Source: Haematococcus lacustris (taxonomy: Eukaryota; Chlorophyta; Chlorophyceae; Chlamydomonadales; Haematococcaceae). Taken from it: a stretch of DNA of 64,000 nt. This document shows positions 1-64,000 of the stretch, one piece after another. A program made the position numbers and the translations under genes. The notes below the pieces were generated by a model. That model was not told the DNA's origin. It made no database searches and saw only the letters and a program-made list of their open reading frames with translations. Numbering within the stretch: the stretch's first letter is position 1; each line of letters opens with the position of its first letter. The stretch is taken from contig JASKMD010000021.1 of the NCBI GenBank assembly GCA_030144725.1, positions 1,633,768-1,697,767 on the forward strand, read 5' to 3'.

Positions 1-41
1 GGTACCACCACCCCTGCTGCCACCCAAACTGGCAGGGCTAC

Positions 42-1844
42 CTGCACCACCACCTGCTGCTGCTCCTGCTGCTCCTGCTGCTGCTGCCCCTGCAGATTGC
101 ACGGTGGACGGTGGTGCTGCTGCTCGTGGAGCTGCTGCTGCTGCTGCTGGGGCTGCTGGTCTTGTTGATGCTGCTGCGCCTGGTGCTGCTCTGGTAGCTG
201 TTGCTGCTCCTGCAATTTGTACGGTGGATACCTTTCAGCCAGCATCGCATGTGCACGTGGTCGCCAACAGTACAAAGTTCATAGCTCACCGCTCAGACCC
301 AGACGCAAGCCCACTTCCACAGCCTGGGCCAATGCAGCATTTGTTGGGGCTGCAAGCTGCTGCTGGCGGTTGTTAACCTGCATATATAATCAGCTCACTT
401 ACAACGTGTCCTACCATGTCATTACATCTTCGCCGCCATTAGTCCTGCTCACCTGGACAGCGATGGCCTTGAGGTCCACCTCATTCGGGGTCAAACGCCT
501 GCCGTCCTGACGCCCTAAAGCCAGGAAATGGTTGTCATCAACTCGCACCAAGTAGCAAGTCTCACCTTCGTCCATGCATGGGAAGTTTGGTGGCATGACA
601 GCTTTGCTCTCCTCCCGGGTGAGCAAGCCTCGGGCATCTACTGGAGTAACATACCACTTCCCATCGCCCTCGTCTAGAACCTGCAGTTCGACTCCAAGGA
701 CTGCGGACATGAGCACCATGGAGGTGAAGCCACTCCATGCCTTGGGTTGCTGGATGTCTGTCAGCAGGTGCTCTTCCAGCGAGATGCTGGCAATTTTCGA
801 CTGTCCAGTCACAGGGTCCACCTCGTATCTGTCAGTGTCTGCATTTTCCAGCATCATCGCCAGGGTGCTGCTCTGGGGGGCAGCCTGGCTCCGGAAATGC
901 TTGATCATATTCATACCAATATCAAAGCAGGCCTGGCGTAGGTCTTTGTGCCCCTGCACATATATGGCATCAGTTTTACGTGTATTCACTACATGCACTT
1001 TGCATTCTTGCATACACATCAACCTACAGCCATGTGATGTCATGTGACTGGGTATGGCATTCATTGACTGATGACACTATCAGGGCAGTGCGCTGTCATG
1101 TGACGAGCCTCATTACCCTGGCCCTGACACTCACTGTGATACTGCATAAACCGGCAATCATTGCCGCTGCTCGGTATGCGCAGTTGCCGTCCCCCAACAC
1201 GTTGAAGGCGTACAAGCCTAGGAGCTGTAGCACATCACGCAACGCACGCTTCTAATTCTAACCAAGACCTTGAAAGCTACAGTACCTACTCCAGCCCACT
1301 TCCCTCCTGCTCCTCCTCCTCTTCCTCACCCCTCCCCTCTACATCCCCCCCCTCCCCCACCCCTGCCTTGTCCCGCTGCTGCTGCCGCTGCCCCGGCTGC
1401 CCCGTCCCCTGCCCCGGCTGCCCTGCTGCCCCTGCTGCCTCCACGTCCCCCGGCAGGACAGGTGCCGCAAGGGGGGGGTTGAGCTCCTTCTCCACCTGAG
1501 CCTCAAAGTCGGCAAAGGCCTTGTCCAGGATGGCCTACAGGAAAACCGCACATCACATGGGTTGGTGCGCGGCGCAAGCATGACACCAGCAGGTGACCAT
1601 GCGGTGAGCTGGGGTAGAGCCCACCTCCATCTTTCTGTCAGACCAGCGTGTGACGTCCCGCACCACATGGCTGACCTTTGTCTCCTACAAGCACGCATGC
1701 CAAAGACCTTCAACACTCATCCATGGGCATTGCATATGAGCTTAGGAGGCTGCATGTATACGGCACTCACCTCCATGTCATGCTTGCCGGCCACCCGGGA
1801 GACCAGCTCCTCGCCTTTGCGGTGCATCATCTCCATCCAGGTGA
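42..1844 (-). CDS. OTU-like cysteine protease gene, 3' part (continues off left edge)
   Basis: Minus-strand exons that join at good GT-AG sites: 1771-1844, about 1290-1534, 1135-1224, 453-953, 290-377 and 42-209, with the last donor leading beyond base 1. The 1135-1224 exon encodes GDGNCAYRAAAM, the catalytic Asp-Gly-Asn-Cys motif of OTU-family deubiquitinases. The 453-953 exon carries the rest of the fold: an LRQA helix, a WSGF-type segment and DNHFLAL with the catalytic His. Both halves of the Cys/His pair are therefore present. The 1290-1534 exon is acidic and Gly/Gln-rich; the 42-209 exon is a Gln-rich tract written in CAG codons. OTU proteases remove ubiquitin or similar modifiers. The substrate here is unknown. 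The 5' exons lie beyond the Ty3-1 insertion (10277-12481). Exon edges are read by eye and the flanking domains are unassigned. Confidence 0.72.
56..205. repeat. CTG/CAG-rich trinucleotide tract
   Basis: Imperfect GCTGCTGCT runs, read as CAG (Gln) codons on the minus strand inside the last visible OTU-gene exon. This explains the Ala/Gln-rich open frames on both strands. Confidence 0.75.
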
Positions 1845-1855
1845 CTGGGGGGAAG

Positions 1856-2091
1856 TGTAGCGTTCCGATTCTGCACTAAGCGGATCGGCGCTAGTGTCAC
1901 TGCTGAAGTGTGATACAGGCAGGTTAAGTGGTGGGCTGTACTGCTGCCCACCATTCGGGTTCGATCCCCGGAGGCCGTTCTATGTCTTAGCCTGGTTGCG
2001 CTGCAGCAGTCTGACACCTGTAACTGCGGTTAGCGTTGCATGGCGTTCACACACTGAAAAGATTTAAGGCGCGTTCTTTCTGAACGCTACA
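1856..2091 (+). repeat. 5' LTR of Ty3-1
   Basis: 236 bp, TG...CA ends, apparently identical to the 3' LTR at 9819-10054. Positions 1958-1968 match the RNA polymerase III B-box (GGTTCGATCCC), and 1921-1931 is close to an A-box, so the LTR contains a tRNA-like stretch. Confidence 0.95.
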
Positions 2092-2092
2092 T

Positions 2093-2102
2093 TGGTTTCC
2101 GA
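2093..2102 (+). other. putative primer binding site of Ty3-1
   Basis: TGGTTTCCGA begins two bases after the 5' LTR. Its complement ends in CCA, as expected for a tRNA 3' end. The same ten bases occupy the same place in Ty3-2 (19201-19210, minus strand), which supports the call. I cannot name the tRNA. Confidence 0.6.
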
Positions 2103-2131
2103 ATTCCGATACCTCAGTGACTGGCCGCACC

Positions 2132-3700
2132 ATGACTGACACTACGCCTAATGGCGAAACACCAGGCGCTGGTATGTCCAGCGGTCCTGCGGGTTCCCAG
2201 GCCATATTGGCCCAGGCCCTATCTGATCCCGAGTTTGCCAGGTCCCTGAGGGCGGCTTTGTTCCCCGACGGTGGTCCTGCTGCAACTCCGTCGCGGAATG
2301 GGCAGGGCGATGGCCCAGTCCCTCCAGGCGATGAAGAAGACGAAGAGGAGGAGCAGGATGAGGAAGAAGAGGCTGACGACGTCTCTGAAGGCGAGATTGA
2401 CCTGTCTTCCGCACACCAGCTGGCCCAGTCGCTGCTGGACACGCAGGACCAGCTGAAGGAGGCTAAAACCAAGCTGGCCAAGATGGAATCTCGCCAAAAG
2501 CTGACAGATCGCACACTGGCTGCGCTGGCTGAAAAGGTGGGTCTATTCCCAGGGTCCCCTCCCTCCATTCAGGACAGGCTGTTTAGTATGCGCACTCCGT
2601 CCCCGAGTCGGTCAGGTACACGCCCAGCGTGTATTCCTGGTACCTTTAACTCGATCGGTGGGAGAGGCGGCGCTCTGCACCACCTCTTTCCCCAGGTCAC
2701 TAGTCAGGCTCCAGCTGCTAAATCTGTGCCTGGCCCTGATAAGTGGACAGACAATTGCACCAAGTCTCGTCGCAGGGCCTCTGCCTTCTGTGACGACTTA
2801 GAAGCACATTGCCAGCGCTTCAACCTGGACATTGCCTCTGTCTTTCCTGCATTCCTGTCCGGGGCTGCGCGTGATGCTTGGTTGCCATCCATCCGTGCTG
2901 CTCATTTCGCACAGACCCGCACTGCACCTACCTGGCCTTATCTGCGACTGTCCTTTCTTGAGTATACAGGAGACGACTTGCGTGACGATCAGACTGATGC
3001 CCAGAAACAGCTTCTTGAAGGCAGCATTCGCATGTCGTCCCAGCTCCTTCTCAATGAATATGTCACTGCTTTCAGGAACAATCTGCTGACTGCTGGTGTC
3101 CAGTGCATGGATGAGAGTTTGCTTGTCTCCCTGTTTATCAAGGGACTGACATCTGAGCTGAAAAAGGCAGTCCTAAGGGATTCTGCTCCTTTTCCTGCCT
3201 TCACTCTGGCTCAGGCTATCGATTCTGCCAGGCAAGCTCAGCGTGCTGCTAAGATCCTTGCTGAAGCAGTCGGCACAAAGCGCCATGTGGCTGCTGTGCA
3301 GGCTAAGCAGCTGGCTGAAGGTCTGGAGCGTGCAAACAACCCTCGTCCCCCTAAGAGCACCCACAGCGACCCACCTGCCAAAGTCCCAGCCCGTTCCAGG
3401 GGCTTCAGGGCTGGCATGGCTGCTGGTCCTGCTGCTGGCTACCGTGTCATTCTGAAGCAGAAGGCTGAAGAGGCTGCTGAGCAGTCCAGCATGAAGCCAG
3501 GCCAGTACTGTCATCATTGCTATGATCCCCGGCACCTTAAGCCTCTGTGTCCCTATAAGGACATGCCAGCTCTGGAAGCCAGGAAGCTATCTGGCTACCC
3601 TCGTCCTCCTGCTGATGCAAAGGCTGCAGGGAAGCGTCCTTCTGAGCAGCATGACTCTGAGCCCAAGAAGGGCAGGCTTGCATCTGCCAATGGGAAGTGA
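2132..3700 (+). CDS. gag: Ty3-1 Gag polyprotein
   Basis: Structural capsid/nucleocapsid protein of about 522 aa, counted from the ATG at 2132 (the open frame extends 15 bases upstream without another ATG). It has an acidic stretch (roughly residues 65-95), a likely coiled coil rich in Leu/Lys/Glu, the Ty3-type capsid region, and near the C-terminus a CCHC zinc knuckle, CHHCYDPRHLKPLC (C-x2-C-x4-H-x4-C), for RNA packaging. It ends with one TGA at 3698-3700, and pol continues in the same frame. Gag is intact, unlike that of Ty3-2. Confidence 0.9.
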   Translation: MTDTTPNGETPGAGMSSGPAGSQAILAQALSDPEFARSLRAALFPDGGPAATPSRNGQGDGPVPPGDEEDEEEEQDEEEEADDVSEGEIDLSSAHQLAQSLLDTQDQLKEAKTKLAKMESRQKLTDRTLAALAEKVGLFPGSPPSIQDRLFSMRTPSPSRSGTRPACIPGTFNSIGGRGGALHHLFPQVTSQAPAAKSVPGPDKWTDNCTKSRRRASAFCDDLEAHCQRFNLDIASVFPAFLSGAARDAWLPSIRAAHFAQTRTAPTWPYLRLSFLEYTGDDLRDDQTDAQKQLLEGSIRMSSQLLLNEYVTAFRNNLLTAGVQCMDESLLVSLFIKGLTSELKKAVLRDSAPFPAFTLAQAIDSARQAQRAAKILAEAVGTKRHVAAVQAKQLAEGLERANNPRPPKSTHSDPPAKVPARSRGFRAGMAAGPAAGYRVILKQKAEEAAEQSSMKPGQYCHHCYDPRHLKPLCPYKDMPALEARKLSGYPRPPADAKAAGKRPSEQHDSEPKKGRLASANGK

Positions 3701-6346
3701 GGTGTTGCCCAGCCAGGACAGTGTCACTCCTGTGCTGTGGTACATGCTGATGAACCTGTCTTATGCACCTGTGCCACTGAAATGACTGGGACTGAGACCC
3801 AGCTAATGGTTGTTGATGGTGTTGCTGTGCATGCTATGAGCCAGCCTTTCCCTGATTCAACTGTTGATGGCCATGCGTTCTCTGAGCAGACTGCTGTGAC
3901 AGCAGCTCAGAACTGTGGGTCCTGTTTCAGTGCTGCTGACCCCTGTGTGGGTCATATTCTCTCGTGTAAGACTGCCATGTGTTGTCCCCGTGCACCGTCT
4001 CAAGTCATCTTGGGGGTCTCTGGTCAAGACGACAAGGTGAGGTTCCAGTTTGCTGGCACCATTGATTCTCATGCCTGTCACATGTTAGCTGATAGTGGTG
4101 CTGATGCATCCCTGATCAGTGCTAGCTTTGTTCAGCTGCATAACATCCCAGTATTTACTTATCCCATGTCACTCAGGTTTGATGTTGCCAACAACCAGCC
4201 TGTGATATGTGAGCATTATGTCAAAGTGCAGCTGCGCATCAACAGCTTCTGCTGCATGTGCCTGTTGACTGTCATGCCTGATCTGGTTCATGCTTATGAC
4301 GTGCTCCTGGGTGCTGACTGGTTGACTGTGCAGGGAGCCTTGGTCGACTACGTCGACAAGACTCTTACCCTGCGCACTCCCCAAGGTAATAAAACCTTAC
4401 ACCCACACACAGGTGACCAGAGTGCTGCTGGCCAGTGTGCTGCCACAAGGCCACCTGGATCCACCCACTCACTGCCCCGCCCACCTGCTGCTGTCCTTGC
4501 TGCTGTGTCCAAAGCCAATCCAAAGGCTCTTGTGACAGCAAAGCAAGCAGCCAGATGGCTGCGTAAGGGTGGCTCAGCCATGGTAGCTATGGTGTCTCTG
4601 GAAGACCTTGCCTTACCAGTAGACGCTGTGTCCCATGTACAGAGGCAGCACCTGCAAGATCTGCTGGATGAATACTCTGATGTATTCCAACCTATCACAG
4701 GACTCCCGCCAGAGCGTGCAGTAGGGCACTCCATCCCCTTGCAGCCTGATGGCAAGCCTCCAGCTAGGCCCAGCTATAGGATGTCCAAACCTGAGCAAGA
4801 TGAACTGCGTAAACAGATCACTGACCTGCTAGCTAAGGGCCTGATAGAGCCTAGCTCATCACCCTATGCTGCACCTGTGCTGTTTGTCCAGAAGAAATCA
4901 GGTGAGCTGCGCATGTGCATTGACTACCGCCAGCTAAATAAAATTACAATTAGGGACCAGTATCCTTTGCCACGCATTGATGATCTGTTTGATCAGCTAG
5001 CAGGAAAAACTGTGTTCTCCTCCCTCGATCTGCAGGCTGGTTACCACCAGATCCGCATCCCGGCTGAGGACGTCCCTAAGACTGCGTTCAGGACTCCCAT
5101 GGGGCACTACCAATTCAAGGTACTGTGTTTTGGCCTGACAAATGCTCCTGCCACGTTCCAACGTGTAATGAATGAAGCATTTGCTGAGGTGATCAATGAC
5201 TGTGCCCTCGTGTATCTCGATGATATCCTGGTGATGTCCGAGAACACTGAGGAGCACCTAGTCCACCTCAGACGTGTATTTGACTTATTGCGTAAAAATA
5301 AATTTTATGCTAAGTTATCTAAATGTGAGTTTATGAATTGCACACTGATGTTCCTGGGCCATATTATTAGTGCTCAAGGCATCTCTGTTGACCCGTGTAA
5401 AGTTACTGCAATCTCTGAATGGCCAGTACCTACTAGCCTCAAAACTCTGCAGTCTTTCCTGGGCGCTGCTAACTATGTACGTAAATTTGTACATAATTTT
5501 AGCACTATTGCTGCACCCCTCACTAACCTGACTGGCCCCAAAAAGGAGTCCTTCCCTTGGAAGGCATGGCCTCAGGCTGAGCTGGATGCGTTCAATGCTT
5601 TAAAGCAGGCCATTTCTAATGTGCCTATGCTCAAGCTTCCTGATCACAGCAAGCCGTTTCAGGTGCACTGCGATGCGTCCCTTGAGGGCATCGGTGCAGT
5701 CCTGATGCAGGATGGCTACCCATTGGCGTATTACTCCAGGAAATTAATTCCTGCTGAGATTAATTACACCACGGGCGAACAAGAACTGCTGGCATTGGTA
5801 TCTGCTTGCCAACAGTGGCGATGCTACCTGGAAGGGGTACCATTCACACTGTACACAGATCACAAGCCGCTCATCTCTCTGCCTACTCAAACTATACTCT
5901 CACGCAGGCAGACTAGATGGATGGAATTCCTGGCCCGCTTCTCATATACCATTGAATATCTACCTGGTATATCCAATCCTGCTGACCCGTTGTCACGCAT
6001 TCCAGCAGCCCCATTGCAGACGTGTAAGGGCTCTGGTGCAGATAATGTGCGTAGTATTCTAGTGACGACTAGAAGCCAGCGTCGTTCTCAGGAGGGGGAG
6101 GAAACTTGTGCTGAGGCGCAGAAAAACAGTGCTGGTGATGCCGCTGCGCCACCCACACAACCACCACCAAGCCAAGGTGCTGGTGCTGCCGCCAGGCCAC
6201 CCACTAAGCGTGTCACTTGGGCTGCTGATATACACAGTAAAGTGCCGAAATTGAATAGGCATGTTTTGGCCGTTCTCCCGTTTTTGCCCTCCAATACGCA
6301 CGCTTCCTTGCATACACGGTCGTTGGAGGTAACGAGGATGCTGTGA
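3701..6346 (+). CDS. pol: Ty3-1 Pol, first part: protease, RT, RNase H (truncated by insertion)
   Basis: Open frame in phase with gag and separated from it only by the TGA at 3698-3700; the first in-frame ATG is 3782. Domains in order: aspartic protease with ADSGAD near 4088; reverse transcriptase with the LRMCIDYRQLNK segment near 4907 and the YLDD catalytic box near 5213; and Ty3-type RNase H beginning CDASLEGIGAVL near 5669 with TDHKPL near 5857. The frame enters foreign DNA after 6232 and stops at 6346, so no integrase is attached. Expression would need readthrough of the TGA or internal initiation. The missing domains recur at 7526-9535. Confidence 0.9.
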   Translation, partial: GVAQPGQCHSCAVVHADEPVLCTCATEMTGTETQLMVVDGVAVHAMSQPFPDSTVDGHAFSEQTAVTAAQNCGSCFSAADPCVGHILSCKTAMCCPRAPSQVILGVSGQDDKVRFQFAGTIDSHACHMLADSGADASLISASFVQLHNIPVFTYPMSLRFDVANNQPVICEHYVKVQLRINSFCCMCLLTVMPDLVHAYDVLLGADWLTVQGALVDYVDKTLTLRTPQGNKTLHPHTGDQSAAGQCAATRPPGSTHSLPRPPAAVLAAVSKANPKALVTAKQAARWLRKGGSAMVAMVSLEDLALPVDAVSHVQRQHLQDLLDEYSDVFQPITGLPPERAVGHSIPLQPDGKPPARPSYRMSKPEQDELRKQITDLLAKGLIEPSSSPYAAPVLFVQKKSGELRMCIDYRQLNKITIRDQYPLPRIDDLFDQLAGKTVFSSLDLQAGYHQIRIPAEDVPKTAFRTPMGHYQFKVLCFGLTNAPATFQRVMNEAFAEVINDCALVYLDDILVMSENTEEHLVHLRRVFDLLRKNKFYAKLSKCEFMNCTLMFLGHIISAQGISVDPCKVTAISEWPVPTSLKTLQSFLGAANYVRKFVHNFSTIAAPLTNLTGPKKESFPWKAWPQAELDAFNALKQAISNVPMLKLPDHSKPFQVHCDASLEGIGAVLMQDGYPLAYYSRKLIPAEINYTTGEQELLALVSACQQWRCYLEGVPFTLYTDHKPLISLPTQTILSRRQTRWMEFLARFSYTIEYLPGISNPADPLSRIPAAPLQTCKGSGADNVRSILVTTRSQRRSQEGEETCAEAQKNSAGDAAAPPTQPPPSQGAGAAARPPTKRVTWAADIHSKVPKLNRHVLAVLPFLPSNTHASLHTRSLEVTRML

Positions 6347-7476
6347 GTCGGTTAGAAGCGAATCATTGCGCACCGTCGGCTGAGATGTGGCTGCCGCCGG
6401 TTATGCCCGTTTGAACCCTACCGGCTGTTAAGGTTCCGGGTGCACTCGCGCGACAAGTTACCCGTGCAAGCGCAGCCCTTCTTGACACTTTGGTGGGTAC
6501 TTAATGTAGCTCAAATGGTTTGCTCCGGTGTACTGCAGCCGCTTGGCCGCGGACTCGCGTCGAAAATACTCTTTCTAAGCGCTCCAGGCATTTTATCGGC
6601 CTCATGTGCCCAGGTCCCACCGCACACCACCAGCCCCCATGGCCAAACCGACCACTGGTGCTTCTCGGCAGTCCAGCTTGGCTCTAGACAGCGCAGGCGA
6701 GAGGGGCAAAAGGCTCTTGGCAGCTGCTAATGCTGACTTTAAGGTCAAGAGGGGCCAGCCACAGCCATCCATGGCAGCTGTGGCCTGGGAACATAGCGTT
6801 TCATATGCCACCTTCTACAGAGTCATCAAGAGGGATGGGGTGATTGCAAAACGTGGGTGCCCAACAGCTTTGTCAGCTGTGGAAGAGAAGCAGTTGCGGG
6901 ACTTGGTAGTAAGGGGCCAGCAGCAGGGTGCGGGTGTCACCAAGACAGCATTGCTTGCAGCCATGAGGATAACGCAATGGGCCACAGAGCGCAAGAGCAA
7001 AGTGGAGAAGCCCCTTGGCACAAAATGGCGTCACACGGCATTTAGTTACAATTAATTAAGTGAAGCATACAAATATAAATCGATAATAATATATGTAGTG
7101 CGGCATCTGAGAAGAGCGTGCATTCGAGAAAAGTGGTTTATACCCCCATAACAAAGATAACATGGTAACAGCAGCAGCAGCCAGCATTCAGGGTGGGAAG
7201 CAGCAACCAGCATGTAAACTCTTAACCCCCTTGGCTGTCGACTACGCAGTGTTGCGTGTTGCAGCTCAATGATCAGCCCAACCGCGGCCCAGCTAACGTT
7301 TCCCAGCAGAGGATAGGTTCTATTTCAGGCATGAGGTGGTTGCTGAGCCAGCCAAGAAAGCTGCTAAGGCCAGGAAGGGATCTTGCATGTAGCATGCTTG
7401 CATGTCCATGTGCAAGACTTCAAGTGCCTATGGACTGCCACCCGACAACGCTTTTAACGAGCTGTTGGCGTTGGTG
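6233..7476 (+). mobile_element. DNA transposon fragment inserted in Ty3-1 pol
   Basis: The pol sequence is interrupted after GCTGAT (6229) and resumes at GTACCAG (7476), as shown by the uninterrupted second copy near 8048. If a G-to-A change at 6230 is allowed, TA is duplicated on both sides (6231-6232 and 7477-7478), the Tc1/mariner/pogo-type target. The ends begin CAC and finish GTG, but I see no longer inverted repeat, so exact ends are uncertain. It holds a short transposase-like reading frame (6639-7055) and an AT-rich centre. Confidence 0.6.
6639..7055 (+). pseudogene. helix-turn-helix N-terminus of a pogo/CENP-B-like transposase
   Basis: About 138 aa from the ATG at 6639. The central part (SVSYATFYRVIKRDG followed by GCPTALSAVEEKQLRDLV) has the look of a psq/CENP-B-type helix-turn-helix followed by the usual Arg/Gly-Pro linker and an acidic helix, as in the DNA-binding end of pogo-like transposases. 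No DDE catalytic domain follows, and downstream sequence is AT-rich and full of stops. It is a truncated or internally deleted transposase. The family call is inference from layout, so confidence is moderate. Confidence 0.45.
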
Positions 7477-7525
7477 TACCAGTAGATGGAGAACCCAGTG
7501 CACCTAAACCACCAGGTCCCCTGTC

Positions 7526-8053
7526 CTGATGCTGGATGGCTACCCATTGGCGTATTACTCCAGGAAATTAATCCCTGCTGAGGTTAATTACACCACGGGC
7601 GAACAGGAACTGCTGGCATTGGTATCTGCGTGTCAACAGTGGAGGTGTTACCTGGAAGGGGTACCATTCACTCTGTACACAGATCACCGGCCACTCATCT
7701 CTCTGCCCACTCAAAACATACTCTCACGCAGGCAGACTAGATGGATGGAATTCCTGGCCCGCTTCTCATATATCATTGAGTATTTACCTGGTATATCTAA
7801 TCCCGCTGATCCGTTGTCACGCATTCCAGCTGCCACAGTACAGACGTGTAAAGGCCCTGGTGCTGATAATGTGAAGAGTATCCTTGTCATGACTAGGAGT
7901 AAGCGGCGTTCTCAAGAGGGGGAGGAAACTGGTGCTGAGGCACGTAAAACGAGTGCTGGTGATGCCGCTGTGCCACCCACACAACCACCACCAGGCCATG
8001 GTGCTGGTGCTGCCGTAAGGCCACCCACCAAACGTGTCACTTGGGCTGCTGAT
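7526..8053 (+). repeat. second, diverged copy of the Ty3-1 RNase H segment
   Basis: Matches 5701-6229 over about 520 bp but with frequent substitutions (several per 100 bases, for example 7551-7600 against 5722-5771). The join lies near 7524-7530, where the end of the first copy meets CTGATGC, the start of the second. Confidence 0.85.
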
Positions 8054-9535
8054 GTACCAGCAGATGGAGAACCCAGTGCACCCAAACCACCAGGTCCCTT
8101 GTCAAACCTGCATGAGTGGTTGGTCAGAGCTTATGCTGCTGATTCCAACTTCACCAAGCGTAGAAAGACAAAGAACTTTTACCTGGATGAACATGGCTTA
8201 TGGAGACATCAAAAGAGACGTACAGTCATTGTGCCCCGTGACAAACAGCTACGAGAGCATATCCTGCATGAGATGCACGATGCTAAGTATGCTGGCCACG
8301 TTGGGATCACTAAGACGTTGGAGCGTGTCATGCGTGTGTTCTGGTGGAAACACTTACGCACTGATGTGCGTCACTATGTAACAACATGTGATGCATGCCA
8401 GAGAAACAAGTCGGTTACAGCTAAGCCATGGGGGTTCCTTCATCCTCTGTCTATACCTGGATACCGCTGGGAAGTCATGCACATGGACTTCATAACCAAA
8501 CTACCGTCCGGATCACATGGATATGATTCCATCTGTGTATTCGTTGACAGGCTCTCCAAGATGGTGCACCTAGTGCCATGCAAGGAAAGCATGGATGCTC
8601 CTGAGTTTGCACAACTCTTCATTGATTCGGTATTTGTCCATCATGGGCTACCATCTGAAGTTGTGAGTGATCGGGGCTCCCTATTCGTTAGTAAGTTCTG
8701 GCAAGCTGTATGCAAGCTAATGGGCATGAAACATTCTCTCACCTCCAGCTATCACCCCCAGTCAAATGGGCAGGTTGAGCGGTACAACAAAGTGTTGGAG
8801 GAGATGCTCCGGCATTATATCTCTCCCACTCAACGAGACTGGCCTAAACACCTCTCGTTTGCCGAGTTTGCAATTAATAACTCATGGCAAGAAAGTATTA
8901 AGTCTACACCTTTCCTGATTAACTATGGACAGTCCCCAGTGACACCGGTGACCCATGAGTTACCTCGGTTGCCACCTCCCATGGCCCAGTTCTTCTCTGA
9001 TGGCTGGGAAAAGGGCGTTCAAGAAGCCAGGAGATGTATGAAACTGGCACAAAGTCGGCAGTCAAATGATGCTAATCCACACAGGAAATCCGCGGACAGT
9101 ATGTTCCAAGTGGGTGACCGTGTGCTGCTTAGTACCATGAACCTGCGTAACATGGTGGGCAAAGCCAGAAAGCTGCTGCCACGGTATGTGGGGCCTTTCA
9201 GGATTGAGGCTCATGTGGGTAGAGACGCTGTAAAGCTGACCCTGCCATCAGCCATGTCCAGGATCCATCCTGTCTTCCATGTGTCATTACTAAGACCCTA
9301 TGAGGGCAACTTTGGTCGTCTACCCCCCACTGAGCTGGGCTGGTTAGATGATTCCCCACAATATGAAGTAGAGCGCATTGTGAACCACCGGCATGTGCGT
9401 GCAGGTAAAGCAAAGGAGTACCTCGTCAAGTGGAAGGGTTATGATGACTCTGACAACACCTGGGAGCCTGCCTGCAATCTAGCAAATGCCCCTGACTGCG
9501 TAAACTTGTATAAGGCTCAGCATGGCTTGCTGTGA
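7526..9535 (+). CDS. pol: Ty3-1 Pol, second part: RNase H, integrase, chromodomain
   Basis: About 668 aa with no start of its own. It opens inside RNase H (GYPLAYYSRKL, TDHRPL) and continues with the integrase zinc domain (His pair around 8270-8300, CDAC near 8390), the DDE core (MDFITKLP near 8484, SDRGSLF near 8669, GQVERYNKVLEEML near 8770), a GPF/Y-type module (PRYVGPF near 9180) and a C-terminal chromodomain (YEVERIV through KEYLVKWKGYDDSDNTWEP, 9363-9470). Chromodomains steer integration to modified histones. The frame is intact to its stop and equals the phase of the first pol part, but stops in the insertion separate them. Confidence 0.88.
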   Translation: MMLDGYPLAYYSRKLIPAEVNYTTGEQELLALVSACQQWRCYLEGVPFTLYTDHRPLISLPTQNILSRRQTRWMEFLARFSYIIEYLPGISNPADPLSRIPAATVQTCKGPGADNVKSILVMTRSKRRSQEGEETGAEARKTSAGDAAVPPTQPPPGHGAGAAVRPPTKRVTWAADVPADGEPSAPKPPGPLSNLHEWLVRAYAADSNFTKRRKTKNFYLDEHGLWRHQKRRTVIVPRDKQLREHILHEMHDAKYAGHVGITKTLERVMRVFWWKHLRTDVRHYVTTCDACQRNKSVTAKPWGFLHPLSIPGYRWEVMHMDFITKLPSGSHGYDSICVFVDRLSKMVHLVPCKESMDAPEFAQLFIDSVFVHHGLPSEVVSDRGSLFVSKFWQAVCKLMGMKHSLTSSYHPQSNGQVERYNKVLEEMLRHYISPTQRDWPKHLSFAEFAINNSWQESIKSTPFLINYGQSPVTPVTHELPRLPPPMAQFFSDGWEKGVQEARRCMKLAQSRQSNDANPHRKSADSMFQVGDRVLLSTMNLRNMVGKARKLLPRYVGPFRIEAHVGRDAVKLTLPSAMSRIHPVFHVSLLRPYEGNFGRLPPTELGWLDDSPQYEVERIVNHRHVRAGKAKEYLVKWKGYDDSDNTWEPACNLANAPDCVNLYKAQHGLL

Positions 9536-9804
9536 TCTAAATGTGGGACATGGGCTCCATGTAGTCTTGCTGGTTGCGTTGCTGCATGCTATATGCCTTG
9601 GTGTGCTATGAGTCCAGATGCTCATATGAGCCTGGCTAATCTGGTTCCCAGCTTCCACTGGCTCTGTGAGCCTGGGCTGAAGGGTCCATAGTGACCGTAA
9701 ACTCCTGAGAGCGACCTGCGTCCGGATGGGCAGGAGTTCCAAACTAGCGGTCATGTACTGCGAGTCCATGCCATGATGGCCTATGGGCGGAACGGCCATC
9801 CCAT
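9536..9804 (+). other. Ty3-1 3' untranslated region
   Basis: Non-coding stretch between the pol stop and the polypurine tract. I see no further gene. Confidence 0.6.
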
Positions 9805-9818
9805 AGGAGGGGGAGGAA
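9805..9818 (+). other. polypurine tract of Ty3-1
   Basis: AGGAGGGGGAGGAA directly abuts the 3' LTR, the usual primer for plus-strand DNA synthesis. Ty3-2 has a nearly identical tract. Confidence 0.85.
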
Positions 9819-10054
9819 TGTAGCGTTCCGATTCTGCACTAAGCGGATCGGCGCTAGTGTCACTGCTGAAGTGTGATACAGGCAGGTTAAGTGGTGGGCT
9901 GTACTGCTGCCCACCATTCGGGTTCGATCCCCGGAGGCCGTTCTATGTCTTAGCCTGGTTGCGCTGCAGCAGTCTGACACCTGTAACTGCGGTTAGCGTT
10001 GCATGGCGTTCACACACTGAAAAGATTTAAGGCGCGTTCTTTCTGAACGCTACA
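9819..10054 (+). repeat. 3' LTR of Ty3-1
   Basis: 236 bp, apparently identical to 1856-2091 and followed by the GGAAG target duplication at 10055-10059. Confidence 0.95.
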
Positions 10055-10143
10055 GGAAGGCGACAGCCCAACCCTCAGGCAAGGGGAACGAAGGCACTGC
10101 AGCGTACACATGCACATGGCATCCAAGAGTGTTTCACTTAACG

Positions 10144-10262
10144 CACAACAACACACAACATGCCCACAATGCACAACATGCACATAACATGCATAACATG
10201 CACTCGGTGCACAACATGCATGCAATGCACAACATGCACACGGTGCACAATGCAATGCACAG
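10144..10262. repeat. ACAACATGC-type microsatellite
   Basis: Degenerate short repeats of CACAACATG/CATAACATG in the intron of the OTU gene, just beyond the Ty3-1 insertion. Confidence 0.7.
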
Positions 10263-10276
10263 GTACAGAGCCTTAC

Positions 10277-12481
10277 CCCCAAACTCCTTCAGATGCTGGA
10301 CCTGGCGCAAGCCCTCTGTCCATGAGGCGAGCACCGTCATCCTGTTGCCTGCCTTGCGGGTCACCCCGACATCCACGCCCCAGATCCGTGTTTGTTCCAT
10401 GACTGCCGGGGAGATGGACTTGACGCGTTTCTGAGTTTCCACTAGCATTCCGAAGGCCATGCAGTAGCACATCATGACAAGACAGTGACCATGGGGCACA
10501 ACCTTGGCCAGCAAGTCATGGGACTCCTACAACACAACGGGCACCCACTCGTTAATCAGGGTCTTAAACCTCTGGTAGGCGTTGTAGGGGGCAGGCAGGG
10601 TCCCAAACTCCTTGAACAAGCCCTTCATCACTTCCGCGATGCAAAACTCCTCTGGCGTATCCCACTTGAACTCCTCAGGGAGTTTTTCCGACTTGACAAT
10701 GTCCCCATGGGACAAGCCGGGTATGATAAACAACCCTTGGCCCTGCATGAAGTCAGACATGGACCTCCATGGTATTGGGTTACAACGCTGACTACTATGG
10801 AACCGCTCATAACACATGCACCCACCTCCGGGAGCGTGTGGCACCGCATGCCCCACTTCCTCACTGCTGCACTGGCCAATGCCTTGGCCGCTTTCTCAAC
10901 CGACACCTACACATCACAAGCACAACATGTGAGGTTGTGACATTGTAAAAAAATACATTCGCATGTCTCCATTTACTACACTCACCTCAAAATAGGTAGC
11001 GTCTTTCGTGATCTGCACAGCAAATACAAAGGTAGTCCGGTAAGCTGAACGAGGCAAGACAAGCAGGTCAGGGGGAGTTTGCATAGATGCTAGCCAATTA
11101 CTCTTACCATGCTCCTAGCAGACAGCCTTGTCGCTAGCGAGACCCTTTTGGACGGGGAGATGTCCAATCTGAACCCCTGGCCCTGCATGAGGCACCACAT
11201 TCAGCATGATGCCGGATTTGCTGCATACCATGCAAATGATAGGCTTAATGAAGAATAACATCCACACACACAGACTCACACTCACCATTGAGCCACCTCC
11301 GACTTCCCCCTTCCCCATGCTGCGGGTGGATGTGGAGGCCGGGGAGGAAAGGAGGGGGCCAGCTGCCGGTGCCTACATCAGCAACCATACAAGGCCACAC
11401 TCAACATGTGGTTCAACATGTGGTAACATGTGGTTCATAACCCAATACATAACCGTACCACACACACACAAGCACACCTTACTGACACCACTGCTCCCGT
11501 CTGCTCCATGAGCATGGGGTCCAGCTGGGGACCCCGCGGCACGCCGACTACCAGCCACCCTCTTACGCACAGGCTGGGTCTCGACCATGCCATCGCCACT
11601 GTCCCCCGCCGGCTGCAGCCACACACGACCACCATAATGGTGCAGCATGGCCAACGGGACACAAGGGCCGTGGAGTGTTGGGCAGCTGACAGCTGGAACA
11701 TGTGCACATGTACAGACACTGGCATGCACCCTGTGATTCACACACCTGCCTCACTGCCTGGGCTGAGCCACGCTTAGTCCCTCCCACATGCACCGCTGCT
11801 GCAGGACCAGGTTTACGTCCTGCTGCTGCAGCTGCTGAGCTGGGCGGCTGGGGTTGGGCTGCCTCTTTCGAGGGGCCAGCGGCATCCTTCTGTTTCCTCA
11901 GGGCCGCAGGGGGAGCTAAGGCCCTGTCGGCACCTGACTGTGGGCTGACAGGTTGTGCGCTGGCTGCCCCCTGCGACATGGCGTCCAGTAGGGGCTCTGC
12001 TGCCTGTTCCTCACCAGGTCCCTGCACAATCACATGCAAAGTCAACATACGCCTACCACATCAGGCTTTGAATGCATGTAGGGGGGATGAGGCAAGCACC
12101 AAGGAGCCACCTCACCTGCTGAGACGTGGACAAGGGGTACAGGTACACCTCGATGACGATGCCACCGGTCTCAGTCCTCCATGTCACGAACGCTAGGCCA
12201 GTCGTGTCAAACAGATTACGCCAAGTAATCAGGCTGGTCCCCAGGTTAACCATGAGGCCTGCCATGGTGGTGTAGTCCTCTGGGGTATAGGGCACCTCAA
12301 GAACCGGCTCACGATCTTCATCGAGGGACACACGATACAAGTTACCCGTTTTCTTAAGAAACGCTTCCATGGCTTCAGCGGTGAATGACTCTTGGCCGCG
12401 ATGAATGCTCATCGGGTCGCTTTCACTACCGCCACCAACATTGAAGATGACCTCTACATCGATGATGGTTGCGGCGGCCAT
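10277..12481 (-). CDS. OTU-domain gene, 5' part
   Basis: Minus strand, starting at the ATG 12481-12479 (MAAATIIDVEVIFNVGG). Supported exons: 12116-12481, 11746-12021 (Ala/Pro/Gln-rich linker), about 11487-11691, about 11286-11373, 10986-11044, 10826-10906 and about 10277-10764. An exon near 11130-11260 is possible but its edges are unclear. The 12116-12481 product is a compact mixed alpha/beta segment, and the 10277-10764 exon encodes a stretch ending WGVDVGVTRKAGN; I recognise neither family. In the latter exon an in-frame TAG (10529-10527) sits in TTGTGTTGTAG, so it is either a tiny intron's acceptor or a nonsense change. The next intron contains Ty3-1 and leads to the exon 1771-1844. The gene starts about 400 bp from, and divergent to, the CACTA-like transposase, so it may be an accessory gene of that transposon. 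Confidence 0.55.
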
Positions 12482-12930
12482 TGGTGGTTCAAGACTGAGC
12501 AACGAGGGAGGGATAGTGCACACAGCAATGAGTGCGGGTCCAATTTGTGCGCTTGTGTAGTGCATCAAACACCACACCCAACCCAACAGTCGCGACCCGC
12601 ATCAGCCACCGCCGACAGCGCAAGGGGCGACCCACACTACCACATACAAGCTGAAAGCCTTGTCTAGCACGGCCCATCACAAATAAATGCCACGGCCACG
12701 GCCAGGTGGGGCAACCACGCAGGACCCATAGTGACAGCTAGCGGCTAGGCCAAAGACTAAAACAGTGGTGACTCGTGATTGGTCTGATGCAGACCCAACC
12801 CGGTCTCCTCGTCGTCCCAACATCGCCCAGCCATCACAAGAACCACCGGAGACGCGCTCCCAACCCTCGTATGTGGCCGACATGGCGATGCTAAAAGTAG
12901 GCGACGTTTACTTACGGCGGTCGACGTTGG
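12482..12930. other. divergent intergenic region
   Basis: About 450 bp between the OTU-gene start and the first recognisable CACTA-like coding sequence. It probably holds both promoters and perhaps a small 5' exon (ATGs at 12882 and 12888). No clear TATA box or terminal inverted repeat is visible. Confidence 0.4.
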
Positions 12931-13157
12931 TTGCAGGTATCGCGCTTTGTCACAGTGGACTTACTGCCGACGAAGCGCAATTTACCCTTTGTACTTCAGC
13001 GATTAGAGCATGCTCGACAACAATCACAAGCGGGGATCTCACATCCACCCCGTTCCCCACCCCGTTCCAAGCCAGTGTGGCCTCCTCCCTCGCCTAGTCC
13101 CCTGCCACGGCCCCCCACACCCCCCATGCCAGCTCGTCCCCCACCAGATTGGCCTCC

Positions 13158-13458
13158 TGTAACGTGCAGCCTCATAAAGGCGACGTTGGACCGTTTGAAC
13201 CATATGTAACACTGAGCCGGCCGCGAGGGCACTCGAGCCGCGGGCACTGTAACAGTCGGCCACAAGGCACCACCGTGAGAAGGCTAGGGCTTAGAACGGG
13301 GCCCCCTGGAATCGAACCAGTTGTCCTCACAGCTTACGCTGCTAGGCTTTACCTGCCAACTCACACTAATGCGGTGTGACCGATTATCCTGTAGCTGCCT
13401 CGGGTTAACCGCGACAGCCCAGACGACACTAAGGGACTACGCGGAGCGCGCCCTTACA
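13158..13458 (-). repeat. 3' LTR of Ty3-2
   Basis: 301 bp, apparently identical to 19213-19513. The minus strand at 13318-13308 reads GGTTCGATTCC, a perfect Pol III B-box. Confidence 0.95.
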
Positions 13459-13470
13459 TTCCTCCCCCCC
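13459..13470 (-). other. polypurine tract of Ty3-2
   Basis: On the minus strand GGGGGGGAGGAA directly precedes the 3' LTR, as in Ty3-1. Confidence 0.8.
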
Positions 13471-13679
13471 AAGGGGATGCCTCGTTCCGCCTTAGGTTAA
13501 ACCCGAGACTCGCAAGACCTAGGTGTCACTTGGTTAGCTACTGGGTACCATGAAGGTAGAGCCAGGTCAAAGCTGGGTGTGGTCAGAGACCAACTGTAAT
13601 AGGGGAATTGTAACATATAACCATAGGCTGAGAAGAGAGTGCCTCAGTGCAGCAGCGCGGCAGCATGCATGCAGGAGAC

Positions 13680-16600
13680 TTACTTAAGATGATGGATAGC
13701 ATTGTATTCAGCCAAGACCTTGTCACAGTCAGTCAGGTTGGACCTGGGCTCCCAGGTGTTGTGAGTGGAGTCATAGCCCTCCCACTGCACCAGGTAGAAA
13801 CTGGCCTTGTTGTCTTTCACGCCCTTGTGGTCAAGCAAACGCTCAACATAGTACACAGGAGTCTCATCCATCCATGTCACAGGAGGTGGCATGAAGCCCA
13901 CATCAGTGCCAGTGTAAGGCTTGATGAGTGACACATGGAAGACAGGGTGCAGACGGCTCATGCTGGCAGGCAGGTCTAGCTTGACAGCTACTGCACCAAC
14001 CAGCAGCAGGATCTCAAAGGGACCCACATACCTAGGTATGAGCTTACGAGCCTTCCCAGGCTGAAGCTTAAGGTTCTTGGTGCTGAGCAACACCTTCTGG
14101 CCCACCTTGTACTCAACGTCACGCCTGGCCTTATTGGCATAGGCAGCCTGACGGGATTGGGCTGCAGCCATGCACTTCCTGGCATTGGCAACAGCATCCT
14201 GCCACCAGCGGGTAAAGGCATGAGCAGAGGGACAACGACCCCCATAAGGCAGATCACGTAGGCCAACAGTCACAGGGGACTGACCTGTGTTGACCAGGAA
14301 GGGGGTGGACTGGATGGACTCCTGCCACGAGTTGTTGACAGCAAACTCAGCCAAGGCTAAGTAGTCAGGCCAGTCAGATTGAGTAGGTGAGATGTAATGC
14401 CTGAGCATTTCCTCTAACACACGGTTATACCTCTCTGTCTGGCCATCAGACTGTGGATGATAAGATGATGAGAGGGCAGGCTTAGAGCCACAGCGCCTCA
14501 TGACCTCACGCCAGAACACACTTGTGAACAGTGAGCCCCGGTCAGAGATCAGCTCAGCAGGCATGCCATGCAGTTTGTACACATGGTCAATGAACAGTTG
14601 TGAAAAACGGCGTGCCTTAAGGTCCTCACGGCATGGCACAAAGTGGACCATCTTGCTGAGCCTGTCCACAAAGACACAGATAGCATCATACCCATGTGAT
14701 CCAGCAGGTAGCTTGGTAATGAAGTCCATGGACACAGACTCCCAGCGGTAGTCAGGTATAGACAGAGGGTTGAGTAGGCCACCTGGCTTGAGAGAGGACG
14801 CCTTGTCACGTTGACAGGCATCACATGTGGACACATAGTACCTGACGTCAGCACGCATTGTGTTCCACCAAAACACACGTGACACACGTTCCAGGGTTTT
14901 GCTGATACCCACATGACCTGAATAGACTGCATCATGCATCTCGTGCAAGATGTGATTGCGCAGCTCAGAGTCATTGGGGACCACTACCTTATCCTTACCA
15001 GTGAGCCGCCATAGGCCATGTGTGTCCTGGTACATGCTGGACAGATCAGCTTCAGCATTAAACGCAGGGTCAAGCCGGTATCCTTGGATGAGTTGATCAG
15101 ACAAACCCAGAGGATGGGCAGGAGCCGCAGGATAGTGCACTGAGGTGTCAGATGTACAGGTGACCAGGGGAACGAGGTCCCTGTTATGGCTTGTATCAGC
15201 AGTATTTTCAGTAATCTCTGGAGTTAAGGAGGATTTCGCAGTGACGGCAGCAGGGGCATTGGCCTCAAGGGCTCGAGCACCACTAGCTCCCTCCCCCCCA
15301 CAGGAAAGTTTGGCCTGCCGTCTGGTGAGCATTGCACACACAGTGGCACCTTCCTGGGGGCCAGTGATTAACCGGGATAAAGGATCTGCTGGGTTGACAG
15401 GGCCAGGAATATACTCCAGCTTAAAGTCAAACCTAGACAGCAGCTCCATCCACCTAGCCTGACGCCTAGACAGATTTTTCTGTGTAGGCAGTGAAATCAA
15501 AGGCTTATGGTCGGTGAACAGAGTGAATGGCACACCTTCAAGGTAGCAACGCCATTCTTTGCATGCGGTGACAAGAGCAAGCATCTCTTGCTCACCTGTG
15601 GTGTAGTTGACCTCAGCAGAGGACAACTTCTTGCTCAGATAGGCAAGGGGGTACCCATCCTGCATCAGGACTGCACCTACTCCTTGGAGTGAGGCATCAC
15701 AGTACACCTGGAAGGGTTGGGTGTGATCTGGCAGGCGCAGCATAGGCACGTTAGCCACAGCAGCTTTGAGCTCATAGAAGGCAAGACGTTCATGGTCAGG
15801 CCAGGAGTGCCATGGGAATGTGGCACTGAGCTTGCCACACAGATCAGTCAGGGGTGCTGAGATGGCACTGAAGTTATGCACAAACTTGCGAACAAAGTTG
15901 GCAGCACCCAGGAAGGACTGCAGCTGGGTCAGGGACGAAGGGACAGGCCAGTCAACAATGGCCCTCACCTTATCAGGGTCCACAGAGATGGCACCAGCTG
16001 AGATCACATGCCCAAGAAACCTGAGGGTGAGCTGCATGAACTCACATTTGGACATCTTGGCATACAGTTTGTTTTTACGCAGCAGGTCAAAGACAAGGCG
16101 TAGGTGCTGCAGGTGCTCAGGTAGAGACTTAGACATGACCAGTATGTCATCTAGATACACTAGTGCACACTTGCCCAGGACAGGTGCAAAAGCATCATTC
16201 ATGACACGCTCGAAGGTGGCAGGGGCATTGGTCAGGCCAAAAGACAGCACCTTAAATTGGAAGTGACCTTCAGGGGTCCTGAAGGCCGTTTTGGGGACGT
16301 CCTCAGGAGTGATCCTGATCTGGTGGTAACCAGCCTGGAGGTCCAGGGAGGAGAAGACAGAACACCCTGACAACCTGTCAAACAGATCATCAATCCTGGG
16401 CAGAGGGTGTTGGTCACGTAGTGTGAGCTTGTTGAGCTGACGGTAGTCAATGCACATACGTAGCTCACCTGACTTCTTCTGCACAAACAGGATGGGTGCA
16501 GCATAGGGGGAGGAGCTGGGCTCAATCATACCTTTGCTGAGGTAGTCCTTAATCTGCTTCTTAAGTTCCTCTTGCTCAGGTTTACTGAGGCTGTACATGG

Positions 16601-17360
16601 GGGTCACAGGTGGACGGGCGTCAGGGACCAGGGGTATGGTATGACCCACAGGACGTTCAGGAGGGGTATCAGTGAGTGGTTTAAATACATCACTGTACTC
16701 ATTGAGTAGGGTTTGCAGCTCAGCTTTGATAGCTGCAGGTATGTGTGGGTCGTCTTTGTCACTGGGGGTACCAGGACTGGCAGAGGCTGAGCCTTCAGTC
16801 ATGACTAAAGCCACCACAGCACGGCCTCCTTTAAGGAGCCACCTGGACGCCTGGGTAGCTGAGATTAACTCAGGTTTGGCTTTGAGAGCATTGATTAAGA
16901 ATGCAGGGGATGGTCTTACAGCAGAACATTGCCCAACATACTTAGGGGCTGCCACAGCAGGACATGGCAGAGTCACAGCAGTCTTGCCAGCAGCAGAAAG
17001 AGAAAGGGTTTTACCCTCATAAGAAAGGATAGCCTTGTTGGCAAACAGCCAGTCATCACCCAGAAGCACATCATAACCCTGCACAAAGCTGGGCATGACC
17101 GTCAGCTTGCATGTGGCACAGTGGCCAGGCAGACATAAGTCCACAGTGGCAAACTGCTTGCAGGACAGAGTGGTGTTGTCAGCCAGTGACCACTGATGTG
17201 TTGTGGGGAGAGCAGATAGCAGCAGGGCATGCATGGAAGCAAATGCTATGCTGATGAAAGAGTGAGTGGCACCTGTGTCACACAAGAAGTGTGCCAGCAG
17301 CCAGCAGCCAATGATGAGGTTTGGAGTACAAGCTCTACGGCAGTGCGTGCTTGAAAGCAA
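13680..17360 (-). CDS. pol: Ty3-2 Pol polyprotein, intact: PR-RT-RH-IN-chromodomain
   Basis: One open frame of 1226 aa. Order: aspartic protease (CDTGATHSFI, residues ~27-36); reverse transcriptase (LRMCIDYRQLNKLTLRDQ, then FSSLDLQAGYHQ, then YLDDILV); RNase H (YCDASLQGVGAVL, FTDHKPL); integrase with HEMHD...GHVG and CDAC zinc ligands and the DDE core (MDFITKLPAG, SDRGSLF, GQTERYNRVLEEML); PRYVGPFEIL; and a chromodomain (YYVERLLDHKG to NTWEPRSNL). It makes and integrates the element's DNA. No stop or frameshift is visible. The first Met is a formal start only, since the protein is probably made by fusion to gag. About 60-70% of residues agree with Ty3-1 Pol by eye. Confidence 0.95.
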   Translation of the reverse strand: MLSSTHCRRACTPNLIIGCWLLAHFLCDTGATHSFISIAFASMHALLLSALPTTHQWSLADNTTLSCKQFATVDLCLPGHCATCKLTVMPSFVQGYDVLLGDDWLFANKAILSYEGKTLSLSAAGKTAVTLPCPAVAAPKYVGQCSAVRPSPAFLINALKAKPELISATQASRWLLKGGRAVVALVMTEGSASASPGTPSDKDDPHIPAAIKAELQTLLNEYSDVFKPLTDTPPERPVGHTIPLVPDARPPVTPMYSLSKPEQEELKKQIKDYLSKGMIEPSSSPYAAPILFVQKKSGELRMCIDYRQLNKLTLRDQHPLPRIDDLFDRLSGCSVFSSLDLQAGYHQIRITPEDVPKTAFRTPEGHFQFKVLSFGLTNAPATFERVMNDAFAPVLGKCALVYLDDILVMSKSLPEHLQHLRLVFDLLRKNKLYAKMSKCEFMQLTLRFLGHVISAGAISVDPDKVRAIVDWPVPSSLTQLQSFLGAANFVRKFVHNFSAISAPLTDLCGKLSATFPWHSWPDHERLAFYELKAAVANVPMLRLPDHTQPFQVYCDASLQGVGAVLMQDGYPLAYLSKKLSSAEVNYTTGEQEMLALVTACKEWRCYLEGVPFTLFTDHKPLISLPTQKNLSRRQARWMELLSRFDFKLEYIPGPVNPADPLSRLITGPQEGATVCAMLTRRQAKLSCGGEGASGARALEANAPAAVTAKSSLTPEITENTADTSHNRDLVPLVTCTSDTSVHYPAAPAHPLGLSDQLIQGYRLDPAFNAEADLSSMYQDTHGLWRLTGKDKVVVPNDSELRNHILHEMHDAVYSGHVGISKTLERVSRVFWWNTMRADVRYYVSTCDACQRDKASSLKPGGLLNPLSIPDYRWESVSMDFITKLPAGSHGYDAICVFVDRLSKMVHFVPCREDLKARRFSQLFIDHVYKLHGMPAELISDRGSLFTSVFWREVMRRCGSKPALSSSYHPQSDGQTERYNRVLEEMLRHYISPTQSDWPDYLALAEFAVNNSWQESIQSTPFLVNTGQSPVTVGLRDLPYGGRCPSAHAFTRWWQDAVANARKCMAAAQSRQAAYANKARRDVEYKVGQKVLLSTKNLKLQPGKARKLIPRYVGPFEILLLVGAVAVKLDLPASMSRLHPVFHVSLIKPYTGTDVGFMPPPVTWMDETPVYYVERLLDHKGVKDNKASFYLVQWEGYDSTHNTWEPRSNLTDCDKVLAEYNAIHHLK

Positions 17361-17799
17361 AGCCGGTGCCGATGAATGAGTGTGTGGGGTTACAGCATAC
17401 AGCCAGTCATCACCCTAAAACACATCATACCGCGGTAGGCGGGGCAGCAGACGGCGGAGCCGTGGGAGCTGCAGGGCAGGCACGGGGAGTGGCGGAGCCA
17501 CCAGCGCCACCGGCGCGGCCAGAGTGACCAGGCCGGAGTAAGAGTGAGGGCTGCCCGGACGGCGGCGATCTGCGGACGAACAGCAGCCACAACACTAACA
17601 CCACCACACTTGCTTGGGGTGACCCCAGAACCAGCAGCAGCTAAAGTGCCCTTGTGGTTGTCTATGGCTGAAGCCACAGCATCGTCAAGAGTGGGGTGTG
17701 CCAAGGACATGAGGACATGGGCCAGTTGGGGGTGAAGCCCCTATAAACAGTGACCACAGTCAATGCCATGTTCATGCACCCTGTACCACACAAAGTGAT

Positions 17800-18819
17800 G
17801 GCATTGCTGAAGTTTGTAATGTACTCCTGCAGGGTCACACTTAGAGACATGCACAGCAGCTTAGAGTTCAATAGCTGGCCATGAGCATGGTTAAGGTCAG
17901 TCATAGTCTTCCCCTACCATCTCAATGAAGTGCTTGCAAAGATAGTCCCATGGGGTGTACCCACTGTGTGTCAAGGCATCTGAATACCTGATAACCTTGA
18001 ACATGAGGATGGCAGTGCAAGGGCAGGATCAAGGTTATTGTTAGCACAGTGCACCTCCAGATCCTTAAGGAAGGTGACAGCACGTTTTCCCTGAGCAAGG
18101 CTGTTGTCAGACCAACGCTCAACAGGGGGAAGGCCCCTGTGGGAGTGCACCACAGTGTCAGGTGCCTGAGGCACAGCAGTATGTGGTAGTGGGGCAGAAC
18201 CACCAGCTAGCCCAGCATACTTCTGACGGATTGCAGCAATGGATGCTGATGCCCTGGTGACAGGCCTGTTAGGACTCTGCCCCACTGGAGCCCTGCCAGA
18301 GGCAGGAGCACCCTGGGCTACTGTGGCTTGTGCAGCAGTGTATGCAGCACGTGCAGCAGATGCAGCAGCAGCAGTGTGTGTAGCATTGTGCACAGCAGGC
18401 TGGACAGCAGGCTGGGCAACAGAGGTACCATTACCTTCAAGGGCTGCAGCATAAGCATGGGGACCTGCAGACCCACCTGCAGGCTGGGGACCAGCTTCCT
18501 GCAAAACAGCAGACTGGTGTGCAACAGCAGCAACACTGTGCATAACTGGCTGGGCAGCAAGCTGAGCAGCAGGCTGGGCAGCAGGCTGAGCAGCAGGCTG
18601 GGCAGCAGGCTGAGCAGCATAAGCATGCGGACCTGTAGACCCACCTGCAGGCTGGGGACCAGCCTCCTGCAAGCAAGCAGACTGGAGTACACCAGCATTA
18701 GTAGCAGGTCGACGAGCAGTGAAACATTGCATGTCGAAGGTGCTAGCCACAGCATTGCAAGGCTGCATTTCTGCCTGCATGGAGGGCTGAGCCCGGCTGG
18801 GGCGCAAGAGCAAGAGCAT
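17800..18819 (-). pseudogene. gag: Ty3-2 Gag, decayed
   Basis: The 18819-17971 frame has Ala/Gln repeats (AAQP units, 18543-18620) and two near-identical EAGPQPAGGS segments, then RWSDNSLAQGKRAVTFLKDLEVHC, which parallels the capsid region of Ty3-1 Gag. It then breaks. Further capsid-like sequence appears in another frame (EYITNFSNAITLC, near 17830), and no CCHC zinc knuckle is visible before pol. Around 17290-17440 short pieces of the protease region are repeated out of order. This gag looks non-functional although the LTRs are identical. Confidence 0.7.
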
Positions 18820-19200
18820 CAGCGCGACTTACCCCAGCAGCAATGGCTTCAGCAGCGGCAAGCTTCTGCGAGAATAGCGGCCAGGAGGTCCTCGCGGGCC
18901 AGGAGGCCGGCCGGAGCTACTCACTAGGCACGTCCCGCTCGCCAGCTTTTCCGTCACTGCCACGCTTGCCTGCAAGGTCAACATATCCTACAATGCACGG
19001 GCCCGCTCATATAGAAACTCCAGATATGCCTTGTTCTCGGCCCCATTTCGGCGAGCTCGATGTTTTGTGTGTACCGAGGCTTTGTTTAAGAGCGCTTAGC
19101 GCGAGCCTAATCCTCTGCAGCGACTGTGTAAGTCACGCAAACACTTCGAACCATCCTTTACATGTTCGAGGCGGAGTGTTTACAGTAATTGGCTTATCGG

Positions 19201-19210
19201 TCGGAAACCA
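19201..19210 (-). other. putative primer binding site of Ty3-2
   Basis: TGGTTTCCGA on the minus strand, two bases inside the 5' LTR: the same ten bases at the same distance as in Ty3-1. Confidence 0.6.
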
Positions 19211-19212
19211 CT

Positions 19213-19513
19213 TGTAACGTGCAGCCTCATAAAGGCGACGTTGGACCGTTTGAACCATATGTAACACTGAGCCGGCCGCGAGGGCACTCGAGCCGCGGGC
19301 ACTGTAACAGTCGGCCACAAGGCACCACCGTGAGAAGGCTAGGGCTTAGAACGGGGCCCCCTGGAATCGAACCAGTTGTCCTCACAGCTTACGCTGCTAG
19401 GCTTTACCTGCCAACTCACACTAATGCGGTGTGACCGATTATCCTGTAGCTGCCTCGGGTTAACCGCGACAGCCCAGACGACACTAAGGGACTACGCGGA
19501 GCGCGCCCTTACA
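19213..19513 (-). repeat. 5' LTR of Ty3-2
   Basis: 301 bp, apparently identical to 13158-13458. CCTCC target copy follows at 19514-19518. Confidence 0.95.
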
Positions 19514-19817
19514 CCTCCTCCCTCACCCTCACCGCTCCCAGGCCTGCCACCCACACCGCGTCCACCAGTAGATTGGCCACCTCCCTCCCAGGTGTGGCCG
19601 CCCCGGCCTTCCACCACCACCTTCCTAGGCCGCCCGGTACCACCCCTACCCCCTGATTCATCCCACCCAACTCCCTGCTCTCCAACGCCGCCACAACGTC
19701 CCGGTAGGAACCCAAAGCCTCCCAACCCCCCCCCACCTCCCCCCCCTGCTCCTCAACCCTCCCATCCCACAACTCCGCCTCTGCAATCCCTCCTTCACCG
19801 TCTGTCAAATGGAGAGC

Positions 19818-20130
19818 CACTGCGCCCAGGAGATGAAAGGCTCCTGTCGACCCGTCAATGCAAGGACGACCTTGTTCTTCGGCCGGAGGAGGCTCCACTA
19901 CGGCCAGGAGATGCAGGGCGGCTGCTGGCCCGTCACTATGAGGACGACCTTGTTCTACGGCCAGAGGTGGCGCCACTGTGCCCAGGAGATGCAGGGCGGC
20001 TGCTGGCCCGTCACTATGAGGACGACCTTGTTCTTCGGCCAGAAAAGGCTCCACTGCGCCCAGGAGATGCAGGGCGCCTGCTGGCCCGTCACTATGACGA
20101 TGACCTTGTTCTCCGGCCAGAAGTGGAGTC
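19818..20130 (+). repeat. 78-bp in-frame tandem repeat (4 copies) in transposase exon
   Basis: Four units spaced 78 bp apart encode a 26-residue repeat of the type LRPGDAGRLLARHYEDDLVL, inside the N-terminal exon of the CACTA-like transposase. Confidence 0.85.
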
Positions 20131-21682
20131 AAGGAGCAGACGAGAAGAAGGTTGGTTGGGAGGCAATGACGACATGGAGACAGATGAGGGGGAGCAGCCA
20201 AGGAGGGCCGGTGTTAGTGGGCCCACGGCAGTTCGTGGCATGGCATCACCTGGATTGAGCCCTGTGAATCCCCCCTCCCCTCCGTTCCCTCCCCCGCCCC
20301 TTCCCCCCTCACCCCATGCAACATGCAGCCCACCCAGCGGCAATGCAACAGGCAGCCCACCCAGCGGCAAGGCAAAGGGTTGTTGTGTTGGTGCCAGATG
20401 CTCCATGGGCTGCCCCCATGCATCCTCCACCACCTCCCAATCCTCCACCACCACCTCCCAGTCTGAGTCTGAAGTTGTATCTGAGCAGTCAATGGACACA
20501 GGTAGCAGCTCTGATGACAGTGGAAAACGCAACAACAGAGGCAACAGCGGAGCCCGGCATGCACAGCGAGGTGAAGGTGTTGCCAGGGGTGGACGAGGCA
20601 GCAGGGGCGGCAGTGTGGACAGAGGTCGAGGCCGGGGCCGGTCCCGTGGGCGTAGTGTTGGCCGCCCTCGTAACAGTAGGAGGGGGGGGGACAGCAGAGA
20701 CAGGGGCCCCCGTCTGGAGAAGGGGCGGAGGCGTTGCAGGACAACAGACATCCAGCGACGCTTGAGTGAGCCTGTGTCTGCATGGCACCCTATGACCACT
20801 ACGTATGACAACGTGGAGAGGATCCACAACTGGATGAAGGCCATCACTCCTGACGCCAAGGTGTTTAAGGCGCACCTGCTGGAGCTGGGCTACATGTTCG
20901 GACAAGGGGAGCTACGTACGCCTCACAACCACCCCAGCACTCCGTACCTGTACCGGCAAACATTGGAGACCTTTGACCAACCAGAGAGTCGGCTCCACGT
21001 CTGCAACGGCACGGCTGAGCGTCCCTGTGGGCACACCTTTGGCCACCTGCCCCGGTGGGTGCTATGTTTACCCAAGTACCCATGACCCACGCCCCATGCC
21101 CTTTGCCACAGGTTGTATATGTTGCCATACACAAACAAGCGGATGGTTAGGGGTGAACCCATGACTTCGTGACATGCGTTGCAGAGATCAGTGGCCTCTG
21201 CACAAGAAGGAGGTGTGCCCCAAGTGCAAGCTCACACGTTTTGAGGGTGAGTTAACATGCATGGCCAATACCACAGAGGGCAAGGATGTGGTGTGAACAG
21301 GCGGTGCTCATGCATGATGGTATAGGTGACCGCGATAACCTGCGGCCTCGAGCAGAACTTTTCTACCTGGAACTGGAGGAGACCCTGAATACCATGCTCC
21401 TCAGCCCCGGCATGCAAATGTGGTTCAACCGGGACGTGGACAAGGGCCCGGGATCTTTCTATGCCAGTGAGTGAACGTTAATGAGATGCAACGTGGTTGA
21501 ATAGAACACACTTAACGGATTGCTGGATGGGCACAGGTGAGGCTGGCAAGTTCATGCGAGACAGCGTGGGAGCTGACCAGTTCGACAACCCGTACGCAGT
21601 GCGCTTGAGCCTGGGCATCGATTGGGTGAAGATCACTGAAACACAGTCCGTCGGGATTATTGTTCTGCAGGTATGAGCACAA

Positions 21683-21935
21683 AGCCCTAGCCCTAGCCCT
21701 ATCCCTATCCCTATCCCTAACCCCAACCCAACCCAATCCCCACATCTATCCCTAGCCCTAGCCCTAGCCCTATCCCTAGCCCTAGCCCTAGCCCTAGCCC
21801 TAGCCCTAGCCCTAGCCCTAGTCCTGGCCCTAGCCCTAGCCCTATCCCTATCCCTATCCCTAGCCCCAGCCCTAGCCCTAGCCCTAGCCCTAGCCCTAGC
21901 CCTAGCCCTAGCCCTAGCCTGAGCCTGAGCTCTAG
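21683..21935. repeat. CCCTAG/CCCTAT hexanucleotide array in intron
   Basis: About 40 hexamers, mostly CCCTAG with CCCTAT and CCCTAA variants, fill the intron between exons 21537-21670 and 21965-22072. They resemble telomere repeats but lie inside a gene. Confidence 0.9.
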
Positions 21936-23278
21936 CCCATACAAATGAAGCGTGTCCACCCCAGGTCATGGATGTGCCCACCAAGTACATGAGCAAGGAC
22001 GAGACCTGGGCTATTGTGGGTGTGATCTTGGGTGCTGACAAGTCCAAGTTTGTGGAGGGCTACGTGAACCAGGTGAACAAGCTGAGGCATATGTTCTCAG
22101 AACCACAACAGAATGATACATGACTAACAGGTAGCAGTGTGTGTTTGGCAGTTGCTGGTGGACCTCCGTGACTCGCTTGATGAAAGCAAGCGCGACTGTT
22201 GGGTCCACCTGCACGCCCCCAAGGGCTACCGTGGTGCCAATGAGGCCACGAAGATCCGGCTATACCCTATGCTGGCCAGCGTGGTGGCGGACACTCCGGC
22301 TCGGTGAGTAAGGGTAACATATACACCACCAACTAGTTGGGTGTAAGGCCAATGATGCATGGTGCTTTGCAGGATGTGTTTGATGAAGAGTCTTGGCCAT
22401 GGTGCTTGCATGAACTGTGCCTGGTGCTGGCTACGGACCCCTGGTGACGGTGGTGTGCACCCCAAGGGGTACTAGCTGCCGGTGGAGGTGTTGGTGCCAG
22501 ACCTGAGCCGCTATCCTCCTCCCCCCCCAGAAGAAGATGCTGGTGTGGGTGCTGGGGTGGGGAGAGGTGGTCGCCATACGGGCAGGGCGGCTGGGGTGGT
22601 TAATGGCCCAGGGCGTAAAGGATTGAGAAGCCAGGGTGCAGGCCAGGGTGGAGGTCAGGGCGTTGGCCAGGGTGCAAACCAGGGTGCGAGCCAGGGTGCG
22701 GGCTTGGCTGCACCACAAGGTGATCAGGGTGGGCATGCTGATCGGTTTGAAGGGCGTGATGAGGAGGCAGAGGGTGGTGGTGGCGAGGTTGGTGGAGGAG
22801 CTGCTGGTGGCCAGGGGCATGATGGTGAACCTGTGGTGGGCAGGGGTGTGGTGGGCGAATGGTTTGAGGCTTGGATGTGGGAACGTCGGAATCGTTTGTC
22901 AGAGGAGGACATGCAGACTCGTGGCGCAGCCGTTGAGGGAGGCTGGGTGAAGGGCCCAGACATCGGGTGTTGGGGCCGGCCTATAGTGACCAAGTACCTC
23001 AAGTACGTGCAGGCCAAGTGGCTGCATGTGGTGCCCATCGCGCACGCCTTCCTGTTTGGTGTTGTGAAGCACCATATGCAGTGGCTGTTTTCCAAGAGCG
23101 GGCCTTTCAGCAAGCGCCAAGGCAACGACAAGGAGAGCCCACGTGAGACGATGATCAAGCGCTTCCAGGACATGCAATTCCCTGTGACGTTTGGACGACA
23201 ACTGAAGCACACAGAGGATTTCACGTGAGTGTGCTGATCTGAGTGGGGCATGGTCTGAAAGGCGTCTACAGAAATGGC

Positions 23279-25412
23279 AGGGTCTACAGTACTCTTTGGG
23301 TCTACAGTACTCTGAGGGTCTACAGTACTGTAGAGGTCTACAGTACTCTTAAGGTCTACAGTACTGTAGAGGTCTACAGTACTCTGAGAGGTCTACAGTA
23401 CTCTGAGAGGTCTACAGTACTCTGAGAGGTCTACAGTACTGTAGAGGTCTACAGTACTGTAGAGGTCTACAGTACTCTTGAGGTCTACAGTACTGTAGAG
23501 TTCTACAGTACTCTGAGGGTCCACAGTACTGTAGAGGTCTACAGTACTGTGAAGGTCTACAGTACTGTAGAGGTCAACAGTACTGTAGAGGTCTACAGTA
23601 CTGTAGAGGTCTACAGTACTGTAGAGGTCTACAGTACTGTAGAGGTCTACAGTACTGTGGGGGTCTACACTACTGTATAGTTCTACAGTACTCTGAGGGT
23701 CTACAGTACTGTAGAGGTCTACAGTACTGTAGAAGTCTACAGTACTGTAGAGGTCTACAGTACTGTAGAGGTCTACAGTACTGTACAGGTCTACAGTACT
23801 GTAGAGGTCTACAGTACTGTAGGGGTCTACAGTACTCTGAGATGTCTACAGTACTCTGAGAGGTCTACAGTACTCTGAGAGGTCTACAGTACTCTGAGAG
23901 GTCTACAGTACTGTAGAGGTCTACAGTACTGTAGAGGTCTACAGTACTCTTGAGGTCTACAGTACTGTATAGTTCTACAGTACTCTGAGGGTCTACAGTA
24001 CTGTAGAGGTCTACAGTACTCCTTAGGTCTACAGTACTGTAGAGGTCTACAGTACTGTAGAGGTCAACAGTACTGTAGAGGTCTACAGTACCGTAGAGAT
24101 CTAAAGTACTGTAGAGGTCTACAGTACTGTAGAGGTCTACAGTACTGTAGAGGTCTACAGTACTGTGTGGGTCTACAGTACTGTAGAGGTCTACAGTACT
24201 GTAGAGGTCTACTGTACTGTAGAGGTCTACAGTACTGTAGAGGTCTACAGTACTGTAGAAATCTACAGTACTGTAGAGGTCTACAGTACTGTAGAGGTCT
24301 ACTGTACTGTAGAGGTCTACAGTACTGTAGAGGTCTACAGTACTGTAGAGGTCTACAGTACTGTAGAGGTCTACAGTACTGTAAGGGTCTACAGTACTGT
24401 AGAGGTCTACAGTACTGTAGGAGTCTACAGTACTGTAGAGGTCTACAGTACTGTAGAGGTCTACAGAACTGTAGAGGTCTACAGTACTGTAGAGGTCTAC
24501 AGTACTCTTAAGGTCTACAGTACTGTAGAGGTCTACAGTACTGTAGAGGTCTACAGTACTGTAGAAGTCTACAGTACTGTAGAGGTCTTCAGTACTCTGA
24601 GGGTCTACAGTACTGTAGAGGTCTACAGTACTCTTTAGGTCTACAGTACTGTAGAGGTCTACAGTACTGTAGAGGTCAACAGTACGGTAGGGGTCTACAG
24701 TACTGTAGAGGTCTACAGTACTGTAGAGGTCTACAGTACTGCGTGGGTCTACATTACTGTAGAGGTCTACAGTACTGTAGAGATCTACAGTACTGTAGAG
24801 GTCTACAGTACTGTAAGGGTCTACAGTACTGTAGAGGTCTACAGTACTGTAGGAGTCTACAGTACTGTAGAGGTCTACAGTACTGTAGAGGTCTACAGTA
24901 CTGTGTGGGTCTACAGTACTCTTTAGGTCTACAGTACTGTAGAGGTCTACAGTACTGTAGAGGTCTACAGTACTGTGTGGGTCTACATTACTGTGAAGGT
25001 CTACAGTACTGTAGAGGTCTACAGTACTGTAGAGGTCTACAGTACTGTAGAAGTCTACAGTACTGTACAGCTCTACAGTACTGTAGACCTCTACAGTACT
25101 GCAGAGGTCTACAGTACTGTGAAGGTCTACAGTACCTGGAAGGTCTACAGTACTCTGAGAGGTCTACAGTACTGTAGAGGTCTACAGTACTCTTGAGGTC
25201 TACATTACTGTAGAGTTCTACAGTACTCGGAGGGTCTACAGTACTGTAGAAGTCTACAGTACTGTAGAGGTCTACAGTACTGTAGAGGTCTACAGTACTG
25301 TAGAGGTCTACAGTACTGTAGAGGTCTACAGTACTCTGAGGGTCTACAGTACTCTGAAGGTCTACAGTACTGTATAGGTCTACAGTACTGTAGAGGTCTA
25401 CAGTACTGTAGG
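23279..25412. repeat. 18-bp palindromic satellite, array 1
   Basis: Over 100 tandem units of GGTCTACAGTACTGTAGA with point variants (CTCTGAG, CTGTGTG and similar). The 16-bp core TCTACAGTACTGTAGA is its own reverse complement. The array fills the intron after 23224 of the CACTA-like gene. Open frames here (STVEVY or CRGLQY repeats) are artefacts of the 18-bp period. Confidence 0.95.
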
Positions 25413-26396
25413 TGTCCAATGACACATGTAAACAACTTCCCCTTCACAACACTGATGTGCATCATCTTGCTGCAGGGGGTGGATCATGGATGACTTCATG
25501 CATTTCGTCCGGTACGGCTGGCAGTACGTGTTTTGAGACATCGTGACAGAGGAGAACGGGCACCTGCCCATTTGGAAGGCATTGGTGAAGGCTGTGCTGC
25601 ACTACCTGACATCAGGTAATCAAGATTGCCACAACAGTTGCACCATGAGTGTACACCTTGAGGTACTGCATAGCCCCGTCATCATGCCCTACAGAGATCT
25701 ACAGTACTGTAGAGGTCTACAGTACTGTAAGGGTCTACAGTACTGTAGAGGTCTACAGTACTGTAGGAGTCTACAGTACTGTAGAGGTCTACAGTACTGT
25801 AGAGGTCTACAGTACTGTGTGGGTCTACAGTACTCTTTAGGTCTACAGTACTGTAGAGGTCTACATTACTGTGAAGGTCTACAGTACTGTAGAGGTCTAC
25901 AGTACTGTAGAGGTCTACAGTACTGTGTGGGTCTACAGTACTCTTTAGGTCTACAGTACTGTAGAGGTCTACAGTACTGTAGAGGTCTACAGTACTGTGT
26001 GGGTCTACATTACTGTGAAGGTCTACAGTACTGTAGAGGTCTACAGTACTGTAGAGGTCTACAGTACTGTAGAAGTCTACAGTACTGTACAGCTCTACAG
26101 TACTGTAGACCTCTACAGTACTGCAGAGGTCTACAGTACTGTGAAGGTCTACAGTACCTGGAAGGTCTACAGTACTCTGAGAGGTCTACAGTACTGTAGA
26201 GCTCTACAGTACTGTAGAGGTCTACAGTACTCTTGAGGTCTACATTACTGTAGAGTTCTACAGTACTCGGAGGGTCTACAGTACTGTAGAAGTCTACAGT
26301 ACTGTAGAGGTCTACAGTACTCTGAGGGTCTACAGTACTCTGAAGGTCTACAGTACTGTATAGGTCTACAGTACTGTAGAGGTCTACAGTACTGTA
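25411..26396 (+). repeat. 986-bp tandem duplication including a transposase exon
   Basis: The sequence GTGTCCAATGACACATG through the exon and following intron occurs at 25413 and again 986 bp later (26399). The first exon copy (about 25476-25615) has TGA at 25534-25536 where the second has CGA (26520-26522). Confidence 0.9.
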
Positions 26397-26398
26397 GG
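25695..26398. repeat. 18-bp palindromic satellite, array 2
   Basis: Same unit as array 1. Its second half closely copies the end of array 1 as part of the 986-bp duplication. Confidence 0.95.
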
Positions 26399-28251
26399 TG
26401 TCCAATGACACATGTAAACAACTTCCCCTTCACAACACTGATGTGCATCATCTTGCTGCAGGGGGTGGATCATGGATGACTTCATGCATTTCGTCCGGTA
26501 CGGCTGGCAGTACGTGTTTCGAGACATCGTGACAGAGGAGAACGGGCACCTGCCCATTTGGAAGGCATTGGTGAAGGCTGTGCTGCACTACCTGACATCA
26601 GGTAATCAAGATTGCCACAACAGTTGCACCATGAGTGTACACCTTGAGGTACTGCATAGCCCCGTCATCATGCCCTACAGAGGGAGACCCGCAGCGAAGC
26701 CCAGACAAGACACCGGAGGCTGAGGCACTGTATGAGGCCCGGCTGAAAGCGGGTATGGACGAGGGCGCTAACGCCATTCACACCTATGCCTACCTGCTGG
26801 CTGAGAAGGACTGGCTGGGAGAGAACGTGCCGATCTCCTTGTTCTCCAGCAACCTCCATATGTTGTGTTGCCGGTGGGTGTCACCATGCTCCACCATCCA
26901 TTGGCCATCGCAAACAACATGTCATATATACGCTGGTACATTCAATATAGTGTGCATGAGCTATGCATGCAGGTTGCCTGATCAAGAGCGTGAGCGCGGG
27001 CGTGCTTGCTGGGTGACGGAGTTCTTCGTGGAGCGCGCCATGCAGCGTGCCAAGCACTTCAGTGGCTCCCATGCTGCTGGGCTGCAGGTGACCTTGGCCA
27101 TGTGTTTGCGGGAGCGCTTGAGCCGACAGATGCAGCAGTGGTTCAATACACACAGGCATAAGCATGGGAGGGATGCATGGGCTGAAGAGCAGGAGGGTGA
27201 GGGAATGGATGAGGAGGGTGAGGAGAATGAGGAGGGCAAACAGGCTGCTGGCCAGAAGAAGAAGAAGAGCAGCAAGGGTGTCAGGGATGCTAAGCCAGAG
27301 CCTGCGGAGGAGGTGTGCCAACTCTTGGGGTGTGGTTACAGTGAGTGCCCAAATGGTGGGGAAGGCGAGGAGTGGGTGCGCCAGGCATGCATCAAGTTCA
27401 GGGAGGAGTTCTTGGCTGAGAGCATAGAGTGGAGCGATGAAGACATCAATGCAGTGTTTGCAGATCCTGCCAGTGGTGCCAGCCCAGCAGTGCCCCAGCG
27501 TGTCAAGTACTTCAAGCGTGCAGAGTGCAACGGGCAGGTCATGCACAGTGTGGACTACACCAAGGTCCATGTGCGTAACAGCAACTGGGTAATGAACCAG
27601 TACCTACAGATCATACCCGGGCAATACACAGGGGAGCATGAGTTGGTTGCGGTGTGGGGGGAGGTACCATATGCATCACATATCCAGTTTTGGGTGCGGG
27701 TGGAGCACCCACACAAGCAGGGTGTTTTCCTGCGCCTGGCCATTGCACGCCTATACCGCACCACCCCTGTTCCACAGCTAGACACGTTAGCGGTAGCACG
27801 AGGCACACCCCTTGCTGATGACGACTCAGCAACAGCAGAGAAGCGGGTTCCAGCAAAAAGGAAGCAGCCTTCACGACCTACACAGCGCAGCAAGAAGCAG
27901 AAATCAGATCAGCAGCCGGCTATAGTTCCTTCAGCTGCACCCCCCGGCACACAAGGTGATGGCCATGAGTCAGACAGCCAGGGGGATGAGGCCCCAACAC
28001 AGGTCAGGCGTTCAGGGCGCAAGCCAAGCCAGAGGCAGCTTTACCAGGCTCCCCTTCCCACACCGGTGCGCCAGCAGCGCTCACTTGTTGGCCGGCACCC
28101 ATCCACTCTTTACTCAGCAGCTGGCCCTCACAACTGGTTTGCGGTAGATGGGGCTAAGCTCACACACCTGCTGGTGCCCTTCTTCCCGCACAAGGAGGGT
28201 GGGGGAGACATGTACTTTGTTCCATTCAGCAACAAATCCATGGACAAGTAG

Positions 28252-28750
28252 GCAACAAGGGCATGCATGACTCACAGACATGTTGAATGACCTTGCAATG
28301 TCTGTCAATCATGGTGTAAGTATGAATGGCTCTTACAAGCTCCTTCGTCTATTACTTTGCGCGCCAGCACACGACATGATTCATTCAAACATCTCATGAA
28401 CACATCTCATGACCACAACTGTCAGCCGCCGAATCCCATGTGCTTGTACTAGTCGTCAAAACAAACAGAGTCACCATTATGGCCTCTAAAACAGCTTAAG
28501 AATTGCCTACAGTACTGTAGATATCTACAGTACTGTAGACCCCTACAGTACTGTAGACATCTACAGTACTGTAGATATCTACAGTACTGTAAACATCTAC
28601 AGTACTGTAGGTACCTCCACTCCAACTGCTCACACACTCAGAATTTCAACACGCGCCAAGTGGCGTTGGAGTCGCAAGGACAATCCGAGGCGAACCCCAT
28701 CAAAAAACTACCCCCCTAGGATGTCGAATATTCGCGCTAATTTGCCTGTG
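28252..28750. other. 3' flank of CACTA-like gene with subterminal repeats
   Basis: Non-coding after the TAG at 28249-28251. It contains palindromic units at 28503-28612 and then ~130 bp of unassigned sequence up to the Fanzor F1 breakpoint at about 28751. The true transposon end probably lies in this stretch. Confidence 0.5.
28503..28612. repeat. palindromic TACAGTACTGTA units downstream of transposase
   Basis: Six CTACAGTACTGTA(G/A) palindromes spaced about 20 bp, the same core as the intronic satellite. Candidate subterminal transposase-binding sites. Confidence 0.85.
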
Positions 28751-30049
28751 TGCGTCACCCTGGCCACCTGGGATGCGGTGTGGGAGGTGTACCTGGACCC
28801 CAAGTGGGCACGGCAGCGGCTGAGGCTGTACGGAGCCCAGGACCGAGCGCTTGAGCAGTTCTTCAACAAGGTGAGGTTGGGTGGGTGGGTAGGTGGGAGG
28901 GAGGGAGGGTAAGGGACTGAGAGGTGGTGGGTTGGGCATGAAGTGAAAGAGTACTTGATTGTGCCATGCCTAACCGTGTGCCACCATGTCAGCCACCATG
29001 TATGTGCCTTGTGTGCATGACTGCAGTTGGAGGAGCAGATGGCGGAGCTGTCCATGAAGCGGCATGGGTGTGCCAAGCAGCTGGTGGTGTTCTTTGGCGC
29101 TGCTACTATTGGCACTGGGGGTGGGTGGGGTGCTGACGCGGTGCTGCGTGCCTGCCGCAAGGTGGTGTGCAGGCCCAGGGGCAAAGACCAGGATGGGGGC
29201 AGGGTGGTGCTTGTGGATGAGCACCGCACCAGCCGGGTCAGCTCAGCAGTGAATGGCAAGCAGCCCTGTGAGGTGGAGCTGAACACACTCAGTGCCACAA
29301 GACCTGCAGGCTGGAAGCCCCCAGCAGGGCAGGTGGAACAGCGCCTGGTGCGCCCAGCCTGGAGCCAGGAGCGTGGCCAGCCAGTGCGGGGCCTGGTGTG
29401 GTGCCCTGTAGTGGCCCCCCGCAAGCCCCCACAGGCCCCACGCAGCGGCCAGGCAGCCACACAGCCAGCAGCCTCAGAGCCAGGGCCCAGCACTCCCCCT
29501 CCAGCCAAGCGCACCAAGGCTGAGCCAGCAGCTGAGCCCACCAAGGGCAAGGGCAAGGCTGCCAAGGCAAAGCCAGCACCACAGCCAGGCAGGTGGCTGG
29601 ACAGGGACTGCAATGCAGCGTTGAACATGCAACGCATTGGGGAGAGCAGGTGGCGGCCGCTGGAGCTGTGCTACTGGCCAGACCAGGGAGCTCTGCCAGC
29701 CAAGGGCAAGGAGTACCCTGGCCTGGGCTACAAGCGGCTGCGAGACAAGCCACCCCAGGCCCAGCAGCAGCAGCAGCCTGCTGTGGCACAGTAGTGTGTG
29801 CCCCCCCTCCACTTGAAGCTGTCATCAGCTTACAATTAGTGCATGTTTTGTCATGCCAACTCTACATCATAGCCCTCGGGTCAGGCAATAGTGTAGGTGG
29901 TAGGCGGGCTCATGTGCCATGTGCACTGGGTTTACTCCACACAGCCCAATAACACTGTTTGAGCCGGATCTAGTTAGTGGCTGCTAGTGGTTGCTAGTGG
30001 CCGTTGCTAGGTCCGGCTCAAATGGAGGCCCTAGTGAGGGACAAGGGGG
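28751..30049 (+). mobile_element. Fanzor copy F1, 5'-truncated
   Basis: Nearly identical to 44187-45505 of the full copy F4, intron included, so it did not arise from spliced mRNA. Coding parts are 28751-28870 and 29027-29794 (TAG). They retain the VDEHRTSR and WLDRDCNAALNM motifs but not RuvC-I, which lies upstream of the break. The right end closes with the terminal hairpin and GAGGGACAAGGGGG. It cannot encode a complete nuclease but keeps the 3' end that would specify guide RNA. Confidence 0.85.
29795..30049 (+). ncRNA. candidate Fanzor guide-RNA region of F1
   Basis: Non-coding sequence after the stop that is conserved with the 3' ends of F2, F3, F4 and F5. The terminal hairpin has an altered, shorter inner part here. 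By analogy with TnpB and Fanzor, the guide RNA scaffold maps here; transcription is not shown. Confidence 0.4.
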
Positions 30050-30260
30050 CTGTGTTTGATTACGTGCTTTATTTTGGTGTTGCATGAGGGCTATTACTCA
30101 TGCTTTATTTTGGTGTTGCATGAGGGCTGTAGGGTTTAAAACTTGCGGGATGTGATGCGGTGGGGATGTGATGTGATGGGGACTGCTGCGTTGTTATGTA
30201 CTGCTGCAGCTATGAAGTAACAGTAGTTCGCGTCGCACCAATCTCCCCGGTCGAGGAGCA
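30050..30260. other. upstream region of gene A
   Basis: Contains a direct repeat of TGCTTTATTTTGGTGTTGCA (about 30065 and 30099), then the probable promoter of gene A. No TATA box is obvious. Confidence 0.4.
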
Positions 30261-32975
30261 ATGGAGCTTCGGGAGACGTTTCTTAGCTTAGCAGCGCCGC
30301 CCTACTCTGTGCAGGAGCAGGCTGGTGCGTACGAACGGCCGGTGTTTTCACATAGTCTAGTATAGCTGCTCGATCAAGGCTGGCTTGCGCTGCGCCCAGG
30401 AAAGTACTGTTTCCGCCTCGAATTGTCGGCGTTGTGGGCATGGCAGCAAGTGCAAGCCGCCTCAAAAGCCTCAGCGTCCGAGGAGGAGAGATGCAACGCG
30501 CAGCAGCTGTGCAGCCTGCTGTTGACAGACCCAGAAATGCTCGACGTGCTGCTGGCCCTGCACGACATCCGGGCTGCGCAGCTTGGCTTGTCATTCCCTC
30601 TGCTCCTCACCCGTCAGGGGAGGCCAGGAGATACAGGCAACAAGTGGGACGTGCCCACCCCACGTCTAACCAAGTTCTGTGTAGAGAGTGTGCAGATTGG
30701 GGAGACAGGCAATGTACGTGTCCAGCCACTGGCTTGCACAGTTGGAGCTTGCCTGGCACAATGCCACCAATGTCTCGCTTGCACCCTCTGTTGCTGTGCA
30801 GCCTTCTCCTGATCATGTCAATTCCCATGTGTGGCCCAGCCTCTGCTGCATCACCGACATCCTCCTGGCTGTAGTGCAGTCCATTGCCCTGCAGCCCCAG
30901 CCAGCCGGCCCTGCCTATGCCCCAACCACATCTATAAAGCGCAGCCCAGCGGCACGATCAAATAGCTCCTGCCAGCTGCCCCCTGGGTTCGTGCGCTGCA
31001 GTGCCGGCTTGAACCTTAGTCTGCGCCTGGCAACTGGCCAGGCCGTCCAGGCAAGGCAGCAGGTCTCAGCCCACCAGGCAGCCATGGACCGGCTGCACCC
31101 CGTGCTGGGGCCCTGGCTGCGAGGGCAGTGCATGGCGCATAGCCTGCTCCTGGCAGCCGGGCACCCGCAGTGGGAGGCGCAGCGGTCAGAGGCTGTGTGC
31201 AACCTGGTGATGCTGGTGGAGACCCTAGCCAGGGACACTGAGCTGAGGCGGTACACTGGCGAGGACATAAAGCCTGTCTCCAACATTACAGGATCAGCAA
31301 TCATGCAGTTTGGCGAACGGCTTCGGAACATAAAGAAGAGCCCCATGACCACGGGCTGGCCTGGGCCATTGCCAGCCAGCACCCACTGTGGCGGCAATGG
31401 CAGCAGGCAGGGCAGCGGCAGCACAGGGGCAGAGCTGGACCTGCGGGTAGTGAACAGCTACGCCCACATCTGCCACGCCCTCAACAGCCTGGTGCACCAG
31501 CAGCCACAGCCCCTGGAGCGCATGAGGCTGGCTAGCACTGTGACCCTAGGTAAGGACAGGCAGCAGTGGAGAGTGGGAAGGTGGGCGGGCGGGCGGGCGG
31601 GCGGGCGGGCGGGCGGGCGGGTGGGCGGGTGGGAGGGAGAGAGGGTGGGCAGGTGGGCGGGCTATGCATAACCCCAGCAAGTAGCTGGCGGTCTGTTGTC
31701 AGTGCTTGCTCTGCCCCTCTCTGACTCACTCCCTGACCCTGCTTGACCTGCGTGTTGAATGCAGGGCGGGGTGAGCTGGCGATCAGTCGCTGTATTGACA
31801 GCATAGGCGTGGCCACGACACTGCTGTCCAGGGAGTGGTTTGCCCTGAACCGCCTGGGCTTCATCCCCTACAAGTTTCCCAAAGCCAGCTGCAGTGACAG
31901 CAGCCCTGACTCAGCGGCCCCAGAAGCCAGCGGCGCCTGCCCCTCCTGCCATAAGCCCAGCTGCCGTCAAGACTGCCTCGGCGCTCTGCTGCCTGTCATG
32001 TTCCCAGTCCTGCACCGGGCTGTGACTGTGACTGCTGGCAGTGCGGTGCTGCTGCGCTTCACCTTGTGGGCCACACTCCACCAGCCCCCTGACAAGAGGT
32101 GGATCAGTGCCGTCCACGCCTGCTTCCTGCAGCTGAACAGACTGGGCAACCTCAGCTGCCACCTGCTGACATGCCTCGACAACAACTTGGTGCTGGGCGG
32201 GCGGCAAGGCCAGGCCCTGCGGCGGCTCGACCTCATGGCCTTGACGGCGTCAACCTACTCACAAGTCACGTACCAGAAGCTGGTGGAGCCACAGGCCCTG
32301 AAGATGCTGGTGCCAAACCTGGCATGGCCGAAGCACCCAGCCATGCCTACCTTCATGGACCTGGGCTCCTCAGGGAGTTGGGGCCTGGTGTCCTCCCGGT
32401 CATGGGACAGCATCTTGGAACGGTGGGCGGAGCAGGGGGCAGCAGGCAGGCAATCGATGCAGGTGTGCTTGGAGGTGGTACGCGCCACTGAGCTGCTGCT
32501 GCAGGTAGGCCTGGCTGGCCGAGGGCGTGTGAGGCATGTTGAAGTGCAGCGCATGTTGCTGAGCCAGACCTGCCGGGTACTGTGCCATGAACTCTGCCTC
32601 GGCAAGGGTGTTGGCCCACAGCATACTTTCTTGCACAAGGTACACCGTGGCTGCAAAATAGCTCGCCAAAACATGCACCATGTCCCCCCATGCATGACTG
32701 CCTTGTTTGCCCAGATGGCCCTATCAGCGCTTCCCTTCAAAGCCCAGCAGGCAACACACTACCACGCATAGGCAGAATGTAAGGAGCTTTACTAGGGGTG
32801 GTGTTTTGAGTGTATGGAGTTATGTTTCCATGCACATGGCATGGGGCGCCTACCACTTACACTATTGCCTGGGCCCTCTGACAGGGCTACAGTCTAGAGT
32901 TGGCATGACAAACATGCACTAATTGTAAGCTGATAACAGCTCAAAGGGAGGGGGCACACACTACTGTGCCCCAGC

Positions 32976-33030
<55 letters not shown>

Positions 33031-34387
33031 GCCTTGGGGGGCTTGTCTCGCAGCCGCTTGCAGCCCAGGCCTGGGTATTCCTTGCCCCTGGCTGGCAGAA
33101 CAGCCTAGTCTGACCACCAGCACAGCTCCAGTGGGCGCCACCTGCTCTCCCCAATGCGTTGCATGTTCAATGCCGTATTGCAGTCCCTGTCTACCCACCT
33201 GCCTGGCTGTGGTGCCGGCTTGGCTTTGGCAGCCTAGCCCTTGCCCTTGACTTTGCCCTTGGTGGGCTGGGTGGGCTCGGCTGCCTGCTCAGCTTTGGTG
33301 CGCCTGCTGCGCTTGGCTGGCGGGGGAGAGCTGGGCCCTGGCTCTAAGGCTGCTGGCTGTGTTGCCCGCTGGCTGCTGCATGGGGCCTGTGGGGGCTGCC
33401 CCTACCAGCCATACCCACAAACTTCTTTCTTCTTGCAGAGAAGCATGCCATTGCATGCTTCCCCTACTATTGCATGCCAATGGCCATATCTTTGCCTGAG
33501 GCCACGCTGTACCACCTGTATGAGGGCACCTCCCATCTGTCCACCTGCCGTGTTGCTTGCAGTCCTTGGAGTGTGTGTGCTCCGTATGGGCCTACATCCT
33601 CACCGTGGTCAGCCCCAGCCAGCAGGAAGCCATCAGGAAGGAAGACAGGTCTGACTCAGAGGAGTGGAGCCTCGTGGCGATGCGCATGCTGGTGCTCAGC
33701 GTTCAGCTGCTGCAGGACAAAGCTGTGGTGGGCCCTGCTGGCCTGGCTGCCAAGCCTGCTAGCTGGCTGCCGCCAGGGCAGCAGCTCATCAGAGGGTGGT
33801 GTGAACGGCTGGCCTCCAGGGTGTGCCAGGTGGCTGACATGACAAAGCTGCTCACTTCTCCCAACTCAGGGTTCAACATCTCAAGGGGGGGGGTGTGTCT
33901 CGGCGCCCTGGTGCAGCATGACCCCATGGAGTCGGATGCAGAGGACGCCCTGGCCTTGCTCATCGTCACCCTGGGCCTTTCCGTGCCGCTGATCACTGTG
34001 CTGAAGCTGGCAGACGAGGCTGACGACGACCCTGACGACCCTGATGACCCTTACGACGAGCTCGCAGCAGCACTGCAGGAGTTGAAGGGGCTGCTGAGCC
34101 AAGTGCCAGCACACCAGGTGCAGGGGTGGCGGGCCACTGTGCAAGGCACCGCCAGCGAGGACCTCCTGCAGCAGGCCCTGGCGGCAGCAGATCTCAAGCT
34201 GACGCTGCCTCACCTCACAGCGGTGGCCCCCAAGGGCAAGGTGGCGACAGCAGGTAGGGCAGCAGCAGCAGTTGCGGCAGCAGCAAAGGCCGAGCAGGAC
34301 CGGGAGAACAAGCACAGGCTAACGGAGCTCATAGCAGGCATGGGAAAATGCCTGGCCCTGGATGCCCGGGAAGAGGAAGGGGACTAA
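30261..34387 (+). CDS. gene A, uncharacterised; tandem paralogue of gene B
   Basis: Five exons: 30261-30324, 30400-30713, 30802-31549, 31765-32504 and 33563-34387 (TAA), phases consistent throughout, about 895 aa. I do not recognise the family. It is helical and Leu/Ala-rich with no signal peptide or obvious membrane segment. Conserved with gene B are the start (LAAPPY), LCSLLLTDPE, ALHDIRAAQL, MDRLHPVLGPWLRGQCMA, LDLRVVNSYAHICHAL, a possible metal site C-x2-C-x4-C-x3-C (near 31940-31976) and LLSQVPAHQVQGW near the end. An acidic DDPDD run lies near 34020. Exon 2 is 314 nt in both genes and intron positions are shared, so this is a recent tandem duplication of a real gene. Intron 3 has a GGGC microsatellite (31583-31640); intron 4 contains the Fanzor relic F2. 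Confidence 0.75.
32828..33400 (-). mobile_element. Fanzor copy F2, old right-end fragment
   Basis: Minus-strand match to the last ~570 bp of Fanzor (3' non-coding end, then the C-terminal coding region with RuvC-III), more diverged than the other copies and lacking the outer hairpin. The glutamine tract near the C-terminus has grown to 17 CTG units (32979-33029), against 4-5 elsewhere. It lies in the last intron of gene A (32505-33562). Confidence 0.8.
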
Positions 34388-35416
34388 TAAGATGCGAAGC
34401 AGTACAGGTGCCGACGTAACGGTACGCGCACACAGTTGTTCTTTGTTTTTTGTTGTCGCTCTGGAAACGCTGATCCGCCAGCCTGGTATGGTTGCTTAAC
34501 GGTATGGCTGCTCGAAGGCCTGCATGGTGGGAGTTTCAAAAAATGCAGGTGCCCCACCTGCTGCTGCGCCTAGTATGGAACCAGCAGCGTGACCAGCCAG
34601 TGCGGGGCCTGATGTGCTGCCCGGTACTGGTCTTACATCACATCAGCCACACACCCTGCCACAGCCCCGAGGCAGCCAGGCAGCCCCACAGCCATGAACC
34701 TCAGAGCCTGGACCCACATTTCCCCGCCAGCCAACTGCAGCAAACGCAGCTAGGCTGAGCAGGCAGCCGAACCCGTCCAGCCCACCAAGGGCAAAGCCAG
34801 GGCTGCTCAGCTCAGGCCACTAGGCACCGCAGCCAGGCTGGTGGGTAGACAGGGGCTGCAATGCAGCGCCGACCATGTAGTGCATTAGGAAGAGCTAGTG
34901 GCGCCCGCTGGAGCTGTGCGGGCGGCCCCCTCCTTGTTGGGAAGCTGGTGCTAGTGGATAGTTTCCTGCACCACCCGGGTCAGCAGGGCACACAGCAGAG
35001 CACAGCACATAGATCATTGCAGGCAAAGAGACTAGAAACAACACGACCACAGAAAGTACTCGACTCGAAACCTGGTGGGATCTCAAACCTGATCGCACGG
35101 GCTGTTGCTCGGCAAGACACAATTATACCTGATACAGGGAACATTGCTAGATTAACACCTCGCTAAGTGCTCTAGATGAGTGCTCTAGATGAGTGCCTTC
35201 GTGTTTGATTTCCATGAGTGGTGTGAGAGGGTTGACCTCTTCGTGCTGACCCTTTCGCGCTGTTCATGCCTATGCGCACTTACAGATCAAGACAGTCGAC
35301 TTTTGACTGGGCGGAACAATGTAGGTTGGCAATCCTCGACGACTCGAACCGGAACACCAAACTTCTACTCCACCCGACACCCGTACGCGCAGTTGTGATA
35401 CGTGTGCACAGCGGAG
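34388..35416. other. intergenic region between genes A and B
   Basis: Holds the Fanzor relic at 34540-35010 and the promoter of gene B. A short direct repeat GTGCTCTAGATGA occurs at about 35168 and 35182. No other gene seen. Confidence 0.5.
34540..35010 (+). mobile_element. very degenerate Fanzor fragment
   Basis: Plus-strand remnants in Fanzor order: CCAGCCAGTGCGGGGCCTG (VRGL segment), an Ala/Pro/Lys linker, GACAGGGGCTGCAATGCAGC (the RDCNAA site, with the Asp codon GAC changed to GGC), then GGAGCTGTGC. A piece like the DEHRTSR coding region follows out of order at about 34957-35000. Frames are broken. Confidence 0.6.
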
Positions 35417-38400
35417 ATGCGCGAGGCTCTAGAGCGCTTAGCTGCGCCCCCGTACACTGACCAAGAAAAACCCGGTGCGTAGTCAAGTGTCCATGGCCTG
35501 CGCACACGCCCTCTAGTGAATTGAGCTTATGGCGCACTACTAGTGTGTGCTACTGCAGCAAGCTATGTCGGTCGCCTCGAGTTGATGGCGACGTGGGCTT
35601 GGCAGATAGTCAAGGCTGCCTCTAAGTTCTCAGCAACCGCGGAGGACATTTACAAAGCACAGGGGCTTTGCAGCCTGCTGCTGACAGACCCTGAAGCCCT
35701 GGACATACTATTGGCCCTGCATGACATCCGAGCGGCGCAGCTTCTGTTGCCATTTTCTCCCAAGGCCACCAAGCCGCGGAGAGCAGCCGCACCTTGCAGC
35801 AAGTGGGAAGTGCCAGCTGTGCGCATGTTCAGGTTCTGCAGGGATAGTCTGCTGGCCAGAGGCACCATCGAGGTAGGCAGTGTAGTAGCCATGTGTGCTT
35901 GTATGCTCATTTCCCCTACTCATTGCCCCTATTCATTGCTGTGCAGGTTGATGCAGAATTTGTAATGACTGCAGCATGGCCCAGCCTGTGCCGCATCACC
36001 GACATTTTGGTAGCTGTGCTGCAGTCTATCCCACTCCAAGATCAGCCACCTCTCTCAGACGCAGCTGCTCAGCCCAGCCCTCCAGCCCAGCCCAGCAGCC
36101 CCTGCCAGCTGGCCCCTGGGTTTGTGCGCTGCAGTGCCGGCCTCAATCTTAGCCTGCGCCTGGCAGCTGCCTACGTCCTTGAAGCCAGGATGGTAGACCA
36201 CTCCCACCTGGCAGCCATGGACCGGCTGCACCCTGTGCTGGGGCCCTGGCTGCGAGGGCAGTGCATGGCGCAGAGCCTGCTCCTGGCAGCCGGTCACCCG
36301 CAGTGGGAGGCGCAGCGGGCAGAGGCTGTGTGCAACCTGCTGACCCTGGTGCGGACCCTAGCCCTTGATGTTGATAAGTGGGACTACACAGGAGAAGACA
36401 TCTGCGAACCTGTCTCCTGCAAAGGGCCAGGCCAAGCTAAGCGTTTGCTCAACAGCCTGCTCAGCAGCCCCATGACCACAGGCTGGCCAGGGCCGCTGCC
36501 AGCAGCCCAAGTGGCAGAGCAGCTACTAACCCAGGTCAGCAAAAGCAGTGGCATGGGCGGCAAGGGCAATCAGAATGGCAGCAGGCAGGGCAGCGGCAGC
36601 ACAGGGGCACCGCTTGACTTGCGAGTGGTGAACAGCTACGCCCACATCTGCCACGCCCTCAGCAGCCTGGTGCTGCAGCAGCCACAGCCCCTGGAGCGCT
36701 TGAAGCTGTTCAGCGCCACCACCCCAGGTGAGGCCAGGGAGGATCAGGGCAGCAGTGGTGAGGCCTGCCTGTGGTGAGGCGAGGCGGGATGAGGGCGGCA
36801 GTGTAGAGGGGAGGCCGGGCAGCATGCGGACAGAGGAAGTAGAAGCCTGCATGAGGCCATTGCCAGGGCCGGAGAAGCTTGTCAGTGCATTGCATCAGAG
36901 GAGTGCTGCCAGGTGCCAAGTTAGTACAATCAAGTCAGGTGCCGCTGCTGCTGCCGCTGCACCAAGCTGAAAAGATGCAGACCGAGTTGCTGAACACCCA
37001 GCTGAGAAGTTGCATTATTGCAAATGCTGTTGCGCAACTTGCTGAGCATGCAATGCTCTGACAAGCTGCCTTGTGCCCTACTCTGCGCTGGTGGTGGTGC
37101 TGCTGCTGCTGCTGCTGATGATGATGAGGAAGATGCAACCAGTACCTGCTTTGCTGCATACACTCACTGGTACTGTGTACTAGAGAATACTGGTAGCTGC
37201 TGTAGGTGACAGCTCTGTGCATCAATGTGCACAGGACCAAATGCCACAGCGAGTGTAGTCCTACTCAATCACAACATCATTCTATCGTTTGTTGTGCCCA
37301 TCTGCAGGTCAGGGCGTACCCACACCTGGTCACTGCATTGAATGCCTCTTTGTGGTCCGGGCCATGATGCTGAGGGAGCACCGCATTGGGAGGAATCTAA
37401 AGGCTCTGCCATTCACCTCCTCCTCTACTGGCGGTCACCCAGGCAGCTCAGCCTCGAGCCACCCTCGCCGCCCCTGCACCTGTTGCCTCACTCCAGGCTG
37501 CCAGGGGGGCTGCAGTGATACCCTGCTGCCCGCCGTGCTGCCCATGCTGCACCGGGCTGTGGCAGTGGCCAGTGGCACTGCAGTGCTGTTGCGCCTACTC
37601 CTTTGGGTCGCCACGCAGCAGGCACCAGATGCGGATTGCATTGAGGGCATCCATGAGTGTGAGATCCAGCTCAGTGACCTGACTGCTCGCTGCTGCAAGC
37701 TGCTGGGCAACATGCACCGACATCAGCTGGCACGCCCCTTGTCAAGCCCGCAAGCAAGCAGTGTGGCAAGCATCCACCCTCATCCACCACCAGCAGCAGC
37801 GCTGCGTCTGGCCCTGCAGCGCCTGAGCCTGGACGCCATGTTTTCAACAGCCTACAGCTACACCACAATGTTGCTGGTGGAGGAGCCTGATGCACTGACA
37901 GATTCAGTGCCAGAGCTTGCCTGGCCAAAGCAGCCGGTGCTGCACATGATGCTGGGCATGAGGTCCAGGCCTAGGGAGGGCGTGGAGTTTGGCGCGATGA
38001 AGTTCTTTGAAGGCATGCTGGACGAGGGGCTGGCTGTGAGCAGGCGTGGGCCACAAGCAATCTTGGGCGTGCTGCGCAGCACTGAGGCGATGGTGCAGGT
38101 GAGATGGGTGCACAAGGTCAGGTGCACAGCACGCAACCCTCACCTCCATTCGTGCAGCTTTGTGGGAAGGCTTGGTACCATGATGCTTGAGTATGGCTAT
38201 GCATGGTGCTCATCACATTGACTGATTACGTGCCTCTACCGCAAAATCTGTCAGTAAATGCTAGTATTCTGACTGCTATTTTTCTATGGCAAATCAATAT
38301 CCAATAGAAGGAAAGGAGGAGTGGAGCTCAGGACTTCATGACCAATTGACTTTGAGCCTTGGGAACCAATAAACACTTTGATTTTGCGGGGGTCTGGGAA

Positions 38401-41400
38401 CTAAAGGAGTTCACTGTACTATCATGTCATACACTTTTGTTGCTATTACTTGCTATGACTACTGTTATACTATTTCCCCTTGCTCCAGTCTTGCTCCCAT
38501 GGGTGGATGCTCTGCTCTCAGTGCTCTTAGTTTCTCAGGTCACCCTCTCAACCCCCTTGTCCCTCACTAGGGCCTCCATTTGAGCCGGATCAGAAGTACC
38601 TACTAGCAGCCACTAGCAACCACTAGCAGCCACTAACTAGATCCGGCTCAAACAGTATTATTGGGCTGTGTGGAGTAAACCCAGTGCACATGGCACATGA
38701 GCCCGCCTACCACCTACACTATTGCCTGACCCGAGGGCTATGATGTAGAGTTGGCATGACAAAACATGCACTAATTGTAAGCTGATGACAGCTTCAAGTG
38801 GGGGGGGGCACACACTACTGTGCCACAGCAGGCTGCTGCTGCTGCTGGGCCTGGGGTGGCTTGTCTCGCAGCCGCTTGTAGCCCAGGCCAGGGTACTCCT
38901 TGCCCTTGGCTGGCAGAGCTCCCTGGTCTGGCCAGTAGCACAGTTCCAGCGGCCGCCACCTGCTCTCTCCAATCCGCTGCATGTTCAATGCTGCATTGCA
39001 GTCCCTGTCCAGCCACCTGCCTGGCTGTGGTGCTGGCTTTGCCTTGGCAGCCTTGCCCTTGCCCTTGCCCTTGGTGGGCTCAGCTGCCGGCTTGCTGCGC
39101 TTGGCTGGAGGGGGAGTGCTGGGCCCTGGCTCTGAGGCTGCTGGCTGTGTGGCTGCCTGGCCGCTGCGTGGGGCCTGTGGGGGCTTACGGGGGGCCACTA
39201 CAGGGCACCACACCAGGCCCCGCACTGGCTGGCCATGCTCCTGGCTCCAGGCTGGGCGCACCAGGCGCTGTTCCACCTGCCCTGCTGGGGGCTTCCAGTC
39301 TGCAGGCCTTGTGGCACTGAGTTTGTTCAGCTGCCTCTCACAGGGCTGCTGACCATTCACTGCTGAGCTGACCCGGCTGGTGCGGTGCTCATCCACGAGC
39401 ACCACCCTGCCCCGCAGCTGGCCTGCGCCCCTGGGCCTGCACACCACCTTGCGGCAAGCACGCAACACCGCGTCAGCACCCCACCCACCCCTGGTGCCAA
39501 TGGTAGCAGCGCCAAAGAACACCACCAGCTGCTTGGCACACCCATGCCGCTTCATATCACTAAAAACAGTGAAGCGATGAAGCGGAGCTGGGAGTGGGTT
39601 TCAGCCCGCAGCCGGAGGTGCTCCCGCAGCTTGCGCCTGGTCTTCTTGCGGCCGCGCAGCACTGCGCCCTCGGGGACCTTGATGACCTGCAGCCAAGCGA
39701 GGTTGCCATTTTGACAGGCCAAGACACAAGTCGGGGTCAACACAAACAGTGCGGCTACACATAAGGCGGGGACGGACCCACACCTGACGTCGATGCGTGG
39801 TCCAGCCATCTCGACGATCCTGTCGTTGCTTGCCTTGGGCGGAACGAGACACTGCGATGGAACCAACAGGAGCGACGGGTTATCTCACAGCGCGTAACTC
39901 ACGTCTAGGGCTCACGTCACGGCTGGGGACACGAACCTTTATGTTTCTTGTCGCTACCCTTGCGCTTCTTCTTAGCCATCACGCGATGCGCAGTGCGACG
40001 GGCGGTGGCCTTTTCTAGCAATTTGAGTTTCCCGTGAAAAATGCACGGTTGTGTGAAAATACACAAGATAGTCAAGGCAGCCTCCAAGGCCTCAGCAACC
40101 GTAGGTCCAAGGTCACCCAACCGTAGGTCCAAGGTCACCCTCTCAGCTCGACCGCCTGTCGGCTGTTTAGAGGGTCTTTCGCAGCCTGACCTGCTCGTTT
40201 TGCCCATTTTGACCTGCTCATCTTGCTATATGCCGGGGTAAAGGGTTAGGGTTAGGGTCTGTCAAGGGAAGGCTGGGCTGCGCCCAGGGTGTCATACCCC
40301 CACTGCCTGGAGCCAGCTGGCAGGTCAGCCAGCTGCTGCCTTGCCTCCCCCTACAGTGTTCACAGCCTGTTCACACGCTGCAACTGGGCCACGCTGCCAC
40401 ACACAGCCAGGGACAACCAGCCGTCACTGATTACCACAACTGCATGCAGCCATCCCATGGGTCTGTGTGACCTCTACTTCAGCGTAAGCGTACTTCAGCT
40501 AGCTACACACAGGGTAGGGTACTGCTCACGCATACGCAGCATCATAGAACCCTTACACTGTAGCCCTCCCACGCACGCCGCATGGGCGCCTTGCACCTAC
40601 ACTACCTGGTGGCTTTACCTACACCACCTGACCCTGCACCACACCCTGCCCCGCATCCTGCACCGCACCCTGCACCACACCTGCATCTACACCACCTGAC
40701 CCTGTGTCAGGATTCTAGGATGGACGTGACTGGCAGGCACTAGTACAAGCTGCTGACAGGTCTAAGACGGCCACCTAGGGGTGATATTGCCAGCATGCTG
40801 ACTGTGTGATTGTGTGGTGCATGCAGGCTTTTGAGGTGAGCTTGGCAGTTCGAGTTTACAGGCTTGAGAACGGAATCTACATGGACCATGATTCTGACGT
40901 GGAGTATGTCTCCGACTGTGATGATGACTCTTGTGAGACTGAGGACGAGGATGATGAAATGGATGACGACTGTGAGAGTGGAGGAGGTGGCAAGGCAGAC
41001 GCCTGGTACCTACTGCCTCTACGCCTGCTGGTGCTCAGCGTTCAGCTGCTGCAGGACCCAGCCGTGGTGGGGCCCGCTGGCCTGTCCGCCAAACCTGCTG
41101 CCTGGCTGCCAGCAGGGCAGCAGCTGGTCAAGGACTGGTGTGAACGGTTAGATGAGGCAGCTGCTGATTTTGCAGAACGAATGAGCCTGCAGTACCACCC
41201 CAAACCTGGCCTGGCCCTGTCCCGGGCTGTGTTCATTCTCCCAGCCCTGGTGCAGCACCCCCCTATGGAGCCTGCTGCAGAGCAAGCCCTAGCCTCGCTG
41301 ATGCTCACCCTGGGCCTTGCCATCCCGCTGCTCATGGTGCTGAGGCTCAAGGGCACCTCAAGGAAGCGCAGCCCCAAGCTGCGAGCAGCACTGAAGCAGC

Positions 41401-41678
41401 TGAAGGAGCTGCTCAGCCAGGTTCCAGCACACCAGGTGCAGGGGTGGATGGACATTTTGGCAGATTCTGAGGCTGCAAGCCTGCTCTTCGACGTGCTGGT
41501 TGATGCAGCGCATGATCTGTGTGTGCCTCACCTGGCAGCGGCGGAGATCAGAGAGGAGGGCGAGGCAGCAGAGGGAGGCGCAGAAGTGAGTTGCAATGAA
41601 GCCCGCCAGGCCCAGCAAAGCCTGGTGGAGCTGATGGCATGCTTGGGGCTGTGTCTGAACTGCCTGAACAGTGTCTGA
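35417..41678 (+). CDS. gene B, uncharacterised; tandem paralogue of gene A
   Basis: Exons 35417-35474, 35559-35872, 35947-36727, 37308-38098 and 40827-41678 (TGA), about 930 aa, with phases as in gene A. Family unknown. Shared blocks: LAAPPY start, LCSLLLTDPE, MDRLHPVLGPWLRGQCMA, LDLRVVNSYAHICHAL, the cysteine cluster (CTCCLTPGCQGGC) and LLSQVPAHQVQGW. The last exon opens with an acidic run of about 30 residues (DDDSCETEDEDDEMDDD) absent from gene A. The final intron (2.7 kb) contains Fanzor F3 and a fragment resembling exon 2 of this family at 40066-40102. The last exon could therefore belong to a partly deleted third paralogue rather than to B. Confidence 0.7.
38552..40064 (-). mobile_element. 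Fanzor copy F3, internally deleted, both ends present
   Basis: Minus strand. The left end (GTGTATTTTCACACAA at 40064) and right end (hairpin, then GAGGGACAAGGGGG at 38552) match F4. Exons 1-3 begin intact (39979-39937, 39851-39784, 39686 downward; NLS-like MAKKKRKG start). Sequence equivalent to about 42237-44485 of F4 is then missing, removing the linker and RuvC-I and breaking the frame at about 39556. The C-terminal half follows (39555-38815). This is a MITE-like non-autonomous derivative. Confidence 0.85.
40066..40102 (+). pseudogene. fragment of a third A/B paralogue (exon 2 part)
   Basis: Encodes KIVKAASKASAT, matching QIVKAASKFSAT of gene B (from about 35605) and VQAASKASAS of gene A. 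It begins exactly at the F3 left end, so F3 entered or rearranged a third copy. A doubled ~20-bp unit (GTAGGTCCAAGGTCACC) follows at 40100-40140. Confidence 0.6.
40103..40826. other. non-coding remainder of the gene B/C interval
   Basis: Contains two TTAGGG units at about 40245-40256 and a CACC-rich low-complexity stretch at 40600-40690. No complete gene seen. Confidence 0.4.
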
Positions 41679-41819
41679 ACTGTGTGTGTTGCGCTGTGGG
41701 TGTTGCGTACGACCAAGGCTGTAACAGAGCACTAGTGTATTTTCACACAAGCGTGTATTTTTCACGGGAAACCCAAATTGCTAGAAAAGGCCACCGCCCG
41801 TCGCACTGCGCATCGCGTG

Positions 41820-44800
41820 ATGGGTAAGAAGAAGCGGAAGGGTAGCGACAAGAAACGTAAAGGTTCGTGTCCCCAGCCGTGACGTGAGCCCTAGACGTGA
41901 GTTACGCGCTGTGAGATAACTCGTCGCTCCTGTTGGTTCCATCGCAGTGTCTCGTTCCGCCCAAGGCAAGCAACGACAGGATCGTCGAGATGGCTGGACC
42001 ACCCGTCGACGTCAGGTGTGGGTCCGTCCCCGCCTTATGTGTAGCCGCACTGTTTGTGTTGACCCCGCCTTGTGTCTTGGCCTGTCAAAATGGCAACCTC
42101 GCTTGGCTGCAGGTCATCAAGGTCCCCGAGGGCGCAGTGCTGCGCGGCTGCAAGAAGACGAGGCGCAAGCTGCGGGAGCACCTCCGGCTGCGGGCTGAAA
42201 TCCACTCCCAGCTCCGCTTGATTGCGTCGCTGTTTGTATTGCGCATTTTCTTGACATGCCTGGTTGGCTACCCCTCCCCGGGATATGCCAGCGCCCCTCA
42301 GCCTCCAGCCGTGCAGCCCCCCCAACCCCCTGATGCTCCCCCCCTACCCCCACTCCCCCCACGGGCCCCTGCCCAGCCTGCCCAGCCTGCCCAGCCTGCC
42401 AGCATGGAGTGTGACACCGACTCTGACTCCGAGTCAGACTGTGGCTCAGAGCCAGAGCCACAGTCTGACTCGGAGTCAGAGTCAGAACCTGAGCCAGTCA
42501 CGAACCCCCCCCAAAGGCGCTGCAGCGCCCGCCTGGCAGCCCTTGCACCCGCAGCACCCACTGGCCCTCCCTTGCCCCTTGACTGCGAGGACCCCCTGAT
42601 GCTGAGGCAGCTCAAGGACTTCTGCAAGTTCTTCGCCAACCCAAACTTCAAGACATGCTACAACCAGCTGCAGCGGCGCCTTGTGCGCAACCGCCACCCC
42701 ATGCTCATGCCAGCCTTTGAGGACCCCAGCAACCAGGCGCTTGTGGCCAAGCTGCAGGAGCTAGGCAGCATCAAACTGACGGCTTTCCACAACACCAGCG
42801 ACGCACACTCCATGCAGCTGGCGGTGGCCATGCAGCAGCACTATGCCAACCCAGGCAAGTGATGGTGGTGACTAGACCCTAGACTTGGACCTGGACCTGA
42901 CCTGACCTGACCTTATACCTGACCTTATACCTGACCTGACCTAGACCTGACCTGACCTTATACCTGACCTGACCTGACCTGACCTGACCTGACCCTGACC
43001 CTGACCCTGACCTGACCTGACCTGACCTGACCTGACCTGACCTGACCTGACCTGACCTGACCTGACCTGACCTGACCTGACCTGACCCTGACCCTGACCC
43101 TGACCCTGACCTGACCCTGACCCTGACCCTGACCCTGACCTGCAGAGCGCATTGTCTAGCTGTACGCCAAGGCAGCCAGGGCCAAGCTAGGCTGGAGCGG
43201 GGAGGAGGCGCAGCTGTTCATCAGGATGGCGTGTGGGTATGGCATCAACGCCCACAGCTCGGAGCTGAAGGCCGCCACCCTGGACAAGGGCCATGTGGCG
43301 GACCTGATAGAGGAGGCCAACACGCACCGCCGCCTACTGGGCATGAAGAAGGAAGGCTCCCTGCAGGACACCCTGCCCCTGCCCTGCCGCATGCGCCATG
43401 CAGTGCATGTGTGCCGGTGGCTAGAGCGGTGGCAGCAGCCTCTCACACCCCCTGTGCCAGGGCAGCCAAAGCGCGGCAAGAGGCGTGGGGTTGGTCCCCG
43501 GACCCTGACCTGCCCACCCCCCTTCACCCTGACCCCCATGGCCAGGGTGGGGGTGCACTTCATCAAGGTGGACAGCAGGGTGCTGCATGGGGTGTGCAGG
43601 CAGCTGGGCCTGACCAAGGAAACCCGGGAAGCTTTCACCTCCCAGCCGGCACTGAGCCAGCACTGGGCCAGGTGGTTAAACACAAACAAGCTTCGCAACA
43701 AGGAGTTTCATTTCGAGAGGTTGGTGGACACAGATGGTGTCAGCGTGTGCGTGCACTTCACGCGCCCCCTTCCCCCTCCTCCAGCCCCGCCTCCAGCTGC
43801 CAGCAGCAGCAGCAGCAGCAGCCGCCCAAGTGCAGCAGCAGCAGCGGCTCATGCGGTGGGGCTCCCCCACATAGGCAGGGGCATAGCTGAGATGCGTGAG
43901 TTTGTGTTTGACCCAGACACACAGATTGGGGTGGGCATCGACCCTGGCGTCACCCAGGCAGTCAGCGCAGCCTCTGGGGTGTGGGATCCAGCAACAGGCC
44001 AGCTCATGGCAGACCAGCTGCGCCGGTGGAAGCTGACCAAGGGCGAGGTGAAGCATGCCAGCGGCCTGAACAATGCCCGCCGTGACACAGAGCGGTGGCT
44101 AGCACCGATCAAGCCCCACCTCCAGCACCTGGCAGCAGCCAGCTCAGCCGGCACCTCCCTGGAGGCCAACCTGAAGCACATCACCGTCACCCTGGCCACC
44201 TGGGATGCGGTGTGGGAGGTGTACCTGGACCCCAAGTGGGCACGGCAGCGGCTGAGGCTGTACGGAGCCCAGGACCGGGCGCTGGAGCAGTTCTTCAACA
44301 AGGTGAGGTTGGGTGGGTGGGTAGGTGGGAGGGAGGGAGGGTAAGGGACTGAGAGGTGGTGGGTTGGGCATGAAGTGAGAGAGTACTTGACTGTGCCATG
44401 CCTACCCGTGTGCCACCATGTCAGCCACCATGTGTGTGCCTTGTGTGCATGGCTGCAGTTGGAGGAGCAGATGGCGGAGCTGTCCATGAAGCGGCATGGG
44501 TGTGCCAAGCAGCTGGTGGTGTTCTTTGGCGCTGCTACTATTGGCACTGGGGGTGGGTGGGGTGCTGACGCGGTGCTGCGTGCCTGCCGCACGGTGGTGT
44601 GTAGGCCCAGGGGCAAAGACCAGGATGGGGGCAGGGTGGTGCTTGTGGATGAGCACCGCACCAGCCGGGTCAGCTCAGCAGTGAATGGCAAGCAGCCCTG
44701 TGAGGTGGAGCTGAACACACTCAGTGCCACAAGACCCGCAGGCTGGAAGCCACCAGCAGGGCAGGTGGAAGAGCGCCTGGTGCGGCCAGCCTGGAGCCAG

Positions 44801-45241
44801 GAGCGTGGCCAGCCAGTGCGGGGCCTGGTGTGGTGCCCGGTAGTGGCCCCCCGCAGGCCCCCACAGGCCCCACGCAGCGGCCAGGCAGCCACACAGCCAG
44901 CAGCCTCAGAGCCAGGGCCCAGCACACCCCAGCCAGCCAAGCGCAGCAAGCGCACCAAGGCTGAGCCAGGGGCAGCTGAGCCCACCAAGGGCAAGGGCAA
45001 GGGCAAGGCTGCCAAGGCAAAGCCAGCACCACAGCCAGGCAGGTGGCTGGACAGGGACTGCAATACAGCATTGAACATGCAGCGGATTGGGGAGAGCAGG
45101 TGGCGGCCGCTGGAGCTGTGCTACTGGCCAGACCAGGGAGCTCTGCCAGCCAAGGGCAAGGAGTACCCTGGCCTGGGCTACAAGCGGCTGCGAGACAAGC
45201 CACCCCAGGCCCAGCAGCAGCAGCCTGCTGTGGCACAGTAG
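41820..45241 (+). pseudogene. Fanzor (eukaryotic TnpB-like RNA-guided nuclease), one in-frame stop
   Basis: Five exons with matching phases: 41820-41862, 41948-42015, 42113-42854, 43146-44302 and 44459-45241 (TAG), 930 codons. Exon 1 encodes a nuclear localisation signal (MGKKKRKGSDKKRK). Exon 3 has Pro-rich and Ser/Asp/Glu-rich linkers, then a helical segment. RuvC-I is VGIDPGVTQ (Asp ~550); VDEHRTSR (Glu ~735) fits the displaced acidic residue typical of Fanzors; RuvC-III is DRDCNAALNM (Asp ~870). The intron after 42854 is GC-AG (AG/GCAAGT) and full of CCTGA repeats. A single TAG at 43157-43159 (codon ~289) interrupts an otherwise open frame. Zinc-ribbon cysteines after TSR are largely missing. 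Fanzors cut DNA guided by an RNA made from the element's 3' end. Family call firm; activity doubtful. Confidence 0.85.
42876..43143. repeat. CCTGA/CCCTGA minisatellite in Fanzor intron
   Basis: Tandem ACCTG and ACCCTG units filling the GC-AG intron of F4 right up to its acceptor. Confidence 0.95.
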
Positions 45242-45505
45242 TGTGTGCCCCCCCCCCACTTGAAGCTGTCATCAGCTTACAATTAGTGCATGTTTTGTCA
45301 TGCCAACTCTACATCATAGCCCTCGGGTCAGGCAATAGTGTAGGTGGTAGGCGGGCTCATGTGCCATGTGCACTGGGTTTACTCCACATAGCCCAATAAC
45401 ACTGTTTGAGCCGGATCTAGTTAGTGGCTGCTAGTGGCTGGTAGTGGCTGCTAGTAGGTACTTCTGATCCGGCTCAAATGGAGGCCCTAGTGAGGGACAA
45501 GGGGG
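45242..45505 (+). ncRNA. candidate Fanzor guide (omega-like) RNA region with terminal hairpin
   Basis: About 260 bp after the stop, nearly identical in F1, F3 and F5. It ends in an inverted repeat, TTTGAGCCGGATC (45405-45417) with GATCCGGCTCAAA (45466-45478), enclosing AGTGGCTGCT-type repeats, then GAGGGACAAGGGGG. In TnpB and Fanzor systems the guide RNA scaffold comes from this end, and the bases just beyond it act as guide. No transcript evidence. Confidence 0.5.
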
Positions 45506-48022
45506 CTGTGTCTGAACTGCACCATCATGAGTAGCTCAGCATGCTGACATCATGCAGTGGCTGGGAGTGTGTAATGTGGTTCGTAAAGTTAGTAATTATG
45601 TGACGCTCTCCTCAAGCACCCTCCTCCTCCTCCTCCTCCTCCACCTCCTCTGACTGCCCTGTCTTGTTTGGCTATTACACAGCATGGTGGTTTTGGGTCT
45701 GCTGGCAGCAGCCATGGCAGCTGAGACCTTGCTGCCAGTGGTCAGTCACAGGTCTGGTGGTCCCTGGCGGGGTCGGCAGACTCTCACACAGGCATTGTCA
45801 ACCTTGGACACTACGCTGGACAGCAATGCACAGCAAGCATGAAGCTTCACAGCAGCCAGTCACAGGTTCTCTGTGGCCATGTGCACAATGGATGGGGACA
45901 TGCACACTCTTGTAGGGTGTTGAATGTGTGACATTGCATTTGAGTTGTTTTGTTTCTATTTTTTAGTGTGTGAAACGTCACCCTATAGGATGATGATGGC
46001 TTGCACCGCTGGGACCGCCAGACAACAGGCTGCTCGGCCGCCCTCCCTCTCTAGGGTCCGGGTCTTTCTGTCACGCACTTGGCTAGGGGCTAGGGAGCAT
46101 CTGATGTACGTTCATGTGCTTGTTACAGACGCGGGTTGTAACATGTTGGCGAGACCCCGGGTTCCAATCCTGACTCCATAACACAACGATGTAAAATGTG
46201 ACATTACACGGATTCGTACGCTACCTACTAGGTGCACAAATAAAGGTACAGATGGACTCTTTACGAAGGTATGTAAGTTATGTGGTTTTGGACAGTCCTC
46301 GCAAGCTCCGGCTATTCCCTGAACGAACCATGCAAAAATACAGCTGAAATTCAGCATGTCTTTAAGATATGACCCCATCAAGCATGATGGAATATGATGA
46401 AATATAATTAAGCCAAAACTCGCAAAACCCCGTAACCTCATTGCCGTGGTCTCAACTTAGTTTCAACCATGGTCTCAATCGTGCTTTAATTTGTAGGAGA
46501 GGAGAGGAACGTTGCTAACTGCCACCGAGAGTGATACTGGTATCGAGGACGTCAAACCCTCTGTGCACTCGGGGTTCCCAGGTGGGTGAGTGTGGCGATC
46601 TGCCACATTATCCTCTTGACTACAGACCCGGTCATATCACATCTTAAGGCCATCATATTTAGTCATATGACCAATTCCTCAGCAAGTCATATGATCGGTC
46701 GCGCCCTATGTCCTTCACTAAGGTAAATCCTCACTTAGGTTTCCTCGATGTCCGCGGGGCACACAGCGTGGATATGCAAATGAGGCTTTTGAGTAGAGAA
46801 ATTACATGCAACACACGGGTGCTGTGGTCAGCGAACAGCTATCGCTCTGCTCTGCTCCCTTTTTGTGACCCCATGTAAGTTACCACTATGGTTTTGGACA
46901 GTCCTCGCAAGCTCCGGCTGTTCCCTGAACGAACAATGAAAAAAATTCAGTGGAAACGATACACCGAGTGACCTGTGCGAAGTGTAAGGCGTCAGAGTTT
47001 ACAGCTGTCATTACACTCTTTAAGCGAGGTTTAACTTGCATGCACAATCTGTGCGATGTGTAGGGCGCCACAGACTATAACGGTGTTTACAACTCTAAAA
47101 CTTCTCTGTTTACTTGCTTGCATGCACAGGACCACTCTGGAAAAACTGTCCCTCCATCGCCAAGACAAAAGCGTAACCCAGAACACACTCTCTGCAAAAA
47201 ACGCATCCTTCACCGCAAGTGCCCAACACGAACCTCTCAACACCACCTGAGAGCAGTCACCTGCTGCCGTGTTGCCATGAATGATATAATTCACACGGCT
47301 CAGCCGGCTGTTCACCTCAGCAGACACCCATCACGCGACTCTGAATAACCTCAAACACACGGGCCCATGACCAAGGCACCTCCACAAATGTGCATCGCAT
47401 AGAGAAGCAAGCGATGTGCAGCAACATGCCAAGCAGTTTGCCGATTTCCGTCCTCGTCAACCTGTATGCAATATAAAGTACAAACTACAATCCAGACAGT
47501 GAGCAAAGCCCGGGCCACGCCCTTTCACCACTACTACAGCTCTGCACACCACTGACCCTCAGGCCCCAGCCTCCTTGGCAGTCTTTACCCCTTGCCACCC
47601 ACAGCTGCCCCTCAAGCTGGACCCCCTCAGAGGCCCGTGAGCACACCATGCCAGTCCCCGCCAAGAAGCCTGCTCGGGGCAGCTGGCAAGCACGCTGTCA
47701 TCACCATCATCCTGGCCTGCCTACTGGGCGCTGGGCGGCTGCCACTGTGCACATGATGCCCGCAATGCCACGACTGGCCCTGTCAGTCCCTTGACTCACC
47801 CGCCTCAGCTCCCTCTGGCACCACCAACCCACCAAGGCAGCCAGCCACCAACCCACCAAGCCAGCCAGCCAGCCAGCCACCAACCCACCAAGCCAGCCAC
47901 CGAGCCAGCCAACCAGCCAGCCAGCCAGGCTTCTGCTCTCACACCACAGGCTCACCCACCCTCTCCACCCTCCAGCTCTGCCTCATACAACTCCACTGCA
48001 TGCCCTTCATGCTGCCCTCTCC
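45506..48022. other. intergenic region between F4 and CruP
   Basis: No convincing gene. Contents: a CTC microsatellite near 45620; a ~50-bp direct repeat (GGTTTTGGACAGTCCTCGCA...) at about 46281 and 46891; an AT-richer part 46180-47470; and CCAGC/CAACCAGC repeats at 47815-47935 that probably lie in or near the CruP 3' UTR. Confidence 0.5.
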
Positions 48023-51000
48023 CTACTGGCGGTTGGGGTGTGCAGCCGCCCCCATCATGCTGGATGTTGAGGCAGCAGCCGTCACCATGGGCCCGGCCAC
48101 CTGCTGCTGACCGCCAGGGTTGCTGTTGGCTGGCCAGCCTGCTGGAGCGGACCCTCCCCTGGACCCATTGCTGCTGCTGCCGCTGCCACTGCTGCTGCTA
48201 CCACCTCCTGCAGACCTTGACTTGGCATACCCAGGGGCGGTGGGCGGTGCTGCCATGGCGTCCGAGGCCCCAGCCTCCGCCAGCTTCCCCCCAACTGCAG
48301 CCAGCGCTGGCTGTGGTGCCCCTGCCGCACTGACAGCTTGGCGTGCCTGGTCGAAGCTGGTGACTGGGGGCGGTTGGGGTGGTTGCTCGCTGGGGTGGTA
48401 CTCATGGTCCAGCCCACTGCCGTACTCCCAGGTGTCGAACAGGCGCCGCAGCCAGAAGCTGGAGCGGCTGCGGCCCTTGCTGCTGGTCAGGGGCACACCA
48501 GACAGGGGCGGGCGGGTGCCGGCTGGCAGCACGTTGCGCTCCACACCGGCAGCCTCCCGCACTGCCTTGCGCAAGGGGGTCAGCAGCCAGTGCATGGCGG
48601 TGTAGGTGAACAGGGCGAGGTAGTGCACAAACCAGCCGCCCAGCGTGTTGGGGCCGACCTGGGTGGGGCAGGCGCAGGGCGGGGTTGGATGGGGACAGGG
48701 GCTGGGCAGCAGGGGTGATGGGGCAGGACAAGGGTGTGGGGAGTGAGGCAGGGTGGGTGCACAGCAGCAAGGATATGGAAGCAGGGTGTGGGGCTATGAG
48801 GGCAACCTGAGCAGGAAACAAGGTGAGGGTTATGTGCCTTGCACAGAGGCATTTAATGCACACTTGCTGCCGCTCCCTTATGCTGCCCCTTCCTGCTGGT
48901 GACCATTTAGTCCCAAGAGCTGGCCGTACAGTGCCCAGCTCCTGCTGCTGCTGCCTGGCTGCTTGTCATGTAGCCTGCTGCTGCTGCGAGGGTGGCCCTC
49001 ACCTGGAGGAGCACTCTGGAGATGGCCAGGGGGTTGGCGAACATCATGCCCGTCATGCTCAGGGTCAAAGGCAGGAACTGTAAGGCAGGGTGGCAGCAGC
49101 AGCAGAAGCAGCAGAGCAGCAGCGCTACATGCTGTGGCACTGGCTGGAGGCTCAGATCTAATAGCCATTGAAACCGCTTTACCCTTGAACAGCTTCTGGC
49201 AGCATCTGGCCTGTCAGCCAACACGAATCATTGCTTGCTGCGCATGGCATGCCAGCCCAGTTGTTGTGGCCTGGCCCATCCTGCTCAGCTTGTCTAGCCA
49301 AAATAAGTGCTTGCTTGTTTGCATGTTGCTTGAGGCCAGTCACAACTCCTTCAGCTCCTTCTTTGTTTCTTGATTTGCATGGCAACACATTTCCATGCAT
49401 CTGGCCTGTCAGCCAACACAAATTCCATTGTTTTCTCTTAGTTCGCATGGCATGCGAGGCTAGTCGTTGTGGCCTGAACCACTCAGCTCCCCTAGGCAGC
49501 TGCTGCCACTCCTGCTGTTCCTGGCCTGGCCCACCCTGACCTGACCAGATGCCTCAGGCAGCTGCCACAGCCCCCCTGACCTGGATGGTGTCCTGCAGGA
49601 AGGGGCGCAGCACTTTGTCCCCCAGCACCTTCATCACACCAAAGTTGCACGCCAGCACCTGAAGCAGCGCACACAGGCGCATGTCAGGCACATGTCGCAT
49701 GTCAGCAGGCAGGCAGGCAAGGCTGGGGGGCAGGTGGTTAACCGAGCGGGCAGGCAGGCAGGCGGGCGGGCAGCCGGTTTTTCTGATAAGCTATCTGTCG
49801 CGTCAAGGGATGCCAGCACCAGACACTCTTCTCCGCCACTGACTCAGTCACACAGCACAGAGCACAAAGCATGAAGCACCAGGCACAAAGCAGCAGCCAG
49901 CTTCAGCTGCCACGCAAGGCTCCCAGCCTTGTGAAACGTGGCCGACATGAGCAGTCCCAATGAGCATGCATACCAGCCATGAGGCGCAGGCAAGCCATGC
50001 CCACCTGGTTCACATGGTCGCTAGGAAACTGGAACCAGGGCTGAGGAGGGGCAGGCGCACGGTTTTCTGTGCGGCTCAGCCGGGCGGGCTGGGCTCCTGC
50101 TGCCCCTGCCACCGCCACCCCTGCACCGCTGCTGCTGCTGCCGTTGGAGCTGGAGGGGGGTGCTGGCTGTTGCATTGCTGGGTTGCTGGACTGAGCAGTG
50201 GCGGTGCTGGAGGAGTGGGCTGGCAGGGCAGGGGCAGCGCCTGGAGCAAGGGAATTGGGCAGGGAGCTGGGTCTGGGCAGGGCCAGCTGGCCCACCCCCA
50301 CGGACATGGAGCGCTGGAACAACCACGACGCTGCCAGGGAGGGCTGATATGGGTGGAGGCAGGCAAGCTCTGACCTGAAGGCCAAGGGGAGGAGAGGGGA
50401 AGCAGAGAGGGGTGGAAGGAAAGGGATTGGGAGGGGGAGGGGGGGGCAAGGCTGGGAGGGCAAAGAGGACAAGATGGCTGTTTAGGGTAAGGGGCTGGGG
50501 CTCACAGGGCGGGTAGGGGAGAGCAATGCAGCAGCAGGAGGGGTTGAGGCAGGTTGGGGCAAGGGTATGCACGGGAGGGGGGAAGGACGCAGAGCCTCCA
50601 CCACTGTTCCCCACTGTCAGCTGCCCTGTCCCTACAGCTGTGCGCTGTCTAATCAGTTCACTCTGGCACCTAGAGCTGCTCCACCTTTGGATCCCCTAAC
50701 CCTTGCCCTGTCCTGCAACTACATGATAGTTCACTGCATGCCGCATGCAGCGCGTCCATCACTGGCACGTTCAGCTGCCCTGTCCCTTGAGCTCCACAGC
50801 ATATCATCAGCTCACTCTGGCACCCTCCTGGCACCATCGCACTGCCGTCGTCTGCCCCAGCCTGTCACGCCTGCCAAGCATACATCCCTGCTCCTGATGC
50901 CCATCATCGTGTCCCAGCCACCCTATGGCTCTCGTCCTGTTCCATCAAGGCATGCTGTACCTGCTGCCCTGGCCCCAGCTTGCCCCACCTTGACAGGGCC

Positions 51001-54000
51001 CCGCAGCGCAAGGCGTCATCCAGCCCCTCAGTGAGGCGGGTGAGGTGACGCAGCATGGCGCCAAAGCCGCCAAACGACAGGGGACTCTGGGTGGCACTGG
51101 CGTCCCCCACCTGCACACCCACAACTATGATGGTGACAGGCAGCGGGGCAGGGCAGGGCAGGGCAGGGCAGGGCAGGGCAGGGCAGGGCAGGGCAGGGCA
51201 GGGCAGGGCAGGGCAGGGCAGGGCAGGGCAGGGCAGGGCAGGGCAGGGCAGGGCAGGGCAGGGCAGGGCAGGGCAGGGCAGGGCAGGGGGGGGAAACAAC
51301 TTGTGGTTGCACCACTCTTAAGCAACGGTTGCAGGCAGCCAACAGCAACCAACTGCACGGCCCAGCCAAGACATGGGCAGGTCACACAGACTATCAATGT
51401 GAGATCAGGGTTATGTACACTTTGCTGGGAGTATGACCGTGCTGACAGTCACACCTGAATGATGTGATCCCACTGGGGCTGCAGCGGGCCGTTGTTCCAG
51501 CAAGGGAAGCCACCAAACAGGACACGCTTGAAGCGCAGGTCATGAGCAGAGATGCCCTGGTAGGCATGGAGACCCTCAAAGTACCTGGAGCCAAGGCAGG
51601 CAACACGGCTGAAGCTGGCAACACAAGCTGAGCGGGTGTGGCTCATTGGTGCAGAACCAGTGCACCCCTCACAAGCTGGAAAGTAAGGGCTAGGGCACAG
51701 CTGGTGCCCCTCACACTCGCTGCCCCTCACACTCGCTGCCCCCCTGCCTACCCCTCTGCCTGCACCCCTGCCTGGGGCCCTGCCTGCCCTGGGTTTGAGG
51801 TGATTGTGGTGGAGTGCTAGGCAGCAGCTAGCATGAGGAGGAGGTTCCCATGCTAAGCCTTGCCACTGCATCTTCGGCACATGCGAAGGTCATGGGTTTG
51901 AATCTAGCCAGACGCATAACTGTGCTCCGTAGTGGAGGAGCAAACTCGTGGGGGCAATATAAGCCCTGTCATGCAGGCGGGTGCTTTGTGTGCATTTCAT
52001 TTCTTTATTTCATTATACTGGCCTCGGCACTAATTGCCCTGCGGTGAGGCCCACCCCCTGCTGCTCCCTGCTAACCAGTGCCCCCTGCCCACCTGTCCAG
52101 CAGGGCTTCAAAGGAAGGGCGCTGCGGCTCAGCGTCAGAGTAGGCAAACATGTAGGTGGTGCGGGCCGCCCCACCCTCAGCAGGGAAAGCCTCCCAGAAC
52201 ATCTGAAGCCAGAAGGCAAGGCAATAAGCAAGCATGGCAGTAAGCAGGCATGGCAGTAAGCAAGCATGGCAGTAAGCAGGCATGGCAGTAAGCAAGCATG
52301 GCAGTAAGCAGGCATGGCAGTAAGCACGCATGGCAGTAAGCAAGCATGGCAAGATGAGAGGCAGGCAGGATGAGAGGCACGGCAGGCATGATAGGCAAGC
52401 TGAGGGGCAGGCTTTGCGGCAAGTGACGGCAGGGCGCATGTGGATGAGTAGTTTAAGGACTAGAGAGCAACAAGTTGAACACCTGTCCTTGAAACCCTGT
52501 CCTTGAACATTCCCTGGCTCAGTCCTGAGCTCAATCACGCTCAATGGGTTAAGGAACCTTGTCCCGCCCCTGGCTGCTGCCCAGCCACCCCTACCTGGAT
52601 GTCATCGCGTGCGTTGTCAATCGTGTACAGCAGGTCGCCAAAGCTGTTGTTCTGTGTGGGGAAGCCTGCGCAGGCAAGCAACGGGGCACATCACCTCCTC
52701 ATCACACCTGCGCGCTGCACGGGCCTGGTGTGGGCTAGGGGAGAGCTGGCGGCAGCCTGTTCAAGTTGCCATACCCTGACCATGCCCTGCTCATCACATG
52801 TGTGGCATGTGTGTCAGTCATGCTTTCATCCACCCCTGCTTTCATCACTGCTCATCCACCCTCCCTCTCGCTGAATCTGCCTGGGTCAAGACTTCACAGG
52901 AGGGCACAGCATGTGGCTGTAGCAGCACACAAGCCCAGCCTGGCCCCCTAGCCAACACATCACACATCACACATCACACCCACGCTGCCTCCCCCGGCGC
53001 ACACCCATCTGCTACAGCTGTCTCCTTTTCATGGTACTCATGGAGTCTGTTAGCCAGCCCCACAGCATAGCACAGGGCAGGTCAGGATCAGAGATGGCTG
53101 GCACAGGGCCTCCTCTACCCTACCCTACCCCACCCTACCTCACCCCACCCTCACCAACCCTTGCTGCCCAGGGCGCCCCAACCAGAGCCCCTTGCTCCAC
53201 CTTTCCCCGCACCTTCGGCGCAAGACCCCACCACCAGACACATGCCGTCTGGCTTTGAGCGACCTCGCATCTGCGCAAGTTCAAACGTATCACAGCATGT
53301 CAGAGCAGGCGGGAGTGTGAGAGACCCAACAGCTGCACCAGCATGGTGTCCATGTCCACTTCATGCCTCAGCCTCACCTTTGCAGGACTCAGTGCAATGC
53401 CAGCTGCTGTTGTGTCTGGTAAGACTGATTCTGTGCCAGCTTACTAAGAACCATCCCGGCCCACAACTTGCAAAGGCACCATTTAGATACACAACTAGAC
53501 CAGGCACCTTGCCCAAACTCTATTCAAGAATACTGACCATATTAGTTTGAGCTATGTATTGTGCATCTGGGCAAACACAAAGATAACAATTGCCAGGCAC
53601 CTTGCCCCACCGGGTGGACAGGAGGTCAGCTGCTTATGAGCCCCTGGCCTGCTCTTCACCTCCATGCACAGTCATGGGCTGCGCTGGGTAAGTCTCACCC
53701 TGAGCCCCCACCTGCCCTGCACCCAGCCCTACTCCCACCTGCTTAACGATGTCACTGTAATGCCCCATGCAGTCCATCAGCAGCCGACAGCGCAGCAGCT
53801 TCCTGCCTGGTCGCAGCCCCAACCCCTCCAGGGTCTCGTACTCCCCCCCATCCATGCTGCTCATGCTGGCGGTGGCTGAGTAAACCTTGCCGTTGCTCAC
53901 ATCCCCCCCAGCCGCTGCACTGCCGTTGCCATTGCCATTGCTGCTGCTGGCGGGAGAAATGTCAAGGGAGGAGGTGGAGGCTGAGCTGAGGCTGTCTGGT

Positions 54001-56085
54001 GGGGTGAAGGGCGCGAGGTTGTTGGAGCTGTTGGCACCCAGGCCGTTAGGTCTGTTGACGTCAGCCAGGCTCAGGGGTGCGCTGCTCTGCCCTACCGCAT
54101 GCACGTTCAAGGTCAGGCGCACGCCGCTGCCAGGCATGACCTCCGCACTCTTGAAGCTTACATTCTCCATCAGGACCCCGCCTGCCTCCACAAACTGAGG
54201 TTAGCAATGGGACAAGGGGCAAGACGACAGGCAGGAGCGAAGAGGCAGGGTGAGGCAAGGCAGCTTGGCAGGTTGCCAGGGTTGCTGACGCTGGCCATCT
54301 TTTCAGCGCTACATAACACACTTCCACAGGTTTGACCCTGGTCCTCCATGTCATCTCCATGCCAAAGGGACCTCCCAAGCTCGGGATTCATGCCAAGCTT
54401 TGAATGGACAGCTTTCCCCATTGTGCCGCCTGAGTGTCGACTCCCACATGGCCCTGGTCACACTGCTGGTCACACTGCTGGTCACACTGCTGGTCACACT
54501 GCTAGTCAAGCTGCTGATCACACTGCTGGTTACCGCCTACCTTTTCCTTGACTAGGTCCAGCAGCTTGCGGGGAGACACACCCAGGTTGAGGCAGTCATT
54601 GACCCAGATGGGTTCACCCCCTGCAAAGCCCACCCGCACTGGGTTGAACTCGCTGGCAATGCAGCTGGACAGCTCCTCAGCTGTCAGCAGCCCTGAACGG
54701 GTGAGTGCCTGCGGCACAGCAGTCAGGTGGCATTTCACTCGCTTTCAACCGCCACACACGCTGGTGGAGGAGTAGAGCCAGTTTGAGTGAGGTGCTGGCC
54801 ACACTGGTGGCAGCTGTTAGTCATTTCTTGCGTGGGAAGCACTAGGAGTCTGTCAAAGGGACAGGGGCACCACGATGCTGTTATCCATCTCCTTTTTACC
54901 CGCCCACAAGCCCACCAACACCTGCCATCCTGCCCGCCCTACTCGTCCAGCCCCCTGCTGGCCAGCCAAGCTGCTGCCTGGTCCTGCTGCTCATGCACCC
55001 TTATGCCTAGTACACTAGGGGCACTGACCGCCAGCTCTCCTCGGCTGATGTTCCACTCCTGTGTTCGGCCCTGGATGAGACGTTTGTCCACCACAGCCAC
55101 CTGCGCAGCCGATTTCCGCAGCAAATGCCTGGTGCATGGGGCCGAGGATCAGCGGGACAGCAATGCAGATCAACAGGCTAGCCGCGTCACACCATGCAGT
55201 GAGGGTCGGCATTGCACAGCATGCGCAAACGGATAGTCAATGAACAAGCCACTAAGATCTAATGACCTCAATGCTTTTTTTCAGCTGTACAAGGCCAGGC
55301 GCAAACAAAGCATGGCTGCACCAGCAGGCAGCTAACCCCTTCATGCAAGGCTTATCTATTCAATGGACTGGCCAACGCCTGCTGCCACAGGGCCAGTGTT
55401 GGCTTCAGAGAACGAATGGCTGAAAAAAGCAATCTGAGGAGCTGCATTGAATGCGTCCTGCGTCGTGCTAATAAGTCTTGGCGACTTTTGCTGTAGTAAA
55501 ACCGCACTTGCTACAATGTGTGGCCTCACACTGGTTGCACACCTTATGTCCTCTGCGTTGCAGGGTTGCAGCCAGCATGAGGCCCAGGGTACCTCCACAC
55601 ACCACCACGTCAAAGTCCACTGCAGGGCAGGGACAGGGCTGCTTGTGTCTTGATCACCGCTTTCAGCAATGTCCGGGTAGCCAGTAGTTGGAGCGTTGCG
55701 TCCCTACCATGCTCCAGGCGTGCCCCAGGCTGTGCGACACGCACAACCGTCGGACCCTTGCGATTGGGCTCGTGCTTTGACGCCTTTAGCGTCTGCATCG
55801 CCGCGATAGCATCGTAGGGCTGGAGGGCATTTTGTGTGTGAGTGGTCACAAGCAACCGGGCCTAGCACGCACCTTCCAATATGCCTCAGTGACATTCAAG
55901 AAGGCTAACGGGTCGCCCTCGAGCTGCGAGGCCTGCTGGGTTAAGATGTCTCGCGCGATGCCCTGCATTTGCACTCTGCGCCGGCTGCTACCCAGTTGCG
56001 ACTCGAACCAGGTAGCGCCATATGTCCTAGTGGCGTTAGAAACCTCACGAAAACGACAGGACAGGGTAGTCCGCTGTGACAGCAT
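48023..56085 (-). CDS. CruP: CruP, plastid lycopene cyclase-like FAD protein
   Basis: Fifteen exons on the minus strand: 55873-56085, 55708-55819, 55543-55619, 55029-55100, 54541-54708, 53739-54194, 53213-53270, 52595-52665, 52093-52202, 51455-51584, 50989-51110, 50005-50374, 49581-49658, 49013-49077 and 48023-48658. The Arg/Ser/Thr-rich N-terminus suits a chloroplast transit peptide. An FAD-binding fold follows: FDVVVCGGTLGLMLAATLQ, then VAVVDKR, EWNISRGEL, IWVNDCLNLGVSP, KPDGMCLVVGSCAEG, MFWEAFPAEGG, TTYMFAYSD, GDASATQSPLSFGGFG and VLGDKVLRPFLQDTIQ. This order is that of plant and cyanobacterial CruP, the lycopene-cyclase paralogue linked to carotenoid and oxidative-stress physiology rather than proven cyclisation. 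The gene has Ser/Gly-rich expansions in exons 6, 12 and 15. It looks intact. Confidence 0.85.
51145..51286. repeat. GGGCA pentanucleotide array
   Basis: About 28 perfect GGGCA units in the CruP intron between exons 51455-51584 and 50989-51110, close to the latter's acceptor. On the CruP strand it reads TGCCC, which is pyrimidine-rich. Confidence 0.95.
52222..52350. repeat. GCATGGCAGTAAGCA minisatellite
   Basis: About eight 15-16-bp units of AGCATGGCAGTAAGCA in a CruP intron, next to the exon starting at 52202. Confidence 0.85.
54462..54535. repeat. TGGTCACACTGC minisatellite
   Basis: Six 12-bp units in the CruP intron directly after the donor at 54540. Confidence 0.8.
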
Positions 56086-57183
56086 TGCACGGCTACGTTG
56101 CTATGCTGCCAGGTGGCAATGCACTTTGGTGCACGAAAGGAATATGAGTGCTAGGTTTCTTAAACCGAGCCAGGGGTGCTGTAACTCGTGATGATCCCAC
56201 AGCTCTGTGCGCCGATCGCTACACCTGCGGCCTGCGGAAACTGTGACGTCAAACGAAACCATGTCACAAAAGCCATGCAACTTGCGCAGATACTAGCAAG
56301 TTTTAATTCCAGCAGCCCTCACGCTACTCCAAATGAAAGCAAGAGTTGTAGCCGAATACAGGCTGCGAGCTTGTTATTGATAAGGCTACTGCTAGTGTTC
56401 CTACTTCCCACTTCAGCTTAGCCATTCTGGTGTGTGGGACGACACATCCCATTCGTGAGGGATTCAATGTTTTGCTATCTTGGTATTGACCAGCTGTAGC
56501 TGGCTACCGCTGCCACTTGTGCCGCTACTTGCACAACATGGCCTTTACGGCTATTTCCACCCATTCTCGGCCTGGCTGGCCTGGCTTAGGCTTGGCTTAG
56601 GCATGGCATCCCATCTGCACAGCTCAGTGGGACGTGGCCCTGGGCCGAGTGCACAGCAAGGCACCGGCAACCTTGAACTCTACACCCCGTCGATATGTTC
56701 AGTATATGAGGATAAGATGCTCAAACATATCATCCCCGCCGGTGCAGGGGGTCGTCAGGCTTGAAAGTAACCAACAAGGCTTCACAACCACCACCATTAT
56801 CATCCTGGCTACTTGTTGTAATTAAGAGCTGTCAGGCATGCAGTGAAGCATGCCATGAGGGACCTGTCACTCGTGCAAATTAAGGGCTGGCTGGCTTGAA
56901 AAACTTGAGAGTTCAGGTCTGAAACTTGGCATGTAGGTTGTTGAGACCTAGGGGAGGTCAAGACTCTCTTGGGCCAAAGTGTAATTCTCACTCGGTGTCG
57001 AGTTGTTGGACCAGGTGTGGGGCTGTGACCCTGATTTTGGCTAAGGGAGTTGGCACCGAGTGATCAAAGTGTCTTTTCATGAAATGTGAGTATGAGAGGT
57101 TGTAGAGGGTGGTTACAGCTGCCCAACCTAGTAGGTGGCATGCAAAAAGTCTCAGCCAGTGATGAGCTATGGCCCGTGTCCTA
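56086..57183. other. CruP upstream region
   Basis: About 1.1 kb between the CruP start and the palindromic arrays. It should contain the CruP promoter; I see no TATA box, RNA gene or supported coding sequence. Confidence 0.4.
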
Positions 57184-57568
57184 GGACCCTGCGCAGGGTC
57201 CTAGCGTCACCATGGTCGTAGGACCCTGCGCAGGGTCCTGGCGACCCTGCGCAGGGTCCTACTGACCCTATGAGTCAAGAGTTTTCCAGGTTTTGTTCTG
57301 ACCCTGTGTGCCAGGACCTTGTCAGGCTTCCCGCAGACCCTTTGCTAGGTCCTGTCGTTTCTGTTTGGTATCCTCCCGACTCTGTGTGCCAGGACCCTGC
57401 GCAGGGTCCTACGACCATGGTGACGCTAGGACCCTGCGCAGGGTCCTACAGACCCTGCGCAGGGTCCTGGAAACCCTGTGCAGGGTCCTGCTGACCCTGT
57501 GTGCCAGGACCCTGCGCAGGGTCCTACGACCATGGTGACGCTAGGACCCTGCGCAGGGTCCTACAGAC
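57184..57568. repeat. palindromic GGACCCTGCGCAGGGTCC array, left part
   Basis: Irregularly spaced copies of the 20-bp perfect palindrome AGGACCCTGCGCAGGGTCCT, often linked by ACGACCATGGTGACGCT (also largely palindromic). The array is interrupted at 57569 by the hAT element and continues at 59109. Confidence 0.9.
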
Positions 57569-59108
57569 CAGTGTTTTTTTTTTAACGCTATATATAGCGA
57601 TCGCTATAAAAAGCGACATTTCAGAGGGCTCCGTGCGCTATGAATTGGACCCCTTGCGGACTGCGCTATAGCGCATCGCGTTATAAAAAGTGAACTTTGT
57701 ACTGCAGCCGCAGCTCGGCTAAGAGCCGCAATTTGGATAAGCGCCGCAGTCTCGATGGCTGAGGGCCGTGCCCGCCGAGGGTATAGCGATGGTGCCTACT
57801 TACAAGCCAGGGCACACGGTAACAGCAACAGGTATCAGGACAGCTGGCTCACTGGCGATCGCCCACTGTGGCTTACAAACCAAGGGCTCGATGCCTCAAA
57901 CCAGTACAAGGCGCGCTGCGAACGCTGCAACAAGAGCTTCAACTGCAACTTGCATACCATCAAGACCCATGAGGCGACCTCCGCCCACAAGACGGCAATG
58001 GCGGATTTACATGTACTCAGGCCCCTCCCCCTTCTCTGCACTGGACTTTCCTGAGCTGACAGCCTTCACCAATGTGGCAGGACCTGGCAGCTGCCTGGTG
58101 TACAACGGCTCTGGCCATTTGGCATTGCAGCCGCATGGGAGTGGCAGTATGACAGTGCAATCAGATGAGGCTGACAGTGACAGTGAGAAGGAGGTAGGCA
58201 GCAGGCAGGCAGCAGCAGACATGGAGGAGGAAGGCAGTGAGCTAGGCAGTGAGCCGGTGCAGCTGTACGCCATCCCCCCAAAAGGGCGCCGGGCTGCTTG
58301 AGTGCCAGCTTGTGACTTCCAGCAGCATGTCGACAGTGCCAAGCAGGAGCTGGCAGCAACAGCAGATGCTGTGGTATGTGACCTACACAGCCGCTTCCTC
58401 CCACCGGAGCATGCCAAAGGACTGGCTGTTGTGTACGCCCACCACTGGGACAAGCAGCCAAGCGATGAAGACTTCCTTGAGCGCCTGGCCATTGTCAAGG
58501 CCCGGTACTGCATGGACGCGACCCTGGCTGACGGCCAATTGGCGCCAGCCTTGTTGGACCAGCAAAAGCTATTTGCCCAGCAATCATCATTTGTGGAAGT
58601 CATGCGCTGCCAAGCTGAACACCGTGTGCAGCTAAGCTCAGCAGCAGCCAACCCAGCCAAGGAGACCACCAAGCTGTGGCGCTACCTGGCTGGCCAACCC
58701 ATCACCAAGGCTGACATCTTGGAGTACATCAAGCTGGCAGAGCTTGCTCTGGTCATGACACCAGGCTCAGTGGAGGAGGAGCGCATGTTCTCAGCCATGG
58801 CTTACCTCAAAGATGACACCCGCAACAGGCTGCAAGAGTGCCACTTGAATGTGTGCGCCCGTGTCTTCAGCAGCAATCAATTTGACTTGGATACAATCCC
58901 AGATGAGCGTGACATTAGCAAGTGGCTGGATAACGCTGCTGTGTGTGGGCGCTACCGCCTTTGATTGGGCCAATTGCTTCAATTTGACATTTTTGTTGTG
59001 CGCTATGGGGCCCAATAGGGTCGCGCTATGAACATGACAGTCCCAATCTGAGCCATGACACTTTGTGCTATGGAATTGGAAAGAGGCCAAATGAAAAAAA
59101 AAACACTG
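57569..59108 (+). mobile_element. hAT-family transposon, 1540 bp, internally deleted
   Basis: Perfect 15-bp terminal inverted repeats, CAGTG followed by ten T (57569-57583), and the complement at 59094-59108. An 8-bp target duplication CTACAGAC lies at 57561-57568 and 59109-59116. TIR type, 8-bp TSD and coding content all fit hAT. It is inserted in the palindromic array. A second inner palindrome (GCTATATATAGC, then GCGATCGC) lies just inside the left end. Confidence 0.93.
57755..58964 (+). pseudogene. hAT transposase remnant: BED finger plus C-terminal dimerisation domain
   Basis: From the ATG at 57755 the first ~85 residues contain a BED-type zinc finger, CERC...H followed by HEATSAH (C-x2-C...H-x5-H), for DNA binding. 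The product continues in another frame from about 58010 (short intron or frameshift), with a Glu/Ser-rich stretch, and an in-frame TGA at 58299-58301. After it, 58302-58964 encodes a region ending in the hAT dimerisation signature (ELALVMTPGSVEEERMFSAM followed by KDDTRNRLQ). The catalytic RNase-H-like middle (usually several hundred residues) is missing, so this is a non-autonomous deletion derivative. Family call is secure from both ends of the protein and the TIR/TSD. Confidence 0.8.
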
Positions 59109-60060
59109 CTACAGACCCTGCGCAGGGTCCTGGAAACCCTGCGCAGGGTCCTGCTGACCCTATGTGCCAGGACCCTGCGCAGGGTCCTACGACCATGGTT
59201 AGAATTAAAATTAAATATTAGAACAACTATTTTGTAGTTTATTTTTAATATTACATGTATTTAATATTTAAAAGGCGCTAGAACCCTGCGCAGGGTCCTG
59301 CTGACCCTGTGTGCCAGGACCCTGCGCAGGGTCCTACGACCATGGTGACGCTAGGACCCTGCGCAGGGTCCTACAGACCCTGCGCAGGGTCCTGAAAACC
59401 CTGCGCAGGGTCCTGAAAACCCTGTGTGCCAGGACCCTGCGCAGGGTCCTACGACCATGGTTAGAATTAAAATTAAATATTAGAACAACTATTTTGGAGC
59501 TTATTTTTAATATTACATGTATTTAATATTTTAAAAGGCGCTAGGACCCTGCGCAGGGTCCTGCCGACCCTGTGTAGGGTCCTGGTGACCCTGTGCAGGG
59601 TCCTGGCGCTCTGGCCTTCTGCAGGGTCCTACTGACCCTTTGTAGGGTCCTACTGACCCTGTGAAGGGTCTTGCTGACTGGCACAGGTCGGTGGCATCTG
59701 GATGAAAGCCATAATGAAAATTTCAAAACAATCCCTATCATCATGTTCTTTAGGATTCTTAGTGCTGATGAACATGACTAAGTGCTTCAGACCCTGTGCA
59801 GGGTCCTGGTGACCCTGTGCCGGGTCCTAGTGACCCTGCACAGGTTTACAGTGACCCTGCGCAGGGTCCTGGTGACCCTGCGCAGGGTCCTAGTGCACAG
59901 GCCTTTTGCAGGGTCCTGTTGCCCATTTGCAGGGTCCTGGTGACCCTGTGCAGGGTCCTAGTGACCCTGCGCAGGGTCCTGGTGCACAGGCCTTTTGCAG
60001 GGTCCAAGTGACCCTTTGTAGGGTCCTACAGACCCTCTGCAGGGTCCTGCTGACTGGCAG
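59109..60060. repeat. palindromic GGACCCTGCGCAGGGTCC array, right part
   Basis: More than 20 copies of the palindrome or decayed forms. Two ~90-bp AT-rich blocks (59200-59281 and 59460-59543, TTAGAATTAAAATTAAATAT start) are embedded, and a ~55-bp segment (AGGTCGGTGGCATCTGGATG...) is repeated at about 59685 and 60062. Confidence 0.9.
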
Positions 60061-60451
60061 AGGTCGGTGGCATCTGGATGAAAGCCATAATGGAAATTTC
60101 AAAAAATCCTCGCAACATGGCATGCAACCTCGCAGCCTTCTTGTCACCCAGCCAACTTGCAACGTCCCTGCTCTACAACACGCCTAGCACAAACGCGATG
60201 TACGTGCTCTACATTGCGACATCTCGTACTGCCAAGTCGATGAACAACGCCTAAGGTGCGTCTCTAGCTAGTAGCGACTTCCAATTGCAATGAGTCAGCT
60301 CCACGCATTCAGAGCCTCGTAACTCAGCTCGCAGCCAGGCCCGAAACTATGCTCGCTTCCAGTCACATCGCACCTAGCTAGCTAGCTCAGACACGCAACT
60401 TAGCCGCAACTTAGCCTAGCCAGCAGTGCAGCCCCAGCCACTTCCCCTACC
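60061..60451. other. spacer downstream of palindromic array
   Basis: Includes the second GGTCGGTGGCATCTGGATG segment, then AGCTAGC-rich unique sequence. No gene seen. Confidence 0.4.
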
Positions 60452-60680
60452 ATGAGGCAGCCAACCCGGATGCTAGGCGTACAACCATCTACGTCGCTAG
60501 CTCAGCCACGCAGTCCAGCTACTTCACCAGCATCGCAGCCATCCACACAACCTCGCAATCTCGATATGTTACAGCCACGCAGCAACGCAAATAGCCAACG
60601 TAGCAAGCCTAGCCACGCATCGACACACAACGACCGAGCCTCGCCGTCAGCCATGCAAACATCCATGCGAAGTTGTCAAG
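60452..60680 (+). CDS. possible first exon of an unrecognised Ser/Pro/Gln-rich protein
   Basis: ATG at 60452 opens a ~76-codon Ser/Pro/Gln/Arg-rich frame that ends at a good donor (CAAG/GTGAGT, 60680). A possible next exon starts after CTGCTGCAG (60750) with DYWFDPSPLPPPPP and turns into a proline-rich, CCCTCCTT microsatellite-driven frame (60840-60930). Further donors (GTGAGT at 61200) suggest a spliced transcript. Nothing is recognisable. It could be a small gene, a non-coding RNA or a transposon 5' end. Confidence 0.3.
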
Positions 60681-60839
60681 GTGAGTGGCTATCCCTCTGC
60701 AAGTATGTGGCACCGCTTAACATCTGGCATGCCTTTTGTGCTGCTGCAGGATTATTGGTTTGACCCTTCCCCTTTGCCACCACCACCTCCTAGGCCGTCG
60801 TCGCACCTTGCCCCACTCCCTATCCTACCTTGCAGCCTG

Positions 60840-60930
60840 GAGCAACCTCCTCCTTCCCTCCCTCCTTCCCTCCCTCCTTCCCTCCCTCCCACACGCCCTT
60901 TCTCACGCCCTCCCTCACGCCCTCCCCCCC
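60840..60930. repeat. CCCTCCTT pyrimidine microsatellite
   Basis: Repeated CTCCCTCCTTCC followed by CACGCCCTCC units. Confidence 0.85.
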
Positions 60931-62204
60931 TCTACATGTCTCTACAGGTGGCTACAGGTCCCCTTACCTTCCTGACCTACCATTCCCCTTCCCTTCCCAC
61001 TCGCCCTTGACCTCACCCTCACCCTCACCCTCACCTTGGCAGGTGAGTAAGCATGCATGTTGTGGTTCGTATTGCCTTGCATTTGCGAGCCTATGCTGGG
61101 TTGCATCAGAGAAGCCACCAGCAAGGATACGACAAGGTTTGAGCGCTTGTACACCTCTTCGCAACACACAACGAGCTTGGAGCGGTAGCCAGGACTTCCG
61201 GTGAGTGCACATGCTTGGGAGGTGTCAGCCTACCCAGCCCAGTTCTGGTCATGCATGTCCTTATTCATCTGCTTGCTGGCTTATGTTTGCTTGCAGTCGT
61301 TGACAGCTTGAGTATGACAAGTGTAGCAAGGCTTGGTGATTGCAAGCAAGGTGGTAGCGGTTTGACATGGAGGGGGGCATTGAGCATAGCTGTAAGTGGC
61401 CAGTCCCTGCACATGAGTTGTCACCAATGCCAAGCCTAACTGCAAGGATGCCTCTTGCTGCCGCAGGTCTGATGGTCACACTGCTGCCCCTTGCCCCCTT
61501 CCCCCTTCCCCCTTCCCTGCCCAATCCCACCACCACCACATCCGAGTCTGCCACCTACCTCCCCTCCTCCCCTCCCACCCTCCTCCCCTCCTCCCCTCCC
61601 CTCTCCTCTCCCCCACCCCATGGCACCCAGCAGCCCTTGGCGTAGCAGCATGGAGTGGGCAGTCTGGAGCGGGCAGCCTGGAGCGGGCAGCCTGGAGCGG
61701 GCAGCCTGGAGCGGGCAGCCTGGAGCGGGCAGCCTGGAGCGGGCAGCCTGGAGCCAAGCCTAGCCCAGCCTAGCCTAGATCAGCCTGATTTGGTGCCATG
61801 GGGCATAGGCAGCAAGGCAAAGTGCTTAGCAGTCCCGTGATGAGGTGTTAGCCCATAGCAAGTGCATCCAATCCTTGTGGTTGTGCACATGGCATAGGTT
61901 GTGAGTAAGGCATGAGTCGTTGTGTTGTTGTTGTTGTTGCAGTGTATTGTGTTGTGGTGTTGTGTGGTGTTACCATCTTGCATCAATGCATGTGCTCAGC
62001 ATCAGCAATGCAAGCCGTTTGTAGTGGTGTTGCATACGTTGTAAGGTTGTACCATAAGACATGATATGGCAGGTTTGCGCGTGCAAGGTGAATGTCATGA
62101 TGGCTTAGATGACATGCACGTGAGCAACAAGAGGGAGAGTGCATGAGGGGTCATGTTGTAGTAGCAAGTACAAGAATCATGCCTTGTAGACCCTGTAGAC
62201 TGGT
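60931..62204. other. low-complexity region without a clear gene
   Basis: Contains TCACCC repeats (61008-61035), a pyrimidine-rich block (61490-61620), a 14-bp tandem repeat (61660-61752) and GTT repeats (61920-61940). No protein family recognised on either strand. Confidence 0.4.
61660..61752. repeat. 14-bp tandem repeat GCAGCCTGGAGCGG
   Basis: Six to seven near-perfect units. Confidence 0.9.
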
Positions 62205-62830
62205 CAGCAAGACCCTGTAAAATGATCAGCAGGACCCTGTAAAAACTGCCATCAGAACCCTGCACAGGGTCGCCAGGACCCTGCGCCGGGTCACCAGGAC
62301 CCTGCGCAGGGTCCTCAGAACCCTGCAAATGGTCAGCAGGACCCTGTAAAAACTGCCATCAGAACCCTGCACAGGGTCGCCAGGACCCTGCGCCGGGTCA
62401 CCAGGACCCTGCGCAGGGTCCTCAGAACCCTGCAAATGGTCAGCAGGACCCTGTAAAAACTGCCATCAGAACCCTGCACAGGGTCGCCAGGACCCTGCGC
62501 CGGGTCACCAGGACCCTGCGCAGGGTCCTCAGAACCCTGCAAATGGTCAGCAGGACCCTGTAAAAACTGCCATCAGAACCCTGCACAGGGTCGCCAGGAC
62601 CCTGCGCCGGGTCACCAGGACCCTGCGCAGGGTCACCAGGACCCTGCAAATGGTCAGCAGGACCCTGTAAAAACTGCCATCAGAACCCTGCACAGGGTCG
62701 CCAGGACCCTGCGCCGGGTCACCAGGACCCTGCGCAGGGTCACCAGGACCCTGCAAATGGTCGTCAGGACCCTGCAAATGACCGATGCGCTAGGACCCTG
62801 CGCAGGGTCATCAAAACCCTGCGCAGGGTT
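62205..62830. repeat. 107-bp tandem repeat built on the GGACCCTGCGCAGGGTCC motif
   Basis: Five units with a 107-bp period (starts near 62229, 62336, 62443, 62550, 62657). Each contains AACCCTGCACAGGGT, GACCCTGCGCCGGGTC and GACCCTGCGCAGGGTC plus CTGTAAAAACTGCCATC. Same motif family as the 57-60 kb arrays. Confidence 0.93.
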
Positions 62831-62996
62831 TTTTCGGATTTCAAATAGTTATAACATCGCAGCAACTTGGAGTTTTTCAATGATTACAACGGCGATGAGT
62901 CGGCCTTTCCTGGGGCTATCTGCGGTACGTCTCCCGGGAGAAATGATGTAGGCGACTTCCGGCCTTAATCGGCGCGAGTGGTGTCGTGCCTGGCAG
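62831..62996. other. unassigned spacer
   Basis: Unique sequence between the 107-bp array and Fanzor F5. Nothing recognised. Confidence 0.4.
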
Positions 62997-63565
62997 CCCC
63001 CTTGTCCCTCACTAGGGCCTCCATTTGAGCCGGATCAGAAGTACCTACTAGCAGCCACTACCAGCCACTAGCAGCCACTAACTAAATCCGGCTCAAACAG
63101 TGTTATTGGGCTGTGTGGAGTAAACCCAGTGCACATGGCACATGAGCCCGCCTACCACCTACACTATTGCCTGACCCGAGGGCTATGATGTAGAGTTGGC
63201 ATGACAAAACATGCACTAATTGTAAGCTGATGACAGCTTCAAGTGGGGGGGGGGCACACACTATTGTGCCCCAGCAGGCTGCTGCTGCTCCTGGGCCTGG
63301 GGTGGCTTGTCTCGCAGCCGCTTGTAGCCCAGGCCAGGGTACTCCTTGCCCTTGGCTGGCAGAGCTCCCTGGTCTGGCCAGTAGCACAGCTCCAGCGGCC
63401 GCCACCTGCTCTCCCCAATCCGCTGCATGTTCAATGCTGCATTGCAGTCCCTGTCCAGCCACCTGCCTGGCTGTGGTGCTGGCTTTGCCTTGGCAGCCTT
63501 GCCCTTGCCCTTGCCCTTGGTGCCCTTGGTTGCCCTTGCCCTTGGTGCCCTTGCCCTTGCCCTTG
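62997..63565 (-). mobile_element. Fanzor copy F5, right-end fragment
   Basis: Minus strand. Carries the terminal CCCCCTTGTCCCTCAC edge (plus-strand view), the full hairpin, the conserved 3' non-coding region and the last ~110 codons including WLDRDCNAALNM. Homology stops in an expanded GGGCAAGGGCAA (Lys/Gly) tract at about 63510-63570. The guide-RNA end is complete; the nuclease is not. Confidence 0.85.
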
Positions 63566-64000
63566 CCCTTGGTAGGGGTGTTGTAGAGTAATATGTTTGG
63601 TTTACCGTACTCTCCCTTTTGATTCGCGAGGCCCCGAATATTATAATTAAATACTCGTTCCCGACCCCAAAAAAACATTGTTTACTTTTTCCCGATGCAA
63701 AAGTTGTAGCAAAACACAACTTTAACAATGTGAGTGTGCTTGGAAATATTCAAGACAGCCATTCCTTGCATACCAAGTCAATCCTCCATGGTTAACACAT
63801 TTTTTGTACATGTCACTATGTCAAGCCAAGTCCAAGCCAAGTCAAAGCCAAGTCACTGCCTCTGGGCAAGGGCACTGTAAATGTGCACCAGGTCACCCTC
63901 TAGACTTTGCACTAGAAAGGGCACTGAACCTCCCCCATGAAATCATGGTGCTCCTGTGGTTGCTTGCAGTGTCGGCATATCTCTGCATCCTCCTTTGAAC
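63566..64000. other. AT-richer right edge
   Basis: Composition shifts to AT-rich at 63590-63790, with a CCAAGTCCAAG-type short repeat at 63823-63852. No gene recognised. Confidence 0.4.

Follow-up and report, generated by a model that had tools for sequence, protein, structure and literature searches.

A multiplied transposable-element family of Haematococcus lacustris with a likely Fanzor1-type gene that lacks the C4 zinc finger

RESULTS

Copies of one repeat within the window

The window, the whole 64,000-nucleotide stretch of Haematococcus lacustris DNA analyzed here, contains the following copies of one repeat, with positions counted from its first base.

28753..30049, + strand: F1, truncated at the 5' end, right end intact; 95.4% identical to F4 (blastn)
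32831..33396, - strand: F2, truncated at both ends; 78.6% identical to F4 (blastn)
34561..34919, + strand: relic of the F4 protein; 73% DNA identity to F4 (blastn)
38552..40064, - strand: F3, with an internal deletion, right end intact (blastn with F4)
41735..45505, + strand: F4, the longest copy (core, with exact right end); blastn query and sequence comparison
62997..63581, - strand: F5, truncated at the 5' end, right end intact; 94.9% identical to F4 (blastn)

Every match to F4 in the window has an E value of at most 3.2e-56 in the blastn search, far beyond chance, bearing out the repeat family (F1, F2, the relic, F3, F4, and F5) that an earlier note on this DNA had proposed. That note also ascribed one protein and one 3' end to all copies, which holds for F1, F3, F4, and F5, the only copies with a complete 3' end, but not for the 3' ends of F2, which stops about 130 bp before the end of the element, or of the relic, which contains none of it. 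F3 is 96% identical to F4 across its left ~510 bp and 93.7% identical across its right part (blastn), with the F4 segment 42242-44485 missing, and is flanked by a duplication with one mismatch (C/T at the first base).

38537..38551, - strand: right copy of the F3 target duplication, TTGAGAGGGTGACCT
40132..40146, - strand: left copy of the F3 target duplication, CTGAGAGGGTGACCT

Anatomy of the longest copy

The F4 insertion reaches left past 41735, through a leader and a target duplication, to 41649.

41649..41663, + strand: left copy of the target duplication, CTGTGTCTGAACTGC, with GGGG before it
41664..41734, + strand: variable 5' leader
41820..41862, + strand: predicted exon 1, with the basic start MGKKKRKGSDKKRK
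41948..42015, + strand: predicted exon 2
42113..42858, + strand: exon 3, read to the end of its frame; the presumed family donor lies inside, without GT in F4
43160..44302, + strand: exon 4 (RuvC-I), with an in-frame TAG just upstream at 43157
43940..43942, + strand: RuvC-I Asp codon (DPG), read from the sequence
44303..44458, + strand: intron 4, kept in 21 of 21 spanning matches (one a segmental duplicate)
44459..45241, + strand: exon 5 (RuvC-II, a low-complexity insert at the zinc-finger place, RuvC-III)
44651..44653, + strand: displaced RuvC-II Glu codon (DEHRTSR)
45056..45058, + strand: RuvC-III Asp codon (DRDCN)
45242..45505, + strand: conserved structured 3' end, a candidate guide-RNA (omega-RNA) scaffold, to the right end of the element
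45405..45478, + strand: terminal hairpin, 13 bp and perfect, TTTGAGCCGGATC/GATCCGGCTCAAA, 27 bp from the right end
45506..45520, + strand: right copy of the target duplication, CTGTGTCTGAACTGC

The right end reads ...GGGACAAGGGGG, followed by CTG, and the leader has 42 bp in common with copy L025 and 26 to 34 bp in common with L022, L035, L037, and L037b. By our reading, the MGKKKRKGSDKKRK start of exon 1 may act like a nuclear localization signal; some relatives start MAKKKRKGSDKKHK. In F4, the motifs GIDPG, DEHRTSR, and RDCNxALN (here RDCNTALN) occur in the order originally described. F4 cannot be called nearly intact, as it had been, because it has both the in-frame TAG at 43157 (AAG in the other 11 of 12 pattern matches) and no GT at the presumed exon-3 donor, whose assignment derives from the protein models of relatives and which has GT in all three other pattern-matching copies. 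The copies in the window are dead, and elsewhere in the genome there are relatives in which the three motifs are all present and spaced as expected.

Distribution of the family

A first search with F4 returned 6,393 places in the 308-Mb genome, and the 40 of these that were scored all had an E value of 0 and 91 to 100% identity, with one weaker match in addition. Recent activity, as first suggested, fits the 39 other genome copies that are 91 to 97% identical to F4 over ~1.1 kb, together with the purifying selection described below. At the protein level, 695 of 7,991 scored proteins matched at an E value of ≤1e-3; the best 120 of these 695, like the best 120 of 244 in a second protein search, were all from H. 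lacustris. Of 120 gene models, 34 contain each of the three motifs once, spaced as expected, and a second family is 42 to 51% identical to protein P0040. The copies sampled were mostly those most like F4. Two of the fetched insertions occur twice (L028/L029 and L169/L174) through segmental or assembly duplication, and L029 and L174 were removed before counting. The Fanzor1-type protein is the only gene recognized in the element.

A Fanzor fingerprint in the protein

PMC10711439 distinguishes Fanzors by DPG in RuvC-I and by a catalytic Glu that precedes the zinc-finger position by six residues. Both features occur here: GIDPG is present in F4, and DEHRTSRV-S supplies the Glu, six residues, and the position of the first Cys, with the upstream strand, VVFFGA, appearing in our alignment to lack the canonical Glu. 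The residues D, P, G, E, and D do not vary among all 37 relatives that were aligned, supporting the Fanzor identity originally put forward, and are kept in at least 90% of 47 sequences when the second family is added. The Fanzor/TnpB motif D-X(125,275)-[TS][TS]xx ... RD, as stated in PMC3627910, is found in P0042 (D491, T679, R805, and D806), where D491 and E676 are 185 residues apart.

The search of F4 against TnpB/Fanzor models that had been recommended gave no significant match, the last exon scoring 12.5 bits against PF07282 (E = 0.17; cutoff, 26.3). Of 37 members, 24 match this Pfam family weakly (best E = 0.0029), and among seven further proteins P0009 and P0086 scored 27.5 and 27.0, both being gene models with several motif copies. 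The solved Fanzors gave no sequence match to F4 or to profiles of the 37 and 47 relatives, and a scan of viral contigs with the family profile was likewise without a match. A TnpB motif scan of those contigs yielded at least 120 stretches, and 60 reading frames were taken from 80 of them; the family profile aligned to these frames only over the RDxN stretch, at P = 0.0055 and a probability of 6.7%, with the reversed control at P = 0.039, a weak result attributable to the low diversity of the family alignment (Neff = 1.67). AlphaFold2 models had mean pLDDT values of 36.2 (37 relatives) and 34.5 (47 relatives), and the strand and helix order of the latter is compatible with an RNase-H-like fold, which at such confidence is no evidence. 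On profile match and fold, the conditions laid down in the earlier note are thus not cleanly survived.

Several other profile matches were given no weight: in ncbifam, PRK00423 (TFIIB; 15 of 37 members, best E = 1.7e-6), three MSCRAMM adhesin models (10 of 37 each), and TIGR01765 (putative transposase; 5 of 37, best 0.027); in Pfam, AF-4 (2 of 37, best 0.00053) and Actino_peptide (6 of 37).

We conclude that the protein is likely a Fanzor1-type, TnpB-like RuvC nuclease that probably cuts DNA under RNA guidance, the guidance being suggested by family membership.

Loss of the zinc finger and purifying selection

This family has no C4 zinc finger between RuvC-II and RuvC-III, a feature described in PMC3627910 as strictly conserved in Fanzor/TnpB proteins. 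Among 228 motif instances (from 197 of 236 proteins), the first CxxC of the finger survives in none, and 0 of 153 Glu-to-RD segments contain any CxxC. In our alignment, one Cys (WC) remains of the four finger positions, followed by the low-complexity insert. The replacement is uniform, with Ser in 219 and Val in 214 of the 228 instances, arguing against random decay. The family thus departs from the C4 definition of PMC3627910 but is filed as a Fanzor variant by its fingerprint, because PMC10711439 assigns a zinc finger only to "many" TnpBs and Fanzors. As judged from these alignments, the C4 finger is absent while the three catalytic acids remain.

In five coding segments, dN/dS was 0.37, 0.35, 0.31, 0.28, and 0.22 (11 to 22 copies), as opposed to 0.86 to 2.29 in ten out-of-frame controls, indicating at the sequence level that the coding segments are under purifying selection.

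Ends, target duplications, and introns

The right end of the element is fixed and the left ends are variable. Target duplications of 12 to 16 bp occur in 20 of 37 copies, whereas 0 of 1,332 mismatched pairs attain 12 bp (in a first run, 14 of 23 copies versus 1 of 506 mismatched pairs); duplications of at least 12 bp were absent from the remaining 17. This count omits L021, L167, L170, L172, L175, L178, and L179, whose left sides are cut by the fetched stretch, and the left search extended to at most 320 bp, being shorter in L165 (44 bp) and L166 (~206 bp). The left copy of the duplication begins with CTG in all 20 cases, G occupies position -2 in 19, and GG lies ahead of the duplication in 13, so that where duplications are found, insertion reads as being at G-N/CTG, mostly GG/CTG. 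Copies share leaders over graded lengths, and the truncated L023, L027, L034, and L034b abut the duplication directly (gaps of 1, -1, -3, and -3). No A-run was found at the right ends of the copies in the duplication test.

Introns were retained in all 43 spans, which came from 23 sources that include one segmental duplicate. Among 14 internal-deletion joints, 10 are clean, and 9 of these do not fit GT-AG; the L032 joint fits it with two mismatches, and that of L024 fits GC-AG, worse than its own best join. Retroposition of mRNA was rejected as the main route because introns are kept and the deletion joints are mostly not GT-AG.

The segment 45242-45503 folds at -111.3 kcal/mol (z = -4.23). 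Across the 14 copies passing the length filter, its pairing comprises 1,089 paired versus 8 broken cells, with 16 extra pair types versus 3 to 6 in slid controls; two-sided changes numbered none in these copies and two in one slid control. Covariation of a guide RNA in the 3' end is therefore suggestive only, and Rfam gave no match at gathering scores within 28-64 kb.

Comparison with known elements

The closest parallels are CRe-1, CRe-2, and CRe-3, Fanzor1-coding nonautonomous Helitron2 elements of Chlamydomonas reinhardtii (Bao and Jurka 2013, PMC3627910). In both groups the host is a green alga, the Fanzor1 gene has introns, 3' ends are intact while copies are often truncated at the 5' end or deleted internally, some 5' ends carry additional sequence, and the duplications vary in length (about 7 to 19 bp in CRe, 12 to 16 bp here). 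A hairpin lies near the 3' end here, and hairpins are given for both ends in the Helitron2 group. In contrast, CRe elements insert after TTTT or T-rich tetranucleotides rather than at GG/CTG, and the C4 zinc finger, described in that paper as strictly conserved in Fanzor/TnpB, is absent here. CRe ends are also shared with a Helitron, and no such sharing was found for this family: Helitron_like_N genes are present in the genome, but 14 stretches over 12 Helitron matches (mostly with ~1.5 kb of flank) had no ends in common with F4 (nothing matched at the 5' end, and the longest match at the 3' end was 29 bp, with E = 0.012), leaving the Helitron link an analogy.

According to PMC10432273 and PMC11423790, the order D, E, D is also that of SpuFz1, GtFz1, and other tested Fanzors, in which the Glu likewise lies immediately ahead of the TNB/zinc-finger region. 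The NUC (TNB) domain of SpuFz1 contains a CCCC zinc finger, of which this family keeps one Cys in our alignment, and the third catalytic residue is N in GtFz1 but D here. Bacterial TnpB (PF07282 and the 60 viral frames) has RDxNAAxN in common with the family, as well as [TS][TS]xx ahead of the zinc-finger place, but, as summarized in PMC10711439, D-hydrophobic-G and a Glu ~50 residues before the finger in place of DPG and the displaced Glu.

DISCUSSION

We consider it probable that this is an H. lacustris transposable-element family with a Fanzor1-type gene, copied as DNA from its right end and carrying a guide-RNA scaffold at its 3' end. Copying would resemble the one-ended transposition proposed for Chlamydomonas Fanzor1/Helitron2, with read-through or early stopping at the left accounting for extra leader sequence, for truncation at the 5' end, and for internal deletion. 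The scaffold would be the 3' untranslated region, whose end coincides with that of the element, and the flank starting with CTG would therefore be the guide. The nuclease would cut empty copies of the CTG site, as proposed for TnpB, thereby favoring repair from the filled copy.

That the Fanzor is instead the passenger of a LINE-type retrotransposon, inserted by target-primed reverse transcription at GG/CTG from the 3' end of its RNA, seems unlikely to us. This would yield a fixed 3' end, 12- to 16-bp duplications, and 5' truncations, and such tight duplications are found, as are truncated copies (L023, L027, L034, and L034b) joined straight to them; reverse-transcriptase genes also exist in the genome (P0044 contains PF00078 and is L1-like by our reading), and 1 of 10 clean joints fits GT-AG. 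However, the other nine do not, the right ends lack an A-run, and introns are kept in all 43 spans. We know of no LINE in H. lacustris with the 3' end of this element.

Simple decay, by which ordinary Fanzor repeats became dead passengers, lost the finger, and spread by segmental duplication, would account for the truncated, deleted, or stopped copies in the window and for the duplicates L028/L029 and L169/L174, yet it is very improbable given the purifying selection with its out-of-frame controls, target duplications that differ across 20 insertions, and the uniform Ser and Val. Still more improbable is an unrelated protein with look-alike motifs: the weak profile scores, the missing finger, and the low-confidence folds (pLDDT, 36.2 and 34.5) point that way, but three motifs lie in order and at the right spacing (185 residues from D491 to E676 in P0042), the Glu, counted from the position of the lost first Cys, occupies precisely the displaced site, RDxN is as in TnpB frames (which were selected for it), and the element context is that of CRe-1, CRe-2, and CRe-3 as described in PMC3627910.

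We give little credence to a further idea, that the Fanzor itself sets the insertion, with GG as target-adjacent motif and a RuvC cut 12 to 16 nt beyond it fixing the length of the duplication. Reported cuts lie 14 to 17 nt from the motif for GtFz1 and, for SpuFz1, 16 to 17 nt on the nontarget and 20 to 21 nt on the target strand (PMC10432273). Duplications accompany ~70, 57, and 10% of loci in the three Fanzor-bearing families of Chlamydomonas and, in the related Helitron-1N1_CRe, a single element out of 200 (PMC3627910). New targets need not match the guide of the donor past CTG, which speaks against the idea; if it were true, a Fanzor without a zinc finger would take a direct part in insertion, beyond keeping the donor site.

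Elements of this kind are already known; this line stands out by its great multiplication, the loss of the zinc finger, and the sharply defined insertion site. Hundreds of H. lacustris entries labeled "hypothetical protein" are copies of this transposon or chimeras with them. A multiplied lineage within one culturable alga, with a crisp GG/CTG signature of 12 to 16 bp, selected catalytic residues, and no finger, offers many natural insertions from which to read out the mechanism, and provides a test of whether a Fanzor can do without its zinc finger.

Copies of the element in the window

The six Fanzor-coding places that an earlier note had described from the sequence were reproduced by blastn of F4, the longest copy (41735-45505, + strand), against the window. 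Its claim of one shared 3' end holds for F1, F3, F4, and F5, which terminate at the identical base (...GGGACAAGGGGG) behind a terminal hairpin that in F4 is 13 bp long and perfect, but not for F2 and the relic, which lack that end. Compared with F4, the left part is missing from F1, F2, and F5, and the middle part from F3. The F4 gene is modeled as five exons, the first opening with a basic, NLS-like stretch common to several relatives, and is damaged near the border of exons 3 and 4, a lesion absent from the copies compared. The window copies of the element are dead. Where the element has its third intron, at 42888-43142, lies a GACCT minisatellite, which has grown to about 1.5 kb or more at another locus, L038.

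Target duplications and insertion site

The analysis of insertions covered 37 copies, of which 4 lie in the window and 33 elsewhere in the genome (30 chosen for similarity to F4 and 3 adjoining those); the right-end pattern of the family is CCCTAGTGAGGGACAAGGGGG. In 20 of the 37, the right flank is repeated at the place of the left end as a 12- to 16-bp duplication, exact in 19 and with one mismatch in F3, and none of 1,332 cross-pair controls reached 12 bp. Under other settings, duplications were counted in 14 of 23 copies and in 1 of 506 controls. A duplication of at least 12 bp was not found in 17 of the 37 copies. The left copy of the duplication begins with CTG in every case (20/20), with a G at position -2 in 19 and GG directly before it in 13. 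CTG also opens the right flank in 36 of the 37 copies, the exception being F3, which has TTG there and CTG in its left copy. Two pairs of loci (L028/L029 and L169/L174) carry an identical insertion with identical flanks at different places on one scaffold and are either segmental duplications or assembly duplicates.

Left ends and the mode of copying

The duplication directly abuts four simple 5'-truncated copies (gaps of 1, -1, -3, and -3); at a fifth, locus L023b, there are 60 bp before the duplication. Copies having the 5' region carry leaders of 50 to 297 bp, except for that at L180 (7 bp), and the leaders at L028, L169, and L176 contain a piece of the 5' region. Leader stretches are held in common with F4 over 42 bp at L025, 32 bp at L037, and 27 bp at L022, and between L024 and L176 over 51 bp, graded lengths that are expected from serial addition of upstream sequence. 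Introns are retained in all 43 spans. A clean join describes 10 of the 14 internal-deletion joints; among these ten, one (L032) fits GT-AG with two mismatches, and at L024 a GC-AG fit is poorer than the best join.

Duplications, variable leaders, kept introns, and joints together favor copying of the element as DNA, starting at the right end, a mode already proposed by Bao and Jurka for the Chlamydomonas reinhardtii Fanzor1-coding elements CRe-1, 2, and 3 (PMC3627910). Because the deletion-joint test turned out weaker than at first judged, a little weight shifts from DNA copying, which stays the favored mode, to LINE-type mobilization by target-primed reverse transcription. Copying of unspliced RNA is less favored but might also account for these facts.

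The genome contains 18 matches to Helitron_like_N, seven of them strong (L009-L015 and L041; 155 to 180 bits), with open frames of up to 344 aa. Neither end of F4 was found in stretches over 12 Helitron_like_N matches.

For the Fanzor family it is established that the nuclease works with an RNA whose 3' part is element flank and cuts DNA beside a short motif (PMC10432273). The 3' end of our element is structured (z of -4.23) and, by analogy, would probably act as a guide-RNA scaffold, with the flank starting CTG as the guide; the nuclease would then recognize sites that lack the element and help it to be copied into them. It is improbable, though a bolder possibility, that the cut distance of the nuclease is the ruler for duplication length.

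Insertion target and neighboring sequence

The left duplication of F4 lies within an open reading frame ending at 41678, which is the final member of a tandem array of diverged copies of one gene.

Tandem gene copies and the inserted element
30366-34387, 35525-38221, and 40785-41678: diverged tandem gene copies, 76 to 87% in five aligned stretches
41735-45505 (+): F4

As we read the sequence, continuing onward from the right duplication would provide an alternative C-terminus for the gene of that open reading frame. None of five reading frames of the tandem-copied gene tested against Pfam exceeded the cutoff. The Fanzor copies sit among and inside these gene copies. An 18-bp palindromic unit, GGTCTACAGTACTGTAGA, forms a satellite of about 171 copies at 23281-26397, and a short array akin to it (28507-28610) adjoins F1. 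At 57222-62778, a 21-bp palindromic repeat centered on GACCCTGCGCAGGGTCCT forms several arrays, one with a 107-bp higher-order unit.

Genome setting and gene models

The window spans bases 1633768-1697767 of contig C100 in a genome of 307.9 Mb and 597 contigs. In a protein search with the F4 product, all 120 matches listed were H. lacustris proteins. One H. lacustris genome paper (PMC10400597) gives a total of 30,575 genes and a transposable-element share of 50.8%, and its main text does not mention Helitron; that of a second names neither Fanzor, TnpB, nor Helitron (PMC7617258). Of two records matching both Fanzor and Haematococcus in full text, the one listed was an Auxenochlorella genome paper, which mentions the two in separate passages. 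No description of the family was found in the open-access literature, the search extending neither to Repbase nor to most subscription journals. In P0044 and other QJQ45 protein models, Fanzor copies are fused with reverse transcriptase, kinase, histone, and other unrelated domains; public models of this kind look like chimeric annotations.

The protein family

The relatives were sorted by motifs into three families.

Families of relatives
A: the family of the window
B: motifs GVDPGVTQAIKA ... RDTNPCLNFQRIGES
C: motif RDCNAALNLQRAGES

In 37 aligned members of family A, D491, P492, G493, E676, and D806 (numbering of model P0042) are invariant; DPG and a displaced Glu are named as Fanzor fingerprints in PMC10711439. 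The Glu is at the place given by the fingerprint, six residues ahead of the first zinc-finger Cys position. Among 228 instances, Ser replaces this first Cys in 219 and Val replaces the second in 214. An intact first CxxC occurs in none of the 228, and no CxxC of any kind lies between the Glu and RD in 153 segments. Of the second Cys pair, our alignment suggests that a single Cys (WC) is left, followed by a low-complexity insert. Since families 42 to 51% identical both lack the zinc finger, the comparison points to an old, shared loss. Each of the five coding segments analyzed showed purifying selection when compared with the same sequence read out of frame.

Profile evidence for Fanzor identity is weak. 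PF07282 matches F4 at 12.5 bits and 24 of 37 relatives weakly, slightly exceeding the cutoff in two gene models that each hold several motif copies; comparison with viral TnpB profiles matched only in the RDxN stretch. Sequence searches matched no solved Fanzor structure, the entries listed at E values of 2.4 to 2.9 being unrelated proteins. With both structure predictions having failed as well, the identification is based on ordered motifs, their spacing, and element anatomy. Overall, the interpretation in the earlier note is partly supported, and the family is best read as a zinc-finger-less Fanzor1 clade, much multiplied in this alga and with a sharply defined insertion site.
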